From contig NZ_CP021059.1 in the NCBI RefSeq assembly GCF_002119805.1, forward strand, positions 1,674,001 to 1,738,000: DNA of 64,000 bases, written 5' to 3'. Both the position numbers and the translations under genes were made by a program. The notes under the pieces are model-generated. The model was not told where the DNA came from and ran no database searches. It saw only the letters and a list, made by a program, of their open reading frames with translations. Source of the DNA: Macrococcoides canis. GTDB taxonomy: Bacteria > Bacillota > Bacilli > Staphylococcales > Staphylococcaceae. Position 1 is the stretch's first letter. Every line of letters starts with the position of its first letter. Positions 1 to 64,000 of the stretch are shown piece by piece.

Positions 1-2
1 GA

Positions 3-635
3 AACTATCAGGAAAGTTACATGATTGAACGTATAAAAACAAAAGATGGTAAAGTTATCTATCAGCATGAAGCAGAACCTGAGCGTATTTATAGTGCATC
101 TACCGCTTATATGACGACAGATATATTACGTGGCGTCCTTGATACAGGAAGTGCCTATTCATTGAAAGGGTCATTCCTATACAATCAAGACTGGGCAGGT
201 AAGACAGGTACAACGCAAGATGCTAAAGACAGCCTGTTCATCGCCTATAATCCAAAAGTAACGATGGGTATCTGGATGGGATATGATGTTCCAACAACAT
301 TTGATGAAGAAAATCATTATCAGCTCAAGTTATGGCGAGATATCGTCAATCAAATTACATCAATCGATCAGGCTCAGATGGGCGTTGGTGAACGATTTGA
401 CCAGCCAGCGACTGTATCCAAAAAATCAATATGTCAATTTACTAATAGTACATCGGGCTGCGTGTCTGGTGAAACTACTAAAGAAAGCCTTGTATCTGAA
501 AAAACTGATTTGACTAAGAAGACGCTGGATACGCCAGATGTATTAAACAGACTCGGTCTAAAACTGGATCCTGCTACAAAGAGTAAGATAGTGCCAAAAG
601 CACAGCAAAATACTCAGAAGAAAAAGACGAACTAA
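3..635 (+). CDS. Class A penicillin-binding protein, C-terminal part (gene starts before window)
   Basis: The reading frame is already open at the window edge, so the 5' part is missing; the ATG at 21 is internal. The visible 210 residues are the end of a penicillin-binding transpeptidase domain: the KTG box lies in GKTGTTQDAKDSLFIAY, followed by the usual strand with G-I-W-M-G-Y-D. A low-complexity Thr/Lys-rich tail follows, as in many class A (transglycosylase plus transpeptidase) PBPs. It would cross-link peptidoglycan outside the membrane. The catalytic Ser motif SXXK and the glycosyltransferase domain are outside the window, so class A is inferred from the style of the C-terminus. The gene ends at a strong hairpin terminator and is convergent with fhs. 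Confidence 0.85.
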   Translation, partial: NYQESYMIERIKTKDGKVIYQHEAEPERIYSASTAYMTTDILRGVLDTGSAYSLKGSFLYNQDWAGKTGTTQDAKDSLFIAYNPKVTMGIWMGYDVPTTFDEENHYQLKLWRDIVNQITSIDQAQMGVGERFDQPATVSKKSICQFTNSTSGCVSGETTKESLVSEKTDLTKKTLDTPDVLNRLGLKLDPATKSKIVPKAQQNTQKKKTN

Positions 636-640
636 AAAGA

Positions 641-683
641 ACCGGTCGATATAGAAAACTCAATGTTTTCTATATCGACCGGT
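641..683. terminator. Bidirectional rho-independent terminator between PBP and fhs
   Basis: A perfect 19-bp stem (641-659 with 665-683) has a 5-nt loop. An A-run precedes it on the plus strand, giving a T-run on the minus strand, so it can end both the PBP gene and fhs. Confidence 0.9.
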
Positions 684-722
684 CTTATTATTATAAAATT
701 TAAATTTGAAATAATGAATTTC

Positions 723-2390
723 TTAGAATAATCCTACTGCATTGCCATCTTTATCAACATCCATACGCAGCGCTGCTGGTTCTTTCGGAAGACCCGGCAT
801 CGTCATAATATCTCCTGTCAATGCAACGATAAACCCTGCACCTGTCTTAGGAATCAGTTCACGGATCGTAATTTCAAATCCTGATGGACGACCAAGCTTC
901 TTAGGATCATCTGAGAACGAGTATTGCGTCTTCGCCATACATACTGGGTACTCATTCCAGCCATTATCAGCGATTGTTTTTAATTGTTTCTTCGCTTTAT
1001 CAGCGAATACAACATCATCTGCACCGTAGATCTTTTGAACGATTGTACGGATTTTCTCTTCAACTGGTAATGAAAGGTCATATAATGGTTTGAAGTTTTG
1101 TGGCTTATCTAATACTTCTAATACTAAGTTCGCTAAATCTTTACCACCTTCTCCACCATGTTCCCATACTTCAGTTAATGCTAATTTCACACCACGTTCT
1201 TTAGCCCAGTTGATTACAAATTCACGTTCAGCATCTGTATCAGTAACAAAGTTATTTAAAGCGATAACAGGCTCAACACCGAATTGATTTAAGTTCTCGA
1301 TATGTTTCTCTAAGTTCTGAATACCAGATTTTAATGCTTCAACGTTTTCAGCTCCAAGCTCAGTCTTCGCAACACCACCATGCATCTTAAGTGCACGGAT
1401 CGTAGCAACTACAACGATTGCATCAGGCTGGATGCCTGCTTTACGTGCTTTAATATCCATAAATTTCTCAGCACCTAAATCTGAACCGAAACCAGATTCC
1501 GTTACAACGATATCTGCTAATTTACGCGCAGTCTTCGTTGCGATAATTGAGTTACATCCGTGAGCGATGTTCGCGAATGGTCCACCGTGAATAAGTGCTG
1601 GTGTACCTTCGATTGTTTGTACTAAGTTAGGTTTTAAGGCATCTTTAAGGATTAATGCTAACGCACCTTCTACACCTAATTCTTTAACTGTAACTGGCTT
1701 GCGGTCATACGTGTAACCGATTGTCATTTTGCCGAGATTTTCTTTTAGATCTTCCATATTGTTTGATAGACAGAATACAGCCATGATCTCACTTGCTACT
1801 GTAATATCGAATCCATCTTCACGTGGTACCCCTTTGAATGGACCACCTAGACCGATAACCACTTGACGTAATGCACGGTCATTCATATCGATGACACGTT
1901 TCCATTCAATGCGGCGTGGATCGATATTTAACTGGTTACCTTGATAAATATGGTTATCGATAAATGCAGCTAATGCATTATTTGCAGTAGTAATCGCATG
2001 TAAATCTCCATTGAAGTGCAGGTTAATCTCTTCCATCGGTAATACTTGTGCACGACCCCCACCAGTCGCTCCACCTTTCATACCAAATACTGGACCTAGA
2101 CTCGGCTCACGTAACGCTACCATAACGTTCTTACCTAACGCTTTAAATGCATCTGAAATACCTACAGTCACTGTAGATTTACCTTCTCCAGCTGGAGTTG
2201 GACTCATCGCAGTGACAAGTACTACTTTACCTTGCTTATCTGTAGTCACTTTAGAAGTGTCGATCTTTGCTTTGTAATGCCCATATTGCTCAACCGCATC
2301 AGCAGGAATACCTGCAGCTTCAGCGATTTCAGCAATCGGTTTAATCGTTGCCTGATTAGCAATTTCTAAATCTGATAAATATTTCGTCAT
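723..2390 (-). CDS. fhs: Formate-tetrahydrofolate ligase
   Basis: Converts formate, ATP and tetrahydrofolate into 10-formyl-THF in the cytoplasm, feeding purine and fMet synthesis. The protein is full length (555 aa), with the family P-loop [13 protein letters not shown] near residues 63-75 and strong similarity over its whole length. A GTG two codons upstream (2396) is also in frame, but AGGAG at 2404-2400 sits only 3 nt from it. The same AGGAG is 9 nt from the ATG at 2390, so the ATG is preferred. The gene is monocistronic between two terminators. A CcpA-operator-like sequence lies in its upstream region, suggesting carbon control. Confidence 0.97.
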
Positions 2391-2437
2391 TTTCACATTC
2401 TCCTAATCATTTAAAGTGTCTTTACATACTAATAATA

Positions 2438-2451
2438 AGATAACGCTTTCA
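2438..2451 (-). promoter_or_regulatory. Candidate cre (CcpA operator) upstream of fhs
   Basis: On the minus strand TGAAAGCGTTATCT matches the cre consensus TGWAANCGNTNWCA at 13 of 14 positions. It sits between a weak -35 (TTCGAC) and -10 (TATTAT) 18 bp apart. The core promoter is tentative. Confidence 0.5.
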
Positions 2452-2497
2452 TATTGTCGAATGTTTTCTATTATAAATTCTGAAAAATTATTATAAA

Positions 2498-2525
2498 AAG
2501 GTCAGAACATTAGCGTTCTGACCTT
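2498..2525 (-). terminator. Terminator of acsA
   Basis: An 11-bp stem AAGGTCAGAAC/GTTCTGACCTT with a 6-nt loop is followed on the minus strand by TTTTTATAA. It lies just after the acsA stop. Confidence 0.9.
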
Positions 2526-2531
2526 CTTATA

Positions 2532-4244
2532 TTAATCTTCCATCGTACTTAAGTCACCTGTCGGTAAATCAAGTTCCCACGCTTTTAGTACACGTCTCAT
2601 AATCTTACCTGAACGTGTCTTCGGCAGCTTATCTTTAAATTCGATTTCTCGCGGTGCTGCATGTGCTGCGAGCCCTTCTTTTACAAACACGCGAATTTCT
2701 TCTTTTAGTTCATCTGTTGCTTCATACCCTTCGCGCAGTGCGATAAATGCTTTAATAATTTCCCCACGAATTGGATCCGGCTTTCCGATAACACCCGCTT
2801 CTTGTACCGCAGGATGTTCTACTAGCTTAGATTCTACTTCAAATGGTCCGACACGTTCTCCCGCTGTCATAATGACGTCGTCCACACGTCCCTGGAACCA
2901 GAAGTAACCATCTTCATCCATATATGCAGAGTCACCTGAAATATACCAGTCTCCTGGTAAGAAATATGATTTATACTTCGCTTCATTATTCCATATTTCT
3001 TTCATCATCGATGGCCATCCTGCTTTCATCGCTAAGTTCCCCATACGGTTTGGTGGAAGTTCGTTTCCTTCATTATCAACGATTGCTGCAATAACGCCAG
3101 GTAATGGTTTACCCATCGAACCAGACTTAATATCCATCGCAGGATAGTTCACAATCATATGCGCTCCAGTTTCAGTCATCCACCACGTATCATGAATACG
3201 CAGTTTAAAGACATTGTGACCCCATTTAATCACTTCCGGATTCAGCGGCTCACCGACAGAGAGTATATGGCGTAAGCTTGACAGGTCAAATTTATTAATC
3301 ACTTCATCCCCTGCACCCATGAGCATGCGGAATGCTGTCGGAGCAGAATACCACACTGTCACTTTAAATTCCTGTATCGTCTTATACCATCCTTCTGGCG
3401 AGAATCTTCCTCCTGCGATCACATTAGTCACACCGTTTAACCATGGTGCAAATATACCGTAACTTGTTCCTGTAACCCATCCTGGATCTGCAGTACACCA
3501 GTAGATGTCATCTTCTTTCAAGTCTAATACATAATATCCAGAAATATAGTGCTGAATCATTGCATTTTGTACATGAAGCACCCCTTTTGGCTGTCCAGTT
3601 GAACCAGACGTATAATGAAGAATCAAGCCATCATCGAGTGTCAGCCATTCAATTTCAAATTCATCTGACGCAGACGCAAACTTAGCATTGAAATCGATAT
3701 ATCCATCTTCTACATCTTCGTCTACTACAACAATATGTTGTAAATGCGGCAGTTCATCCTTAGGTATACGCCCAAGTAAGCTTTTTGTTGTAATGATGAC
3801 ACTTGCTTCACTATTCTCTAAACGGTCACGCACTGCTTTTTCCATAAATGCTTCGAACAACGGTCCTACGATTGCACCAATTTTAAGCACGCCTAACAAG
3901 GCAAAGTAAAGTTCAGGAGAACGTGGCATAAAGATAAATACACGGTCTCCTTTTTTGACACCCGCTTCCTGAACGAGTACATTCGCAGCTTTATTTGAGT
4001 TGCGCTGCATCTCTTCAAATGTATACGATTCTTGACGATTTGCATCTTTGTAATATAATGCGACTTTGTCCCCTTTGCCATTGTCCACATGTTTATCAAT
4101 ACATTCATAAGCCATATTAACTTTTCCTGTTTCATGCCATGAGAAGTTCTTCTCAACTTCCTTCCAGTCAAAGTTGTTATACACTTCCTCATAGTTAGAT
4201 AGATTATGATTCCCTTGTACTGCTTCAAAGATTTCTGTCTTCAT
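2532..4244 (-). CDS. acsA: Acetyl-CoA synthetase (acetate-CoA ligase, AMP-forming)
   Basis: Activates acetate to acetyl-AMP and then acetyl-CoA, allowing growth on acetate after overflow metabolism. The 570-aa protein has the ANL-family core motifs: the P-loop-like HYTSGSTGQPKGV, the A5-type TWWMTETG, and the C-terminal SGKIMRR, whose Lys is the residue acetylated by AcuA-type enzymes in the family. The start ATG follows a G-rich Shine-Dalgarno (AGGGGG, 8 nt away). It is divergent from acuABC, which modify and de-modify this enzyme, so substrate and regulators are co-located. A perfect cre sits in the intergenic region. Confidence 0.97.
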   Translation of the reverse strand: MKTEIFEAVQGNHNLSNYEEVYNNFDWKEVEKNFSWHETGKVNMAYECIDKHVDNGKGDKVALYYKDANRQESYTFEEMQRNSNKAANVLVQEAGVKKGDRVFIFMPRSPELYFALLGVLKIGAIVGPLFEAFMEKAVRDRLENSEASVIITTKSLLGRIPKDELPHLQHIVVVDEDVEDGYIDFNAKFASASDEFEIEWLTLDDGLILHYTSGSTGQPKGVLHVQNAMIQHYISGYYVLDLKEDDIYWCTADPGWVTGTSYGIFAPWLNGVTNVIAGGRFSPEGWYKTIQEFKVTVWYSAPTAFRMLMGAGDEVINKFDLSSLRHILSVGEPLNPEVIKWGHNVFKLRIHDTWWMTETGAHMIVNYPAMDIKSGSMGKPLPGVIAAIVDNEGNELPPNRMGNLAMKAGWPSMMKEIWNNEAKYKSYFLPGDWYISGDSAYMDEDGYFWFQGRVDDVIMTAGERVGPFEVESKLVEHPAVQEAGVIGKPDPIRGEIIKAFIALREGYEATDELKEEIRVFVKEGLAAHAAPREIEFKDKLPKTRSGKIMRRVLKAWELDLPTGDLSTMED

Positions 4245-4260
4245 TTTTTGTATCCCCCTA

Positions 4261-4274
4261 TGTAATCGTTTTCA
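4261..4274. promoter_or_regulatory. Perfect cre (CcpA operator) between acsA and acuA
   Basis: TGTAATCGTTTTCA matches TGWAANCGNTNWCA at all 14 positions in both orientations. It lies just downstream of the inferred acsA promoter, where bound CcpA would act as a roadblock. Catabolite repression of acsA is known in Bacillus. Confidence 0.85.
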
Positions 4275-4287
4275 TTCTTACTTTTAT

Positions 4288-4317
4288 ATTATATAATAAA
4301 GTTGACTGATTTTTCAA
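4288..4317 (-). promoter_or_regulatory. Predicted acsA promoter
   Basis: On the minus strand there is TTGAAA, an 18-bp spacer and a perfect TATAAT (plus-strand 4288-4293). The inferred transcription start is about 4281, placing the cre in the first 20 transcribed bases. Confidence 0.6.
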
Positions 4318-4347
4318 AATATAAAAATTATTTTTCAAGGAGTGACT

Positions 4348-4980
4348 ATGGAGCATACTAAAACTTACTATAAACGCACAGTTGAAACTAATGGAAAATC
4401 AATCATCGTTGAAGGACCTATAGACGGTGACACTTTAAAGAAATATACATTTGATGAGGGGCTTGTGGCATTCAGAGTTCCGAAAGAACAGTTTATCGCG
4501 ATTCAGGAAATTGCAGATCTTGAGGAAGGACGTATCATTATTTGCCGAGATGATGACAATATAATCGGATATACAACTTATCTCTATCCAGACCCATTAG
4601 AACGCTGGAGCGATGGAAACTTACCTTATTTATTAGAGCTTGGCGCGATAGAAATTAGTGAACGGTATCGTGCAATGGGCCTTGGTAAGGCAATGCTTGA
4701 ACTGTCTATGCAAGATGATGCGATGGAAGATTATATCATTATAACGACAGAATATTACTGGCACTGGGATCTTAAGAACAGTGGTCTCGATGTATTTGAA
4801 TATAAGAAGATAATGCAGAAGATGATGGCTGCTGGAGGTATGGAAGTATTCTCAACAGATGATCCTGAAATTACAAGTCATCCGGCGAACTGTTTGATGG
4901 CTCGAATCGGCAAACGGATCACAAATGAACAGATACAGGCATTCGATAATATTAGATTCCAAAATCGTTTTTTCCTATAG
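4348..4980 (+). CDS. acuA: Protein acetyltransferase AcuA
   Basis: A GNAT-fold acetyltransferase which in Bacillus inactivates AcsA by acetylating its active-site Lys. It has 210 aa; the acetyl-CoA binding segment is seen around residues 100-120 (ERYRAMGLGKAMLEL, a degenerate R/Q-x-x-G-x-G/A). The ATG at 4348 is 5 nt after AAGGAG; an in-frame GTG at 4342 overlaps that ribosome site and is rejected. It is the first gene of acuA-acuB-acuC and divergent from its target acsA. Confidence 0.93.
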   Translation: MEHTKTYYKRTVETNGKSIIVEGPIDGDTLKKYTFDEGLVAFRVPKEQFIAIQEIADLEEGRIIICRDDDNIIGYTTYLYPDPLERWSDGNLPYLLELGAIEISERYRAMGLGKAMLELSMQDDAMEDYIIITTEYYWHWDLKNSGLDVFEYKKIMQKMMAAGGMEVFSTDDPEITSHPANCLMARIGKRITNEQIQAFDNIRFQNRFFL

Positions 4981-4990
4981 GAGGTAAAGT

Positions 4991-5629
4991 ATGTTAGTAG
5001 AACGTATTATGACATCACCATGTATTACATTCAATGCTGAAGGTTCTATCGCAGAGGCCATCGCATTGATGAATGATAAGCACATTCGTCATTTACCGAT
5101 TGTAGATGATGCGCACCATTTGCAAGGTATCATTTCAGACCGTGAAATAAAAGAAGTGTTACCCTCTCTATTAAAACAAGATGAAGCCATCGATTATAAT
5201 GTTCCGATTTCACAGATTATGCACAAGAACGTAATAACATGCCACCCTCTAGATTTTGTAGCAGATATAGCGGTCGATTTTTATGATGCTTCTATCGCCA
5301 GCATACCTGTCGTACAAAATGACAAAGTTGTCGGCATAGTAACAAGTAAAGATATGCTTAATACGTTTATCGAACTTACCGGCGTGACACGTCCAGGTAC
5401 GACAATTCAGATCAGTATTCCTGATGAACCAGGGATTATGCACGAAGTCACGGAAGTATTTCATAGACATAAGATCAGTATCGAAAGCATCCTCGTATTT
5501 CGGGATAAAGAAAAGGTCGGTAAGAAAATCGTTACGTTACGTATGCTGGCAATGAATCCGAATATTGCTATCTTTGATTTGGAGAAGAAAGGATTCTCAG
5601 TACTCGATCCTTTCGAAAGCGGCCTATGA
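4991..5629 (+). CDS. acuB: AcuB-like protein with two CBS domains and an ACT domain
   Basis: 212 aa. Two CBS motifs (about residues 1-60 and 72-130) form a nucleotide-binding Bateman module, and an ACT fold (about 140-205, starting IQISIPDEPGIMHEV) follows. This is the AcuB architecture; its biochemical role is not settled, but its position between acuA and acuC implies modulation of acetate utilisation. The ribosome site AGGAGG starts inside the acuA stop region, 11 nt from that stop. The stop overlaps the acuC start by 4 bases, indicating translational coupling. Confidence 0.88.
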   Translation: MLVERIMTSPCITFNAEGSIAEAIALMNDKHIRHLPIVDDAHHLQGIISDREIKEVLPSLLKQDEAIDYNVPISQIMHKNVITCHPLDFVADIAVDFYDASIASIPVVQNDKVVGIVTSKDMLNTFIELTGVTRPGTTIQISIPDEPGIMHEVTEVFHRHKISIESILVFRDKEKVGKKIVTLRMLAMNPNIAIFDLEKKGFSVLDPFESGL

Positions 5630-6762
5630 CAAAATTCGTCTATTCAAAAAACTTACTGAACTACCGCTTTCGTGATGATCATCCTTTTAATCAGATGCGC
5701 TTGTTACTTACGAAATCATTGCTTGAAAGCCTATCGCTGCTGCACAAAGAAGATATTGTAGCTCCACGCATTGCAACTGATGAGGAACTGATGCTCATTC
5801 ATCAGTCGGAATACATTGAAGCCGTGAAAAAAGCAGGACGAGGAGAACTGAGTTCCAGTGATTGCAGTAAATTTGGGCTTAACTCAAACGATACACCGAA
5901 TTTTAAAGATATGCATGAAATGAGTGCACTGCTCGTTGGTGCGACACTTACTGCATGCGACATTGTTATGAATGGTATCGATCATACTGCATGTAATTTT
6001 GGAGGTGGACTGCATCACGGCTTCACAGGACGTGCTTCAGGATTTTGTATCTACAATGATTCAGCAGTCGCAATAGAATATATGAAACGTAAATATAATC
6101 AGCGTGTACTTTACATCGACACCGATGCACATCACGGTGATGGCGTACAGTTTGCCTTCTACAGCGATAATCAGGTGATGACCTATTCTATTCATGAAAC
6201 TGGTCGATACTTATTCCCTGGAACTGGCGCAATTACTGAAAAAGGTGAAGGCGACGGTTACCTTTACAGCATGAATATTCCCGTTGATGCATATACTGAA
6301 GATGATTCATTTCTGGAATGTTTTGAAGAAAGTTTACGTGCGGCATGTGAATTCTTTAAACCGGATATTATATTAAGCCAGAATGGTGCGGATGCACATT
6401 ATCTAGATCCACTGACACATCTGTCGTGTACGCATAAGACGTACCAGCGCATTCCACAAATTGTCCATCAATTAGCACAAGAATACACAGACGGAAAGTG
6501 GATTGCTGTCGGAGGCGGCGGATATAACGTCTTTCAAGTCGCACCGCTCGCCTGGGCACAAGTGTACAATGCGATGCTCGGTAACAACTATTTAGAAGGG
6601 GCAATACCGTCTGACTGGATTGCCCTGTGGCAAAGTAAAGCACAGATAAAGATTCCTGAAATGTGGAATGAAGATCTGGAAGGATATCAAGTCATACCAA
6701 GACGGCGCGATATCGAAGAAAAGAATAGAATGATGCTTGCGCGTGTCGTACAGCATTATTAG
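5626..6762 (+). CDS. acuC: Acetoin utilisation protein AcuC, class I/II-type deacetylase
   Basis: A 378-aa member of the zinc-dependent arginase/deacetylase superfamily. Visible active-site residues are the His pair at 130-131 (GGGLHHGF), the zinc motif DTDAHHGDG (D167, H169), and the later D in NGADAHYLDPL. In Bacillus AcuC removes the acetyl group placed on AcsA by AcuA, restoring activity. The start overlaps the acuB stop (ATGA). The TAG stop falls exactly at the start of a hairpin repeat array, so no conventional terminator follows; the first repeat hairpin occupies that place. Confidence 0.93.
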   Translation: MTKFVYSKNLLNYRFRDDHPFNQMRLLLTKSLLESLSLLHKEDIVAPRIATDEELMLIHQSEYIEAVKKAGRGELSSSDCSKFGLNSNDTPNFKDMHEMSALLVGATLTACDIVMNGIDHTACNFGGGLHHGFTGRASGFCIYNDSAVAIEYMKRKYNQRVLYIDTDAHHGDGVQFAFYSDNQVMTYSIHETGRYLFPGTGAITEKGEGDGYLYSMNIPVDAYTEDDSFLECFEESLRAACEFFKPDIILSQNGADAHYLDPLTHLSCTHKTYQRIPQIVHQLAQEYTDGKWIAVGGGGYNVFQVAPLAWAQVYNAMLGNNYLEGAIPSDWIALWQSKAQIKIPEMWNEDLEGYQVIPRRRDIEEKNRMMLARVVQHY

Positions 6763-7039
6763 GTGGCTCGTGTTTTTATTTTACGGGCCACTTTGCATGT
6801 CTCAGTACTCTATTTACTTTCAAGGTGGCTCGTGTTTTTATTTTACGAGCCACTTTGCATGTCTCAGCGCTCTAATCTCTCTCAAGGTGGCTCGTGTTTT
6901 TATTTTACGAGCCACTTTGCATGTCTCAGCGCTCTTTTTCTTTCAAGGTGGCTCGTGTTTTTATTTTACGAGCCACTTTGCATATCTCAGCGCTCTTTTT
7001 CTTTCAAGGTGGCTCGTGTTTTTATTTTACGAGCCACTT
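6761..7039 (+). repeat. Array 1 of 61-62-bp-phased T-loop hairpins (5 units)
   Basis: Units start at 6761, 6823, 6885, 6946 and 7007, with periods 62, 62, 61 and 61. Each unit carries a 9-bp stem GTGGCTCGT/ACGAGCCAC (unit 1 has ACGGGCCAC) around an 11-nt T-rich loop, then a spacer beginning TGCATGTCTCAGCGCTC. The acuC stop codon overlaps the first unit. Open frames across the array are by-products of stop-poor repeats, not genes. It fills the gap between convergent acuC and ccpA. Confidence 0.95.
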
Positions 7040-7056
7040 CACACCACTTCATAAAA

Positions 7057-7083
7057 AAGGACCTCGCAATGCGCAAGGTCCTT
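7057..7083 (-). terminator. Terminator of ccpA
   Basis: The stem AAGGACCT/AGGTCCTT encloses a further short CGC/GCG pairing. On the minus strand it is followed by TTTTTTAT. Confidence 0.85.
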
Positions 7084-7088
7084 AATTT

Positions 7089-8078
7089 CTATTTCGTCGT
7101 TCCACGATATTCAATTCTATAAGGTAAAACGACTTTCTGATCTTCAATCGGCTCATCGTTCATATATTTAGTCAATAGACGCATTCCTACAGCACCAATA
7201 TCATATAATGGCTGCATGACACTTGAAAGTTTCGGTCGTACCATTTTCACTAATCGCGTATTGTTAAAGCTGATAACTTGCAGATCATCTGGAACAGTTT
7301 TTCCATCATCCTGCGCTGCATGCACTATACCAATCGCCTGTTCATCGCTAATACATAGCACGACTTCAGGGTTCGTATCTTTAATCGCTCTATATGCCTT
7401 CTCACCATCTAAATATTGTTCAGTCCCAATATACTGCGCTGATTCCGGCAATTCAATCGCATGTTCGTCCAGCAAAGATTTCATTCCACTTAATACATCG
7501 ATCTGTGCTTTTTCTGAATATCCTCCACCTACAAATGCAAATCGCTTCGCACCTGATTGTATAAATTTATGTGTAATTTCTTTACTTGCATTCACATAAT
7601 CGATATTCACTGAAGGTAAGCTTTCATCTAGATCAAGTGTTCCAGATAGTACGACTGGTACACTGGATTTACGGATCATCTCTGCTGTCTTGTCAGAGAG
7701 TGTACCCCCTAAGAAGATAATGCCATCAACTTGCTTTGATAGTAAGTTATTAAAGATATCCTGTTCCTTGACTGCATCGTTATCAGAATTTGAGATAATC
7801 GTCTGATATTTATACATCTTCGCGATATCTTCTAATCCACGTGCAAGTTCTGAATAATACATATTAGAAATATCCGGAATGATTACCCCAACTGTTGTCG
7901 TCTTCTTGCTTGCTAGTCCACGAGCGACTGCATTCGGACGATAGTTCAGACGTTCAATCACTTCATTTACGCGATCTCTTGTCGCAGGTTTCACATTTGG
8001 GTTACCATTTACGACACGAGATACAGTGGCCATTGATACTTTCGCTTCACGCGCTACGTCATATATTGTTACGGTCAT
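7089..8078 (-). CDS. ccpA: Catabolite control protein A
   Basis: A 329-aa LacI-family regulator. The N-terminal helix-turn-helix (residues 3-50, [20 protein letters not shown]) and hinge helix ([10 protein letters not shown]) are typical of CcpA, followed by a periplasmic-binding-like core that in CcpA binds HPr-Ser46-P. It represses or activates genes at cre sites, several of which occur in this window (acsA/acuA, fhs, proline dehydrogenase). GGAGGA lies before the ATG. Adjacent aroA and the acu genes match the conserved Bacillus/Staphylococcus neighbourhood. Two weaker cre-like sequences precede the gene, compatible with autoregulation. Confidence 0.97.
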
Positions 8079-8088
8079 TTTTTCCTCC

Positions 8089-8102
8089 TGAAAACGTTTT
8101 AT
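8089..8102 (-). promoter_or_regulatory. Weak cre-like site before ccpA
   Basis: TGAAAACGTTTTAT fits cre at 12 of 14 positions and sits directly upstream of the ccpA ribosome site. A second, poorer match (11 of 14) lies about 25 bp further upstream. Autoregulation of ccpA is known in S. xylosus; here it is an inference. Confidence 0.35.
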
Positions 8103-8169
8103 TTCTTATTCTAACACGTTTTCAAAGACTTTTCATTCTAAATGATTGTTTTAAACAATTTTTTTATTG

Positions 8170-9240
8170 TTAAAATTTACTTTTAAATTCATTTAACGCT
8201 TTATAGAAATTTTCAAACTCTTCAAAATCCATCTGCTGACCTGCATCGCTTAATGCAACGGCAGGATTAGGATGTACTTCTGCCATCACACCGTCAGCAC
8301 CAACTGCGAGTGCAGCACGTGCAACTGGCAGCATAATATCCTTACGTCCTGTTGAATGTGTAACATCTACCATTACAGGTAAATGTGTCCCTTGCTTTAA
8401 TATTGGTACAGCAGAGATATCTAATGTATTTCTTGTTGCTTTTTCATACGTACGGATGCCACGTTCACATAGAATTATCTTAGAATTGCCTTGTGCATAG
8501 ATGTATTCGGCTGCATAGATAAACTCCTCGATTGTTGCGCTCAGTCCACGTTTAAGAAGTACGGGTTTGTTCGTACGTCCTGCTTCTTTAAGCAGCTCGA
8601 AGTTCTGCATATTTCGTGCGCCGATCTGGAATATATCGACATATTGGTCTGCAAGTTCAAAGTGAGCTGGATTGACAATTTCACTGACTACGTTCAAGTC
8701 ATATTTATTACCTGCTTCACGAAGCATTTGTAACCCTTCTTCTCCAAGTCCTTGAAAATCGTACGGAGACGTTCTTGGCTTAAATGCGCCGCCACGAATA
8801 AACTTTTCGCCTTTTTCGTGCAGATTTTTAGCGACTGCTTCAACTTGCTCTGCAGATTCCACCGAACATGGCCCGAATACATATGACTTAGTGCCTGCAC
8901 CGATGATGCCGCCGTTGTCGAATGTCACAATAGTATCTTCTTGTTTTAACTTACGAGAGACTAACAGATGTTTCTCGCTTTCAGACTTCTGTAATTCTGT
9001 TGAAGCTTTAAATATCTCCTTAAATAGCTGCTTGATGACATTGTCGTCAAATGGACCATCGTTTAGATCCAGCAACTTGTTGATCATTTCTTTTTCGCGT
9101 TCAGGATCATAGATTGCAGTGCCCTGTTTACGCTTTTCTTGTCCAATCTGCTTTGCAATTTCACCGCGTTCACTTAACAGCTTCAATATTTCAATGTTTA
9201 ATGCTTCAATTTTTTCGCGTAATGTATTTAAATCGTTCAT
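8170..9240 (-). CDS. aroA: Bifunctional chorismate mutase / DAHP synthase
   Basis: A 356-aa fusion: an AroQ-type chorismate mutase (about residues 1-88, [20 protein letters not shown]) is followed by a type I DAHP synthase barrel (from about 105; FGPCSVES near residue 122 and KPRTSPY). It condenses phosphoenolpyruvate and erythrose-4-phosphate at the entry of the shikimate pathway. In Bacilli the mutase domain serves as the prephenate/chorismate feedback sensor. The symbol follows Bacillus/Staphylococcus usage and is not EPSP synthase. It is monocistronic upstream of ccpA. Confidence 0.95.
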
Positions 9241-9269
9241 CGTTTGACCTCTTTTATTTTAAATTAAAA

Positions 9270-9296
9270 AAATAGTAGACTTTAGGCCTACTATTT
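9270..9296 (-). terminator. Terminator downstream of the ytxH-type gene
   Basis: A 9-bp stem AAATAGTAG/CTACTATTT with a 9-nt loop is followed on the minus strand by a T-rich run. Confidence 0.8.
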
Positions 9297-9322
9297 TATC
9301 ATATCATAAAAAGATTTTGTGA

Positions 9323-9787
9323 TTATTTGTTTTTAGGGGATAAATTGTCAGCAATGTCTTTAGTATTTTTGTTTTCTAACAATGCTTCATCTTTGTTTGG
9401 CGTTAATTCTTTATCCACGACTGCATCAGGCTGCTTCAAAGTATCATCGTTCACTTCAGCTTTAATCGCTTTCTTCTGCAGTTCCAGATCACTTTGATTC
9501 TCTTTCGTAATATCCGTTTTAAATGCTGCTGCTTTCTCTTTTAAGCTTTCTGCATTTTTAATTTGATTATTATAAGTTTCTACAGATTTTGATTTTATTG
9601 TTTCTACTTTTTCGCCAAGTTCTTCCTGAAGTGCTTTACCTGACTTTGGAGCTACGAGTAAACCGATAAATGAGCCTACCGCAAGTCCTGCTGCAAGACC
9701 TAAAGAGAAATCACGTGCTGTTGTATCCTTTTTCACTTCGTATTCTTTAACTGTATGTGTATGTAAATCTCTGTTATAAGTTTCCAT
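9323..9787 (-). CDS. YtxH domain protein
   Basis: 154 aa from the ATG at 9787, which is 6 nt after GGAGGG; earlier in-frame starts lack a ribosome site. A short hydrophobic stretch (about residues 30-50, LGLAAGLAVGSFIGLLVAPK) with the YtxH signature (APKSG) is followed by a long charged, coiled-coil-like tail. In Bacillus the ytxGHJ genes beside aroA/murC belong to the general-stress regulon; the molecular role is unknown. It is 50 bp downstream of the DUF948 gene and probably co-transcribed with it. Confidence 0.85.
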   Translation of the reverse strand: METYNRDLHTHTVKEYEVKKDTTARDFSLGLAAGLAVGSFIGLLVAPKSGKALQEELGEKVETIKSKSVETYNNQIKNAESLKEKAAAFKTDITKENQSDLELQKKAIKAEVNDDTLKQPDAVVDKELTPNKDEALLENKNTKDIADNLSPKNK

Positions 9788-9838
9788 CTTATTCCCTCCT
9801 AAAAAAAGAATGTACATAATGTACATTCCCTTAATGGT

Positions 9839-10369
9839 TTACTTTAAACCTGCATTGATTTTGTCCTGATCTAAATGATCACCTTTAGTATGTGTCTCAT
9901 TGAAATTGTTTTGTGGTGTACGGTAAATATCATCATTGAAATTTACAGTATCACGACGTTGCTTTCTCATTTGCCATTTATCAGCAACTTCCATTGCAAC
10001 GTTTGACCATTGAACAACTTGAGAAATCTTGTCTTCGTTCTGTGAGATGTTATGTGTAATTGATGATGTAACATTATTAACTGAACTGTTTAAGTTCTGT
10101 ACTGAATCACCAATACCTTTAACTGCATCTACTACTGAATTTAAACGTTGAGATTTGTCCTGAACATCTTCTGCTAAACGGTTCGTTTTGTGAAGTAAAT
10201 CTGTTGATTCACGAGTGATCCCTTGAATTTGTCCTTCAACACCATCTAAAGTTTTAGCAACATGGTCTAAATTCTTCTTCACTGACATTAAAGTGATGCC
10301 GATGAATACACATAGAATTAAAAATGCAATCGCAGCGATTAAACCTGCAATCGGTAAAATCCATTCCAT
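9839..10369 (-). CDS. DUF948 membrane-anchored protein (YtxG-like)
   Basis: 176 aa. One N-terminal transmembrane helix (about residues 3-27) is followed by amphipathic heptad-rich segments rich in Asn/Ser/Val (residues 32-120), as in DUF948 proteins. The cytoplasmic remainder is polar. The ATG follows AGGAGG. It pairs with the downstream ytxH-type gene, as in Bacillus where both are stress-induced. Function is unknown; a role at the envelope is only suggested by the membrane anchor and the neighbouring murC. Confidence 0.82.
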   Translation of the reverse strand: MEWILPIAGLIAAIAFLILCVFIGITLMSVKKNLDHVAKTLDGVEGQIQGITRESTDLLHKTNRLAEDVQDKSQRLNSVVDAVKGIGDSVQNLNSSVNNVTSSITHNISQNEDKISQVVQWSNVAMEVADKWQMRKQRRDTVNFNDDIYRTPQNNFNETHTKGDHLDQDKINAGLK

Positions 10370-10446
10370 AAAAACGCCTCCTAAAATTATTAACTTGTTA
10401 TACTCTAAGTTACCCTTATACCTTATTAATAAACATCATATCATAC

Positions 10447-11742
10447 TTATTTTAATTTTTCATATGCTGCCTGAATTTTTTGTATGTCACCCGCACCCAT
10501 AAAGATAATCACTGCATCTTCATACTGTTTCAGCAAATTGACGTTTGATTCGTTGATCAGTTCAGCACCTGGAATCAATATTTGCAAGTCACCGATTGTC
10601 AGCTCCCCACTATCTTCACGGGCAGAACCAAAGATATCACAAAGATACACTTTATCTGCAAGCTTTAAACTATTTGCGAAATCATCGAGAAATGCACTCG
10701 TACGTGAAAACGTATGCGGCTGGAATACTGCGATAACCTTACGTTCAGGATATTTCAGATGTGCAGACTGTAGCGTCGCTTTAATCTCAGTTGGATGATG
10801 TGCATAATCATCGATAAGAATCTGTTCGTCCTGTACCTTTTCGCTGAAACGACGTTTAACGCCGCCAAATGTACTTAAAGCATGTTTTACAGCTGCGTTA
10901 TCCAGTCCTTCTAAGTGACAGATTGTTATAACAGCAAGTGCATTCAGTACTTGGTGATCACCATACATTGGAGTAACAAACGTATCAAGCAGTTCATCAT
11001 CGATATACACTTCAAACTGCGTTCCTTGAGGCGTCGTCTTCATATTCTTTGCTTCGACTTTATTATCTTCTTTAAAGCCATAATAATAGATCGGGATATC
11101 TGCTTCGATATCTCTTAAATTCTCATCGTCTCCACAAGCAACAATTGCTTTCTTAACTTTCTTCGTCATCTCCTGGAATGCATTGAACACATCGCTCATC
11201 GATGCAAAGTAGTCGGGATGATCAAAGTCGATATTGGTAATGATCGCGTAATCCGGTGAGTAGCTTAAGAAATGTCTGCGATATTCACAAGCTTCAAATG
11301 CGAAATATTCACTACCAGGCATTCCCATCCCTGTACCATCACCAATCAAGTATGAAGTCTTCTTGTCACCGTTCATCACATGCGATAACAGTCCAGTTGT
11401 CGATGTCTTACCGTGAGAACCTGTAACTGCTACAGATGTATACTGCTCCATGAAGTTCCCTAGAAAATCATGATAACGCGTCACAGGAAGCTCAAGTTCA
11501 TGTGCACGTACAATTTCTTCATGATCATCATTAAAAGCATTACCGGCAATAATCGTCATACCTTCTTTAATGTTCTCTTGATTAAAAGGCAGTATCGTTA
11601 TTCCTTTGTCTCTTAACGCTTTTTCCGTGAAAAATTCTTTCTCGATATCCGATCCTTGTACAGTTTCACCCATATCAAATAATATTTGAGCTAATGCACT
11701 CATGCCTGATCCTTTAATACCAACAAAATGATATAAAGTCAT
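10447..11742 (-). CDS. murC: UDP-N-acetylmuramate-L-alanine ligase
   Basis: Adds the first L-Ala to UDP-MurNAc in cytoplasmic peptidoglycan synthesis. The protein is full length (431 aa): a Rossmann start ([14 protein letters not shown]), the Mur-ligase ATP loop [10 protein letters not shown] at about 108-117, and the C-terminal ligase domain with [14 protein letters not shown]. The start ATG follows AGGAG and lies 11 nt after the stop of the upstream translocase gene, so the two are probably co-transcribed. Placement next to the FtsK-family gene is conserved in Bacilli. Confidence 0.97.
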
Positions 11743-11753
11743 AAATTCATCTC

Positions 11754-14492
11754 CTAATATTCTTCTTGTTTTTCTGTTATCAGCACATCTCTAGGTTTAG
11801 AGCCATTCTGACCACTGACATAACCCATCTCTTCCAGCTGATCGATAATTCGTGCTGCTCTATTATACCCTATTTGAAAGCGTCTTTGTATTTGAGAGGT
11901 TGAAATATGCCCTTCTTCTACCATAAAGTTACAAATTTCATTAAACAGTTCATCTTTCGGCTGCTCTGATAATTTCTTCAGCAATGTCTTCTCATGGAAG
12001 AGATAGTTCGGCTTTCCTTGAGATTTAATATAGCCTACAACTTCATCAATCTCACGATCAGAAATATAGCTTCCCTGTATACGAATCGGCTTGTTCATTC
12101 CGTTGCCGAGATACAGCATATCGCCATTTCCTAACAATTTTTCAGCGCCACCAGAATCGAGTATCGTTCTTGAATCTACAGATGAAGATACCATAAATGC
12201 GATACGCGTCGGCACATTCGCTTTGATTAATCCTGTGATTACGTTGACTGAAGGTCGTTGTGTAGCAAGAATCAGATGAATTCCTGCTGCACGTGCTTTT
12301 TGCGCGATACGTGCAATGGAATGCTCCACATCTTGTGGTGCCATCATCATCAAGTCTGCTAATTCATCGATTACGACAACAATCTTCGGAATTCTATCCT
12401 GATAGCTTACTTTCTGATTATAGGCAGTAATATTACGTACATGGACATCTGCAAATATTTGATATCTGCGTTCCATTTCACCGACAACCCATTTTAAGCT
12501 CTCTGTAGCTGCTTTAACATCGGTGATAACAGGTGCAATTAAGTGTGGTAAATCATTGTACGGTGCAAGTTCCACCATTTTCGGATCAATCAATAACAAT
12601 TTCAATTCGTTAGGATTGTTACGATATAGTAGTGAAATGAGAATCGAGTTGATACATACAGATTTACCAGACCCTGTAGCACCGGCAATTAAGCCATGCG
12701 GCATCTTCGCAAGATCCATGATCATCGGTTCATTGTTAATTCTGGCGCCTAGTGCGACTGATAGATTGCTATCAGAGAATTTCATCTTCTTGCTGAAGAC
12801 AATTTCACTTAAGTTCACGTTGCGCGTTTCAACATTCGGCACTTCTACACCGACAAGTGAAGTACCAGGAATTGGTGCCTCTATTCGGACATCTTTAGCC
12901 GCGAGTGCCATTTTGATGTCATCCTGCAAGTTCGTAATGCGAGATACCTTCACACCTTTTTCGACCGAAAGTTCAAAGCGTGTTACTGAAGGACCGACGA
13001 CAACATTCTCTACTTTTGCTGGCACATTAAAATGATAGAATGCATCATCAAGCTGTGCTTTATGTTCTTCAACCCACGATTCATCTCGTTCCATATTATC
13101 TGCAGGTGTCAGTAAGCTTACCGGTGGAAGGAGATACTTCGGTCCTTTGCGCTTGAACTGTATGAGCTTTGCTTCATCCTCAGTATCCTTAGGCTCACTC
13201 AATCCATCAGGTTGCTGTTCCTGTACGTCTTCGACAGGTTCATTGCTTACTTGCTGAACTTCTGTTGTCTCGGATTTTGACGCCGCTCGTTGCTGCATTA
13301 AGCGCTTCTTATCACTCGGGGTCATAACGACATTAAATGGTGTAACCTTCTCTTTCTTTGTATCAGGTGCAAGTACAGGTTCTAAAGACACTGGAGGCTC
13401 ATCATTTGATACCATTTCAGTCTCATCTTCCGTGTCGAAAGAAACATCGTCAAATGTATCTTCATCCAGCTGGACATCTTCATTATCTTCATCAATATCT
13501 GTATCTATAATGTCATCTTGAGTCTTACTTTCAGCTGCTTCTGTATCCGTACTTTCAAAGGTAATATTTTCTTCCATGAAAGTCTCATCTTCACGTGAAC
13601 TGAAAGTATATGATTCACCTGAGTTCAGTTCAACTTCTGTGCCTTCATCGCTGATATTCACTTTAATCGGCGTTTCATCAATTGTATCAATCTCAATATC
13701 AGTGACTACCGCTTCATCTGATAATGTTATTACATCATCTGATAATTGCACAACATCATCAGCTGCAACCTCTAATACAACTTCTTCCTCAACTTCTTGT
13801 TCCACCGGCTCATGATTCATCATAGATTTGATGGCTTCCTGCTGTTCAGCAAGTTTTCTGCGCTCTTCCTGGAAAGCTTTCTGACGCTGAATTTTCTTGT
13901 CACGTTCTTTTCTGATTTCAGCCACAATTTGAGAGGCATATACATTCTCGATATTCACCGCGTTATCTTCTTTTCGATGTGTCGGCGTTGCAGGACGTGA
14001 TGCGGTAACCTTCTTAGGCATAATAGGGGGACGCCCCTTTAACAACGAAGGATCTTTACGACTTTTCGTTCCATATATTGCTGAAGGTACTTCTGAAGCT
14101 TTAAACTTAGGCTGATGCACACGATATGCTTTTTCTATATGAGCTTCATCGCTTTGTTTCCTACCTAAAGGAGAAGTTTCAACCTTATAGCCTACATGCT
14201 GGTCACGCGCAGCTCTTCTTTGTCGTCTCGGAACGTATGTTTCATCAAATGATGCACTTTGACGGTTACGTTTCTTTTGTACAGGTTTATAGGATACCTC
14301 ACTATTTTCAACCGGTTTCTCATGCGTCGTGGGATGACTCTCTCTCGTCTTTACAGTGTCCACATCAACCGGAAAACGAAACTTTCCCCTAGGACGTCTG
14401 TATACGTCATTTTCTGAGGTGTCCAGTCTTTCTGTTCTGATGTCTTCAGTATTCTCTTTTGATTCTCCGAATAATTTATCAAACCAGCTCAT
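11754..14492 (-). CDS. sftA: DNA translocase, FtsK/SpoIIIE family (SftA type)
   Basis: 912 aa. The N-terminal half (to about residue 450) is charged and low in complexity with acidic stretches and no membrane helices, which fits soluble SftA rather than membrane-bound SpoIIIE. The motor follows: Walker A GATGSGKS near residue 605 and Walker [13 protein letters not shown] near 705. A C-terminal winged-helix gamma domain (about 845-905, [20 protein letters not shown]) reads KOPS-type sequences in the family. It pumps DNA near the septum to clear chromosomes and resolve dimers. Upstream ytpR and downstream murC match the Bacillus ytpT locus. Confidence 0.93.
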
Positions 14493-14501
14493 CGTATCAC
14501 C

Positions 14502-15098
14502 TTACTTCTCTTTGAAGAAATCTTCGCCGATTGTATAGTGATCCTCTAGCACTAGAATACCTTTTTTCTCTTCAGAATCAGTCAGACCAAGTTCGCGCTC
14601 AGAACAGATCATACCTTTAGAAGGCACACCACGCAATTCTGCATCTTTTATCATCATTCCGCTCGGCATCACTGCCCCAACTTTTGCAACGACAACTTTT
14701 TGACCTTGTGCAATATTTTTGGCACCACAGACAATCTGTAGTTTTTCTGTTCCAACATCCACTTTAGTAATATTCAATTTATCTGCATCCGGATGTTTCT
14801 CACATGATTCTACATAGCCAACAACGAATTTCGGTGATAGGTCAACTTCGAGCGGTGTATCCAGCCCTTTTTCTTTAAGCAGTGCATTGAGCTCATCTAC
14901 AAGACTTTCTGTTAATTTAACCTCCCCTTTAGCATCAAGGTTTAATGATTGCACACCTTTAACGTTATAGCCTACGACACGCCCATCTTTCTTAATCGAG
15001 ATAATATCCCCATTCGTTTCATACGTAAATGGACCGTCTACAGGTTCCAATGTGATAAATAAATAATCTCCTACAATTTCGTTATAAAATAGATTCAT
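14502..15098 (-). CDS. ytpR: YtpR family tRNA-binding domain protein
   Basis: 198 aa starting MNLFYNE at 15098, where AAGGAG precedes the ATG; a 29-residue in-frame upstream extension overlaps ytpQ and has no ribosome site. The C-terminal half (about 90-195) is an EMAP/PheT-N OB fold (VVGYVESCEKHPDADKL) as found in the phenylalanyl-tRNA synthetase beta chain. The N-terminal half is the DUF4479 segment. RNA binding is expected; the physiological role is not established. It starts 4 bp after ytpQ and is followed 9 bp later by the translocase gene, so the block looks like an operon. Confidence 0.88.
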   Translation of the reverse strand: MNLFYNEIVGDYLFITLEPVDGPFTYETNGDIISIKKDGRVVGYNVKGVQSLNLDAKGEVKLTESLVDELNALLKEKGLDTPLEVDLSPKFVVGYVESCEKHPDADKLNITKVDVGTEKLQIVCGAKNIAQGQKVVVAKVGAVMPSGMMIKDAELRGVPSKGMICSERELGLTDSEEKKGILVLEDHYTIGEDFFKEK

Positions 15099-15102
15099 AT
15101 GA

Positions 15103-15963
15103 TTACTCCTTATTATTTTTTTCTTGTTCAAATTTCTTACGGTTTGCTTCAATACGCTGAATTGCTTCCTGATTACGCTTTGCATTATTCTTACCTAGAA
15201 TAAATACTGGCGTTAAATTATCTTCTTCATACTGGAATGATAATGAAGTTATCGGCACAAGACCACTTGCGAAAAATTGCATCGTCAGCTGCGCAAGCAC
15301 ATCATACCCTGTCTCGTTCTGAATATCCGCAATGATCAATACATCCCCATGCGGTACTGCAACAAGCATCTCACCGGTAATTTTCTCTCGAAACGATTTC
15401 AACAGCTGTTTATTCAACAGTCGACTTGCATCATATCCGTCATTTGAGTTAAAGAAATAATATGTATTGCCGCTCACTGTATCTGTTTTATAAGGATTAT
15501 TCAGACCATTTAAATTAAATAAAGCCTGCTCCTTAATATGCGCTTCAGACAAATTCAACGCTTCTTGCACTTCACTATCAATCAATCGATAGGTGTTACC
15601 AAGATCCACCGCGTAATAAATATTCGTCTCAGCAGTATGTTCAGTAATTAAGAAAGGCACTCCATTTTGTTCTTTCTGAAAACTCGTTGCACGAACAACA
15701 GGCATAATAATCGGCTGACCGTCAAAAGGATTTGCATCCCCAAATGCCTGAATCGTCTCCTTAATATAATACAGTACTTCGTTAAGGATCTTTTCTTTCT
15801 TTTCTTTATATTTTGCTGCAACAGGTGCAAGCTTTATCGTTAACCCTTTATGATTATCATTTCGCTCAATTCTTAAAGTTTCTTCCTTACGATCGAAATG
15901 AAAGGTTACTGCTTCGTCTTTCAATGCATCTTTTAAATAATCTCTTATTTCAAAAACATTCAC
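15103..15963 (-). CDS. ytpQ: DUF1444 family protein (YtpQ)
   Basis: 286 aa of unknown function, conserved in Bacilli beside ytpR. The start is most likely the GTG at 15963 (protein MNVFEIRDYL...), 8 nt after AGGAG; an in-frame GTG at 15972 overlaps that site. The sequence is soluble and mixed alpha/beta, with a conserved aromatic/acidic C-terminal half. The tail is Lys/Asn/Glu-rich. No catalytic motif is evident. Confidence 0.82.
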   Translation of the reverse strand: MNVFEIRDYLKDALKDEAVTFHFDRKEETLRIERNDNHKGLTIKLAPVAAKYKEKKEKILNEVLYYIKETIQAFGDANPFDGQPIIMPVVRATSFQKEQNGVPFLITEHTAETNIYYAVDLGNTYRLIDSEVQEALNLSEAHIKEQALFNLNGLNNPYKTDTVSGNTYYFFNSNDGYDASRLLNKQLLKSFREKITGEMLVAVPHGDVLIIADIQNETGYDVLAQLTMQFFASGLVPITSLSFQYEEDNLTPVFILGKNNAKRNQEAIQRIEANRKKFEQEKNNKE

Positions 15964-16000
15964 TTGTAACACTCCTCACATAACTTTCATTGTACAATAA

Positions 16001-16026
16001 AACCACTGCATATAAAAGCAGTGGTT
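16001..16026 (-). terminator. Terminator downstream of the thioredoxin-like gene
   Basis: A 9-bp stem AACCACTGC/GCAGTGGTT with an 8-nt loop is followed on the minus strand by TTTTATTG. It lies between repeat element A and ytpQ. Confidence 0.75.
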
Positions 16027-16034
16027 ACAAAGGT

Positions 16035-16140
16035 TATCTTAAAAGCGCTTAGTCTCGAGCAAAATGAGAACCATGCTAAGAAAACGCTCTTTGTTTTCTG
16101 CATGGTTTGAATTTTTGCCGAAGAGACTGCTTTTAAGATA
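16035..16140. repeat. Long hairpin repeat, copy A (106 nt)
   Basis: Outer arms TATCTTAAAAGC / GCTTTTAAGATA are followed inward by AGTCTC/GAGACT, GCAAAA/TTTTTGC, AACCATGC/GCATGGTT and AGAAAAC/GTTTTCT. The element therefore folds almost end to end. It is flanked by AAGGTT on the left and CCGTCTATCA on the right, as in copy B at 29888-29994. It lies between two minus-strand genes and has no T-tract of its own. Confidence 0.85.
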
Positions 16141-16159
16141 CCGTCTATCATATATCAAA

Positions 16160-16468
16160 TTATAATCCTTTTATAAACGCATTCACTTCATCTTTTGTCT
16201 TTCTGTCTTTAGATACGAACCTTCCAATTTCAGCACCTTTGTCAAATGCGATAAAGCTTGGTATTCCCATCACATCATATTCTACAGCAAGGTCGATAAA
16301 TTCATCTCTGTCGATAGAGATAAACTGATATGCTTCGTTTTCGCTTTCTATTTCTGGCAATAGTGGTGCGATAAAGTGACAGTCTGGGCACCAGCCTGCT
16401 GTAAACATCGCTATCGTCGGCTGCTCGATACTTTCTCTAAACATTTCTACTGTTGTGATCTCCTTCAT
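16160..16468 (-). CDS. Thioredoxin-like protein (YtpP-type)
   Basis: 102 aa with the thioredoxin fold and a redox pair C27-P-D-C30 in AGWCPDC; a conserved cis-Pro region follows (MGIPSFI). The CPDC centre differs from the classic CGPC, so its redox potential and partners probably differ from TrxA. Its start overlaps the end of the upstream EIIC gene by 4 bases, giving translational coupling. The position near ytpQR matches Bacillus ytpP. It is cytoplasmic, with no signal peptide. Confidence 0.9.
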   Translation of the reverse strand: MKEITTVEMFRESIEQPTIAMFTAGWCPDCHFIAPLLPEIESENEAYQFISIDRDEFIDLAVEYDVMGIPSFIAFDKGAEIGRFVSKDRKTKDEVNAFIKGL

Positions 16469-17469
16469 CGTTCTCCTCCTGTCGAGATCAACTGATCTCC
16501 TGGTTTAATAATATTCGCTCGTAACAACATCACATATATAATATAACTGATAACACCAGGTAATATAAAATGAAACACTCCAATCTGCAACCATGTTTCA
16601 AGCGAAGAACCCATCGTCTTAATCGTCATGATCTGTCCGACAAAGCCACTCGTCCCCATACCTGCACCTGCTGCTACATTTTGCATGGGCCATAGTGTCG
16701 TCATTATCGGTGCGGTAATGATACTCGCAATCACAGGCGGAATTAAGATCATCGGTCTTAGCATATAGTTCTGAATCTGTATTTTACTTGTTCCGATACC
16801 ATGGGCTACGAGACTTTGAATCCCATTATCACGGTATGCAGTGACAGCAAATCCAATCATATGGCAGCAGCATCCAATCGTTGCAGCTGCAGCGGCTGTT
16901 CCATTGATATTCAGCATTAGAGCGAGTGCAGCACTAGAAACCGGACTGGATAGTGTCAGACCGAACACGAGTGACACGAGAATGCCCATCAATAATGGCT
17001 GCTGTTCTGTTGCAAATGAAATAAATTCTCCGAGTGACAGCATCAGCTGCTGTATAAATGGTCCTATAAGCTTTGCGATAATACCACCGATAAGTAGTGT
17101 TAATAGTGGTGTCAGTATAATATCAATCTTCGTCTTCCCGCTATAGAAACGTCCTGCTTCACTTGTCACAAGACTGACAATGTACGTTCCTGCAGCGCCA
17201 CCGAGTTCATAACCATACATCCCTGTTACAGCACTCGCGAAGATGACCATCGGCTTAGCGCCAAGTCCGTACGCTACTGCAACACCGACAGCAGCACCTG
17301 TATAGCTCTTCGCAAGTTTCCCGATTTCAATAAGCATCGATGTATCGAAAAATGGCTTCAGCTCTGTACCTAGTGTTTCTAATATTAATCCGATGATCAG
17401 TGAACAGAATAGTCCGAGTGCCATAAAACTCATACCATCTACGAACCATCTTTTAAGTAGATTCTTCAA
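16465..17469 (-). CDS. Stand-alone PTS EIIC-like membrane transporter
   Basis: 334 aa with about 8-10 hydrophobic segments and Gly/Ala-rich loops, matching the PTS_EIIC_2 family of EIIC-like proteins that occur without EIIA or EIIB partners. No PTS phosphorylation domains lie nearby, so substrate and energy source are unknown. The start is a TTG at 17469, about 8 nt after AAGGAG; no in-frame ATG is near that site. The stop overlaps the start of the thioredoxin-like gene. Confidence 0.8.
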   Translation of the reverse strand: MKNLLKRWFVDGMSFMALGLFCSLIIGLILETLGTELKPFFDTSMLIEIGKLAKSYTGAAVGVAVAYGLGAKPMVIFASAVTGMYGYELGGAAGTYIVSLVTSEAGRFYSGKTKIDIILTPLLTLLIGGIIAKLIGPFIQQLMLSLGEFISFATEQQPLLMGILVSLVFGLTLSSPVSSAALALMLNINGTAAAAATIGCCCHMIGFAVTAYRDNGIQSLVAHGIGTSKIQIQNYMLRPMILIPPVIASIITAPIMTTLWPMQNVAAGAGMGTSGFVGQIMTIKTMGSSLETWLQIGVFHFILPGVISYIIYVMLLRANIIKPGDQLISTGGER

Positions 17470-17560
17470 TATTTTATCTCCTTATCTTCTCGTTATTATC
17501 TCACATATTACAATTATAATAGCATATTGCCTAATACATGGATGTATTTTTACATAAAAA

Positions 17561-17589
17561 AATTCCGGATAACTGAATTATCCGGAATT
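17561..17589 (-). terminator. Terminator of the amino-acid ABC operon
   Basis: A 12-bp stem AATTCCGGATAA/TTATCCGGAATT with a 5-nt loop is followed on the minus strand by a run of T. Confidence 0.9.
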
Positions 17590-17616
17590 TATGAAGATAT
17601 AAATATCAACTGGCGT

Positions 17617-18345
17617 CTATTCAGATATCACATTTAAGAAGCGTCTTAAATGTTCTGACTGAGGTGCATTGAACAGCTGTTCTGGCGCTCCGATTTCTTC
17701 GATACGTCCATCATGAACAAAGGCCACCTTGTCTGCAACATGGCGTGCAAAGTTCATCTCATGTGTCACGATGACCATCGTCATCCCTTCGTCACGCAGA
17801 TCTTTAATCACACGCAGCACATCCTGTACGAGTTCCGGGTCCAGTGCTGATGTCGGTTCATCGAAGAGCATCACTTTCGGATTCATTGCAAGCGCACGTG
17901 CAATACCGACGCGCTGCTGCTGTCCTCCACTTAATGATATCGGATACTGATCCTTGACGTGCGTTAAATCCACTTTTTCAAGCAGGTTCAATGCGATTGC
18001 TCGTGCTTCTGTCTGTTTCATCTTCTTGACTTGCACAAGACCTTCCATCACATTTTCTAGCGCTGTCATATGCGGAAACAATTGAAAGTTCTGGAACACC
18101 ATACCTGACTTTTTACGGACTTCAATCTGTGATTTGCGGTTGTTATTATCATATGTTAAGCCATCTACTGTTACTGTCCCTGATGTCGGCAGTTCCAGTG
18201 CATTCATCATGCGTAAAAGGGTCGTCTTACCAGAACCGCTACGCCCGATCAGAACAACAACCTCACCATCCTGTACTTCTAGATCTACATCTTTTAATAC
18301 CGTCTTATCTCCAAACTTCTTTACGACATTCTTCACTGAGATCAT
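17617..18345 (-). CDS. Polar amino-acid ABC transporter, ATP-binding protein
   Basis: 242 aa, the typical GlnQ/TcyC-size ATPase: Walker A GRSGSGKTT (about 33-41), Q-loop VFQNFQLFPHMT, signature LSGGQQQR, Walker B VMLFDEPTSALD and the H-loop VTHEM. It energises uptake with the permease and lipoprotein encoded just upstream. Its start overlaps the permease stop by 4 bases. It is the last gene of the three-gene operon and ends at a strong terminator. Substrate specificity cannot be read from the ATPase. Confidence 0.93.
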   Translation of the reverse strand: MISVKNVVKKFGDKTVLKDVDLEVQDGEVVVLIGRSGSGKTTLLRMMNALELPTSGTVTVDGLTYDNNNRKSQIEVRKKSGMVFQNFQLFPHMTALENVMEGLVQVKKMKQTEARAIALNLLEKVDLTHVKDQYPISLSGGQQQRVGIARALAMNPKVMLFDEPTSALDPELVQDVLRVIKDLRDEGMTMVIVTHEMNFARHVADKVAFVHDGRIEEIGAPEQLFNAPQSEHLRRFLNVISE

Positions 18346-19061
18346 CGCTGATACTTCCTTTCTATACGAGACTCATATTGTCCTTGTACAATAGAGATGA
18401 TGAAACATACCACCCAGTACATTAAGCCGACAAGTACATAGATTGAAAGAAACTCATACGTTGTTGCGGCTACTTCCTGAGCTTTACGAAACATCTCTGC
18501 AACGAGGATAAAGCCTAGCAGCGATGTATCTTTAATCAAGCTTAGAAATGTATTACCAAGTGCAGGAATAGAGACACGCATCGCCTGAGGTAGGACAATA
18601 CGTTTCATCGTCATCCATTCGCTCATACCAATCGAATAGGCTGCTTCTTTCTGTCCATTAGGTATCGATAGAATACCACCTCGAATAATTTCAGAAGCAT
18701 ACGCTCCGACATTTAAACTCAGGCCAATAATCGCTGCGACCACCGGTGCTATATTCAGCTTAATATCAGGATTTCCTGTAATAAGGCGTCCAACTTCCGG
18801 AATACCGTAGAAGATGATGAATAACTGTACAAGCATCGGAGTTCCGCGAATGATTGAAACATAGATTCTGGCAATACTTCGCGCGAACTTGTTACGTGAC
18901 ACACGCATCAATGCTGTGATAATCGCTATAATCAAACCGATGATAAATGTCGCAATAGTAATAGGGATTGAATATTTAATCAATCCCCATAACATCGGTT
19001 CAAAAGCTTGTTTCGCTGCATCTAATGCATGGAGCTGTTCTTCATTAAGCTTTAGAAACAT
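18342..19061 (-). CDS. Polar amino-acid ABC transporter, permease
   Basis: A HisM/GlnP-family permease (about 239 aa) with five or so membrane helices and the EAA loop that contacts the ATPase (YSIGMSEWMTMKRIVLPQAMRVSIP). TTG (19070), GTG (19067) and ATG (19061) are all in frame. The ATG is chosen, but the ribosome site is weak and overlaps the end of the binding-protein gene, so translation is probably coupled. The permease start overlaps the upstream stop (19045) by about 17 bp. Confidence 0.88.
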   Translation of the reverse strand: MFLKLNEEQLHALDAAKQAFEPMLWGLIKYSIPITIATFIIGLIIAIITALMRVSRNKFARSIARIYVSIIRGTPMLVQLFIIFYGIPEVGRLITGNPDIKLNIAPVVAAIIGLSLNVGAYASEIIRGGILSIPNGQKEAAYSIGMSEWMTMKRIVLPQAMRVSIPALGNTFLSLIKDTSLLGFILVAEMFRKAQEVAATTYEFLSIYVLVGLMYWVVCFIISIVQGQYESRIERKYQR

Positions 19062-19812
19062 CTTCACCAAACCATTTCTTACTTATTTTTGTTAAAGTAC
19101 CGTCTTTATGCAATTCGTCTAATGCTTTATTAATATCTTCGATCACTTTCTTATCTGTCTTCTTAGTGAATACAAATCCTGACTGACTCTTCTCTGCATC
19201 GCCTGTAACTAACTTAATATCAGCTGCTTTCTTTTGTTTCTGATAGTCAAGTACTGATAATTTATCATTGAAAGTACCTTCTACACGATTCGATAACACC
19301 ATTTCCATCGCCTGGTTAAATCCTTCTACTGAAGTAATTTCAGCACCTTTATCTTTCGCCAGCTTACCGTAGTTTGAAGTTAAAGTCTGAGCGAGCTTCT
19401 TCCCTTTAACATCATCAAACGACTTGATTGAATCGTTATTCTTACGAACGACAAGTACCCCTTCTGAATACGTATACGGTTTAGAGAAGTTATATTTCTC
19501 TTTACGTTCTGCGTTAATTCCGACTTGGTTCGCTACCGTATCGAAACGCCCTGCATTTAATCCAGAGAACATTGAATCCCACTGTGTTTCAACGAATTTC
19601 ACTTTATAACCTGCCTTTTTTGCTACTGCTTCAGTGACTTCTACATCGTAACCTGTTAACTTTCCGTCTTTATCATGGAACGTAAATGGTGCATATGTTC
19701 CTTCTGTACCTACTGTAAGTGTCTTACTATCATTCTTTGTAGGCTCTTCACTGTTACCACATGCTGCAAGCACAAATAATAACGCCGTTAATACCGCAAA
19801 TAATCTTTTCAT
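19045..19812 (-). CDS. Amino-acid ABC transporter substrate-binding lipoprotein
   Basis: 255 aa from the ATG at 19812 (7 nt after AGGAG; two earlier ATGs overlap that site). A lipoprotein signal ends LLFVLAAC, so the mature protein is lipid-anchored outside the membrane. The SBP_bac_3 fold is clear (LTVGTEGTYAPFTFHDKDGKLTG at the start of the domain). The family binds polar amino acids or cystine; the specific ligand is not determinable here. It is the first gene of the operon. Confidence 0.92.
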   Translation of the reverse strand: MKRLFAVLTALLFVLAACGNSEEPTKNDSKTLTVGTEGTYAPFTFHDKDGKLTGYDVEVTEAVAKKAGYKVKFVETQWDSMFSGLNAGRFDTVANQVGINAERKEKYNFSKPYTYSEGVLVVRKNNDSIKSFDDVKGKKLAQTLTSNYGKLAKDKGAEITSVEGFNQAMEMVLSNRVEGTFNDKLSVLDYQKQKKAADIKLVTGDAEKSQSGFVFTKKTDKKVIEDINKALDELHKDGTLTKISKKWFGEDVSKA

Positions 19813-19906
19813 TTTCATTCTCCTATTCATATCAATTTACTCGGAATAGATTTTATTGTATACCATTTAGGATTTAAGTCAATAAAAAGATACTGAATGA
19901 CTCGGA

Positions 19907-20971
19907 TTAATTTAATTTTAAATGCTCAATCGTTTCATCATCCAGTGTATTCAGTATCGCAAGCATACCATCGCGCGCCGCTTCATAATCACGAATATCA
20001 AATATTGTATGGTTCGAATGAATGTAACGTGCAGGAACACCTACTACTGCTGTCGGCACACCTTCATTTGAAATATGAATCTGCCCGCCATCGGTGCCTC
20101 CTGGTGACTGATAATATTGATAATTGATATTATGCGCTTCATATGTTTCCTGCATCAATGTCTTGAATGAGGGCTTTAATATCATTGTGCGGTCGATGAT
20201 TCTCAGTAACGTGCCAGCCCCAAGTTGTCCATTATCACTATTTCTGCCTGCCATATCATTTGCTGGTGAGCAGTCGACGACAAGTGCAACATCCGGCTGA
20301 ATCATATTTGCTGCAGGTCCGGCTCCTCGTAAACCTACTTCTTCCTGCACATTCGCTCCGATATAGAGATGAAATGGCAATTCAATATCCTTCAATCGTT
20401 CCATCACATCTATAATAATCGTACATCCATAACGATTATCCCATGCTTTACATAGAAAACGATGTTCCGTTAGCTGCTTAAATTCTACTTCAGGTACGAT
20501 CGTATCCCCAGGCATTATCCCCATCTCAGTGACCATCTCTTTATCTTCAGCACCGATATCCAGCATCATATCTGAAATTTGTGGTGTTCCTTCATTACCT
20601 GTTCTGAAATGTTTCGGCAAGCTTCCAATGATCCCTGTATATTCTTTCTTGTCCCGAGTTAACACTTTCATGCGCTGTGCCTGCAGTACGTCTTCCGGCC
20701 AGCCGCCAAGCGGTGTAAATTTGAGCATACCATTATCCGTGATATGCGTCACCATGAATCCGACTTCATCCATATGGGCAGCAATCATAACTTTCTTTGC
20801 ATCTGGATTTGTGCTCTTCTTGACGAAATATATGCCACCCAGTCCATCTTGCAGTACTTCATCTGCATATGCTGACATTCTTTCCTTTAAATAATCACGC
20901 ACTTGATATTCGTGTCCGGGTGCCCCGTGTAATTCTGTTAATGTCTTAATCGTTTCTATTATCGTTGTCAT
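19907..20971 (-). CDS. M42 family glutamyl/leucyl aminopeptidase (YtoP-like)
   Basis: 354 aa. The di-metal site motifs of the M42/PepA-like family are present: AAHMDEVGF (His, Asp), DNRYGC, EEVGLRGA (catalytic Glu) and GTDGG. It trims N-terminal residues from peptides in the cytoplasm. The ATG follows AAGGAG. It is divergent from a small membrane-anchored protein gene with only 46 bp between start codons, so the two promoters and ribosome sites nearly overlap. Confidence 0.92.
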   Translation of the reverse strand: MTTIIETIKTLTELHGAPGHEYQVRDYLKERMSAYADEVLQDGLGGIYFVKKSTNPDAKKVMIAAHMDEVGFMVTHITDNGMLKFTPLGGWPEDVLQAQRMKVLTRDKKEYTGIIGSLPKHFRTGNEGTPQISDMMLDIGAEDKEMVTEMGIMPGDTIVPEVEFKQLTEHRFLCKAWDNRYGCTIIIDVMERLKDIELPFHLYIGANVQEEVGLRGAGPAANMIQPDVALVVDCSPANDMAGRNSDNGQLGAGTLLRIIDRTMILKPSFKTLMQETYEAHNINYQYYQSPGGTDGGQIHISNEGVPTAVVGVPARYIHSNHTIFDIRDYEAARDGMLAILNTLDDETIEHLKLN

Positions 20972-21017
20972 GATTGTTCTCCTTTATGGTAAAATATTTT
21001 ATAAATGGAGGGATATT

Positions 21018-21305
21018 ATGAAAAAACGCTATTTGCTTATCATTCCTGTAACAATCGCTTTACTTTATATATCGAAAGATCGTATGTCAATGAAGCATCC
21101 TAAGAAGGTTCTCGATCAAACGAAACAGGCATATAAGGATGTAACAGGTTCAGCGATCAACTATACCCCTGAAAAGATCCATAAGTTCGGATCTATTACT
21201 CACGTCTATCGCGGTATGATCAATACGAAGACGTCGACTTATGAATTTATCGCTGATTGTTACAGTGGTGAGCTTATCGATGTGTTTGAAATTCAGCCGC
21301 TTTAA
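21018..21305 (+). CDS. Small membrane-anchored protein (YtzB-like)
   Basis: 95 aa starting at the ATG at 21018 after GGAGGG; 16 extra residues upstream in frame lack a ribosome site and overlap the divergent gene. One N-terminal membrane helix (KKRYLLIIPVTIALLYI) precedes a small extracytoplasmic domain reminiscent of PepSY-type folds (FGSITHVYRGMI, GELIDVFE). Position between ytoP- and malY-type genes resembles Bacillus ytzB. Its stop overlaps the stop of the convergent aminotransferase gene (TTAA shared). Function unknown. Confidence 0.7.
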   Translation: MKKRYLLIIPVTIALLYISKDRMSMKHPKKVLDQTKQAYKDVTGSAINYTPEKIHKFGSITHVYRGMINTKTSTYEFIADCYSGELIDVFEIQPL

Positions 21306-22492
21306 TCTCCAGCATTCTCCTTCAAATATGAGAATGCTTTTTCAATTGCAGCTAACCCTTGTTCAAGCTTCTCTTCGCTACATGCAACATTCAGTCTGAA
21401 GTGCGTACTCGCTGTCAGTTCATAAGTGTTCCCGATACCTACAGCGATACGTCCGATATTCTGCAGTGCATCCTGAACGTCCATTTCACTGAAACCACTC
21501 GCTTCAAAATTAATCCATGCAAGAAATGTGCTTTGTGGTCTACGAAACGTCAGCACATCGTGCAATCGCTCGCTGATGAATGTTTCAACTTTAATCATAT
21601 TCGATTCAATATGGTCATTAAGTGCATCCACCCACGCACCGCATTCCATATAAGCTGTGCGAATTGCAGTCAGTCCCAGCATATTCGGCGCACCGATACC
21701 ATAGACGCTTCCTATCTTCGTCTGCAGCAGTTCACGCATATAGCTGTCCTTCGTTATGTAATACGCATGAGGAATGCCTGAAATATTAAATGTCTTGCCG
21801 AGACATGTTGTAACAACCATCTTGTCATACTGACTCATATACTGTATCAGCGACTGATGTGTCCCATGACGCACGAAGTCCATATGAATTTCGTCAGAGA
21901 TAATATAGACATCATGCTTCTCGCAGGTTTCGATTATCTTCAGGATTTCATCTTCAGTAAATACTTTACCTGTCGGATTATGCGGGTTACAGAACAGGAA
22001 TACTTTGTTCTGAGGCATCTGACATAAATATTCAAACTGAACAAAATCCATCGAATATTGATCTTCATCATCATACAGATCGCAGCCGACAATCATACGC
22101 TTGTTGCCATTGATTAGATTTAAGAAGTTGTTATATGAAGGAATATTGACGATCACACCATCTCCTTCATTTGTTACACTGCGAATCACTTCAGTCACTG
22201 TAAATAATACGCTCGGCGCATATGCGAGATCCTGCTTTAAAACATTGAGATTAAAACGTGTCTTGTACCAATGACGGATCGGCTGATAAAACTGGTCGTT
22301 ATTCCAGTTCGTATAGCCATATATCGGATGATTTAATCGCTCCTGTAATGCACGTGTTATTGTTTCTGGAACAGCAATATCCATATCCGCTATCCAAAAC
22401 GGCATTAAATCTTTACGCTGATAAAGTTTAGACAGCATTTCATGAGCAACGGCATTCGTTGCACTACGGTCAATCACTTCATTAAAATCCAT
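21302..22492 (-). CDS. MalY/PatB family aminotransferase (cystathionine beta-lyase-like)
   Basis: 396 aa, fold-type I PLP enzyme. Visible motifs: FWIADMDIAVP near the start, NPHNPTGKV, SDEIHMDF, and the PLP Lys in CLGKTFNISG. The family cleaves C-S bonds of cystathionine or cysteine conjugates or acts as an aminotransferase. The sequence supports the PatB subfamily but not one substrate. It is monocistronic and convergent with the small membrane protein gene. Confidence 0.9.
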   Translation of the reverse strand: MDFNEVIDRSATNAVAHEMLSKLYQRKDLMPFWIADMDIAVPETITRALQERLNHPIYGYTNWNNDQFYQPIRHWYKTRFNLNVLKQDLAYAPSVLFTVTEVIRSVTNEGDGVIVNIPSYNNFLNLINGNKRMIVGCDLYDDEDQYSMDFVQFEYLCQMPQNKVFLFCNPHNPTGKVFTEDEILKIIETCEKHDVYIISDEIHMDFVRHGTHQSLIQYMSQYDKMVVTTCLGKTFNISGIPHAYYITKDSYMRELLQTKIGSVYGIGAPNMLGLTAIRTAYMECGAWVDALNDHIESNMIKVETFISERLHDVLTFRRPQSTFLAWINFEASGFSEMDVQDALQNIGRIAVGIGNTYELTASTHFRLNVACSEEKLEQGLAAIEKAFSYLKENAGD

Positions 22493-22557
22493 GATATCTC
22501 CTCCTGTTAATTCGAATTCCTTAATATTAGTCTACATGAAATATATAAATAAAAAAA

Positions 22558-22598
22558 GAAGCAGAGTAAGATGCTATAAAGTCATCTTACTCTGCTTC
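22558..22598 (-). terminator. Terminator of trmB
   Basis: A perfect 16-bp stem (22558-22573 with 22583-22598) is followed on the minus strand by TTTTTTTATT. It directly abuts the trmB stop codon. Confidence 0.95.
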
Positions 22599-23231
22599 TT
22601 AAAATCGAGCTTCTAATCGATTAATTCTAAACCCTTTATTTGAGAACTTATCTTCATATTCCGTACGAATATTATCAACAGGTTCATTATCATGCAAATT
22701 CAGATTAATATTTTTAAGTTTCATGCCGTAATGGCTCATACTCTCGATCGAATATTCAAATAACGCCTGATTATCCGTCTTGAAATGAATTTCACCGTCT
22801 TTATTTAAAATCGTTTCATAAACTTTAAGAAAATTCTCATGCGTCAGTCTGCGCTTTGCGTGACGCGTCTTAGGCCACGGATCAGAGAAGTTAAGATAAA
22901 TTCTGTCAATCTCACCTTCATTGAAGATTTCTGTCAGCTTTTCGGCATCTACCGTCAAGAGACGTAAGTTCTTAATATTTTGTTCCACCGCTTTTTCTAC
23001 GATACGAATCATAACATTCTTATCGCGTTCGATACCAATATAATTAATCTCTGGGTTCGCTTTTGCCATCTCCGTAATAAAGCGGCCCATACCGCTACCG
23101 ACTTCGATATGTATCGGCTGTACTTGTTCAAACCAGTCGATGATATGATCTTTACGTGCAAGATCGATACTTACAATATGATCGTGTTCCAGAAGAAAAT
23201 CTTCAGCCCACGGTTTATTTCTCATTCTCAT
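22599..23231 (-). CDS. trmB: tRNA (guanine-N7-)-methyltransferase
   Basis: 210 aa. Forms m7G46 in the tRNA variable loop using SAM. Family motifs visible: EVGSGMGRFITEMA (SAM binding, about 42-55), and SDPWPKTRHAKRRL, the conserved catalytic/tRNA-contact block. ATG after AAGGAG with 7-nt spacing. It starts 12 bp after the kinase-like gene upstream, probably as a two-gene transcript, as in Bacillus ytmP-trmB surroundings. Confidence 0.96.
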   Translation of the reverse strand: MRMRNKPWAEDFLLEHDHIVSIDLARKDHIIDWFEQVQPIHIEVGSGMGRFITEMAKANPEINYIGIERDKNVMIRIVEKAVEQNIKNLRLLTVDAEKLTEIFNEGEIDRIYLNFSDPWPKTRHAKRRLTHENFLKVYETILNKDGEIHFKTDNQALFEYSIESMSHYGMKLKNINLNLHDNEPVDNIRTEYEDKFSNKGFRINRLEARF

Positions 23232-23243
23232 AATGCTACTCCT

Positions 23244-24035
23244 TTAAATAAAACGATTCAAATTCAATACATCATCTAAAAATTTCAGCCAGTCATTCAA
23301 ATCATGGTAGCGGCTCTTTTCTTCGTACCACTCAATCATTGCAATCGCCTGAATAATGGTATACCACTTCATGCGTTTTTCAAGATCCAGCGTATATTCA
23401 ATACCGTAAGTTGAAAGCCATGACTGCCAGTCGATGGTATCACGATAAGTATAAAGAATCATACCAATATCTATTGCCGGATCTGCAATCATCGCACCTT
23501 CCCAGTCTACTAGAAAGAGTTCATCCTGATCTGACAGGAGCCAGTTATTATGATTGACATCCCCATGACATACGGTGTAGAACTTGCGCTCTAGTTTCGG
23601 CATATGCTCTTCCAGATAGATCAAAGCTTTACGCACAGTATGATGCGTTAATACGTTACGCGATAATGAGGCGTTGATCTTATTAAGCAATAGCTCCGGA
23701 TCCATCGGTTTCATCTCAAGACGCTTGAGCATATTAAGTAACGGTTTCGAACGATGAATCTTCTTCAAGAGTAATGCAACACGTTCGGATTTCATTTCCA
23801 TGTGTGTCAGACTTCGCCCATTCTTCCAGTGCTGTGCTGTTACAACTTCACCTGTCTCTATTCTTTTCGTCCATACAAGTTTCGGTACGATACCTTCAGC
23901 AGAGAGTGCAGCAAGAAACGGAGAGGAGTTACGCTTTAAGAAAAGCTTTCTGCCGTCTTGTTCTGCCATGTATGCTTCTCCAGATGCGCCACCAGCGGAA
24001 TCTAATGTCCAACCTAGCTGATAGAAATGTTCCAA
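23244..24035 (-). CDS. Aminoglycoside/choline phosphotransferase-family protein (YtmP-like)
   Basis: 263 aa with the APH/choline kinase catalytic loop CHGDVNHNNW (Asp, Asn) and the metal motif LVDWEGAMIADPAIDIG. The substrate is unknown for YtmP; the location beside trmB is conserved in Bacilli. Nothing in the context suggests antibiotic modification. Soluble, no signal sequence. It is upstream of trmB on the same strand with a 12-bp gap. Confidence 0.85.
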   Translation of the reverse strand: MEHFYQLGWTLDSAGGASGEAYMAEQDGRKLFLKRNSSPFLAALSAEGIVPKLVWTKRIETGEVVTAQHWKNGRSLTHMEMKSERVALLLKKIHRSKPLLNMLKRLEMKPMDPELLLNKINASLSRNVLTHHTVRKALIYLEEHMPKLERKFYTVCHGDVNHNNWLLSDQDELFLVDWEGAMIADPAIDIGMILYTYRDTIDWQSWLSTYGIEYTLDLEKRMKWYTIIQAIAMIEWYEEKSRYHDLNDWLKFLDDVLNLNRFI

Positions 24036-24067
24036 CGTGTTTCACCTCCTGTTTCAAGAAAAAAGAA

Positions 24068-24095
24068 AAGGCACGAGAAAAAAATCTCTTGCCTT
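24068..24095 (-). terminator. Terminator of the dipeptidase gene
   Basis: An 11-bp stem with one mismatch (AAGGCACGAGA/TCTCTTGCCTT) is followed on the minus strand by T-rich CTTTTCTTTTTTC. Confidence 0.75.
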
Positions 24096-24184
24096 ATTCA
24101 TTCCGATCAAATTAATGTCTTATTTAAATTTTATATCCTTTTCTCTATTAATTCAAGTATTACTTTAAGTCATATAATGAACTT

Positions 24185-25597
24185 TTACTTATCATCTTCG
24201 ACACAAACTGAATGTATTGCTTCAAGATAGATTGCTGTGGCATTGAACAATTGTTTTTTCGTGATGTATTCATTCTTCTGATGCATCAGATCTTCTGAAT
24301 CTTTAAACATAGCGCCAAACGCTACACCTTTTTCCATTGTGCGGGCATATGTTCCGCCACCGATCGTATAAGGTTCTGTCATATCCCCTGTCTGATTGCG
24401 ATATGCTTGCAGAAGCTTCAGTACAAATGGATCATTTTTGTCGACATAGTGTGGCACTTGATGTTTCGTCACTTCAATTTCAAAGTTCGGAGCAAGTGTC
24501 TGTGATAGCTTGTCAATCTCTTTATCGAATTCGAATCCATTAGGATAACGTAAGTTGACGCCATATACGCCACCATCCACATCCGTATAGCTGATAATAC
24601 CGATATTCGTCGTTAACTTCCCTAGTTCTTTCGTTTCTGTTGCAACATCTAGCTTTTCTCCAAAGTGAGAATCAAATAATTTATCATCACCTAGTGCTAC
24701 AAATGTCTTCGCTTTCTTATCCAGATCCAGTGTATTTAAGAAGTGTATTAAGTACAATCCAGCATTGATACCTTTGAACGGTTCCATCCCATGCACAGAT
24801 TTTCCTTCTATTTCTAATTTCAGCTGTCCATTATCCACATAATGCTTTCCTTCTAGGCTATAATCCTTAAGGAAACCTTCAAAGCTCTGAATAACGTATG
24901 CCATCTGCTCATTGACACTTAACTGTGCCTCTGCATGATCAGGTACCATGTTGTAACGTTCTCCTGATTTTAAAGCTTTCAGTACAACTTCAGGTGTCGT
25001 TTCACTTTCCTCATCACTTGTCTGAATAATATCAAATGATGAGAAACCTTTTTCACCGTGAATCAACGGGAAGTCTGCATCAGGTGCAATCCCTAAATCT
25101 GGCATCGGTTCAGTTTCAAAATAGCGATCTGTACATTTCCATTCTGATTCTTCATCGGTACCGATAATGATATGTATACGTTTCTTCCAGTCTACTTGCA
25201 TATCTTCTAAAATTTTCACCGCATAATAAGCAGCAATCGTCGGACCTTTATCATCCAAAGTTCCACGCGCAATGATACGGTCTTCTGTCACCGTCGCATT
25301 AAATGGATCTGTGTCCCAGCCACTGCCTTCAGGTACAACATCGACATGACCTAAGATTCCGAAGATCTCATCCCCTTTACCTGCTTCAATGCGTCCGGCG
25401 ATATGATCGACATCATGCGTATTGAATCCGTCACGCTGTGCTAATGTGTACATGTAATCCAATGCTTCACGAGGACCTGGACCTACTGGATGTTCACTAT
25501 CCGCAAGACTATCATCGCGGACGCTGCGAATATTGAGAAGCCCTGTTAGATCTTCGATGATCTTATCTTCATATTGTGCTACTTTTTCTCTCCACAT
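24185..25597 (-). CDS. pepV: M20 family dipeptidase PepV
   Basis: 470 aa from the ATG at 25597 after AGGAGG (six upstream in-frame codons contain that site). Zinc-ligand motifs GHVDVVPEG and GTLDDKGP and the catalytic Glu in TDEESEWK mark a Xaa-His-type dipeptidase of the M20 family. It hydrolyses dipeptides in the cytoplasm. Length and insert domain match PepV rather than DapE. A single gene with its own terminator. Confidence 0.93.
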
Positions 25598-25648
25598 AAT
25601 AATTCCTCCTATCATATTAACAGTTCTATTATACAGAATATTGAAAAA

Positions 25649-25676
25649 AAGAACACATCACAAGTGATGTGTTCTT
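25649..25676 (-). terminator. Terminator of the second YtxH-type gene
   Basis: A 12-bp perfect stem AAGAACACATCA/TGATGTGTTCTT with loop CAAG is followed on the minus strand by seven T. Confidence 0.93.
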
Positions 25677-25687
25677 AAATAATTATA

Positions 25688-26110
25688 TTATTTTAAATCA
25701 TTTTTGCTTACTGCATTAGGGTTTTCATCTGCAACATCTTTATCTGTTAGGATATGGATGTTGTTCGCGCCACCTTCGTCATCGAAGTTTTGTTTTTCTT
25801 CTTCAACGCTATCTTTTTTAGAAAGTTTGTCAGCTAATGGAGCTGCTTTTTCCTGAACTTTCTGTGTTAAGTTTGCTTTGTAGCTTTCTGGATCTTCTTT
25901 TGCTTTGTTGATTTCTTCTTTCGCTACTTGCTGTAAGTTCGCTGCTTTCTCTTTTGCAGTATCAGCATAACCTTTAGGGTCTTGCTTTGCTTTATTGTAC
26001 TCGTCTAATAATCTATCTCTGTTTTCTTTCTTTGAAAGGATTGCTGCTACTGCAGTTCCTCCGATAACCAATGCTGCTCTTAATAAACCTGCTTTATTGT
26101 TGTTAGCCAT
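25688..26110 (-). CDS. Small YtxH-like general-stress-type protein
   Basis: 140 aa. A short hydrophobic N-terminus (GLLRAALVIGGTAVAAIL) is followed by a helical, Lys/Glu/Ala-rich tail with loosely repeated blocks (KAKQDPKGYADTAKEKAA, then KAKEDPESYKANLTQKV). This resembles YtxH or CsbD-type stress proteins. The repeat in the tail, about 36 residues apart, is visible by eye. No enzymatic motif. Monocistronic with a strong terminator. Confidence 0.75.
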   Translation of the reverse strand: MANNNKAGLLRAALVIGGTAVAAILSKKENRDRLLDEYNKAKQDPKGYADTAKEKAANLQQVAKEEINKAKEDPESYKANLTQKVQEKAAPLADKLSKKDSVEEEKQNFDDEGGANNIHILTDKDVADENPNAVSKNDLK

Positions 26111-26179
26111 AATAATAACACCTCTTTGTTTGATTTGTACTGTAAGTATACCCCAGTAAAAACATGTTAAACATATGAC

Positions 26180-26884
26180 TTACATTTTCACGAAATTTAT
26201 TTCTTCAAGTGTCAGTTTACGATATGCGCCAGGTTTCAAACTCTCATCTAAAGGTAAGCCGCCCATCTGAATACGATTCAAATAGATTACGGTCATTCCT
26301 ACCGCTTTAAACATGCGTTTGACTTGATGAAACTTCCCCTCTTGTATGATAAGCTCAATTTCTGAAATATCTCCTGCACTGACAATCTGAAGGTCAGCAG
26401 GCATCGCTTTATAACCATCATCTAATGTAACACCCGCTTTAAATAATGCAACTGTCTCGTCTGTTACATAGCCCTCTACACGCGCATAATATGTCTTGTC
26501 AACATGTTTCTTCGGACTCAGAACATCATGCGAAAACTGACCGTCATTTGTCAGAATTAGAAGTCCTTCCGTATCTTTATCCAGCCTGCCGACCGGATGC
26601 AGATCGTAATGGTCAAAGCCATCGATCAGTTCAAGTACGGTTTCATCCTTGTAATCTTTCGTACTAGAAATATACCCTGCCGGTTTATTCAGCATAATAT
26701 AGACGAAAGGTTCATATGTGACCGCTTCATCATACACCGTAACCGTGTCTTTGTCCGGCACAAGTTTAATATCCGCCTTCTTGACTATACCGTCATTTAC
26801 CTTCACCGCGCCTCGCTTAACGAGCAATTTCACTTCTTTACGTGTTCCGAATCCGTGGTTGCCGAGAAATTTATCTAATCTCAT
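26180..26884 (-). CDS. RsuA/RluB family pseudouridine synthase
   Basis: 234 aa: an N-terminal S4 RNA-binding domain (MRLDKFLGNHGFGTRKEVKLL) followed by the synthase domain with the catalytic GRLDKDTEGLLILTNDG (Asp essential in the family). It isomerises a uridine in rRNA, probably 16S U516 (RsuA type). Its ATG overlaps the stop of the upstream flippase gene (ATGA), so the two are translationally coupled as in Bacillus ytgP-ytzG. Confidence 0.92.
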   Translation of the reverse strand: MRLDKFLGNHGFGTRKEVKLLVKRGAVKVNDGIVKKADIKLVPDKDTVTVYDEAVTYEPFVYIMLNKPAGYISSTKDYKDETVLELIDGFDHYDLHPVGRLDKDTEGLLILTNDGQFSHDVLSPKKHVDKTYYARVEGYVTDETVALFKAGVTLDDGYKAMPADLQIVSAGDISEIELIIQEGKFHQVKRMFKAVGMTVIYLNRIQMGGLPLDESLKPGAYRKLTLEEINFVKM

Positions 26885-28503
26885 CTGACAAACTTCTCTC
26901 TTAAACGTTGAATACGTGAACCGAAGAATGCATCTGCCAAACGGGATTTCATCGATAGATATGCATAGACGGCTCCGCCGATGAGCGCGCCAACAACCAG
27001 AATTATCAATGCATCAAATTTCTGACCTGCACTTAGGAACTGAATCATTATTAATACAGCGATTTCAACGACAACGACCATGATTAAGCTGTAAAGCAGT
27101 ATCTGCAGCATCTGTCTATATGTCGATCTGAACTTAAATCCAGCATGTTTCTTAATGACATAGAAGTTACATAATATATTGACAGTGAGTGCAATTGCAG
27201 TTGCAAGCACAGCACCTTCTGTATGGAACAGATAGATGAGCGGAAAATTAATCACAAGCTTTACCAGGAGCGATGCAAGCACGATATATACGGTCAATGC
27301 CTGTTTATCGATACCCTGAAGCATCGCAGAAGATACACTGACCAATGCAAGTAAGATAGCAACAGGTGCATAATAGAACAGCAGATGACTCGCGACTGCA
27401 TTATAGCTGTAGAATACAGTGTATAACGGCGTTGCGAGAATCATAATGCCAAGAGATGCGGGTACCGTTAAAAACATCAGCACACCGAGAGACGTCTTAA
27501 TCTGATGATGCATCTCACGAATCTGCCCGGACGCATGCGTTCTTGTTATCGATGGAACGAGACTGATTGCAAACCCTGCTGCAAGTGATGTAGGTATCAT
27601 TACAAGCTTGTTCGTCGTCGTATTCAGCATCGTTAAGAGCATATCATGCGTTTCACCTGGTACACCAGCAGCCGTTAATGCGCGGTTATGCGTAAACTGA
27701 TCAATAATCTGGTAGAGCGGGATAGAGAGACTCACAATTACAAACGGAATACTATAAAGAAGAATCTCTTTATACATCGCCTTGTATGAAACTTTCGTGT
27801 CTGTCGTATCGCTATTCACCATTTCGGAAATGAAAGGACGACATTTTCTCCAGTAATACCATAACGTTAAAATCGCACTGAATGCTCCTACCGCCGCAGC
27901 GAACACGGCAATCTCATTTGCAAGCAGCACAGATTTATGCATAACATTTAATACAAGATAAGAACCGATCAATAAGAATGCGATACGCGCAATCTGCTCT
28001 ATTACAGTAGAAACAGCGGTCGGTCCCATTGAATCATACCCTTGAAAGATACCACGCCATGTGGCTAGAAACGGAATAAAGATAACCGCAAATGATACGA
28101 CGCGAATAATCTCCGTAATCTGTTCTACACTCCAAGTGCCATCAGCTTTCGAAACTGAGGCTTCAGCTATGAGCGGACTGATCATATACAAAATTAAAAA
28201 TCCAAGCAATCCGGTAATCCCCATCACTATAAGTGAGGACTTGTATAATTTATAGCTGACCTTATACGCTCCTACTGCATTATATTTCGATACGTACTTC
28301 GCAACAGCAAGTGGTACGCCGCCTGCTGAAATAACAAGCATTACAGTATAAGGTGGGTATGCCATATTATACGGCGATAAGTTCGCTTCACCACCAATAA
28401 TTGCATAGAACGGAATAATGTAAAGAATCCCCAAAATTTTCGTAATAAATATACTTGCTGTCAATATAAAAGTACTTCTGACAAGCGAATTCCCCTGTGA
28501 CAT
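26881..28503 (-). CDS. MOP-superfamily lipid flippase, YtgP/SpoVB type (candidate MurJ)
   Basis: 540 aa with about 14 hydrophobic helices and the polysaccharide-biosynthesis family pattern. The staphylococcal/Bacillus relative of this group acts as a lipid II flippase, so this is a good candidate for peptidoglycan precursor export, by family knowledge. It begins with a polar Ser/Arg stretch before helix 1. It is coupled to a pseudouridine synthase gene with a 4-base overlap. Other members move teichoic or capsular precursors. Confidence 0.85.
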   Translation of the reverse strand: MSQGNSLVRSTFILTASIFITKILGILYIIPFYAIIGGEANLSPYNMAYPPYTVMLVISAGGVPLAVAKYVSKYNAVGAYKVSYKLYKSSLIVMGITGLLGFLILYMISPLIAEASVSKADGTWSVEQITEIIRVVSFAVIFIPFLATWRGIFQGYDSMGPTAVSTVIEQIARIAFLLIGSYLVLNVMHKSVLLANEIAVFAAAVGAFSAILTLWYYWRKCRPFISEMVNSDTTDTKVSYKAMYKEILLYSIPFVIVSLSIPLYQIIDQFTHNRALTAAGVPGETHDMLLTMLNTTTNKLVMIPTSLAAGFAISLVPSITRTHASGQIREMHHQIKTSLGVLMFLTVPASLGIMILATPLYTVFYSYNAVASHLLFYYAPVAILLALVSVSSAMLQGIDKQALTVYIVLASLLVKLVINFPLIYLFHTEGAVLATAIALTVNILCNFYVIKKHAGFKFRSTYRQMLQILLYSLIMVVVVEIAVLIMIQFLSAGQKFDALIILVVGALIGGAVYAYLSMKSRLADAFFGSRIQRLREKFVR

Positions 28504-28639
28504 ATGTTCATCCCTATCTTTATATATTTTCTATTATTTGAATGTTTATTATCATAACACCATTCAAAAATATTAACTACTGAATTCATATATTTTACCA
28601 TAAAATAAATGTATAATATTTAGAAATAGGAGGTCAAAT

Positions 28640-29884
28640 ATGTTTACTACTATAGTTATCGGAGGCGGACCAAGTGGCTTGATGGCTGCTATCAGTGCAT
28701 CAGAAAACGGAAATTCCGTACTCTTAATCGATAAGAAAGATAAATTAGGCCGCAAACTCCAGATATCTGGTGGCGGACGCTGTAACGTTACGAATCGTGT
28801 GTCTCATGAAGAACTGATACAGCACTTACCCGGTAATGGAAAATTTCTCTATAGTGCATTCAATACATTTGATAACTTTGCCATTATCGATTATTTTGAG
28901 AATCTCGGCGTACGCTTAAAAGAAGAAGATCATGGACGCATGTTTCCTGTTTCTGATAATGCGAAGGATGTAGTTAACGCACTGAAACAACAGCTCGCAA
29001 AAAATAACGTCGACATCCGCACGAACCATAAAGTTGCATCCCTTATCGTACAGGACAAAATTAAAGGGGTGAAACTTGAAGACGGCACTGAAATCTATGC
29101 TGAAAACATCATCATCGCAACAGGAGGAAAGAGCGTACCGCATACAGGTTCAACCGGTGACGGTTATGAATTTGCGAAACAGGCAGGACATACGATTACT
29201 GAGCTCTTTCCTACTGAAGTACCGATCATTTCAAACGCGCCATTTATCAAAAGAAAGACACTCCAAGGATTAAGCTTGCGTAATGTAGCACTCAGCGTTC
29301 TGCGTAAAAATGGCAAACCGCGCATCACACAACAGATGGACATGATATTTACACACTTTGGTATATCCGGCCCTGCAGCATTACGCTGCTCACAGTTTGT
29401 ATATAAAGAACAGAAGAGCCAGAAGAAACAGGACATTACTATGATGATCGACTGCTTTCCAGAAGAAAGTATCGGCGCGCTGAAAAACAGAATAATATCA
29501 ATGATCGATACGAATAAAGATAAAGCCATAAAAAACAGCTTAAAAGGACTCGTATCAGAACGCTATTTATTATTCCTGCTCGAACAAGCCGAGCTAAATC
29601 CAGAAGACAACGGCCATCACCTAAAGAAAGAAGCTGTAGAACAGTTCTGTGAACTACTGAAAGGATTCAAGTTTCCAGTAAACGGTACACAATCAATAGA
29701 AAAAGCATTCGTCACAGGAGGCGGCGTTACCGTGAAAGAGATCGTGCCTGCAACGATGCAGTCAAAGCTGCACGATAATCTGTATTTCTGCGGAGAAGTA
29801 TTAGACATTCATGGATACACAGGCGGCTACAACATTACAAGCGCCCTCGTAACTGGGTACATCGCAGGTTTGAATTGTAGATAA
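28640..29884 (+). CDS. HI0933-family FAD-dependent oxidoreductase (YtfP-like)
   Basis: 414 aa. The dinucleotide-binding motif is at the N-terminus ([14 protein letters not shown]), followed by [16 protein letters not shown] typical of the HI0933/BaiN flavoprotein family. A second FAD contact lies at the C-terminal end ([15 protein letters not shown]). Substrate unknown; relatives reduce quinones or bile-acid-like enones. ATG after AGGAGG. Its stop codon is 3 bp from the left arm of repeat copy B, with no separate terminator before it. Confidence 0.9.
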
Positions 29885-29887
29885 GGT

Positions 29888-29994
29888 TGTCACACGTGCG
29901 TTTAGTCACGAGTAAAATCACGAAAAGATGCTTAAGAAACGTTCTTTGTTTCTGGCATCTTTTTGATTTTATCGAAGTGACTGCGCGTGTGACA
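29888..29994. repeat. Long hairpin repeat, copy B (107 nt)
   Basis: The same architecture as copy A but with different arm sequences that still pair: TGTCACACG/CGTGTGACA (outer), AGTCAC/GTGACT, TAAAATCA/TGATTTTA, AAAGATGC/GCATCTTT and AGAAAC/GTTTCT. Left flank AAGGTT and right flank CCGTCTATCA are shared with copy A. It sits between convergent ytfP and rhodanese genes. Confidence 0.88.
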
Positions 29995-30005
29995 CCGTCT
30001 ATCAA

Positions 30006-30046
30006 GTTGTCACACGTGCGTTTAGTCACGAGTAAAATCACGAAAA
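30006..30046. repeat. Half copy of the long hairpin repeat
   Basis: A 41-bp exact direct repeat of the left half of copy B (29886-29926), 120 bp downstream. It stops abruptly and runs into the rhodanese terminator. It lacks the matching right arm, so it cannot fold alone, but could pair with copy B's right arm. Confidence 0.9.
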
Positions 30047-30078
30047 AAGGATTGAAGCATGTCGCTTCAATCCTTTTT
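30044..30078. terminator. Bidirectional terminator between ytfP and the rhodanese gene
   Basis: A 15-bp stem (AAAAAGGATTGAAGC with its complement) has a 5-nt loop and A/T tracts on both sides. Confidence 0.92.
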
Positions 30079-30079
30079 A

Positions 30080-30370
30080 TTATAATAACTGCTCTATCTC
30101 TGCCATGCCACCTTGAACGTTCACCGCTTTATACTGCTGTTCTGTTAAATAATGTGTGACATGTTCACTTCTTACACCATGTGCACAGACGATATAATAT
30201 GTTTCATCATTATCAAGTTCGTTCAGATGTTCTGGTATTGTATTCATCGGAATGTGCACTGCACCTTCCAGCATTCCCATCTGCACTTCGAAGTCTTCAC
30301 GTATATCGATTATGTTCAGCGGTCCTTGCTGCAGTTTTTCGATAAATGCTTTACTGCTGATTTCTAGCAT
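30080..30370 (-). CDS. Rhodanese-like domain protein
   Basis: 96 aa single-domain rhodanese: DIREDFEVQMGMLEGAVHIP near the start and the active-site loop C62-A-H-G-V-R-S. The Cys can carry a persulfide, so sulfur transfer or redox relay is expected. Starts 8 bp after leuS on the same strand and probably shares its transcript. No second domain or transport motif. Confidence 0.9.
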   Translation of the reverse strand: MLEISSKAFIEKLQQGPLNIIDIREDFEVQMGMLEGAVHIPMNTIPEHLNELDNDETYYIVCAHGVRSEHVTHYLTEQQYKAVNVQGGMAEIEQLL

Positions 30371-30378
30371 AGGTCCTC

Positions 30379-32787
30379 CTAGTTTGCCACGATATTGACG
30401 AGTTTATTTGGTACGGCAATTACTTTTCGTACTGTTTTACCTTCAATCGCTGACTGCACTGCTTCAAGTGATAATGCGAATGTCTCCATCTCTGCTTTAT
30501 CCATGTCTTTTGCGATTGTCGCTTTCTGTTTCAGCTTACCATTCACTTGTACGACGATTTCAACTTCGTCATCCACGAGCTTACTTTCGTCATATACAGG
30601 CCATGCTTCATACGTTATCGACTCTGTACCGCCAAGCTTTTCCCAAAGCTCTTCTGTAATGTGTGGTGCGATAGGATTTAATAGTTTCACAAATCCTCGG
30701 ATATGGTCGATGTTTAGTTTCTCTGCTTTGTAGCCTTCATTGATAAATACCATCATCTGTGAGATTGCTGTATTGAAGCCTAATGTTTCGTAGTCGTCTG
30801 TCACTTTCTTCACTGTCTGATGATATACTTTTTCCATTGCTTCTACTGGTTGTTCTGTAATCTTCATAGCGAGCGTACCATCTTCATTTACAAGCAGGCG
30901 GTACACACGGTCTAAGAATCTTCTCGCACCGTCTAAACCATTTGTGCTCCATGCGATCGATGCATCTAATGGTCCCATAAACATCTCGTATAGACGTAGT
31001 GTATCTGCACCGTGACTTGCAACGACGTCATCAGGGTTCACGACATTCCCTTTCGACTTACTCATCTTCTCGTTACCTTCACCGAGAATCATCCCTTGGT
31101 TGAATAATTTCTGGAATGGTTCTTTTGTGTGTACAACGCCTAGATCATAAAGTACTTTATGCCAGAAACGTGCGTAGAGTAGATGAAGTACAGCGTGTTC
31201 TGCACCACCGATATATAAGTCTACTGGTAACCATTTCTTAAGCAGTTCAGGGTCCGCAATCATATCAGAATTTTTCGGGTCAATATAGCGTAAGTAATAC
31301 CAGCAGCTTCCCGCCCATTGTGGCATCGTATTTGTTTCACGACGGCCTTTCATTCCTGTTACAGGGTCTACTACGTTGACGAATTCTTCGATATTTGCAA
31401 GTGGTGATTCTCCTGTCCCTGACGGCTTGATGTGCTCAGTCTTCGGCAGCATGAGCGGTAATTCTTCTTCAGGTACAGTCGTCATCGATCCATCTTCCCA
31501 TGTTATTACAGGAATTGGTTCACCCCAGTAACGTTGACGTGAGAATAACCAGTCACGTAATTTGTAGGATACTTTCTTTTCACCGATACCTTTAGCTTCT
31601 AGTAACTCGATTGCGCGTTTGATTCCTTCTTCTTTGTTCAGGCCATCAAGTTCTCCTGAGTTAATATGAACGCCGTCACCTGTATAAGCTGCCGTGTTAT
31701 CGCCACCTTCAATCACAGGTCTAATGTCTAAATCGAACTGCGTTGCAAATTCAAAGTCTCGCTCATCATGTGCAGGTACTGCCATAATCGCACCTGTTCC
31801 ATATGATGCTAATACGTAATCCGAAATCCAGATTGGCATGCGTTCACCATTGAATGGATTAACTGCATAGCTTCCCGTAAAGACACCTGTCTTATCCTTT
31901 GCAAGATCGGTACGTTCAAGGTCTGATTTACGTGCTGCCTGCTCCTGATATACTTTTACAGCTTCAGCTTGTGCTTCAGTTGTAATAGAAGCTACGAGAT
32001 CATGTTCTGGTGATAATACGGCATATGTCGCACCGTAAATTGTGTCTGGACGTGTAGTAAATACTTTAAATGTGTGCTCTGAATTTTCAACTTCAAACGA
32101 CACTTCCGCCCCTTCAGAACGACCGATCCAGTTGCGCTGCATATCTTTTAGAGATTCAGGCCAGTCCAGTTCATCAAGGTCTTCTAATAAACGGTCTGCG
32201 TATTCCGTAATTTTAAGCACCCACTGACGCATCGGCTTACGAATCACTGGATGTCCGCCACGCTCTGATACACCATCGATCACTTCTTCATTTGATAATA
32301 CGGTACCGAGTGTAGGGCACCAGTTTACAGCGACTTCATCTACATATGCTAAACCTTTTTTATACAGCTGGATAAAGATCCACTGTGTCCATTTGTAATA
32401 TTCTGGGTCTGTCGTATTAATTTCACGGTCCCAGTCATAGCTGAATCCAAGTTCCTGAATTTGACGTTTAAACGTCGCAATATTCTTTTCAGTGAATTCT
32501 GCCGGATCATTCCCAGTATCGATTGCATATTGCTCTGCTGGAAGTCCGAATGCATCCCAGCCCATCGGATGTAATACGTTATAGCCTTGCATACGTTTGT
32601 AACGAGAGATAATATCCGTTGCAGTATAGCCTTCAGGATGTCCAACGTGGAGTCCGGCACCTGACGGATACGGAAACATATCTAATGCATAGAAGTTCTT
32701 GTCCTTATCTTCAGTCGTTTTAAACGTGTGATTATCTAACCAGTATTTCTGCCACTTCTTCTCAATTGTTTGATGATTAAAGCTCAT
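30379..32787 (-). CDS. leuS: Leucyl-tRNA synthetase
   Basis: 802 aa from the ATG at 32787 after AAGGAGG; a 31-codon in-frame upstream extension is the T-box leader, not coding. Class I signatures: [13 protein letters not shown] (HIGH motif, 47-50) and EKMSKSKGN (KMSKS, about 575). A large editing (CP1) insertion containing the Thr-rich/Asp motifs lies between them, as expected for mischarging correction. Charges tRNA-Leu. It is controlled by an upstream T-box and followed by a rhodanese gene. Confidence 0.98.
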
Positions 32788-32808
32788 AATGATTCCTCCT
32801 TTTAATAT

Positions 32809-32997
32809 AAAAAAGACAGTCATCCCTAAAAAATAGGGACGACTGTCATATAGACAACCGCGGTACCACCCGCAATTCACTTTAATAGTGCAGCTTTAGT
32901 TGATTTAGTTTAACCCCAGCAAGTTCACATTTCACGTTTACCAGTTCACAGCGACCACTGGCTTCCTTAAAAACGATTCATGTTACTACTCTAGTTA
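32809..32997 (-). promoter_or_regulatory. T-box riboswitch controlling leuS (specifier CUU)
   Basis: On the minus strand the T-box sequence (complement of 32859-32871, GGGTGGTACCGCG) is followed by a terminator: a 14-bp stem (32815-32847) and six T. The 5' Stem I contains the AGAGTAGTAA and GGTCGCTGTGAAC blocks. The specifier loop reads GTGAA-CTT-GC (CTT at 32923-32921), a leucine codon. Uncharged tRNA-Leu should stabilise the antiterminator and allow leuS transcription. Confidence 0.95.
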
Positions 32998-33002
32998 AAT
33001 CT

Positions 33003-33031
33003 ATCATAAGGGTTAATTTATATTTGCGCAA
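33003..33031 (-). promoter_or_regulatory. Predicted leuS promoter
   Basis: TTGCGC (plus-strand 33026-33031), a 17-bp spacer and TATGAT (33003-33008) precede the first T-box bases by about 6 nt. Confidence 0.7.
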
Positions 33032-33116
33032 CCCTTTCTATAAAAGTTACATTTTTTAATTTCACACTATTATTTTGAATTATGCAAATATTTTAAAAAA
33101 TCAGTGTATCTTTACT

Positions 33117-34286
33117 CTATTCATAGAGGTTAATCTTGCGGTCAAATATAAAGAGAAAGAAAAAGCCGATTCCGATAAAGACGATCATCGCTGTAAACAT
33201 AACATTCATATTATACGCATCGACTAAGAATCCACCGAGCAAAGGTCCAATTGCACGACCTAAAGTTGCAGTGGAATTGACGATGCCCTGATAGACGCCT
33301 GTTCGTCCTTTCGGTGCAAGCATGTTCGCGATTGTCGGAACTGCCGGCCATACAAACATCTCACCGATCGTTAATATGATCATTCCTAGCGCAAACATAA
33401 GGAATGTATCCGCAAAGCTCGTCACAATATACGATACGATAAAGATGACAAAGCCGATTGCAATCTGTGTTTTAATGCGTGTTGACAGTCGATTGATGAT
33501 AGGTGCAATCAGTGGCTGTCCCGCAATAATCAGTACACCATTTATCGCCCATAATGAGCTATATGCTTTAAGCGGTATCCCTAAGTCCTGTGTATAACTT
33601 GAGATCGTCGACTGCCATTGGACGTAACCGATCCAGCACAGACAGTATGCTGTACAGACCATTAACAGTGCGTTGAACTTCGTTCTGTCTTTAATGTTTC
33701 CGACGTCACGCATCACGTTACTACCCGAGACAATTGGTTTAGCCGAACGATATCCGAAGAATGCGATAAAGAAGAACACCGCATACATCAAGAAGTTCAG
33801 AACGAAGATATACGTAAAACTAAAATCAGCGATAAATCCACCGAGCGCTGCCCCGAGCGCCACTCCGATGTTCTGGGAGAGATAGATCGCATTAAATGTT
33901 TTACGCCCCCCTTCTGGCCATGCGCTACCTGCCATCGCATAGATTGAAGGAAAGACGATACCTGAACCAAAGCCAAGAATAACGAGCCACACCGCATACC
34001 ACGGCCAGCCATGAAGGAATATAATGCCGATAAGGCTGAACGCAGAAATAATGATACCGATAAGAATCGAACGGTATCCTCCTATTTTATCGAACAATGT
34101 CCCACCTAATAAATTACCTAGAACTGATGCACCTGAGTTGAGCATCAAGACAAAACCCGCAAGACTTAAGCTTTTACCAAGTTCATTATGCAGATAAATT
34201 GTATTAAGTGGCCAGATTAAGCTTGCCCCTGTGACGTTTACGGCCATACCGATAACAAGCAGCCACACAATTTTTGGCATTTTCAT
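33117..34286 (-). CDS. MFS transporter (YttB-like efflux protein)
   Basis: 389 aa with 12 predicted helices and the MFS motif A variant GGTLFDKIGGYR after helix 2. Members include MdtG/NorA-like drug:H+ antiporters, but substrate cannot be told from sequence. Position between leuS and ytqA matches the B. subtilis yttB neighbourhood. Start ATG follows GGTGAG. It is divergent from ytqA with about 84 bp between. Confidence 0.85.
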   Translation of the reverse strand: MKMPKIVWLLVIGMAVNVTGASLIWPLNTIYLHNELGKSLSLAGFVLMLNSGASVLGNLLGGTLFDKIGGYRSILIGIIISAFSLIGIIFLHGWPWYAVWLVILGFGSGIVFPSIYAMAGSAWPEGGRKTFNAIYLSQNIGVALGAALGGFIADFSFTYIFVLNFLMYAVFFFIAFFGYRSAKPIVSGSNVMRDVGNIKDRTKFNALLMVCTAYCLCWIGYVQWQSTISSYTQDLGIPLKAYSSLWAINGVLIIAGQPLIAPIINRLSTRIKTQIAIGFVIFIVSYIVTSFADTFLMFALGMIILTIGEMFVWPAVPTIANMLAPKGRTGVYQGIVNSTATLGRAIGPLLGGFLVDAYNMNVMFTAMIVFIGIGFFFLFIFDRKINLYE

Positions 34287-34370
34287 TTGATTTTCTCACC
34301 TTCTATATTAATTTATCCCAAATATCTCTATTATATGTTAAAATCCATATATTAAGAAAGAGGGAAGATT

Positions 34371-35315
34371 ATGAAACCATTTAAATATGCATTTGATGAA
34401 AAAAGATATCATACATGGAACTACCATCTCCGCAATAAATTCGGCAAGAAAATATTTAAAGTTGCGCTGGAAGGTGGCTTTGACTGTCCGAACAGAGATG
34501 GCACTGTCGCATTCGGCGGTTGTACGTTCTGCTCTGCTGCAGGAAGTGGTGACTTCGCTGGAGACCGCGTTGACCCTATTCCCGTGCAGTTTGAGAAGAT
34601 TAAGAACAAAATGCACGAAAAGTGGCAGGACGGAGCGTATATCGCTTACTTTCAGGCATTTACGAATACGCACGCACCACTTGAAGTGTTAAAGGAAAAA
34701 TATGAAGCGGCACTTGCAATTCCAGGTGTTGTCGGATTATCTATCGCAACGCGTCCGGACTGTTTACCGGATGATGTCGTTGAATATTTAGCAGAACTGA
34801 ATGAGCGCACTTACCTGTGGGTCGAACTTGGACTGCAGACTGTTCACGAGAAGACTTCCAATATTATCAATCGTGCGCACGATATGCAATGTTACTATGA
34901 CGGTGTCGCTAAACTGCGTAAACATAATATAAATATTTGCACGCATATTATTAACGGTCTGCCACTGGAAGACTATGATATGATGATGGAAACGGCACGC
35001 GTCGTTTCACAGATGGATGTTCAGGGCATCAAGATTCACCTGCTTCATCTTTTAAAGGGAACCCCTATGGTCAAGCAGTACGAAAAGGGGATGCTTGAAT
35101 TTATGGATCAGGAGACGTACGTAAAACTCGTTGCGGATCAGCTGGAAATACTCCCGGAAGAAATGATCATCCACCGTATCACGGGTGATGGCCCGATCGA
35201 TCTGATGATAGGACCGATGTGGAGCGTCAATAAATGGGAAGTGTTAAACGGCATTGATGACGAACTGAAAAAGCGTGACAGCTACCAAGGGAAATATTTT
35301 GGAGTTGAACGATGA
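34371..35315 (+). CDS. Radical SAM protein, YtqA/YhcC family
   Basis: 314 aa. The Fe-S cluster ligands are C39, C51 and C54 in FDCPNRDGTVAFGGCTFC (CX11CX2C, the YhcC-type spacing, not CX3CX2C). The remaining TIM-barrel motifs follow (HIINGLPLEDYDMM). Probably a tRNA-modifying enzyme acting with the downstream methyltransferase, by analogy to the conserved pair ytqA-ytqB. ATG follows GAGGG. Its stop overlaps the ytqB start by 4 bases. Confidence 0.93.
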   Translation: MKPFKYAFDEKRYHTWNYHLRNKFGKKIFKVALEGGFDCPNRDGTVAFGGCTFCSAAGSGDFAGDRVDPIPVQFEKIKNKMHEKWQDGAYIAYFQAFTNTHAPLEVLKEKYEAALAIPGVVGLSIATRPDCLPDDVVEYLAELNERTYLWVELGLQTVHEKTSNIINRAHDMQCYYDGVAKLRKHNINICTHIINGLPLEDYDMMMETARVVSQMDVQGIKIHLLHLLKGTPMVKQYEKGMLEFMDQETYVKLVADQLEILPEEMIIHRITGDGPIDLMIGPMWSVNKWEVLNGIDDELKKRDSYQGKYFGVER

Positions 35316-35863
35316 AAGCGCTTGGCATACTCCCATTTGCAAGAACCCTTATCGATACATATATCGAACAAGGTTCAACTGTAATCGATGCGACGTGCGG
35401 TAATGGCAATGACACGCTTTATCTCGCACAGCAGCTTGACGGCACAGGTGTGATTCATGCATTTGATATACAGCAGTCAGCGATCAATAATTCAAAGCAT
35501 AAAACAGCGGCATTCAATAATATTCACTATCACTTAGATGGTCATCAAAATGTACTGGAATATGTCGATGCCCCTGTGCGTCTGGCCATCTTCAACCTAG
35601 GCTACTTACCTAAAGGGGATAAATCTATCGTAACATTGCCAGAAACAACAATTCAGGCGATTGAACGCATATTTTCGATTCTTGAGAAAGAAGGTATCAT
35701 CATATTAGTGATCTATCCTGGGCACGCTGAAGGTCAGATTGAAAAAGAAGCTGTATTAAACTATCTGGAGCAGTTTGACCAAGAGGATGCCCATATCTTT
35801 AAATATGAATTTATTAATCAGAAGAACAATCCACCATTTATATGTGCAATAGAAAAACGCTGA
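35312..35863 (+). CDS. Class I SAM-dependent methyltransferase (YtqB-like)
   Basis: 183 aa. The SAM loop is VIDATCGNGNDTLYLAQQL (about 23-41), and IFNLGYLPKGDKS is the catalytic NLGYLP motif of the YtqB family (MnmM-type tRNA mnm5s2U methyltransferase in recent work). Overlaps ytqA (ATGA), consistent with the two acting on the same tRNA modification. Its TGA stop lies inside the terminator stem. Confidence 0.9.
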   Translation: MKALGILPFARTLIDTYIEQGSTVIDATCGNGNDTLYLAQQLDGTGVIHAFDIQQSAINNSKHKTAAFNNIHYHLDGHQNVLEYVDAPVRLAIFNLGYLPKGDKSIVTLPETTIQAIERIFSILEKEGIIILVIYPGHAEGQIEKEAVLNYLEQFDQEDAHIFKYEFINQKNNPPFICAIEKR

Positions 35864-35882
35864 TCTGCTGATTAGCGTTTTT
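35853..35882. terminator. Bidirectional terminator between ytqB and the Rot-like gene
   Basis: The stem AAAAACGCT/AGCGTTTTT, extended by an inner GATC/GATT pairing, ends in a T-run on the plus strand and an A-run giving T on the minus. It overlaps the ytqB stop. Confidence 0.8.
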
Positions 35883-36287
35883 TTATCCACATATTTCCAT
35901 AATCGCATCAAAGTGCGCCTTCATCTGGTCTTTTTTCCCTTTAAGCGATTCACAAGCACAGTTCACAATTTCTTCCTTTATCGGAAGTTTTTCTTCGTTA
36001 TAATATATTATAACCGTACGTTCATCGTCTGCTGGACGGACCTTTTTAATCCAGCCGTTTTCCACTAATGTATTATAAAATCGTGTGCGTTTATATGGTT
36101 TAATATTTAAGTATTCATCCAGTGCTTTCATCGGCATCGGACCTTTCTCCCATAACGCAACCATAACAATATATTCTTCTTTCGATAAATTAAAGTTATC
36201 ACTGATGAGATCAAATATTTCATCAATCTCCTGCTGAAGTTCGTTAAGTAATACCATGTCACTCACTTCATGTTTATATTTAGACAT
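35883..36287 (-). CDS. rot: SarA/MarR-type winged-helix regulator, Rot homologue
   Basis: 134 aa. The core residues 32-100 (LSKEEYIVMVALWEKGPM, KPYKRTRFYNTLVENGWI and RPADDERTVIIYYNEEK) resemble the S. aureus repressor of toxins Rot as I recall it, including the KPYKRTR recognition segment and the DDERTV wing. Rot is a SarA-family DNA-binding protein that controls exotoxin and protease genes in S. aureus. Genes on both sides (ytqAB; lysophospholipase-like) match its S. aureus neighbourhood. Targets here are unknown. Identification by sequence recall, not a search. Confidence 0.75.
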   Translation of the reverse strand: MSKYKHEVSDMVLLNELQQEIDEIFDLISDNFNLSKEEYIVMVALWEKGPMPMKALDEYLNIKPYKRTRFYNTLVENGWIKKVRPADDERTVIIYYNEEKLPIKEEIVNCACESLKGKKDQMKAHFDAIMEICG

Positions 36288-36313
36288 CTTTCCACCTCAC
36301 ATAAAACAATATC

Positions 36314-37135
36314 TTACTGTATACCCGAATCCTCTGTTATCAACCCTATATAATTCATCCTGTTATTCATAAATGATTCAACATAGTATAAAACGTTATC
36401 ACGTTCCGGTTCGTTATGCAGTTCGTGGTATAGCGTACGCCAGTTTTTAATGTAGATTTCTGATGTCTTAACTTCTTTCGTAAATAATTTTATTTGGTCA
36501 ACATCTGCAACTCTATCTGCATCACTGAACATAATCATCAACGGTACATCACCGATCTTATGAATTTGTTCCATCGTAGCTTTCATAGATTCTATAATCG
36601 ATTTATATAAATTAAAACTTACTTTCTGTACCATCAATGTATCTTTCTTCAGCTCATCAATATTCGCCTGTACACGTGTCAAGTCCTCAAGCGGGATATT
36701 CATATCAAACTTTGCTTCCTTAGAAATTGAACTCAGGCCAGATGCCAGGAAATTCTTTCGTGTCGTCACTGTATTTTGAAATCCAAATAGCGGAGATAAT
36801 AATACGACACCTTCTAATTTTAAATCAACGTTCTCCAGAAGATTCGTTACGATGAGTCCGCCTAAACCTACGCCAATCAAGAATACCGGCATATGATATT
36901 CTTCTGCGACCTCAATCCATTCCAATACTTTCTCTCTATAAACATCGAACGACTCGATATGTCCACGGTTCACACGTGATGTCTGTCCCTGACCCGGAAG
37001 GTCACCCATAATTACATGATATCCATCTCGACGCAATCTCGTAATGAACCATGCATAACGCCCATGATGTTCAAGTAAATTATGTACGATAACGACTACC
37101 CCTTTTGGTGTGCGCTCTGTTTCCCACTTCCACAT
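36314..37135 (-). CDS. Alpha/beta hydrolase fold protein (YtpA-type lysophospholipase homologue, nucleophile lost)
   Basis: 273 aa of the serine-aminopeptidase_S33/monoacylglycerol lipase family, with GRYAWFITRLRRDGYHVIMGDLPGQGQTS and a C-terminal YHELHNEPERD (His 237). The nucleophile elbow reads G88-V-G90-L-G, where GHSMG is expected, so the catalytic Ser is Gly. The oxyanion-loop HG is also changed (VHNLLEHHG). The acid and His appear retained. It may be a pseudo-enzyme or use another mechanism. It is 26 bp upstream of the Rot-like gene on the same strand and may be co-transcribed. Confidence 0.8.
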   Translation of the reverse strand: MWKWETERTPKGVVVIVHNLLEHHGRYAWFITRLRRDGYHVIMGDLPGQGQTSRVNRGHIESFDVYREKVLEWIEVAEEYHMPVFLIGVGLGGLIVTNLLENVDLKLEGVVLLSPLFGFQNTVTTRKNFLASGLSSISKEAKFDMNIPLEDLTRVQANIDELKKDTLMVQKVSFNLYKSIIESMKATMEQIHKIGDVPLMIMFSDADRVADVDQIKLFTKEVKTSEIYIKNWRTLYHELHNEPERDNVLYYVESFMNNRMNYIGLITEDSGIQ

Positions 37136-37220
37136 AATGATGCTCCTTTATATTTCATACTACTTCTTATTAATGATAAAATCATTATAACAAATAATTT
37201 TATTTCATGGAGGGAAATAT

Positions 37221-37736
37221 ATGTTATATGAATATGATGGTAAGCTTCCTCAAATTGATGACTCAGCGTTTGTCGCACCAAATGCTGTAGTAACAGGAGA
37301 TGTTACAGTCGGACGTGACGCTACAATATGGTATGGTACTGTCATTCGTGGTGATGTAGCACCCGTATCTATCGGTAACGGTACGAATATACAGGATCTG
37401 TGCTGTCTGCATCAGTCTGGTGGCAAACCACTCATCATCGAAGACGAAGTTACAGTTGGACATCGAGTGACATTGCACTCACCTGTAATACGCAAGAATG
37501 CACTGATCGGTATGGATTCTACGATTCTTGATGGTGCTGAAATTGGAGAGGGTGCATTTATCGGTGCCGGTTCATTAGTTCCACCGGGTAAGAAAATTCC
37601 ACCGAATACGTTAGCATTCGGACGCCCGGCGAAAGTTATTCGAGAGCTGACAGAAGAAGATAAAGCGGAGATGGCTGCAAATATTGAACGTTATATCTCT
37701 AAAGGTAAACAATATAAAAAGATGCATGAACAATAA
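37221..37736 (+). CDS. Gamma-carbonic-anhydrase-family protein (YtoA-like)
   Basis: 171 aa, left-handed beta-helix with hexapeptide repeats. The three zinc His of the family are visible: H64 (CCLHQSG), H81 and H86 (VGHRVTLHS). Likely a trimeric metal protein; many YrdA/YtoA relatives have not shown carbonic anhydrase activity. ATG follows GGAGGG. The stop overlaps a terminator stem. Confidence 0.9.
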   Translation: MLYEYDGKLPQIDDSAFVAPNAVVTGDVTVGRDATIWYGTVIRGDVAPVSIGNGTNIQDLCCLHQSGGKPLIIEDEVTVGHRVTLHSPVIRKNALIGMDSTILDGAEIGEGAFIGAGSLVPPGKKIPPNTLAFGRPAKVIRELTEEDKAEMAANIERYISKGKQYKKMHEQ

Positions 37737-37773
37737 AAAACGGATGAGAGATTCAATCTCTCACCCGTTTTTT
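37735..37773. terminator. Bidirectional terminator after the gamma-CA gene
   Basis: A long stem with A-tract and T-tract (AAAAAACGG... with ...CCGTTTTTT, inner TGAGAGATT/AATCTCTCA) overlaps the plus-strand stop and abuts the minus-strand gene end. Confidence 0.9.
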
Positions 37774-37774
37774 A

Positions 37775-38110
37775 TTAAGCGATTCCGAACTTTCTATGCA
37801 TAAATGGTAAGCCTGCAATAATAAAGCTTAATAGAAATTCATAGAACATCGAGAAGAAGTTCGCAAAGAAGAACGTTACATTATGATATAAAATAGAACC
37901 GATACCTTCAGCACCGTACAAGAAATTCACATCGATTGCATTATCGATAATGTTCAGCACAATAATAACAATCGCCATCGTCCATGCTTTCTTTGTGATC
38001 ATTGCAACAATTAAAGCAATAATTGTGATGACAATCGGCTCAAACACGAACAATTGGAAAAATGGGTCAAGTGTACCACCGAAAATATAAAACGCCATAT
38101 CTCTAAACAT
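37775..38110 (-). CDS. Small membrane protein, unknown function
   Basis: 111 aa with about three hydrophobic helices (residues 20-42, 44-62 and 78-100) and a short Lys-containing tail; no recognised family. ATG after GAGGTG with suitable spacing, and a terminator on its 3' side, support it as a real gene. No signal peptide or cysteines for lipid attachment are seen. Confidence 0.65.
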   Translation of the reverse strand: MFRDMAFYIFGGTLDPFFQLFVFEPIVITIIALIVAMITKKAWTMAIVIIVLNIIDNAIDVNFLYGAEGIGSILYHNVTFFFANFFSMFYEFLLSFIIAGLPFMHRKFGIA

Positions 38111-38223
38111 TTAGACACCTCTTCATTTATAAATCTAAGACATCTATATCTTAACATCAATATGTGTCTTGCGATGTTAAGATTTCTTAAAGATTGGCGT
38201 ATTTATTTACATTAAATTAACAA

Positions 38224-38892
38224 TTAAAATCGGCTGACAACATCATCGTATGAACGACGCGCTTTTGGACGTTTTGGACCTTCTGCTCGGTAACCGAAAG
38301 CCACCATAACTGAAATTCCTTCTTCTTCAGGGTTAATCACCTCATGCTTCGCTAAAATTTCATTGACCGCCTTATAATTGAACCCTTCAATCGGGCAAGA
38401 ATCAATACCAATTTCAGCAGCAGCTGTCATCATATTACCTAAAGCGATATATGTCTGTTTACTTGCCCAGTCAAATAATGCACGCTCATTATCTGCAACT
38501 TCAATATCATTCGTCTGGAATCCTTCATAAATTGAAATCATCTTCTGAAGAATTTCGTCATTATTCACACGAGGACCGAAATGATCTTTGAATAGCTGTG
38601 AATCATAACGTGCATTACGTTTCGCTAAAATAAGGACGAAATGACTCGCAGTATCGAGCTGACCTTTTGCAGCACCCCAGCCTACCTGCTTGATTTCATC
38701 TTTTACCTGCTGGTTGTCGAGAATTACGAAACGCCACGGCTCCAGATTGATCGACGACGGACTTAAACGCCCGACTTCTAAGATGAACTTCAAATCACTT
38801 TCATCTATCTTCTTGTCTTTATCGAATACTTTCGTTGCAAAGCGGTAATTGTGTGCCTCTAGAATTTGAGCTTTTAACTGTTCTTTATCCAT
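38224..38892 (-). CDS. Nitroreductase family NAD(P)H oxidoreductase
   Basis: 222 aa, FMN-dependent NfsB/Frm2-like fold: RLSPSSINLEPWRFVILDN is the typical FMN-contact stretch, and the C-terminal GYRAEGPKRPKARR block is shared by the family. Reduces nitro compounds or quinones in the cytoplasm. It has a divergent 41-bp tandem repeat cluster immediately upstream of its start, which may have displaced or bracket its promoter. Confidence 0.9.
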   Translation of the reverse strand: MDKEQLKAQILEAHNYRFATKVFDKDKKIDESDLKFILEVGRLSPSSINLEPWRFVILDNQQVKDEIKQVGWGAAKGQLDTASHFVLILAKRNARYDSQLFKDHFGPRVNNDEILQKMISIYEGFQTNDIEVADNERALFDWASKQTYIALGNMMTAAAEIGIDSCPIEGFNYKAVNEILAKHEVINPEEEGISVMVAFGYRAEGPKRPKARRSYDDVVSRF

Positions 38893-38978
38893 ATTATCCC
38901 TTCTTTCAATTAGATAATAGGAAATATAGCGCTTGATGTAAAGCAGAATGATTTAAAGTGTGGAATAGAGATATGTAT

Positions 38979-39495
38979 GAGTGGCCGCAGTCCGGACATT
39001 CATGCAGGATTTCGGGCGCGAGTGGCCGCAGTTCGGACATTCACGCAGGATTTCAGACGCGAGTGGCCGCAGTTCGGACATTCACGCAGGATTTCAGACG
39101 CGAGTGGCCGCAGTTCGGACATTCATGCAGGATTTCGGGCGCGAGTGGCCGCTGTTCGGACATTCATGCAGGACTTCAGACGCGAGTGGCCGCAGTCCGG
39201 ACATTCACGCAGGATTTCGGGCACGAGTGGCCGCTGTTCGGACATTCACGCAGGATTTCGGGCGCGAGTGGCCGCAGTTCGGACATTCATGCAGGATTTC
39301 GGACGCGAGTGGCCGCAGTTCGGACATTCATGCAGGATTTCGAGCGCGAGTGGCCGCAGTCCGGACATTCACACAGGATTTCGGACGCGAGTGGCCGCAG
39401 TTCGGACATTCATGCAAGATTTCGGGCGCGAGTGGCCGCAGTTCGGACATTCATGCAGGATTTCGGGCGCGAGTGGCCGCAGTTCGGACATTCAC
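38979..39495. repeat. GC-rich tandem repeat, 41-bp unit, 12 complete copies plus 25 bp
   Basis: Unit begins GAGTGGCCGCAGTTCGGACA and repeats exactly every 41 bp from 38979 to 39471. Units differ mainly by transitions (TTC/TCC, CAT/CAC, GGG/GGA/AGA) plus an A/T change in CGCAG/CGCTG. Units are about 60% GC against AT-rich surroundings. All three plus-strand frames stay open throughout, but no ribosome site or coding family supports a gene. It lies between the 3' end of the VOC gene and the 5' side of the nitroreductase gene. Confidence 0.97.
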
Positions 39496-39518
39496 AAACT
39501 TATATAATCCATAAAAAA

Positions 39519-39536
39519 GAAGCCTTGCCCGGCTTC
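39519..39536 (-). terminator. Terminator of the VOC protein gene
   Basis: The stem GAAGCC/GGCTTC with a 6-nt loop is followed on the minus strand by six T. Confidence 0.75.
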
Positions 39537-39538
39537 CA

Positions 39539-39919
39539 TTACTTCTCTTCAATTACTGCGAAATAATTTCCTTCATAATCAGAAAAATTAAACACCGTGC
39601 CATGAGGTAATTCCATTACGTCACCTACTGTAATCCCTTTTGCCACCATGTCTTCTCTTAATTTGAGTGCATCATCTGTTTTAAACATTAATGACGGTGT
39701 CTCTAAACTTACCATCGGGCTATATTTCTTGATAAACTCCTGATCAAAAATAACGATAGACGTCTCGTTACTTTCTTTAGGTGCAACTTCATATGAGCGA
39801 TAATCTTCTGGTAAAACTTCTTCTTTGATAACGTGAAACTGCAAAGCATCTTTAAAAAATTTGATAGATTGCTGCTGATCTTTAACGTATAGCATCACTT
39901 GATTAAGTTTTGTAATCAT
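39539..39919 (-). CDS. VOC family (glyoxalase/bleomycin-resistance-like) protein
   Basis: 126 aa from the ATG at 39919 after GAGGTG. Two beta-alpha-beta-beta modules: KLNQVMLYVKDQQQSIKFFKD at the start and FSDYEGNYFAVIEE at the end, as in small YetH-type VOC proteins. Metal-ligand positions are incompletely conserved, so enzymatic activity is not assured. Probably co-transcribed with the downstream-located neighbours on the same strand. Confidence 0.85.
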   Translation of the reverse strand: MITKLNQVMLYVKDQQQSIKFFKDALQFHVIKEEVLPEDYRSYEVAPKESNETSIVIFDQEFIKKYSPMVSLETPSLMFKTDDALKLREDMVAKGITVGDVMELPHGTVFNFSDYEGNYFAVIEEK

Positions 39920-39968
39920 TATATTCACCTCATCTCCATCATATAATATCACACAACATATTACGAAC

Positions 39969-40469
39969 TTAAAGATATAGATTCATCAGTACAGCATCTT
40001 TATATTTACCATTTACTTTTGAAAAATTCTTAAAATAACCGATTTCTTCAAAACCAAATTTCTGATACAGCTTTATCGCTGATTCATTATCATGATAAAC
40101 TTCCAGTGTAATAATTTCGATTGACTTTCCTTTTGCAAAATCAATTAATGCCTGCATCATGCGACTTCCAATGCCTTGTCCCCAGTAATCTTTACGCAAG
40201 GATATCGCCAATCGTGCCTGATGACTGATTCTCTCGCGCGTATTTCCACCGATATTCCCAATACCTACAACTTTCTCACCATCCATTGCAACGAGCATAA
40301 TATCCTTTTCTTTCGCTGCAATGTTCTCTACAATCGTACGTTCAGTATCAACAGAGAATCCAAGGCCCTCACTGCCAAACAGCAGATTATCCGTTTCCCC
40401 GCCGACAATTTTGCAGTACGCAAGTATCCCTTCAGCATCATTAACTTCAGCATTTCTAATCTCAACCAT
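39969..40469 (-). CDS. GNAT N-acetyltransferase
   Basis: 166 aa with motif A ISLRKDYWGQGIGSRMMQALIDFAKG (acetyl-CoA loop QGIGSR) and motif B-like SAIKLYQKFGFEEIG. Substrate unknown; RimI/SpeG-like small acceptors are possible. The ATG at 40469 follows AGGGG; a GTG one codon earlier is in frame but less well spaced. Probably co-transcribed with the HAD gene 12 bp upstream. Confidence 0.88.
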   Translation of the reverse strand: MVEIRNAEVNDAEGILAYCKIVGGETDNLLFGSEGLGFSVDTERTIVENIAAKEKDIMLVAMDGEKVVGIGNIGGNTRERISHQARLAISLRKDYWGQGIGSRMMQALIDFAKGKSIEIITLEVYHDNESAIKLYQKFGFEEIGYFKNFSKVNGKYKDAVLMNLYL

Positions 40470-40481
40470 CACTTCATCCCC

Positions 40482-41144
40482 TTATAAGATATTTTCTATC
40501 TCTGATAATTTTTCGATGTGATATGTGGCATCCACTTGTTTTACTCCGTAGTAACAGCTATCTATCCCGAACTGTTGTGCACCGATGATATCTGACGTAT
40601 ATGTATCCCCGATCATCAGCACTTGTGATAGATCTGTGACTCCAAGTGTCTCAATACAGTGTTTAAAAAAATTATGATGCGGCTTTTCAAAACCAATCTC
40701 TTCAGATATAAAATGATGCGTGAAATAATCCAATATACCGGCATCTTTCATTCGTTTCATCTGCGTATAGAACACACCATTCGTTGCAGTACAAAGAATA
40801 TAACCCTTACTCTTTAAATAATCCAGAAACTGCAGTGCACCATCAACGAGATCATGGCTGTTATTAATATTTTCTCTAAAAATCTGTTCCTTTACTGCAC
40901 CGTCCACATCAATATCAAGTGTCTTAAAGAACACTTCAAAACGATGTGTCAGTACATGACGCTTATCGACCTTCCCCGCTTCGAGCTCACGCCAAAGCCC
41001 GATATTAATATCATGATAACGTGTGTATAATTCATTAGAAAAAGTCACACCTTCCGACTCAAACACACGCTTAATCGCATTTTCTTCACCTTTTTTAAAA
41101 TCGAGAATCGTATTATCTAAATCACATAAAATATATTTGTACAT
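40482..41144 (-). CDS. HAD-superfamily hydrolase, YjjG/YfnB type
   Basis: 220 aa. Motif I CDLDNTILDF (nucleophile Asp) at the N-terminus, then a four-helix cap, and motif IV MIGDTYTSDIIGAQ. Fits the YjjG pyrimidine nucleotidase / YfnB group that acts on phosphorylated nucleotide or sugar substrates. ATG after CAGGAG. Followed on the same strand by the GNAT gene. Confidence 0.9.
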   Translation of the reverse strand: MYKYILCDLDNTILDFKKGEENAIKRVFESEGVTFSNELYTRYHDINIGLWRELEAGKVDKRHVLTHRFEVFFKTLDIDVDGAVKEQIFRENINNSHDLVDGALQFLDYLKSKGYILCTATNGVFYTQMKRMKDAGILDYFTHHFISEEIGFEKPHHNFFKHCIETLGVTDLSQVLMIGDTYTSDIIGAQQFGIDSCYYGVKQVDATYHIEKLSEIENIL

Positions 41145-41163
41145 CGTAAACTCCTGACTGACT

Positions 41164-41274
41164 TTATTGTGAGATAACGTTCATAATCTCCTGAAATTTC
41201 ACTTTTAATGATTTACCTTCTGAAAATAAAATATTAAGAATTTCCAACCGCTTCGGATTATTAATGATCTGCAT
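41164..41274 (-). CDS. Small ORF resembling part of an HTH regulator (36 aa)
   Basis: A 36-codon frame (MQIINNPKRLEILNILFSEG...) with a good AAGGAG 7 nt upstream. It overlaps the 3' end of the HAAS-domain gene by 14 bp, and the start could be coupled. The sequence NPKRLEILNILF resembles helix 1-2 of ArsR-type regulators, but the DNA-reading helix is missing. It could be a remnant of a regulator or a true small protein. No other evidence. Confidence 0.35.
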   Translation of the reverse strand: MQIINNPKRLEILNILFSEGKSLKVKFQEIMNVISQ

Positions 41275-42043
41275 TCTTCTTCTCCTTATCGAAAGTTCTC
41301 TTGAAATATAAAATTGCAATCGTTCCAATAACGATGTTTAAAATGGTAAACGTAATTGTTGATATTGTAACATATTCGTTACTCTCAGGAGCAGAAGTAG
41401 TCATAAGCTTTGCAACAAGATCAGGCAGAATAATATACAATATAACACCGATAAAGAACCAGTTTTTAAAAACAATACACACGATAATAAAAATTATCGT
41501 TAAAGCTAAACCAATATATAAACTAACAGTTGTATCTAAACTAGCAATATTAGGTCCATCGATTTTTCTCAGTAAAAATTCCATCCCTACAAAAATTGCT
41601 GTCGTCATTATGAAAAATATAATGCCATATATATAAGTAATCTTCTGATCTCCATATTTCTTCAAAATCGTTTTGAAAAAGTAAATCGTTATCGGACCAC
41701 CGATGAGTATCGCAGCAGCGTAATAGATAAGCCTATATAATGAAAAGTCAAATCCCCCACGTATCAAATCGGGAATGATAAAGAATGATAAACTTGCTGC
41801 GAACATAAGAAACAGAAAACTTATCAAACTTTTATCAAAAGGCAGTTCATCAGAAATACTATTAATATATTCATCGACAGAACCACCAGTCACACTATCA
41901 ATACTACTACCTCGTGATTCTGCTTCAATTAAATGATCTCTAAGTTCTTCTTCAATATTTTCGATATCTTCATCTTTTTTACCTCGAGACATCAGTTCCA
42001 AACGTAACTGTAATAGAAAATGCTCTGCTTCATTACTCAACAT
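41261..42043 (-). CDS. HAAS/DUF1700-type membrane protein
   Basis: 260 aa from the ATG at 42043 (AGGAG 8 nt upstream). The N-terminal 70 residues (FLLQLRLELMSRGKKDEDIENIEEELRDHL) resemble the HAAS domain, which in Bacilli pairs with PadR regulators. About six helices follow (around residues 76-250). It overlaps the PadR gene by 11 bp, the usual PadR-HAAS arrangement; the HAAS domain probably contacts PadR or a partner. Role unknown. Confidence 0.8.
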   Translation of the reverse strand: MLSNEAEHFLLQLRLELMSRGKKDEDIENIEEELRDHLIEAESRGSSIDSVTGGSVDEYINSISDELPFDKSLISFLFLMFAASLSFFIIPDLIRGGFDFSLYRLIYYAAAILIGGPITIYFFKTILKKYGDQKITYIYGIIFFIMTTAIFVGMEFLLRKIDGPNIASLDTTVSLYIGLALTIIFIIVCIVFKNWFFIGVILYIILPDLVAKLMTTSAPESNEYVTISTITFTILNIVIGTIAILYFKRTFDKEKKNADH

Positions 42044-42371
42044 TATTGACACTCCTCATCAAATTATTCATACCTTCATTTAACGATAACCATTTCTCAT
42101 TAAATAATTTCAGCTCTTCTAAACCTTCATCCGTAATAGAATAATATTTACGTTTCGGACCACCAGTATCAGACTTTATCATTCTGGTTGATACATAACC
42201 TTTTTTATCAAGTCTTAATAAGACAGGATAAATACTTCCATCGCTAATTTCAGGAAAATTATTTTCTTTCAGCTTCTCTAGTATTTCATAACCGTAAGTT
42301 TCGCTTTGAGAAATTAAACCTAGAATCGCCCCATCCAGTAATCCTTTCATCATTTGATCATGAACTGACAT
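42033..42371 (-). CDS. PadR family transcriptional regulator
   Basis: 112 aa winged-helix protein: MKGLLDGAILGLISQSETYGYEILEKL and DGSIYPVLLRLDKKGYV are classic PadR signatures, with the C-terminal wing KRKYYSITDEG. ATG after GGAG. Expected to repress its own operon (padR plus the membrane protein gene) by binding the paired palindromes upstream. The inducing signal is unknown. Confidence 0.93.
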   Translation of the reverse strand: MSVHDQMMKGLLDGAILGLISQSETYGYEILEKLKENNFPEISDGSIYPVLLRLDKKGYVSTRMIKSDTGGPKRKYYSITDEGLEELKLFNEKWLSLNEGMNNLMRSVNNVE

Positions 42372-42395
42372 CGCTTTACTCCTAACATTAGATAG

Positions 42396-42459
42396 CTATC
42401 TTATAATGTAAGATAGTATATTTTTATAAATAAGTCAACTATCTTTTATTGAAAGATAG
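42396..42459 (-). promoter_or_regulatory. Paired palindromic operator and promoter of padR
   Basis: Two 21-bp palindromes with identical 8-5-8 geometry: CTATCTTA/TAAGATAG (42396-42416) and CTATCTTT/AAAGATAG (42439-42459), centres 43 bp apart. Between them, on the minus strand, TTGACT (42438-42433) is 17 bp from TATCTT (42415-42410), which lies inside the first palindrome. A third partial palindrome AGATAGCTATCT is at 42390-42401. Binding by PadR is inferred. Confidence 0.7.
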
Positions 42460-42521
42460 CTAGAAATGGCTAACTTTTTTATGTTCCTCACTTCAAGTGA
42501 GTTTAACGGATTAATTAATGC

Positions 42522-43050
42522 AAGATGGCTCGTGTTTATTTTTTATGGACCATCTTGGAGTGCACCCTGCTCCTCGCCCTGCCATCTTGGCTCGTGTTTA
42601 TATTTTACGAGCCACTTCAAGGGCTATTGGCTGATTATGACATTCAAGGTGGCTCGTGTTTTTATTTTACGAGCCACTTCTAGGGCTATTGGCTGATTAT
42701 GACACTCAAGGTGGCTCGTGTTTTTATTTTACGAGCCACTTCTAGGGCTAACGGCTGATTATGACACTCAAGATGGCTCGTGTTTATTTTTTATGGGCCA
42801 TCTTGGAGTGCATCCTGCTCCTCGCACTGCCATCTTGGCTCGTGTTTATTTTTTATGGGCCATCTTGGAGTGCATCCTGCTCCTCGCACTGCCAGCTTGG
42901 CTCGTGTTTATTTTTTATGAGCCATCTTGGAGTGCATTCTACTCCTCGCACTGCCATCTTGGCTCGTGTTTATTTTTATGAGCCATCTTGGAGTACATCC
43001 TGCTCCTTGCACTGCCATCTTGGCTCGTGTTTTTATTTTACGAGCCACTT
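42522..43050 (+). repeat. Array 2 of 62-bp-phased T-loop hairpins (9 units)
   Basis: Hairpin cores start at 42527, 42589, 42651, 42713, 42775, 42837, 42899, 42961 and 43022: eight intervals of 62 except the last, 61. Arms change between units: AAGATGGCTC with CCATCTT partners (units 1 and 5), GTGGCTCGT/ACGAGCCAC (units 3, 4) and shorter GGCTC/GAGCC (later units). Spacers are of at least two types (one beginning TAGGGCTATTGGCTGATTAT, one with internal AGTGC/GCACT). It lies between padR and the pnuC terminator. Confidence 0.95.
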
Positions 43051-43074
43051 TGAAAATAATTATTACCATTAAAA

Positions 43075-43096
43075 AAGACCAGCTTTCGCCGGTCTT
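43075..43096 (-). terminator. Terminator of pnuC
   Basis: The stem AAGACC/GGTCTT with an inner GC pair is followed on the minus strand by TTTTTT. Confidence 0.8.
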
Positions 43097-43100
43097 CTTA

Positions 43101-43838
43101 CTATCTATTTTCAATATTAGCGTGCTGTAATTTCTTCCAGTAGTAATAGCCATATACACTGTTAATCAAGAATCCGACCCACATCACAACCATCGTTACG
43201 CCGGCTGCGTCAATTGCGCCATTCTGGAACATGCCGCGTGCCCATAAGAAGATGGATACGATATTGATCAGAATCCAGAACAGCCATTGTTCTTTATAAC
43301 GTAATGTCATCAATGTCTGTCCGACTAAGCTTAAGCTTGTCGCTATTCCATCAACGAACGGTTGATTTGCATCTGTTCTTGAAACAAGCAGATAGACTAC
43401 TAGACTATAGATGGCTGCAGTGATGATAGCTGTAATGCCCCATCCTTTTACATCTAGTCCACGTGAATCTACTTCCTGCACGTTCGGATCATCTGTTAAA
43501 TGATCTGAGTGCATGTTACGAATCCAGAAGTATAGTCCTACAAACTGGAAGATTCCAAAGACTACTTGTAATCCGACTTCTCCGTAATATTTATGCATAT
43601 AACTAATATATCCGTAAGATGCTACTTGTATCAGTCCGTAGAAGAATGTAGAAAGTCTTCCTTTCGCACTCATAATGACACAAAGAATTCCTGATACACT
43701 CGCTACTACATTCAGCCAGTCTGTCGTACCATCTACGATTCTGAAGTAAACCAGTATCGCTACTTGTACGAGCATAAATAAACCGAAGAACACTTTCTCA
43801 TAAGTTGTGAAGCCTTTAAAGTCCTTAACTAAAAACAT
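43101..43838 (-). CDS. pnuC: Nicotinamide riboside transporter PnuC
   Basis: 245 aa with about seven membrane helices and the PnuC pattern including WLNVVASVSGILCVIMSAKGR, NFL-like loops and QWLFWILINIVSIFLW. Imports nicotinamide riboside for NAD salvage. Only 12 bp separate it from nadR upstream, and the encoded kinase would trap the imported riboside as NMN. Probably one operon. Confidence 0.95.
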   Translation of the reverse strand: MFLVKDFKGFTTYEKVFFGLFMLVQVAILVYFRIVDGTTDWLNVVASVSGILCVIMSAKGRLSTFFYGLIQVASYGYISYMHKYYGEVGLQVVFGIFQFVGLYFWIRNMHSDHLTDDPNVQEVDSRGLDVKGWGITAIITAAIYSLVVYLLVSRTDANQPFVDGIATSLSLVGQTLMTLRYKEQWLFWILINIVSIFLWARGMFQNGAIDAAGVTMVVMWVGFLINSVYGYYYWKKLQHANIENR

Positions 43839-43849
43839 ATCCCATCTCC

Positions 43850-44944
43850 TTAATTATCTTTGCCATCTGCAAGTATTTCGTCAACGAGACGATGCGCTTC
43901 CTCGTACTTCTCCTGGAAGCTGTCCCCTTTTAATACGACCATCTTATCTTCCAGACCTTGGTATTTAATTTCATCCAGAAACATTTGATGCATATCCAGG
44001 CGTGCTTTTTCGTCTGCCATCGACATATCTCTGAAACCGTCGTCTACATAATTCGTAGTTGGTGGTAATACGATTATCAGCGCCCATGTCTGAAGTGAGA
44101 TATAGTAATCAAATACTGGTGCAATCTTCTCATAGTCTTCTTTAGGTGCATAGAGTTTCGTATAAAGTTTCGTCGTCATCACATCTGTATCTGCAAAGAA
44201 TACTTTACGCGTTCCTGGAGAGTGGATGTGTTTACGATTCAGTTCAAACTGGCCAATTCCAATTGCATGCAGGTCTTTTATATCCAGCTCATCATCGCGG
44301 ACTTGTCTTGTTGTCTGATACTCCCTTGAATATTCTAAAGAATATGAAGTTGAATAGCGTCTTGCCAAGTCTCTTACGAGTGTCGTCTTACCTGTACTCG
44401 CCGTTCCGATAATCAATATATTTTTAACGAAGAATCTACGGAAAGGACGTGTAACAAAATCCCAGTTTAATATCGGATTCTCACGTATCGATGTTCCGCT
44501 GATTCCAGTAATTCTACGATCAACTTTTGTAATTTGCACATCACTTTTAGCAAATACTTTCGTGAAATACGAATCCAGTGGTTCGATATACTCTTCTTCT
44601 CCTACATAGAACGTTACAGATTCCATCGGTAATTCTAAAGCTGCTGCTTGAGACGTAATCTTATCTCGTAATAAATCTAACCACGGTGCCCATCCTGCTG
44701 GATACCTTGGAATATTCGTTTCATCAAGTGTAACGACGGTTACATTTTCATCGTCTTTCAGCAGTTCTCGCATCGCCTTCACACGATTCGTCAAGCTCAT
44801 TCCCGCTTTATCTCCTCTATCCTCGTCATAACCAGAGACAATAACAAGCGCATTTTTATTCTCACGCTTTGCTCGAATAATCTGTTCAAGATGCCCCACA
44901 TGACATGGTGCAAATGTTCCGAAATATACCCCTAAATCTCTCAT
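43850..44944 (-). CDS. nadR: NadR-type NMN adenylyltransferase / ribosylnicotinamide kinase
   Basis: 364 aa. The N-terminal nucleotidyltransferase has GTFAPCHVGH (the GTFxPxHxGH motif) and ISGTSIRENP; the C-terminal kinase has a P-loop GTASTGKTT near residue 180. Unlike enteric NadR there is no N-terminal DNA-binding domain, so it is a pure enzyme. It makes NMN and then NAD from imported riboside. ATG after AAAGGAG. Operon with pnuC. Confidence 0.95.
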   Translation of the reverse strand: MRDLGVYFGTFAPCHVGHLEQIIRAKRENKNALVIVSGYDEDRGDKAGMSLTNRVKAMRELLKDDENVTVVTLDETNIPRYPAGWAPWLDLLRDKITSQAAALELPMESVTFYVGEEEYIEPLDSYFTKVFAKSDVQITKVDRRITGISGTSIRENPILNWDFVTRPFRRFFVKNILIIGTASTGKTTLVRDLARRYSTSYSLEYSREYQTTRQVRDDELDIKDLHAIGIGQFELNRKHIHSPGTRKVFFADTDVMTTKLYTKLYAPKEDYEKIAPVFDYYISLQTWALIIVLPPTTNYVDDGFRDMSMADEKARLDMHQMFLDEIKYQGLEDKMVVLKGDSFQEKYEEAHRLVDEILADGKDN

Positions 44945-45104
44945 CCCAATACTCCTTTAATTTATTTCTTCTTATTATAACAATTTATCTTAATATTGTA
45001 CCCAATAAAAACGATTTACAATCCTATACAATAAATTAACATTGCTTTTAACGGATGTTTACAATCTTCCGCTACAATTAAATTAATGACAAAGGGGGCA
45101 CATG

Positions 45105-45236
45105 ATGAAGCTACTTAAAAAGGTTGTTATCGCATTTTTAACGATTATCTCATTACCATTCTTTATAGAAATAAGCACTGAACCTGTTCAATCTGATCTT
45201 ATCGCTCAACATAAAAAAGCTCCGTCCGAAGACTAG
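45105..45236 (+). CDS. Short hydrophobic peptide gene (43 aa)
   Basis: A 43-codon frame (MKLLKKVVIAFLTIISLPFFIEI...) after GGGGG with 6-nt spacing to the ATG at 45105. One membrane helix or a signal-like segment, then a short polar tail ending KKAPSED. Its stop sits 4 bp from the end of the convergent thiT gene. No known family; it could be a small membrane peptide or exported peptide. Confidence 0.5.
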   Translation: MKLLKKVVIAFLTIISLPFFIEISTEPVQSDLIAQHKKAPSED

Positions 45237-45239
45237 AGC

Positions 45240-45797
45240 TTAATATCTGTTATTCTTAGTAACATTAAATAATCTAGGTGCTACAGTAAACAGAATCACT
45301 AGAATAACGATACATGTGATGCCGTTTATAAGTGCGATCTGTCCATTATAGAGCAATGAATATAGCCATGCCGGCTGTCCTTTAGGTGCATATGCTCCAA
45401 AGTAGACCCATCCCGATAAGAAATGGATGAAATAGCGCGCCAATACTGCAAGCGCTGTAAAGATCACAATTTTCGTATGATTGACTGGTCGACCGGCAAG
45501 TCCTGCAAGTCCAATCAATGTAAATGCGAATGCATAATCAAGAAAGCCCTGCAGTGGATGTACGATACTGCCCGCTGCATCTCCAACTACAATCTGCAGT
45601 AATCCCCAAAGGAATCCTGCTGCCATTCCTGCTTTGACACCTCTTCTGAATGAAAGCAATAATATCGGTACCATCGAAAAGCTTAAGCTTAGACCGAAGA
45701 ATATGCCTTTAATCTGCGAATCAATAAAGTCCAGCACCATTGCGAATGCTGCCATCATCGCAATTTCTAATAATACGACCGTTCTTTCTCTGTTCAT
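45240..45797 (-). CDS. thiT: Thiamine ECF transporter substrate-binding subunit ThiT
   Basis: 185 aa from the ATG at 45797 after AAGGAG. About six membrane helices with the ThiT/YuaJ pattern and the conserved GLLQIVVGDAAGSIVHPLQGFLDY region. Binds thiamine and relies on a shared ECF ATPase module encoded elsewhere. The TPP riboswitch upstream supports thiamine as the ligand. Confidence 0.95.
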   Translation of the reverse strand: MNRERTVVLLEIAMMAAFAMVLDFIDSQIKGIFFGLSLSFSMVPILLLSFRRGVKAGMAAGFLWGLLQIVVGDAAGSIVHPLQGFLDYAFAFTLIGLAGLAGRPVNHTKIVIFTALAVLARYFIHFLSGWVYFGAYAPKGQPAWLYSLLYNGQIALINGITCIVILVILFTVAPRLFNVTKNNRY

Positions 45798-45819
45798 AAC
45801 CAATCTCCTTTCATTGCTT

Positions 45820-45907
45820 ATGAACCAGAAGCCACATTCCTGCGCAAGCATTACCTTACAGGTTCAAGCGTATCATCTCAGCACAATAGGCACCGCTTGT
45901 GGTTCAT
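45820..45907 (-). promoter_or_regulatory. TPP riboswitch upstream of thiT
   Basis: On the minus strand the THI-box signatures are present: GGTGCC, GCTGAGA and CTTGAACCTG. The outer helix is ATGAACC (45907-45901) with GGTTCAT (45826-45820). No T-run terminator lies between it and the start codon, so ribosome-site sequestration is the likely mechanism. Confidence 0.9.
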
Positions 45908-46008
45908 AGCACTACCCATTTTACACGAGTTAATAATATTTTCAATAATTCGATACATTTATTAAAGCGCATTTTACACAAAAATAATAAATAATCCATA
46001 AAATTCTT

Positions 46009-46037
46009 TTGACCTTTTAAAGCGTTTTCATTATTAT
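46009..46037 (+). promoter_or_regulatory. Proline dehydrogenase promoter with embedded cre
   Basis: TTGACC (46009-46014), a 17-bp spacer and TATTAT (46032-46037). The spacer region contains TTAAAGCGTTTTCA (46017-46030), matching the cre consensus at 13 of 14 positions, so CcpA should block polymerase directly. Confidence 0.7.
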
Positions 46038-46070
46038 TAAAATAATGGAAGACTATAAGGAGGATGTAAA

Positions 46071-47063
46071 ATGGGATTAACGAGAGATTTTTTTATTAAA
46101 TTAAGTGAAAACGAAACATTAAATACAGCAGCTAAGAAGTATGGTTTAGCATTAGGGGCGCATAAAGTCGTTGCCGGAACTGACGTTGAGACAACGATCG
46201 AATCTATTCGCGAATTAAACGCACAAAACATCTCTGCTACGGTAGATAACTTAGGAGAATTTGTCTTCTCAAAAGAAGAAGCGACTGCTGCTAAGAATAA
46301 TATTCTAGAAATGATCCAGGCAATCTATGATGCAGGTGTTGATGCACATATGTCGATTAAGTTAACACAGATCGGTTTAGACGTGGACCCCGAGTTCTGC
46401 TATGAAAACGTTCGTGAAATTTTAATGAAAGCTTATGAATGCGGTAATATGCATGTCAATATGGATACTGAAGATTACAACCATACTGTACAGACATTCG
46501 AAATGTTAGATCGTTTAAAAGGCGAATTTAAAAATGTCGGTACTGTAATTCAAGGTTACCTTTTCCGTGCTTCTGAAGAAATTGATAAATATCAGGACGT
46601 ACGTCTACGTCTTGTAAAGGGTGCATATAAAGAAGATGCATCAGTTGCATATCAGTCAAAAGAAGATATCGATGCGAACTACATCAAGATTATCGAGCAA
46701 CGTCTATTAAATGCGAAAGCGATGACTTCAATCGCAACACATGACCACAACATTATCGACCACGTGAAGAAATTCATTGCTCAGCATAACTTGAACAAAG
46801 ACTTAATCGAATTCCAGATGTTATATGGTTTCCGTTCTGAGTTACAAGTTGAAATCGCAAATTCAGGCTATAATTTCTGTACTTACGTGCCTTACGGACA
46901 AGACTGGTACGGTTACTTCATGCGTCGTCTTGCGGAACGTCCACAAAACTTACAGCTTGTGTACAAATCAATCGCAACACCTGAAGTGAAGAAGAATGCT
47001 GGAATCGCTGCAGGAGCTGCAGTTGGAGTATTCGCTTTATCAAAATTACTTAGAAGAAAATAA
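46071..47063 (+). CDS. Proline dehydrogenase
   Basis: 330 aa, monofunctional PutA N-terminal-type proline dehydrogenase (FAD-binding TIM barrel). Visible motifs: SIKLTQIGL, RLVKGAYKED and HDHNI..., and LYGFRSELQ near the C-terminus. Oxidises proline to pyrroline-5-carboxylate, feeding electrons to the quinone pool. ATG after AAGGAGG. The C-terminal AAAVGVFALSKLLRRK could form a weak membrane-associating tail. Promoter has a CcpA operator. Confidence 0.93.
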   Translation: MGLTRDFFIKLSENETLNTAAKKYGLALGAHKVVAGTDVETTIESIRELNAQNISATVDNLGEFVFSKEEATAAKNNILEMIQAIYDAGVDAHMSIKLTQIGLDVDPEFCYENVREILMKAYECGNMHVNMDTEDYNHTVQTFEMLDRLKGEFKNVGTVIQGYLFRASEEIDKYQDVRLRLVKGAYKEDASVAYQSKEDIDANYIKIIEQRLLNAKAMTSIATHDHNIIDHVKKFIAQHNLNKDLIEFQMLYGFRSELQVEIANSGYNFCTYVPYGQDWYGYFMRRLAERPQNLQLVYKSIATPEVKKNAGIAAGAAVGVFALSKLLRRK

Positions 47064-47065
47064 TA

Positions 47066-47105
47066 AAAATGAACCCCATGTGATATTTCACATGGGGTTC
47101 ATTTT
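47066..47105. terminator. Bidirectional terminator between proline dehydrogenase and ribH
   Basis: A perfect 18-bp stem (47066-47083 with 47088-47105), loop TATT, with A and T tracts at the base. Confidence 0.95.
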
Positions 47106-47568
47106 ATATCTCATCCATCATCTTATTTAAGTTCGCCATTTCAATCGCACTAATTGCTGCTTCTCCACCTTTATTCCCTGCTTTTGTTCCAGCTCTTTCA
47201 ATCGCCTGTTCGATACTTTCTGTTGTTACTACGCCGAAGATGACCGGAGTGCCATATTCAGAAGCTTTCGCAATACCTTTTGCCGCTTCATTACATACAT
47301 AGTCGTAATGTGTTGTCGCCCCGCGAATGACACAACCTAATGTAATGACTGCATCATATTTTTGTTTTTGTGCAAGCTTTGAAGCGACAAATGGAAGTTC
47401 AAACGCACCTGGCACTAAAAATGTATCGATATCCTCCTTGATCACACCGTGTCGTTCTAAAGTATCGAGCGCTCCTTCAGTCAGACGGTCTGTAATAAAA
47501 TGATTAAAACGTGATGTAATAACTGCAATCTTTAAACCTTCACCTGTTAACTTTGCACTATAGTTCAT
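47104..47568 (-). CDS. ribH: 6,7-dimethyl-8-ribityllumazine synthase
   Basis: 154 aa, full length. Condenses the pyrimidinedione product with dihydroxybutanone phosphate to lumazine. Conserved elements: [11 protein letters not shown] at the N-terminus, [10 protein letters not shown], and [14 protein letters not shown] with the catalytic His. Overlaps the end of ribBA by 4 bases. Last gene of ribD-ribE-ribBA-ribH. Confidence 0.97.
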
Positions 47569-48755
47569 ATTAAATTCTCCTTTAGTAAATGTCCTAGTTT
47601 TTGTTTTTTAGTTTCAAGATAATCTTTGTTCTCTTCCACACTTTGAAATTGGTGCGGAATGCGTTCGATTACTTCGATGCCATAATGCTTGAGCCCTGTT
47701 ATCTTACGAGGATTATTCGTCAGCAGTTCTACTTTATTTACACCGAGATCCCGAAGCATTGATGCAGCGACAGCATAATCGCGCAAATCACTGCCAAAGC
47801 CGAGCGCATGGTTCGCTTCTACTGTATCGAGTCCTTGTTCAATCTTTTCGTAAGCTTTCAGTTTATTGATAAGCCCGATACCTCGGCCTTCCTGTCTTAA
47901 ATAAAGCAGTATACCGCCGTGCTTATCAATATGCAGCATCGCTTCTTCAAGCTGCTTGCCGCAATCACAGCGTTTACTATGGAAGACGTCTCCAGTTAGA
48001 CATTCTGAATGGATGCGAATATGGGGAATCCCTTTGTAAGGCTTCACATATGCAACGTGTTCTTTATCCGAATAGATTTCTTTAAAGCCATACATCTGAA
48101 ATGTACCGAAAGCTGTCGGCATATGTACTTTCGCTTCACGCGTGACAAGTGGCTTTGTCGACTTAATATAGTCAATGATGGCATCGATTGTAATCATCTT
48201 CAATTGATGCTTCTCTTTATATAGGACTAAGTCGTCACGTCTCGCCATCGTCCCGTCATCTTTAATAATTTCACAGATAACGCCCGTCTCACTTGCACCT
48301 GTGAGCTGTGCCAGATCCACACATGCTTCTGTATGACCTTTTCGTTTAAGCACCCCACCTTGCTGTGCAATGAGCGGGAAGATATGACCTGGCTGGTTAA
48401 ACTGAGCTAACGTGACATTATTATCTGTCAGGGCTTTCACTGTCATATAGCGTTCCTTTGCACTAATGCCTGTCGTCGTATCTTTATGATCGATACTGAC
48501 TGTAAATGCCGTTTTATTTGGATCCTGATTGTTCATCGTCATTGGCAAAAGTCCCAGCTTATCGTTAAGTTCATGCGAAATCGGCGCACAGACAAGTCCT
48601 CTTGCATGCGTAATCATAAAGTTGATCGTCTCTTCGGTCATAAAGTCTGTAATCGCAATGAGATCTCCTTCATTTTCACGGTCTTCATCGTCAACTACGA
48701 TAATCGGTTTACCAAGCTTCAAATCTTGCAGTGCTTCTTCAATGGAATCAAACAT
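47565..48755 (-). CDS. ribBA: Bifunctional DHBP synthase / GTP cyclohydrolase II
   Basis: 396 aa. The N-terminal half is 3,4-dihydroxy-2-butanone-4-phosphate synthase ([11 protein letters not shown], acidic loop); the C-terminal half is GTP cyclohydrolase II with the zinc Cys motif [15 protein letters not shown] and RQEGRGIGL. Supplies both riboflavin precursors. Start overlaps the ribE stop by 1 base. Confidence 0.97.
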
Positions 48756-49378
48756 TACATCATCATCTCCAGTTTAGATAAAGTGAGTGTTTCACTCGAC
48801 TTCATCTGATTTAATATATATTTGCCGAGCATATCAAATTCGATATGTACTTTATCGCCCGTCTTAAGTGTCTTAAGCATCGTGCTGCGTACTGTTTCAG
48901 GAATAATATTTAATGTGATTGTATTCGTCAGTTCAAAGATCGTCAGAGAAATACCGTTCACTGCAATCGAACCTTTAGGAATCACGTTTCGTCTGAATTG
49001 TTCCGGGCAGACAAGTTCGATAATATAAGTCTTTTCATTCTGCTGGATACGTTTCACCGAGACACTCGTGTCGATATGTCCGCTGACGAAGTGGCCACCA
49101 AGACGCGTTGTCGGCAGTAATGCGCGTTCAAGGTTCACTTCGGTGCCGACTTTCATCGTGTGAAAAAGCGTAATCGCACTAGTACCACGCACGATATCAA
49201 CGGTAAACGACTGCGCATTAAATGATGTCACCGTCAGGCACACACCGTTTACGCTAATAGAGTCTCCGATATGCATATCGGATAATATTTTCTGACAGTT
49301 AATCGTCATCACTGTCGTATCACTTTGCTGCTTCATCTGAGAAATTGTACCGACTTCTTCTACGATACCTGTAAACAA
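48755..49378 (-). CDS. ribE: Riboflavin synthase (alpha subunit)
   Basis: 207 aa with two similar barrels: MFTGIVEEVGTISQM at the N-terminus and GHIDTSVSVKRI/second-domain start near 97. Converts two lumazines into riboflavin and pyrimidinedione. Second gene of the rib operon; 4 bp after ribD. Confidence 0.96.
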   Translation of the reverse strand: MFTGIVEEVGTISQMKQQSDTTVMTINCQKILSDMHIGDSISVNGVCLTVTSFNAQSFTVDIVRGTSAITLFHTMKVGTEVNLERALLPTTRLGGHFVSGHIDTSVSVKRIQQNEKTYIIELVCPEQFRRNVIPKGSIAVNGISLTIFELTNTITLNIIPETVRSTMLKTLKTGDKVHIEFDMLGKYILNQMKSSETLTLSKLEMMM

Positions 49379-49382
49379 GAGA

Positions 49383-50408
49383 TCACGCCTTTCTGTAAAT
49401 AAGGAGTACGTCGTCGTCGAACTGATTTACAGAGACAAGATTAAAATGCGTCATATCACGCATTGAGGAAAGCGTATCAGTCGTTAAAAACTGATGTTTT
49501 GAAGTTCCACCTAACAGTTTCGGGGCAATGTAGTGGTGTATTTCGTTATAGCACTGTGCTTCAATAAAAGAGCGGATGGTCTGCATACCGCCTTCAATTA
49601 ATAAATTACGGATGCGCTCGTTATAAAGCGCTTTTAATATATCTTCAGGACTTAAGTGCGGGACATGGATAATTGTCACGCCTTCGATATGCTGCGCGAT
49701 GGCTGAAATGACAATTAATCGTGACCTGTCATAATCGTTATCGTCTTGTGTATTTAATACAAATGGACCATTTGTAACGATGACTTTGTAGATGCGTTTA
49801 TCTTTGTAAAGTCGCGCGTCAAGGGTCGGTGTATCCTTTTTATATGTATTGTACCCAACCAATATCGCATCCATCCCGTAACGCACACGATGTGCATGTG
49901 CACGAGATTTATCGTTCGTAATCCATTTGCTTATACTTTCGTCATCGGCAGTCTTACCGTCAATCGTTGTCGCCATCTTGATCGTAACATAAGGGACTGA
50001 TGCTGTCTTACTCTTGAAAAAAGGTGCATAAAACGCATCGATTGCATCATCTTCCACCTTTTCAACTTCTATACCTTTAGACTGCATATAGCTTACACCT
50101 GAAGATAATGTTACATCTGACGCTGCATAGACAACCTTACTTATGCCAGCAGCGACGATCTTCTCGGTACAAGGTGGCGTCTTCCCATGATGGCTGCATG
50201 GCTCAAGCGTGCAATAAAGTGTCGCACCAAGCGCATGAGTACCTGCCATGTTAATCGCATTCACTTCAGCATGCGCCTCACCTTCAGTCAGGTGGGCACC
50301 GATGCCGACGATGCGATCATCTTTGACGATAACACAGCCGACAGCAGGATTCATCCCAGTCTGTCCTTCTGTCCATTTCACTAGTTCAAATGCTTTGTTA
50401 ATATACAT
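49383..50408 (-). CDS. ribD: Bifunctional riboflavin deaminase/reductase
   Basis: 341 aa: an N-terminal cytidine-deaminase-like domain with zinc motifs HAEVNAI (His, Glu) and CTLEPCSHHGKTPPC, then a reductase domain from about residue 150 (KMATTIDGKTADD). Two early steps of riboflavin synthesis. ATG after AGGAGG, immediately downstream of an attenuator terminator. Confidence 0.96.
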   Translation of the reverse strand: MYINKAFELVKWTEGQTGMNPAVGCVIVKDDRIVGIGAHLTEGEAHAEVNAINMAGTHALGATLYCTLEPCSHHGKTPPCTEKIVAAGISKVVYAASDVTLSSGVSYMQSKGIEVEKVEDDAIDAFYAPFFKSKTASVPYVTIKMATTIDGKTADDESISKWITNDKSRAHAHRVRYGMDAILVGYNTYKKDTPTLDARLYKDKRIYKVIVTNGPFVLNTQDDNDYDRSRLIVISAIAQHIEGVTIIHVPHLSPEDILKALYNERIRNLLIEGGMQTIRSFIEAQCYNEIHHYIAPKLLGGTSKHQFLTTDTLSSMRDMTHFNLVSVNQFDDDVLLIYRKA

Positions 50409-50426
50409 CTGTTCCTCCTATAAAAA

Positions 50427-50456
50427 AATCACCCGAACAATGAAGTTCGGGTGATT
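50427..50456 (-). terminator. FMN-controlled attenuator terminator before ribD
   Basis: A 12-bp stem AATCACCCGAAC/GTTCGGGTGATT is followed on the minus strand by seven T and, directly after, the ribD ribosome site. It is the expression platform of the FMN riboswitch. Confidence 0.9.
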
Positions 50457-50544
50457 GAAATTTAGGTTCAACAAATAAGACCATAAAATAGCGATTGTCG
50501 AGTTTTAAGTCATCAACAAATAAACCATCGACTAATGGTATCTT

Positions 50545-50667
50545 ATTCTTTCTCCCATCCAGACTTTAACTGTCGGCCTCTGATTTTCAAAGAGTCAGCC
50601 TTATGCAGTGCATAAGGGTCGCGGGCTATCACCGCCGGTTGGGAATTTCACCCTGCCCCGAAAGAAT
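50545..50667 (-). promoter_or_regulatory. FMN riboswitch (RFN element) of the rib operon
   Basis: On the minus strand the RFN core reads GGGGCAGGGTGAAATTCCCA, then ACCGGCGGTGATAGCCCGCGA, and ends with GTCTGGATGGGAGAAAGAAT. The closing helix ATTCTTTC/GAAAGAAT is at 50545-50552/50660-50667. Between aptamer and terminator lies an imperfect direct repeat (TCAACAAATAA at 50467 and 50513). Confidence 0.97.
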
Positions 50668-50803
50668 GTTATTAACTTGTCTGTCTATTACGACAATTTA
50701 ATCGTACCGAAGTTAATCATAAAAATCAATGAAAAGATTTTGGGATATGGTTGGTGGTTGATGAAGTGTGATAGTTGCTGAGCCCCTTACATACGAAGTG
50801 TAC

Positions 50804-50903
50804 ACCATCTTGGCTCATGTTTATTTTTTATGAGCCAACTTGACGTGAGCATTTTAGTAATAGAAACCAAAGTGGCACGTGGTTATATTTTACGTGCCAC
50901 TTT
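50804..50903 (+). repeat. Array 3, two T-loop hairpins 62 bp apart
   Basis: Hairpin cores start at 50812 (GGCTCAT/ATGAGCC) and 50874 (stem AAGTGGCACGT/ACGTGCCACTT). The second has the central base pair swapped relative to array 1 (GGCTCG to GGCACG with the matching CGAGCC to CGTGCC). The T-rich loop is on the plus strand as elsewhere. Located between the FMN riboswitch and the hutI terminator. Confidence 0.88.
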
Positions 50904-50961
50904 AATAAATATCACCATACACTCAACTTCCTCTCCACTTCCCGATATCATTCCAAAAAAA

Positions 50962-50983
50962 ATCACCCTCATCCGAGGGTGAT
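50962..50983 (-). terminator. Terminator of hutI
   Basis: The perfect stem ATCACCCTC/GAGGGTGAT with loop ATCC is followed on the minus strand by eight T. Confidence 0.92.
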
Positions 50984-50991
50984 ACACCTTA

Positions 50992-52224
50992 CTATTTCAA
51001 CTTAAATTCATTCTCAACAATGACTTTCCCTTTATGAATCACTTTTTCTGCATGGTTGACACCATATTGATATGGTACATATTCATGGTTCTTCGCATGC
51101 CATATGACTAAGTTTGCTTCGTCTCCAGCGTCGATTGTTCCAGCATCTAAGCCAATAGCTTTCGCTGCATTTACTGTAACAGCATTCCAGATTTCTTTCG
51201 GTGATAATTTAAGTTTCAGTGCTGCAATGCTCATCACCATCTGTAAGTTACTTGTTACACAGCTTCCTGGATTGTAGTCTGTCGCAATCGCAATGGCACC
51301 GTTATTGTCCAGCATTCCGCGTGCGTCTGCGTATTCATTTTTATCAAGGTAGAATGTTGTTCCTGGTAATAATACTGCGACTGTATCACTGTCTTTTAGC
51401 ATTTGTTTGCCTTTTTCACTTGCTGCGACTAAGTGATCGGCACTGATTGCATCTTCTTCGATCGCAAGTTCTAATCCACCGAGCGGGTCGATTTCATCTG
51501 CATGAATTTTTACTGGCATGCCAAGCTTTTTCGCTGCCTGCATATATTCACGTGACTGATCGATTGTAAATACACCTGTTTCGCAGAAGATATCGGCAAA
51601 GTCTGCTAAGTCTTTCACCTTTTCCAGGTCGTCGATACATTCTTTAATAAATGTATCGCTATCTTTATCTTTTGGTACGGCGTGTGGTCCAAGGTACGTA
51701 TGTTTCATATTGATGCCGTATTTTTCTTGTAATCTTTTTGACACGCGTAACTGTTTTAACTCATGTTCTAAACTTAAGCCGTAACCACTCTTGCTTTCAA
51801 CGCTTAATACACCGTGGTGAATCATGCGCAGCAGTTCATGTTCTGCTTTATCAAACAGCTCGTCTTCACTTGCTTCTCGCGTTGCTTTCACTGTAGAGTG
51901 AATACCGCCGCCTTGTTCTAATATTTCTAAGTAGGACACCCCTTGGCGTTTCAAGCTCATTTCGTGTTCACGTGATCCACCGTGCACTAGATGTGTATGT
52001 GCATCGACAAGTGTTGGCGATACCGTCTTTCCAGTGGCGTCAATCGTTTCGTTCGCAGTGTACTCATCATTGAATTCACCTGCATAGATAATCTTACCAT
52101 CCTTAATAACAACCGTGCCGTTCTGAACAATACGAAGGTCTGCAAGTTCAGCCCCTTTTAATGGTTTCTCTGTCTTCTTCGGTAAGATCAGTTCACTAAT
52201 GTTCTGAATTATTAAATCGTTCAT
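50992..52224 (-). CDS. hutI: Imidazolonepropionase
   Basis: 410 aa. Third step of histidine degradation: opens imidazolone propionate to N-formimino-glutamate. Amidohydrolase metal motif [24 protein letters not shown], and a late DYNPGSC (catalytic Asp). Start taken at the ATG at 52224 (MNDLIIQ), matching the known N-terminus; several in-frame starts lie just upstream. Ten codons-scale gap (18 bp) after hutU; last gene of the hut operon. Confidence 0.96.
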
Positions 52225-52242
52225 CATAACCATCCTTATCCA

Positions 52243-53892
52243 TTATTTGTCAAGCATTGGTACGTTGATGCCTTTGTCCTTAGCAACATTAATCGCAATA
52301 TCATAACCTGCGTCCACATGGCGCACAACACCCATTCCTGGATCTGTCGTCAGAACACGTTGTAATCGTTCTTCAGCGTTCTTCGTGCCATCTGCGACAA
52401 CAACCATTCCAGCATGTAATGAGTAACCCATTCCTACACCACCACCGTGATGGAATGAAATCCATGAGCCACCTGCTGCCGTGTTGATCAGTGCATTCAG
52501 AACTGCCCAGTCCCCTACTGCATCACTGCCGTCCTGCATACTTTCAGTTTCACGGTTCGGACTCGCAACACTTCCTGCATCTAAATGGTCACGTCCGATT
52601 ACGATTGGTGCAGAAATCTCTCCAGTTTCAACAAGTTTATTCAGTGCTAATCCCATTTTAGCGCGTTCGCCATATCCTAGCCAAGCGATACGGGATGGTA
52701 ATCCCTGGAATGCAATCTTCTCACTCGCTAAGTCCAGCCAGCGCATCAACTTCTTATTATCAGGGAATAATTTACGCATCTCTTCATCAGCGCGTTCGAT
52801 ATCTTTAGGATCTCCACTTAATGCTGCAAAACGGAACGGTCCTTTACCTTCACAGAAGAGTGGACGAATGTAAGCTGGTACGAATCCAGGGAAGCTGAAT
52901 GCATCTGTAACACCTTCATCAAATGCAACTTGACGGATGTTGTTACCATAATCGAATGCGACAGCGCCGCGCTTCTTATACTCGAGCATGTATTCAACGT
53001 GCTTCGCCATCGATTTCTTCGCAAGACGAACTACTTCTTCAGGATTTTCTTTACGCATCTTCACTGCTTCTTCTAATGTATATTCAACTGGCACATAACC
53101 GTTTAACGGGTCGTGAGCACTCGTCTGGTCTGTAACGATATCAACTTTGAAGTCTTTATCTAATAGTTCTTTGTAGACATCAACAGCATTCCCAACAAGT
53201 CCGATTGAAAGTGCTTCTTTCTTCTCTTTCGCTTCAGTCGCCAGACGAATCGCTTCGTCTACACTATGTGTCTTCACATCACAGTAACGCGTTTCAATAC
53301 GTTTATCGATACGGCTTTCATCGACATCAATACCGATGACTACCCCACCATTCATCGTCACAGCAAGCGGTTGTGCGCCACCCATACCACCAAGTCCTGC
53401 AGTTAATGTAATCGTACCTGCTAAGTCCCCATCGAAATGCTGATTTGCAAGTTCTCCGAATGTTTCGTACGTTCCTTGAACAATCCCTTGAGAACCGATG
53501 TAGATCCAGCTTCCTGCAGTCATCTGTCCATACATCATCAGGCCTTTTTTATCCAGCTCATTGAAATGCTCCCAGTTTGCCCATTTCGGTACAAGCACTG
53601 AGTTAGATAATAATACGCGTGGTGCCTGGTCGTGCGTTTTAAATACTGCAACAGGTTTACCAGACTGAACGAGTAACGTTTCATCCTTTTCTAAATTGCG
53701 TAAGCTTTCAACAATCGCATCGAAGCTTTCCCAGTTACGTGCTGCTTTACCGATACCGCCATAGACAACTAAGTTTTCAGGGTGTTCAGCAACTTCCGGG
53801 TCTAAGTTGTTGTACAGCATACGTAATACCGCTTCTTGCTCCCAGCCTTTACATTCGATTTCTAAACCTTTCTTTGCTCTAATATTTCTCAT
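52243..53892 (-). CDS. hutU: Urocanate hydratase
   Basis: 549 aa from the ATG at 53892 after TGGAGG. Second histidine-degradation step, urocanate to imidazolone propionate, with tightly bound NAD+. Typical stretches: [45 protein letters not shown] and the late [13 protein letters not shown]. Upstream is a putative transporter gene on the same strand, 25 bp away. hutH is not in this window. Confidence 0.97.
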
Positions 53893-53917
53893 TATAACTG
53901 CCTCCATTTATTTAGAT

Positions 53918-55192
53918 TTAAAAGATTAATAATGCAAGTGGAATGGTAATCACTAATGTCAGTAATACACGTTCAAACCAGATAACGACCAGTTTCCAGA
54001 TTGGTATCTTAATATCTGTAGATAAGATAACTGGCACAACACTCGAGAAGAAGATGATTGCAGAAATACTCATCACTCCCGTTGTAAAGCGCGTCACCAG
54101 ATCCGCATCCTGTGCGATTGCTGCCGGTAACAGCATTTCAATGATGGAAATCGTTGATGCTTCTGCTAAGACCGGTACATCAATACCCGGGAACAGAGAT
54201 AACACCGGATAGAAGATGAACGAAATGTACTTGATAATCGGTGTATACTTCGCAATCAGTAAACCGAGCAGTCCGACAGACATGATAGACGGTAATATCG
54301 CCATCGTCATCACGACTCCATCTTTAATATTGATCTTAATGTTTTCCCATAATGTGTAGCTTTCTTTCACTGCATCTTGCGCATCAAGCCATGCTTCCTG
54401 CAGTAAAGAGGTCCCGCGAGAAACTTCTTCTTTATACGGCTGATTATTGTATGTTGCTGTCGACTCAAAGCGAATCGGCGGGATATGAACCGTGATTGCC
54501 GTCACGATGAATGTCACGACGAGCGTGAACCAGAAGAATAAGTTCCAGTGCTCCATTATGCCGAGCGTATTGGCAACGATAATCATAAATGTTGCAGAAA
54601 CAGTTGAGAATCCAGTAGCGATAATCACAGCTTCCTTATGATTATAATGCCCTTCCTTGTACACCTTATTTGTAATCATCAGACCGATAGAATAACTTCC
54701 GACAAAGGATGCGACTGCATCGACTGCTGATTTCCCTGGTGTATTGAATACTGGTCGCATAAAGGGTCTGCAGAGCACACCAACAAACTCGAGTAAACCG
54801 TAACCTACGAGCAGCGACAGAAAGATCGAGCCGATCGGTATCAGCACACCTAACGGAATCGCCAGCTTCTCATAAAGAAAAGGTCCAAGATCCTTGCTGA
54901 GTACAAAGTCAGGTCCAAAGTTAAAGACAACCATAAGTCCTACGAGTACACCCAACACCTTTAATACTGAAAATGATAAATCTGTGAAGCTGCGTTTCCA
55001 TGTTCCTTTAATGAATGGATATACTGCGCCAATCATGATCAGCAGTAATGCATAGTATGGTAATACTGGTGCAAGCAACGTTCTTACCCATCCTACTATG
55101 TGATCGATCATGATCGTATTCGTTTCTCCGATTGTGACAGGCACAAAGAAGAAGAAGATACCGATTAGACTATAGACAAAGAACCTCCACAC
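53918..55192 (-). CDS. YjiH-family membrane protein with nucleoside-recognition (Gate) domains, possible histidine-pathway transporter
   Basis: 424 aa with about ten membrane helices and Gate-domain-like glycine-rich segments (GKSAVDAVASFVGSYSIGLM). The YjiH family is of unknown substrate; linkage to hutU/hutI and divergence from the hut LysR regulator suggests import of histidine or urocanate. ATG after GGAG. First gene of the hutUI transcript. Confidence 0.8.
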   Translation of the reverse strand: MWRFFVYSLIGIFFFFVPVTIGETNTIMIDHIVGWVRTLLAPVLPYYALLLIMIGAVYPFIKGTWKRSFTDLSFSVLKVLGVLVGLMVVFNFGPDFVLSKDLGPFLYEKLAIPLGVLIPIGSIFLSLLVGYGLLEFVGVLCRPFMRPVFNTPGKSAVDAVASFVGSYSIGLMITNKVYKEGHYNHKEAVIIATGFSTVSATFMIIVANTLGIMEHWNLFFWFTLVVTFIVTAITVHIPPIRFESTATYNNQPYKEEVSRGTSLLQEAWLDAQDAVKESYTLWENIKINIKDGVVMTMAILPSIMSVGLLGLLIAKYTPIIKYISFIFYPVLSLFPGIDVPVLAEASTISIIEMLLPAAIAQDADLVTRFTTGVMSISAIIFFSSVVPVILSTDIKIPIWKLVVIWFERVLLTLVITIPLALLIF

Positions 55193-55315
55193 ATGGCCAT
55201 CTCCAAATTAATTAAATTTTCTGAATACATATTTATTATAATCTGCTATTATATAGTTATCTAATATAAATAAACTAATTAATAATAGCTTTTAACTATA
55301 AAAGGAGCGTAAACA
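55193..55315. promoter_or_regulatory. Divergent control region between the hut transporter and LysR regulator
   Basis: 123 AT-rich bases. Two 8-mers occur in opposite orientation: TATAGTTA (55252-55259) and TAACTATA (55293-55300); also GCTATTA (55245-55251) and TAATAGC (55283-55289). These are candidate LysR half-sites. No certain promoter was read. Confidence 0.35.
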
Positions 55316-56203
55316 GTGAAAATTCTGCATTTCGAATATTATATTGCGGTCGTCGAACACCGCAGTTTCACAAAAGCGAGTGCGTATCTGCACATTAGTC
55401 AGCCATCATTAACAGCTGCCATCAAGAAGCTGGAAGCTGAAGTAGGATATAAGCTTTTGACGAGAAGTACGAAGGAGATCAAGATTACGGAGCGTGGTAT
55501 ACTGTTCTATCAGTATGCTAAAGATATCGTGCATAAATATCAGCAGACGGTCGAACAGATGTATGACTTAAATTACAGCAATACCCCTAAAATTAAAGTC
55601 GGTATATTAGAGTCTGCAAGCAAATGGGTAAGTGCAGTCATCGCGCAGCATAAAAGGCATTATACGGATCAGCATTATATGATCAGAGAAATATTGTCGA
55701 CAGATACGATCGCACAGGCCATCACCAACTATGATGTCCATATCGCATTATCTAATGAACAGCTTATCCATGATGATATTATTTCACTGCCATTGTATTC
55801 AGAGGACTATATCCTCACGGCTCCAAACGATACATTCAACAACAAAAGAAGCGTCAATTTAAGCGAACTGCCGCTGATTCTGCCGAACGATTCTTTTCAA
55901 GTCCGTAAACATTTAAATGATTATTTCTTAAGGCATAATATCAGGCCTCATATCGTACTTGAAGTAGACCGTTTTGAAACGGCGCTTAACTATGTGCATG
56001 AGCGTGTCGGTTATGCTGTCATTCCTAAAATCTACTATCAGTCTCATAACGCATCTCATCTTAATGCGATCACCATCCGTCCGAACATCAGCCGCACGAT
56101 CTACATCAATTACCACAAAAAAAGAAAGCACTCTACAAGAGTACTTTCTTTAATCGATGGCTTTATAAAATATTGGGATTTCGGTGCACTGCAAAAAACA
56201 TGA
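55316..56203 (+). CDS. LysR-type regulator, probable hut operon regulator
   Basis: 295 aa. The N-terminal winged helix (FEYYIAVVEHRSFTKASAYLHISQPSLTAAIKKLEAEVGYKLL region) is a typical LysR reader, followed by the co-inducer-binding domain. GTG start at 55316 after AAGGAG, 8 nt spacing. It is divergent from the hut transporter/hutU/hutI transcript and convergent with hutG, which it overlaps by 41 bp. Likely senses a histidine-pathway intermediate. Confidence 0.88.
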   Translation: MKILHFEYYIAVVEHRSFTKASAYLHISQPSLTAAIKKLEAEVGYKLLTRSTKEIKITERGILFYQYAKDIVHKYQQTVEQMYDLNYSNTPKIKVGILESASKWVSAVIAQHKRHYTDQHYMIREILSTDTIAQAITNYDVHIALSNEQLIHDDIISLPLYSEDYILTAPNDTFNNKRSVNLSELPLILPNDSFQVRKHLNDYFLRHNIRPHIVLEVDRFETALNYVHERVGYAVIPKIYYQSHNASHLNAITIRPNISRTIYINYHKKRKHSTRVLSLIDGFIKYWDFGALQKT

Positions 56204-57098
56204 TATGACCGACAAGCTTGGCAGTGCGGCCGTCTATATCATATTCTGGATTCATCTCAGCGATGCTCAAGTGACGCGTCTTCCCGTATGAGAGCACTTC
56301 TCTGACGAGACGCTCGACTTGCTGAGGTGTAAGCCCGAAGCTGCATGGTGCACTGACTCCTGGAGCAAATGCACTGTCAATCACATCAAGACATAATGTC
56401 AGCATAATAATGTCATACTGCTCGATAAAGGACTGGATGATTTCATCTGTCGTATCATAGTCGATATCTTCAGCGAGCACATATTTCACATCATACTGCT
56501 CGGCCACTTCAAATAAATGCTGTGTATTACCCGCTTCCTGCAGCCCAAGCACTAAATAACCGGCATCCGCATCTTCATCAAGAATCTGTTTAAACCCGGT
56601 TCCACTCGTCGCACTTTCACTATCACGCAGATCAAAATGGGCATCAATGTTAATAACACCGATTGACTGATCCGGATATAGAGCTTTCAACCCTTTAAAA
56701 TGTGCATAAGAAATATCATGACCCCCACCGATTAACAGGTGGAACTTCGCATAGTCATTCGTCTTATCGATGAGTTCAGCATATTCATGCTGCACATTCT
56801 CAACAATTTTCTCTTCAGTCGTTACATTCCCAAAGTCAGCAATTGATAAATCATGCATGAGTGGCAGGTTACCAAACTTGGTACGTATCGCATCAGGCCC
56901 TTGCTTCGCTCCTACCCTACCTTGATTCAGATAGACTCCGCGGTCAACAGCATAACCAAGGATACCGACGTCAAATCGTTCTGTCAGTTCGTCCTGTGCA
57001 TCCACTATTTGTACAGTTTGAAAGTTTCTGAAGTGTGCACGATTGTCATGATCGTCAATTCTGCCATGCCAAAGCGCCGCATCTGCTTTACTATACAT
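56163..57098 (-). CDS. hutG: Formimidoylglutamase
   Basis: 311 aa, ureohydrolase family. Hydrolyses N-formimino-glutamate to glutamate and formamide. Metal motifs GGGHDIS, NIDAHFDLRD and LDVIDSAFAPGVSAP. ATG at 57098 after AGGAGG, a site lying in the end of the upstream FAD protein gene. The last 41 bp overlap the LysR gene antisense. Confidence 0.94.
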   Translation of the reverse strand: MYSKADAALWHGRIDDHDNRAHFRNFQTVQIVDAQDELTERFDVGILGYAVDRGVYLNQGRVGAKQGPDAIRTKFGNLPLMHDLSIADFGNVTTEEKIVENVQHEYAELIDKTNDYAKFHLLIGGGHDISYAHFKGLKALYPDQSIGVINIDAHFDLRDSESATSGTGFKQILDEDADAGYLVLGLQEAGNTQHLFEVAEQYDVKYVLAEDIDYDTTDEIIQSFIEQYDIIMLTLCLDVIDSAFAPGVSAPCSFGLTPQQVERLVREVLSYGKTRHLSIAEMNPEYDIDGRTAKLVGHIMFFAVHRNPNIL

Positions 57099-57099
57099 C

Positions 57100-58545
57100 T
57101 TATCCCTCCTGTTGCTCAGCTAGAACACGCACTGTTCGTCTAGCTTCATCTATAAGTTCCATTATTCCGTTATCCAGATAATTGACACCTGACGTCTTCT
57201 GTCCTAGCATGAAGAATGTTGGCATCACACCATGTTTCCCAATGACCTGGTTATCGATCGGTGTTACATAGAAGCCTCCATCCGGATGTTCAATGAGCAG
57301 CTCCTGATTCACAAGGTTTTCAATCAAAGGATTCGGTTCTGTTGCATCCTTGTATGCTTTTGCTGGACCAGTCGCATTAAACACATAATGCACGCGCAGT
57401 TCCTTATCTTTCATATGGATGCGAAACTTATTATATTTATATTCGATATCTGTTATACCGCTGTAAATCTCAACACGCCCACTTGAAAGGGCCTCCAGCA
57501 GTTCCTCTGCAGTTCCTTCAGGCATCGGATTCGCATAATCAGCAAGTATCGGTGCATACTGTCTGCGATATACTGCTTTATCCTCACGTGTCATAAACGG
57601 CCAGATATATGATGCAATATGGACAATTTCAAGAACGACCGACTGCATCAATCCCACTTCTTCCGGATGACTCAAGTCGAAGTTTAATGCACGCACCGGG
57701 TTCGAGCGATTGATGCGCAGCTTCTCAAGATCAATACCGAGTCTGTCAAACTCCTTCTTAAATCTATCCACTAATTCCTCTAAAGGAATATAACCTTGAT
57801 GCGCCGCTTTTATTTTCTCAAGCTTCTTATGCGTGATGGATTTGAACTTGATTTCCTGCATCCTACCGCGTACGGACTGCACTTTACCATCACGGCTGAT
57901 GAGCGCTAATTTATTCGTGCTATGTGCAATGAAATATCGGACGATATCGACGCTTGAGAGCCCGGTCCCGATAACCGCATAATCTTTGTTCGGCTCAATC
58001 TCTATATTATGCAATGGGTACGGCCATTTATAATAGCCTGGTGTGCCTTCGAGCTGATAAGGATCCATCGGCCCAAACTGACCTGGTGATAAAAATACAG
58101 CATCAAAATAATATTTCTCATCTTGCGTTGAAACGATATATTCCTGACCAATAAATTCAACATTTCTTGCATGGTCTGTTATAATAGATACGTTCTTCTT
58201 ATTCGCAAATTTCTCGAAATGTTCTTGCATGTACTTACCGAATAATTGTCGAGAATAATATCGATTGCCTGAAGCGTTCTCCGCTTCATCAAGATGGACC
58301 TCTTTGTCTACATCGCTTTTTTGGATCCAGTCGATAAAGTCCTGCTGCTTATTCGGCTTCATACTAATGAGATTACCGGGATAATTCATCAGAAGCTCTG
58401 GGTCGTCGTACTGGAATGCTCGTCCATTACCCATATATTTCTTATCATCAAAAACTGTGATCTCAGCCTTCAGTTTTTTTTCTTTTTGCAGATATTTCAG
58501 TACAGATACGCCACCGACGCCTGCACCAATTATTGCGATTCTCAT
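57100..58545 (-). CDS. FAD/NAD(P)-binding protein
   Basis: 481 aa from the ATG at 58545 (AAAGGAG 8 nt upstream). N-terminal dinucleotide fold IAIIGAGVGGVSVLKYL and a second Gly-rich loop AVIGTGLSSVDIV near the middle; resembles NAD_binding_9 proteins. Substrate unknown. Its end contains the hutG ribosome site, so the two are probably co-transcribed; a role in the hut pathway is not implied by the sequence. Confidence 0.82.
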   Translation of the reverse strand: MRIAIIGAGVGGVSVLKYLQKEKKLKAEITVFDDKKYMGNGRAFQYDDPELLMNYPGNLISMKPNKQQDFIDWIQKSDVDKEVHLDEAENASGNRYYSRQLFGKYMQEHFEKFANKKNVSIITDHARNVEFIGQEYIVSTQDEKYYFDAVFLSPGQFGPMDPYQLEGTPGYYKWPYPLHNIEIEPNKDYAVIGTGLSSVDIVRYFIAHSTNKLALISRDGKVQSVRGRMQEIKFKSITHKKLEKIKAAHQGYIPLEELVDRFKKEFDRLGIDLEKLRINRSNPVRALNFDLSHPEEVGLMQSVVLEIVHIASYIWPFMTREDKAVYRRQYAPILADYANPMPEGTAEELLEALSSGRVEIYSGITDIEYKYNKFRIHMKDKELRVHYVFNATGPAKAYKDATEPNPLIENLVNQELLIEHPDGGFYVTPIDNQVIGKHGVMPTFFMLGQKTSGVNYLDNGIMELIDEARRTVRVLAEQQEG

Positions 58546-58662
58546 GTGATCCACTCCTTTAACTATATATTATCAAAAAATGGAGAAAACAAACTTAAAG
58601 TACGTATATTTTTTATGATTATTATGAAAGATTTACAAAAAAATTAATTACGAGGTGACGAC

Positions 58663-59793
58663 ATGTTAGAAATGAATAACGTCTCAAAAGTGTATAAAGG
58701 CGGGAAAAAAGCAGTCTCAGATTTAAATATTTCAATCAAGCAAGGTGAATTTATCGCATTCATCGGTACGAGTGGATCGGGTAAAACGACAGCGATGCGT
58801 ATGATCAATCGAATGATCGAACCGACAAGCGGTACGATCACTTTAAACGGTAAGAACATTAAGGAGCTGAATCCTGTACAGCTGAGAAGAAAGATCGGCT
58901 ATGTCATTCAGCAGATCGGTCTGCTTCCTCATATGACGATACGTGATAATATCACGCTTGTTCCAAAACTTTTAAAGTGGTCAGAAGAAGAAAAGAATAA
59001 AAAGGCAGAAGAACTCATCCAGCTGGTCGATCTTCCAGTCTCTTACCTTGACCTTTACCCATCTCAATTGTCAGGGGGACAGCAGCAGCGTATCGGCGTC
59101 GTACGTGCACTTGCTGCTGATCAGGATATCATCTTGATGGATGAACCTTTCGGAGCACTGGACCCGCTCACACGTGATACATTGCAGGACTTAGTAAAGG
59201 ACCTCCAGGTGAAGTTCAATAAGACGTTCATTATGGTAACCCACGATATGGACGAAGCAATCAAACTTGCGGACCGAATCGTTATTATGAGTCACGGTGA
59301 AGTTGTCCAGCTGGATACACCGAACAATATTTTACGTCATCCAGCCAATGATTTCGTCAGAGACTTTATCGGTGAGAACCGCCTAATCCAGACGACACCG
59401 AACGTCAAGACGGTAGATGAAGCAATGGTTAAACCGATCTCGGTAACAGCTGAGAAGACCATCGGAGAAGCGATCCAGATCATGCGCGAACGTCGTGTTG
59501 ATACATTGCTTATTACAGATAACAACAACGTCCTTGTCGGTTACGTTGATATCGAAGACTTATCAGAAGCGGCGAAGAAACATTTGAGTCTCTCCAGAAT
59601 TATGAACCACAACGTCTATTTCGTGCGCTCAGGCGTCTATTTACAAGATACTGTGCGTACAATATTAAAGCGTAATATACGTGTTATCCCTGTACTGGAT
59701 AAACAAGATAAGCTGCTCGGCGTCATTACTCGTGCCAACTTAGTGGACATCGTCTATGACACTATCTGGGGCGAAGAAATCGAGGAGGGTTAA
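58663..59793 (+). CDS. opuCA: Compatible-solute (choline/betaine/carnitine) ABC importer ATPase
   Basis: 376 aa: ABC domain with Walker A GTSGSGKTT, signature LSGGQQQR and Walker B ILMDEPFGALD; a C-terminal pair of CBS domains (about 255-370) as in OpuCA/OpuAA. The CBS module senses ionic strength or nucleotides in relatives. Start of a four-gene operon OpuCA-CB-CC-CD. The family name is by architecture; which osmolyte is moved is not visible. Confidence 0.95.
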   Translation: MLEMNNVSKVYKGGKKAVSDLNISIKQGEFIAFIGTSGSGKTTAMRMINRMIEPTSGTITLNGKNIKELNPVQLRRKIGYVIQQIGLLPHMTIRDNITLVPKLLKWSEEEKNKKAEELIQLVDLPVSYLDLYPSQLSGGQQQRIGVVRALAADQDIILMDEPFGALDPLTRDTLQDLVKDLQVKFNKTFIMVTHDMDEAIKLADRIVIMSHGEVVQLDTPNNILRHPANDFVRDFIGENRLIQTTPNVKTVDEAMVKPISVTAEKTIGEAIQIMRERRVDTLLITDNNNVLVGYVDIEDLSEAAKKHLSLSRIMNHNVYFVRSGVYLQDTVRTILKRNIRVIPVLDKQDKLLGVITRANLVDIVYDTIWGEEIEEG

Positions 59794-59794
59794 T

Positions 59795-60439
59795 ATGCTG
59801 ACATTCTTACAGGAAAATCAGGCTGAACTACTGCAGAAGACCTGGGAGCACATCTCAATCTCACTACTAAGTTTAGTGGCAGCTATTATCGTCGCTGTAC
59901 CGCTCGGCATCGTGCTTACGAAATCCGACAAACTCGCGAAGGTCGTGCTATCTATCACGAGTGTGCTGCAGACCGTGCCATCACTTGCCATCCTTGCAAT
60001 GATGATTCCATTCTTCGGAATCGGTACTGTACCTGCAGTAATCGCACTGTTTCTCTATGTATTGCTGCCAATCTTAAACAATACGTATCTCGGAATTCAA
60101 TCGGTCAATAAAGATGCGAAGGAAGCCGGACGCGCGATGGGTATGACTCAAAATCAAATATTGCGCATGGTAGAACTACCGCTTGCAGTCCCTGTTATCA
60201 TGAGTGGTATACGATTGTCTGCGGTATACGCCATCAGCTGGGCAACACTCGCATCATATATCGGTGCAGGTGGCCTTGGTGACTTTATCTTTAACGGCTT
60301 AAATCTATATCAGCCGAAGCTCATCATCGCAGGTGCCGTTGTCGTTACGTTATTAGCATTAATCACGGACTTCATCCTTGCATACGTAGAAAAAATAACA
60401 ACGCCACGTGGGTTGCTCGTATCAAAGGGGGAGAAATAA
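59795..60439 (+). CDS. opuCB: Compatible-solute ABC importer permease OpuCB
   Basis: 214 aa from the ATG at 59795, 2 nt after the OpuCA stop with GAGGAGG just upstream. Six-helix permease with the loop EAGRAMGMTQNQILRMVELP, which docks on OpuCA. It pairs with the second permease OpuCD. Confidence 0.94.
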   Translation: MLTFLQENQAELLQKTWEHISISLLSLVAAIIVAVPLGIVLTKSDKLAKVVLSITSVLQTVPSLAILAMMIPFFGIGTVPAVIALFLYVLLPILNNTYLGIQSVNKDAKEAGRAMGMTQNQILRMVELPLAVPVIMSGIRLSAVYAISWATLASYIGAGGLGDFIFNGLNLYQPKLIIAGAVVVTLLALITDFILAYVEKITTPRGLLVSKGEK

Positions 60440-60440
60440 A

Positions 60441-61340
60441 ATGAAGAAATTACTGATACTTTTATCATGCTTGATACTGCTCAGTGCTTGCAGCAGTTCA
60501 AACAATAATGAAACTGTGAAGATCGCTTCAGTCTATACGACAGAAAGTCAGATTCTTGCTCATATGATCAAGATACTCGTTGAAAAAGAAACCAATCATC
60601 CAGTAGAACTGATCAACAACCTAGGTTCAGGAACAGTTGTTCACCAGGCGATGATACGCGGCGATGCGAATATTTCTTCCGCACGCTATACAGGAACGGA
60701 TCTTACAGGACCACTCGGTAAAGACCCTATCACTGACCCGGAAAAAGCAAGAAGCGTTGTAGTCAAAGGATTCCAGGATCAATTCGATCAGCATTACTTC
60801 GATTCCTATGGCTTTGAGAACACATACGCGTTTATGGTGACGAAAGCAACAGCGAAGAAATATAACTTGAAGACCGTAAGCGATATGAAGAAAGTCGCAC
60901 AAAATTTACGTACAGGCGTGGATTCTTCGTGGATGAAACGTAAAGGGGATGGCTTTGAAGCATTCAAAAAGACGTATGGCTTTGACTTCAAAGACACAAA
61001 ACCGATGCAGATCGGACTCGTCTATGAAGCGGTGAATGCCGGTAAGATGGACGTTGTCCTTGGATATACAACAGATGGACGTATTCAAAGTTATGACCTT
61101 GTCGTACTGAAAGACGATATGCAGTTCTTCCCGCCTTATGATGCAAACCCAGTGGCAACAAACGAACTGCTGAAAAAAGATCCAGAAATCAAGAAGATTC
61201 TTGAATCGATGAAAGGTCAGATTTCAACAGAACAAATGCAGAAACTCAACTATGAAGTCGACAACAACTTGAAAGAGCCGGCAGTAGTCGCTGAAGAATA
61301 CTTGAAGGCACATAACTACTTTAAAGGAGGTGCAAAATAA
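60441..61340 (+). CDS. opuCC: Compatible-solute-binding lipoprotein OpuCC
   Basis: 299 aa with a lipoprotein signal LLSCLILLSAC. The mature protein has an OpuAC-type ligand-binding fold (TTESQILAHMIKI, SSARYTGTDLTG). Anchored outside the membrane; delivers solute to OpuCB/OpuCD. ATG at 60441 after GGGGGAG; its stop overlaps the OpuCD start by 1 base. Confidence 0.94.
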   Translation: MKKLLILLSCLILLSACSSSNNNETVKIASVYTTESQILAHMIKILVEKETNHPVELINNLGSGTVVHQAMIRGDANISSARYTGTDLTGPLGKDPITDPEKARSVVVKGFQDQFDQHYFDSYGFENTYAFMVTKATAKKYNLKTVSDMKKVAQNLRTGVDSSWMKRKGDGFEAFKKTYGFDFKDTKPMQIGLVYEAVNAGKMDVVLGYTTDGRIQSYDLVVLKDDMQFFPPYDANPVATNELLKKDPEIKKILESMKGQISTEQMQKLNYEVDNNLKEPAVVAEEYLKAHNYFKGGAK

Positions 61341-62032
61341 TGGAGCAACTGAATACATTCGAACAATTTATGCGTTACTTCGATGATAACGCCGCATACG
61401 TGTTCCAGCTCTTTTTGCAGCACTTCTTAATCAGTATATACGGTGTGCTACTTGCAGCGATCGTCGGTATCCCAATCGGTATATGGATCGCCAGATATAA
61501 GCGACTCGTGACACCCGTAATTGCAATTGCGAATATTATCCAGACGATACCCGCTATCGCCCTGCTCGCATTACTTATGCTAGCGATGGGACTCGGTAAA
61601 ACGACAGTCGTTATGGCTGTATTCTTATACGCACTTCTGCCGATCATCAAGAATACGTATACAGGCATCAAAGCAGTTGATGAACATATCGTCGATGCAG
61701 GACGCGGCATGGGTATGACGAAACGCCAGCTCCTCACGATGGTAGAACTTCCACTTAGCCTATCCGTTATTATCGCAGGCATCCGCATCGCGCTCGTTAT
61801 TGCAATCGGTGTCACAGCCATCGGGTCATTTATCGGGGCTCAGAGCTTAGGAGACATCATTATCCGTGGAACAAACGCTACAGACGGTACATCAATCATC
61901 CTTGCCGGAGCACTCCCTACAGCACTGATGGCCGTCCTTGCAGACATTCTGCTCGGAATCATCGAACGTAGACTCGATCCGACGAAACGTAAGAAATTGA
62001 ATCAGGCATCGCCAAGAACTTTGAACGAGTAA
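61340..62032 (+). CDS. opuCD: Compatible-solute ABC importer permease OpuCD
   Basis: 230 aa, six-helix permease with DAGRGMGMTKRQLLTMVELP, homologous to OpuCB. Translation is coupled to OpuCC (TAATG). No terminator hairpin was seen after it before the next gene, 63 bp downstream, so read-through into the lipoprotein gene is possible. Confidence 0.94.
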   Translation: MEQLNTFEQFMRYFDDNAAYVFQLFLQHFLISIYGVLLAAIVGIPIGIWIARYKRLVTPVIAIANIIQTIPAIALLALLMLAMGLGKTTVVMAVFLYALLPIIKNTYTGIKAVDEHIVDAGRGMGMTKRQLLTMVELPLSLSVIIAGIRIALVIAIGVTAIGSFIGAQSLGDIIIRGTNATDGTSIILAGALPTALMAVLADILLGIIERRLDPTKRKKLNQASPRTLNE

Positions 62033-62095
62033 TTATTATGAACCTAAAATTAAATGTGGTATTCTAAAATTAAACAAATCATTTGGAGGCTACTT

Positions 62096-62968
62096 ATGAA
62101 ATCAAGATTATTACCCCTATTATTAGGTTCGACTTTAATCTTTGCCGCGTGCGGTCAAGAGGAGAAGCAAACAGAAGATACTAAAACCGAGGAAAAGGCG
62201 ACTGAAGAGAAGACAACTGAAACTGCTTCTGAAACTAAATCTACTGAATCAGCATCTGAAAGCAACGCATCTGAAGTTAAAGATGCAAAATCATTAGTCG
62301 AAAAAGCTCAGGAAAAAGGTAAAGATATTAAAAGTTATCATGCAAATCTTGATACACAGCTAAAATCAGGAAGCGATACGAACAATGTGAAGATGGAAAT
62401 GTCTGTGGATGATGCAGATAAGACTAAGATCAGCACTGATATGCAGAATCAATCGATGGATATGTATATATTCGATAAGAAAGTCATCATCACACAAGAT
62501 GGTCAGAACTACATCGATGCAACGAGTGTAATGGAAGATCAGGTAAAGAATCAGCTTGATCAGCTCGATTACAATTCAGCGCTTAAAACATTAGACGCCT
62601 ATAAAGATGGTGAATTTAAAGCACTAGATAATGGCTACGAAATCACGAAATCATTTAAAGGTCTAGAGGAATACAAAAAGCTCAGCGAAGCAACAGGTTC
62701 GGAGGATGCTGTTAAAGCACTTGAAGGCCAGTTAAAGGATATCGATGGTAAAGCAACAATCACATTTGATAAAGACTTAATGATGTCAAAGACGATTACT
62801 GATATTAACATGACAGTGAAAGATAAGAAGATGAACACGAAGACCACTGCAACATATGATCAGTATAATCAAGTGAATGCGATTGAAATTCCTGAAGGTG
62901 CGAAGAATGCACAATCTATCGAAGAGTTACAGAAATCACAAGAGACTTCAACTGAAAAGGCATCATAA
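62096..62968 (+). CDS. Putative lipoprotein, DUF6612-like
   Basis: 290 aa from the ATG at 62096 after TTGGAGG. Lipoprotein signal LLPLLLGSTLIFAAC, then a Thr/Glu/Ser-rich linker (residues about 22-55) and a beta-rich domain with the repeated DxxGxxT pattern seen in DUF6612-type proteins. Function unknown; it may bind a lipid or sense wall state. Its own terminator follows. Confidence 0.75.
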   Translation: MKSRLLPLLLGSTLIFAACGQEEKQTEDTKTEEKATEEKTTETASETKSTESASESNASEVKDAKSLVEKAQEKGKDIKSYHANLDTQLKSGSDTNNVKMEMSVDDADKTKISTDMQNQSMDMYIFDKKVIITQDGQNYIDATSVMEDQVKNQLDQLDYNSALKTLDAYKDGEFKALDNGYEITKSFKGLEEYKKLSEATGSEDAVKALEGQLKDIDGKATITFDKDLMMSKTITDINMTVKDKKMNTKTTATYDQYNQVNAIEIPEGAKNAQSIEELQKSQETSTEKAS

Positions 62969-62971
62969 TAA

Positions 62972-63003
62972 AATAATCCAGACGGATAATCGTCTGGATT
63001 ATT
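62972..63003. terminator. Bidirectional terminator after the lipoprotein gene
   Basis: The 13-bp stem AATAATCCAGACG/CGTCTGGATTATT with a 6-nt loop and T-run overlaps the sagB stop on the other strand. Confidence 0.92.
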
Positions 63004-63826
63004 TTTTATACGTATATGTTGTAAAGTACTTCCCTTTTAGCTTCAGCTTCTTATAATCAGCTGCGATGCTGCGCGCATTATGATGTGCCCATCTCACATC
63101 AGTTGCATATTGATGTCGTCCTGGATTAACGGGGTTAAAGCGCATACCGTATAATGTAGCCTGTGATTCATCATTTAAGAATTCTGTCTTGATGAACTTT
63201 GCCCCACCGACGATTGCTTTTTCTGGTGTATCCCAGCCGTGTCTGTATGCATATTTAGCCGCTTCATTCACAGGATCATGGTCATAAGCCCCGATACCAA
63301 AGAAATTATAATATTTCTTATCGCCTTTACCGACTCTTCCTTTAGCATCAACTGCAACACCTTTTGCGAGCTTACTTTTACCTTTACCAGTTTCAAGCAG
63401 TGCATGATTGATCAGATAAATTTCGTTAACATCATGAAGTCTTGAAGCTCTTGCGAAACTTGTTCCCTGGTTATTAAGAATACCTTTACCCTTTAGCAAC
63501 TTATTCAATGTTGCGGGATGAATCTTTTGTGTCTTACCAAGATTCAGGAACTGATAACGCTGAGCTTTGTCCTCCTTTAATTTATCGATGTTCATATATG
63601 TGTCTATCTGCTTGCGTGTGGCATCCTTCCAGACGACCCCATTAGAATGCATTGCCTGTGCTTTCATCTGTTTATCAAGTGCTGACTTATAAGTGTGTGA
63701 TACTTCAATGTGACGATTCTTTAATGCATCATCTTCTGTCTTCGCACTGATCATAAGCGCGATAAATCCTGAAATAATCGTAGCAAATAACCCCATTCCA
63801 ACTAATGATTTGTTCTTATCGTTCAT
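62999..63826 (-). CDS. sagB: Membrane-bound N-acetylglucosaminidase, SagB-like
   Basis: 275 aa. One N-terminal membrane helix (LVGMGLFATIISGFIALMI) and a glucosaminidase domain with NHALLETGKGKSKLAKG (catalytic Glu 145). SagB in S. aureus trims nascent glycan strands to set their length. Location beside the rib region fits S. aureus order. Its ATG starts 2 bp after the stop of the partial upstream gene. Confidence 0.88.
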   Translation of the reverse strand: MNDKNKSLVGMGLFATIISGFIALMISAKTEDDALKNRHIEVSHTYKSALDKQMKAQAMHSNGVVWKDATRKQIDTYMNIDKLKEDKAQRYQFLNLGKTQKIHPATLNKLLKGKGILNNQGTSFARASRLHDVNEIYLINHALLETGKGKSKLAKGVAVDAKGRVGKGDKKYYNFFGIGAYDHDPVNEAAKYAYRHGWDTPEKAIVGGAKFIKTEFLNDESQATLYGMRFNPVNPGRHQYATDVRWAHHNARSIAADYKKLKLKGKYFTTYTYKK

Positions 63827-63828
63827 CT

Positions 63829-64000
63829 CTATTTGTAACCATCAGCAAGTAGCGGCTTTCCGTCTTTGTCGACGAGCACAGTCATACCGCCACTATACCC
63901 TATCGCTGAAAATAAATATTGTACACCTGTCTGTTCATCTACTACGATATAATTACTCATCATCTTCGATTCTTTCTTTGAAGTCGCATTATAATTCTTA
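63829..64000 (-). CDS. Partial CDS, DUF6440-like small protein (continues past window)
   Basis: About 57 C-terminal codons read on the minus strand, ending TAG at 63829, including SNYIVVDEQTGVQYLFSAI and GGMTVLVDKDGKPLLADGYK. This is the DUF6440 pattern (a short beta-rich protein of unknown function). The 5' end is outside the window. The sagB start follows 2 bp later, so co-translation is likely. Confidence 0.7.
   Translation of the reverse strand, partial: KNYNATSKKESKMMSNYIVVDEQTGVQYLFSAIGYSGGMTVLVDKDGKPLLADGYK

Follow-up and report, generated by a model that had tools for sequence, protein, structure and literature searches.

Intergenic hairpin arrays of Macrococcoides canis and related Staphylococcaceae keep a nearly constant unit length while the sequence between their hairpins changes from locus to locus. 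The spacing is strict, unrelated repeat families possess the same unit lengths, and one species has a single terminator where another has a 62-bp array. Our reading, a tentative one, is that these are STAR-like arrays at gene ends, the unit length of which would become fixed close to four or six helical turns when an array is born or amplified; both the helical explanation and the copying step are what we infer.

Hairpin arrays in the window

The window, i.e. the whole analysed stretch of 64,000 nucleotides (contig NZ_CP021059.1, positions 1,674,001 to 1,738,000), contains 16 T-loop hairpins in three arrays of 5, 9 and 2 units. A 27-bp core pattern with up to three mismatches matched 15 of the 16 hairpin cores (mean of 0 matches in shuffles, n=100), and the remaining core (42960-42985), in which one loop base is missing, was placed by alignment. 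All arrays and cores are given on the plus strand. Array 1 (6757..7043) comprises five hairpins between acuC, encoding a Hist_deacetyl domain, and the convergent gene of a LacI-family regulator, presumably of the CcpA type. Its cores are located at 6764..6790 (hairpin 1.1), 6826..6852 (1.2), 6888..6914 (1.3), 6949..6975 (1.4) and 7010..7036 (1.5). The acuC stop codon TAG lies directly 5' of hairpin 1.1, and right next to the array the minus-strand regulator gene ends in a terminator-like stem plus T run (7057..7083, minus strand). Array 2 (42519..43054) possesses nine hairpins between the genes of a PadR regulator and an NMN transporter, both on the minus strand, with cores at 42526..42552 (2.1), 42588..42614 (2.2), 42650..42676 (2.3), 42712..42738 (2.4), 42774..42800 (2.5), 42836..42862 (2.6), 42898..42924 (2.7), 42960..42985 (2.8, the aligned core) and 43021..43047 (2.9). 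Array 3 (50804..50906) has two hairpins, flanked by the FMN riboswitch/ribD leader and a minus-strand amidohydrolase gene, with cores at 50811..50837 (3.1) and 50873..50899 (3.2, where the stem GGCACGT/ACGTGCC represents a paired change), and is adjoined by the terminator-like stem of the amidohydrolase gene (50962..50983, minus strand).

Core starts are 62, 62, 61 and 61 bp apart in array 1, seven times 62 and once 61 bp in array 2, and 62 bp in array 3, so that core search and alignment reproduced exactly the hairpins, arrays and spacings listed in an earlier note on this DNA. The 61-bp step of array 2 results from the one-base loop deletion in hairpin 2.8, both 61-bp steps of array 1 from the spacer. 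In arrays 1 and 2, Tandem Repeats Finder likewise called a period of 62 bp. In DNA folding, three window hairpins reached z-scores of -4.5 to -7.5, equalled by none of 200 shuffles. Spacer sequences differ between the arrays, as the earlier note had described, and array 2 in addition contains spacers of two types, a and b, which are equally long; type a follows units 2-4, type b units 1 and 5-8. An Rfam search of the window brought only the FMN riboswitch to its gathering score; the arrays match no curated covariance model.

Covariation in the window alone is modest. Among 134 units from four genomes, stem pair 12-30 occurs as T-A, A-T, C-G and T-G, plus C-A and G-A mismatches (105 of 134 paired), pair 14-28 as A-T, G-C and G-T (130 of 134) and pair 7-35 as G-C, T-A and A-T (104 of 134). 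Stem positions 8-11, 13 and 15 are almost invariant, and the four outermost pairs show frequent breaks (51 to 96 of 134 paired).

Spacing and spacers in related genomes

Neither random spacing elsewhere in the genome nor detectable homology of all spacers, the two outcomes that would have spoken against a kept period, was found. The source genome (2.36 Mb, one contig, Macrococcoides group) possesses at least ten arrays of the T-loop type, not randomly spaced, and steps in 24 arrays from four genomes measure 62 bp in 106 of 115 cases, 61 bp in four and 63 bp in three. Spacers compared in 251 non-orthologous pairs have a mean identity of 0.29 and a mean z of 0.3, barely above shuffled spacers, with 16 pairs above z 2; spacer column 47 retains 0.96 bits. 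Five orthologous spacer pairs from near species give gapless alignments at 76-88%, and spacers of G005 agree with those of the other genomes at the orthologous loci at only 0.12 to 0.44. Between adjacent units, length changed in 9 of 91 pairs against 231 spacer substitutions.

Spacers are locus-private, as judged from two spacer patterns of the 24 arrays: with up to three mismatches in nine genomes, these matched only their own array or the G006 ortholog of the padR locus, by which copying from elsewhere in the genus was rejected. An origin from phages or plasmids was dismissed for array 2, the sole array compared, which has no match there; an AcuC search of viral contigs gave no match. Turnover by inversion was dismissed as well, the best reverse-complement identity being 13/23 against a 99.9% null of 14. 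Flank capture fits only a minority of the 24 arrays, on the 5' side G006_rib, G006_1793k and G005_padR (weaker G000_padR, p 0.03) and on the 3' side G000_2006k and G005_433k (weaker G000_1958k, G006_541k and G005_padR, p 0.02). Most spacers resemble neither flank of their own array, which simple tandem duplication leaves unexplained.

Some T-loop loci are common to sister species, and unit copy number differs between species (one genome per species): the acuC locus carries 1 to 5 units, with just one in G006 and G004, and the rib locus 2 to 10. At rib, G005 lacks one hairpin, the gap falling exactly between the CTTG repeats that flank this hairpin in G000 (by eye). In 22 of 26 arrays (three genomes, with loci shared between them), the strand with the T-loop is the one opposite the G-rich leading strand; for 25 of 28 arrays (manual count), the nearest listed frame 3' of the T-loop strand has a convergent orientation to it.

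Other array families

Stretches sampled outside the known T-loop arrays, coding repeats dropped, contain 24 tandem arrays, with periods of 40, 41 or 62 bp in 21 arrays (13 of 16 sequence families) and of 36, 51 and 130 bp in the other three. The 400 kb sampled from G007 contain a 36-bp array only, the 200 kb from G013 none. The 41-bp class recurs in another genus of Staphylococcaceae; genomes of genus g4, sampled once this class was known, have a period of 40/41 bp in seven of nine families. The window itself has one such array (38979..39494, no strand assigned), in which a GC-rich unit of 41 bp is repeated 12.6 times; not every 41-bp unit has a hairpin, and this one lacks a clear one (folding z -0.85). 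Three 62-bp arrays of G005 belong to two hairpin families without BLAST link to the T-loop family. A period of 62 (+/-1) bp, tested a priori, occurs in two of seven other Macrococcoides families, a modest result (p 0.015). The set {40,41,61-63} was partly picked after the data were seen, and the uniform null is crude. L142 and L150 have the 8-mer GTTCGGCA in common and may not be wholly unrelated.

At one gene end, orthologous by eye, a single intrinsic terminator in G000 (L159) stands against seven 62-bp units in G005 (L142). In two arrays of G005 the last hairpin has T's behind it, a ten-base T-rich tail in L142 and four T's in L144. As to the six or so helical turns per unit proposed earlier, 62 bp makes 5.9 turns at 10.5 bp/turn and a whole number only at about 10.3; for 41 and 62 bp together, whole numbers require ~10.25-10.35 bp/turn, not 10.5.

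Comparison with known repeats

That no named family has these properties was too strong a statement, since the behaviour of staphylococcal STAR repeats, also intergenic, is very similar (Purves et al. 2012, PMC3532100). These repeats of Staphylococcaceae form arrays of 1-7, locally expand and contract, and are of unknown function; their spacers are uniform within a locus, distinct between loci and at times of two types per locus, as in the present arrays. At gapR, a 14-bp motif plus 40-44 bp of spacer gives ~54-58 bp, with ~50 also stated by these authors. The present arrays differ from STAR in their 27-37-bp hairpin, in their strict 62-bp period and in having some loci in common between sister species, those of STAR being described as not shared by species. 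The 14-bp STAR core motif TNTGTTGNGGCCC(N) has no match in G000 and G005, and one each in G003, G004 and G006. SIRU and other non-coding VNTRs, compared by period, are also non-coding tandem repeats of mostly 60-67 bp with variable copy number, but without one common period: the S. aureus averages are 60, 66, 67, 21 and 64 bp (PMC2661140). Staphylococcal repeats do not follow the rule of ~41 or ~62 bp, as these averages and one STAR locus of G013 (periods 121 and 69) show.

REP/BIME sequences with RAYT are short extragenic palindromes (PMC3733652), and the 20-40 bp of that definition apply here too. However, the 24 array consensuses have no constant GTAG or CGTC end tag (by eye), and Y1/RAYT (PF01797) was found among nine genus genomes in G006 only (contig C2), not in G000, G004 or G005. 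In CRISPR arrays, associated with Cas1, palindromic repeats alternate with unique spacers. The present arrays resemble them in palindromic repeats and spacers at a similar period, but their spacers are copied within an array, array 2 has no phage or plasmid match, and Cas1 (PF01867) was found in G007 alone among nine genomes, the four array-rich ones giving no hit. Among the literature matches listed, judged by title and abstract opening and mostly outside subscription journals, none concerns these Macrococcus arrays or 41/62-bp periods.

Origin of the constant period

The interpretation in the earlier note is supported in part: phasing is constant although spacers of different loci lack homology, but for the T-loop family alone, descent from a single repeat that suffered few indels is only weakly rejected. 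One ancestral 62-bp hairpin unit might have seeded about nine loci, with spacers drifting by substitution and homogenised within arrays and rare indels preserving length. The gapless orthologous spacers, the 16 pairs above z 2, the retained column 47 and the scarcity of length changes agree with this, and the ratio of length changes to substitutions gives a chance of ~0.001 to 0.1 for zero net change at nine loci, so that for the T-loop family the constant period does not reject common descent outright. We nevertheless consider it rather unlikely: the other 62-bp families of G005 and the 40-41-bp class in two genera would be left unexplained, and orthologous spacers of G005 agree poorly with the others. 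Spacing close to whole turns, stems that are conserved but show some paired changes, the strand polarity and the convergent frames would suit selection for same-face placement, with a structure-specific protein (a nucleoid factor, or a binder of cruciforms or bent DNA) bound and phasing kept for a role in chromosome structure or at gene ends. This is unlikely in our view, given that we know of no protein or phenotype for the arrays, that the acuC array is one unit in G006 and G004, and that the 41-bp array without hairpin also holds its length class.

Still less probable is an RNA-level role, in which the arrayed hairpins would act at 3' ends as terminators, stabilise mRNA or block antisense transcription. 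The terminator-like stems beside arrays 1 and 3, the T's closing L142 and L144 and the hairpin immediately after the acuC stop codon would point to such a role. Intrinsic terminators were rejected, as none of the 16 window hairpins has a T run on either strand (by eye), and the constant period would be left without a reason; the terminator scan covered loops of 3-8 only and could not have listed T-loop hairpins. Enzymes of the HUH/Y1 or Cas1-like kind can yield measured lengths, and insertion of units by a hairpin-recognising HUH/Y1 enzyme (IS200/IS605 or RAYT) or a Cas1-like integrase was attractive for the T-loop polarity and the CTTG-bounded indel at rib. It is very improbable with the distribution of Y1 and Cas1 given above, on which both candidates were rejected, and CTTG-repeat slippage accounts equally well for the rib difference.

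For STAR-like arrays with a locked unit length, the segment shared between units would be the hairpin, and copy number would shift by slippage or recombination between hairpins, as the differing counts at acuC and rib in sister species suggest. Most likely, the founding or amplifying step would be efficient only with copies near a whole number of turns apart, and length would therefore be kept while spacer sequence turns over. Because unrelated arrays in this genus and another are mostly of ~41 or ~62 bp, unit length appears to go beyond mere inheritance, a hint that repeat length may be measured by some cellular process.

Implications

It is conceivable, with somewhat less assurance, that in at least two genera of Staphylococcaceae a sequence-independent process founds or amplifies intergenic repeats only at lengths close to a whole number of helical turns (~41 or ~62 bp). 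If so, unrelated hairpins would become arrays of equal period, and spacers could be replaced without a change in length. A genus with unrelated arrays at two discrete periods makes the start of bacterial minisatellites (STAR, SIRU, VNTR) and the upkeep of their unit length testable by simple spacing constructs, which would tell a copied repeat from a measured one, and the arrays may double as typing markers for Macrococcus.

Hairpin arrays and their genomic setting

The window contains 16 T-loop hairpins, all members of one family and arranged in three arrays: array 1 (acuC locus) has five at 6757-7043, array 2 (padR locus) nine at 42519-43054 and array 3 (rib locus) two at 50804-50906. The hairpins and core spacings are those given in an earlier note on this sequence, with exact agreement in the spacing of starts. 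The hairpins possess a stem of 9-13 bp and a T-rich loop of 11 bases (10 bases in one). Chance is excluded for the matches (mean 0 in 100 shuffles), and three window units, when folded as DNA, greatly outperform their shuffles. The Macrococcoides canis genome (G000) is one contig of 2,363,414 bases, of which the window covers 1674001-1738000. An acuC search of named genomes places it in the Macrococcoides/Macrococcus group, with M. caseolyticum DSM 20597 (G004) as the closest named match (90% protein identity).

T-loop arrays are located near gene ends, and the first hairpin of array 1 follows the acuC stop codon at once. Scanned terminator-like stems adjoin arrays 1 and 3; stems of this type beside other arrays were identified solely by eye. 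An FMN riboswitch preceding ribD (window 50543-50669, minus strand) also adjoins array 3. Among listed open frames of at least 80 aa, the nearest one on the 3' side of the T-loop strand is convergent with that strand for 25 of 28 arrays; some of these frames are short and perhaps not genuine genes. In G000, the sampled GC skew reverses its sign within the interval 1.10-1.20 Mb. The T-loop lies opposite the G-rich strand in 22 of 26 arrays from G000 and the congeneric genomes G005 and G006, a count that includes loci common to genomes and omits the two G004 arrays.

Extent of the family and constancy of the period

A covariance model built from the 16 window units finds matches at E 0.01 in nine of 60 genomes, G000 included: 72 in G000, 31-38 each in G004, G005 and G006, and 1-4 in each of five others. 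All four array-rich genomes belong to one genus. M. bohemicum (G007), in which Cas1 was found (stretch L238), is without a match to the model. G000 possesses at least ten T-loop arrays, a minimum because scoring covered 150 of the 2241 candidates from the first look, and nearly all forward units are 62 bp apart within each. Read-out of 28 loci with 143 units from the four array-rich genomes (two of the six or more places of G004) gave 115 spacings in the 24 loci with at least two units: 62 (106 times), 61 (four), 63 (three), 46 and 69 (once each). The two units of an array in M. epidermidis are likewise 62 apart. The covariance-model search beyond the window, which the earlier note had proposed, finds the 62-bp spacing again in G000 and related genomes; the observation is real and broader than the window sequence could reveal.

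Spacers

Between loci, 25-base spacer consensuses have a mean identity of 29% and a mean z of 0.3 (251 pairs, 16 with z >2), approximately as in shuffled sequence. Spacers had been described as differing between the arrays; these values bear that out, and even array 2 contains two spacer types, of equal length. Orthologous spacers reach 76-88% identity in five of 25 pairs, all among G000, G004 and G006; low values occur within these genomes too (rib G000-G006, 0.28; 1958k-1793k, 0.20), and pairs involving G005 range from 0.12 to 0.44. Spacer patterns of two arrays, searched in nine genomes with up to three mismatches, match only their own array or its G006 ortholog, and one array searched against phages and plasmids gave no match. 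Most spacers resemble neither flank; a minority do.

Birth and copy-number change

At one gene end of G005 (L142), seven 62-bp units with the stem CTGCCGAAC/GTTCGGCAG are terminated by a hairpin with a T-rich tail, and the same gene end of G000 (L159, orthology by eye) has a single terminator-like hairpin with the stem CTGCCGAAC/GTTCGGCAG and no repeat. By eye, the 34-base spacer of L142 matches neither flank. The acuC locus carries one unit in G006 and G004 versus five in G000 and G005. Recombination between hairpins would lead to contraction and be enough for this difference in copy number; the acquisition of a new, correctly sized spacer would not be accounted for. Just past acuC, the site of array 1, Macrococcus sp. 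DPC7161 possesses about ten tandem copies of a 41-bp unit (L085, 4154-4556).

By eye, a short stretch of DNA that carries a 269-aa frame appears inverted between G000 (L042, 2.006-2.008 Mb) and G006 (L048, 1.826 Mb). In G000 it is bounded by T-loop arrays at both ends, and these palindromic arrays may have mediated the inversion.

Independent survey of tandem repeats

Stretches of 20 kb spread along the contigs of seven genomes (G000, G005, G006, G007, G013 of another Staphylococcaceae genus, and G023 and G031 of genus g4), clear of known T-loop arrays, were searched with Tandem Repeats Finder. The main listing held 39 arrays with a period of 25-130 and a score of at least 80. Excluded were four rows that belong to the window, which had been picked beforehand, and 17 rows whose period is a multiple of three and which lie within long open frames; six of seven rows from the last five stretches were brought in, the seventh (82 bp) being the double of a 41-bp array. 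Among the remaining 24 arrays, 18 have a period of 40 or 41 and three of 62; the other three have periods of 36 in G007, 51 in G031 (an array of two copies) and 130 in G023.

BLAST clustering yields 16 families, 13 of them within {40, 41, 61-63} (binomial p 3e-15 versus a uniform spread, a crude null with a partly post hoc set). Taken by itself, the a priori period of 62 (plus or minus 1) is found in two of seven other Macrococcoides families (p 0.015). The 41 class, noted before genus g4 was sampled, was then found in seven of nine g4 families. No array scored at least 80 in 200 kb of G013; a targeted look at STAR motifs there found one array with periods of 121 and 69 (L229, 2.286 Mb; 69 belongs to a neighbouring repeat), and the length rule is therefore not family-wide.

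A GC-rich 41-bp unit without clear hairpin occurs 12.6 times at window 38979-39494 and weakly resembles L215, an array of 41-bp hairpin units in G005. Within each of four 41-bp arrays of G031 (L191, 1678-1805; L197, 4051-4198; L222, 28-124 and 1534-1703), units have common stems but vary in short blocks of constant length, a few bases each. In G000, L115 (2.144-2.164 Mb) contains an open frame, some 2,900 codons long, that is packed with nested coding repeats.

Inheritance or a fixed length

Adjacent units (91 pairs) differ by 231 spacer substitutions versus nine length changes. At this ratio, the chance that 62 was kept at nine independent loci after saturation is about 0.001 to 0.1, depending on assumptions, and the T-loop family alone therefore only weakly rejects simple inheritance. 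The earlier claim that the phasing is not mere copying is partly borne out: spacers do differ at constant period. A length lock is well supported as a fact in the T-loop family, and the survey suggests one in Macrococcoides and genus g4 at large. For its cause we infer a helical one: unit length would be fixed close to four or six turns of the helix when an array is founded or amplified. Periods of 41 and 62 correspond to an integral number of turns if the helix has 10.25-10.35 bp per turn, not if it has 10.5, and a different ruler, for instance a protein footprint, is possible.

Relation to known repeats

The REP/RAYT and CRISPR readings each fail a tested feature, and no literature on these T-loop arrays was found among the matches listed. 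STAR elements of staphylococci share locus-private spacers and local expansion with T-loop arrays but differ in motif and period (PMC3532100). Mean periods of Staphylococcus aureus non-coding VNTRs are given as 60, 66, 67, 21 and 64 bp (PMC2661140). T-loop arrays would be STAR-like and change via slippage or recombination between hairpins. Among the intergenic repeats of staphylococci they represent a new form, whose length is unusually fixed and perhaps independent of sequence.
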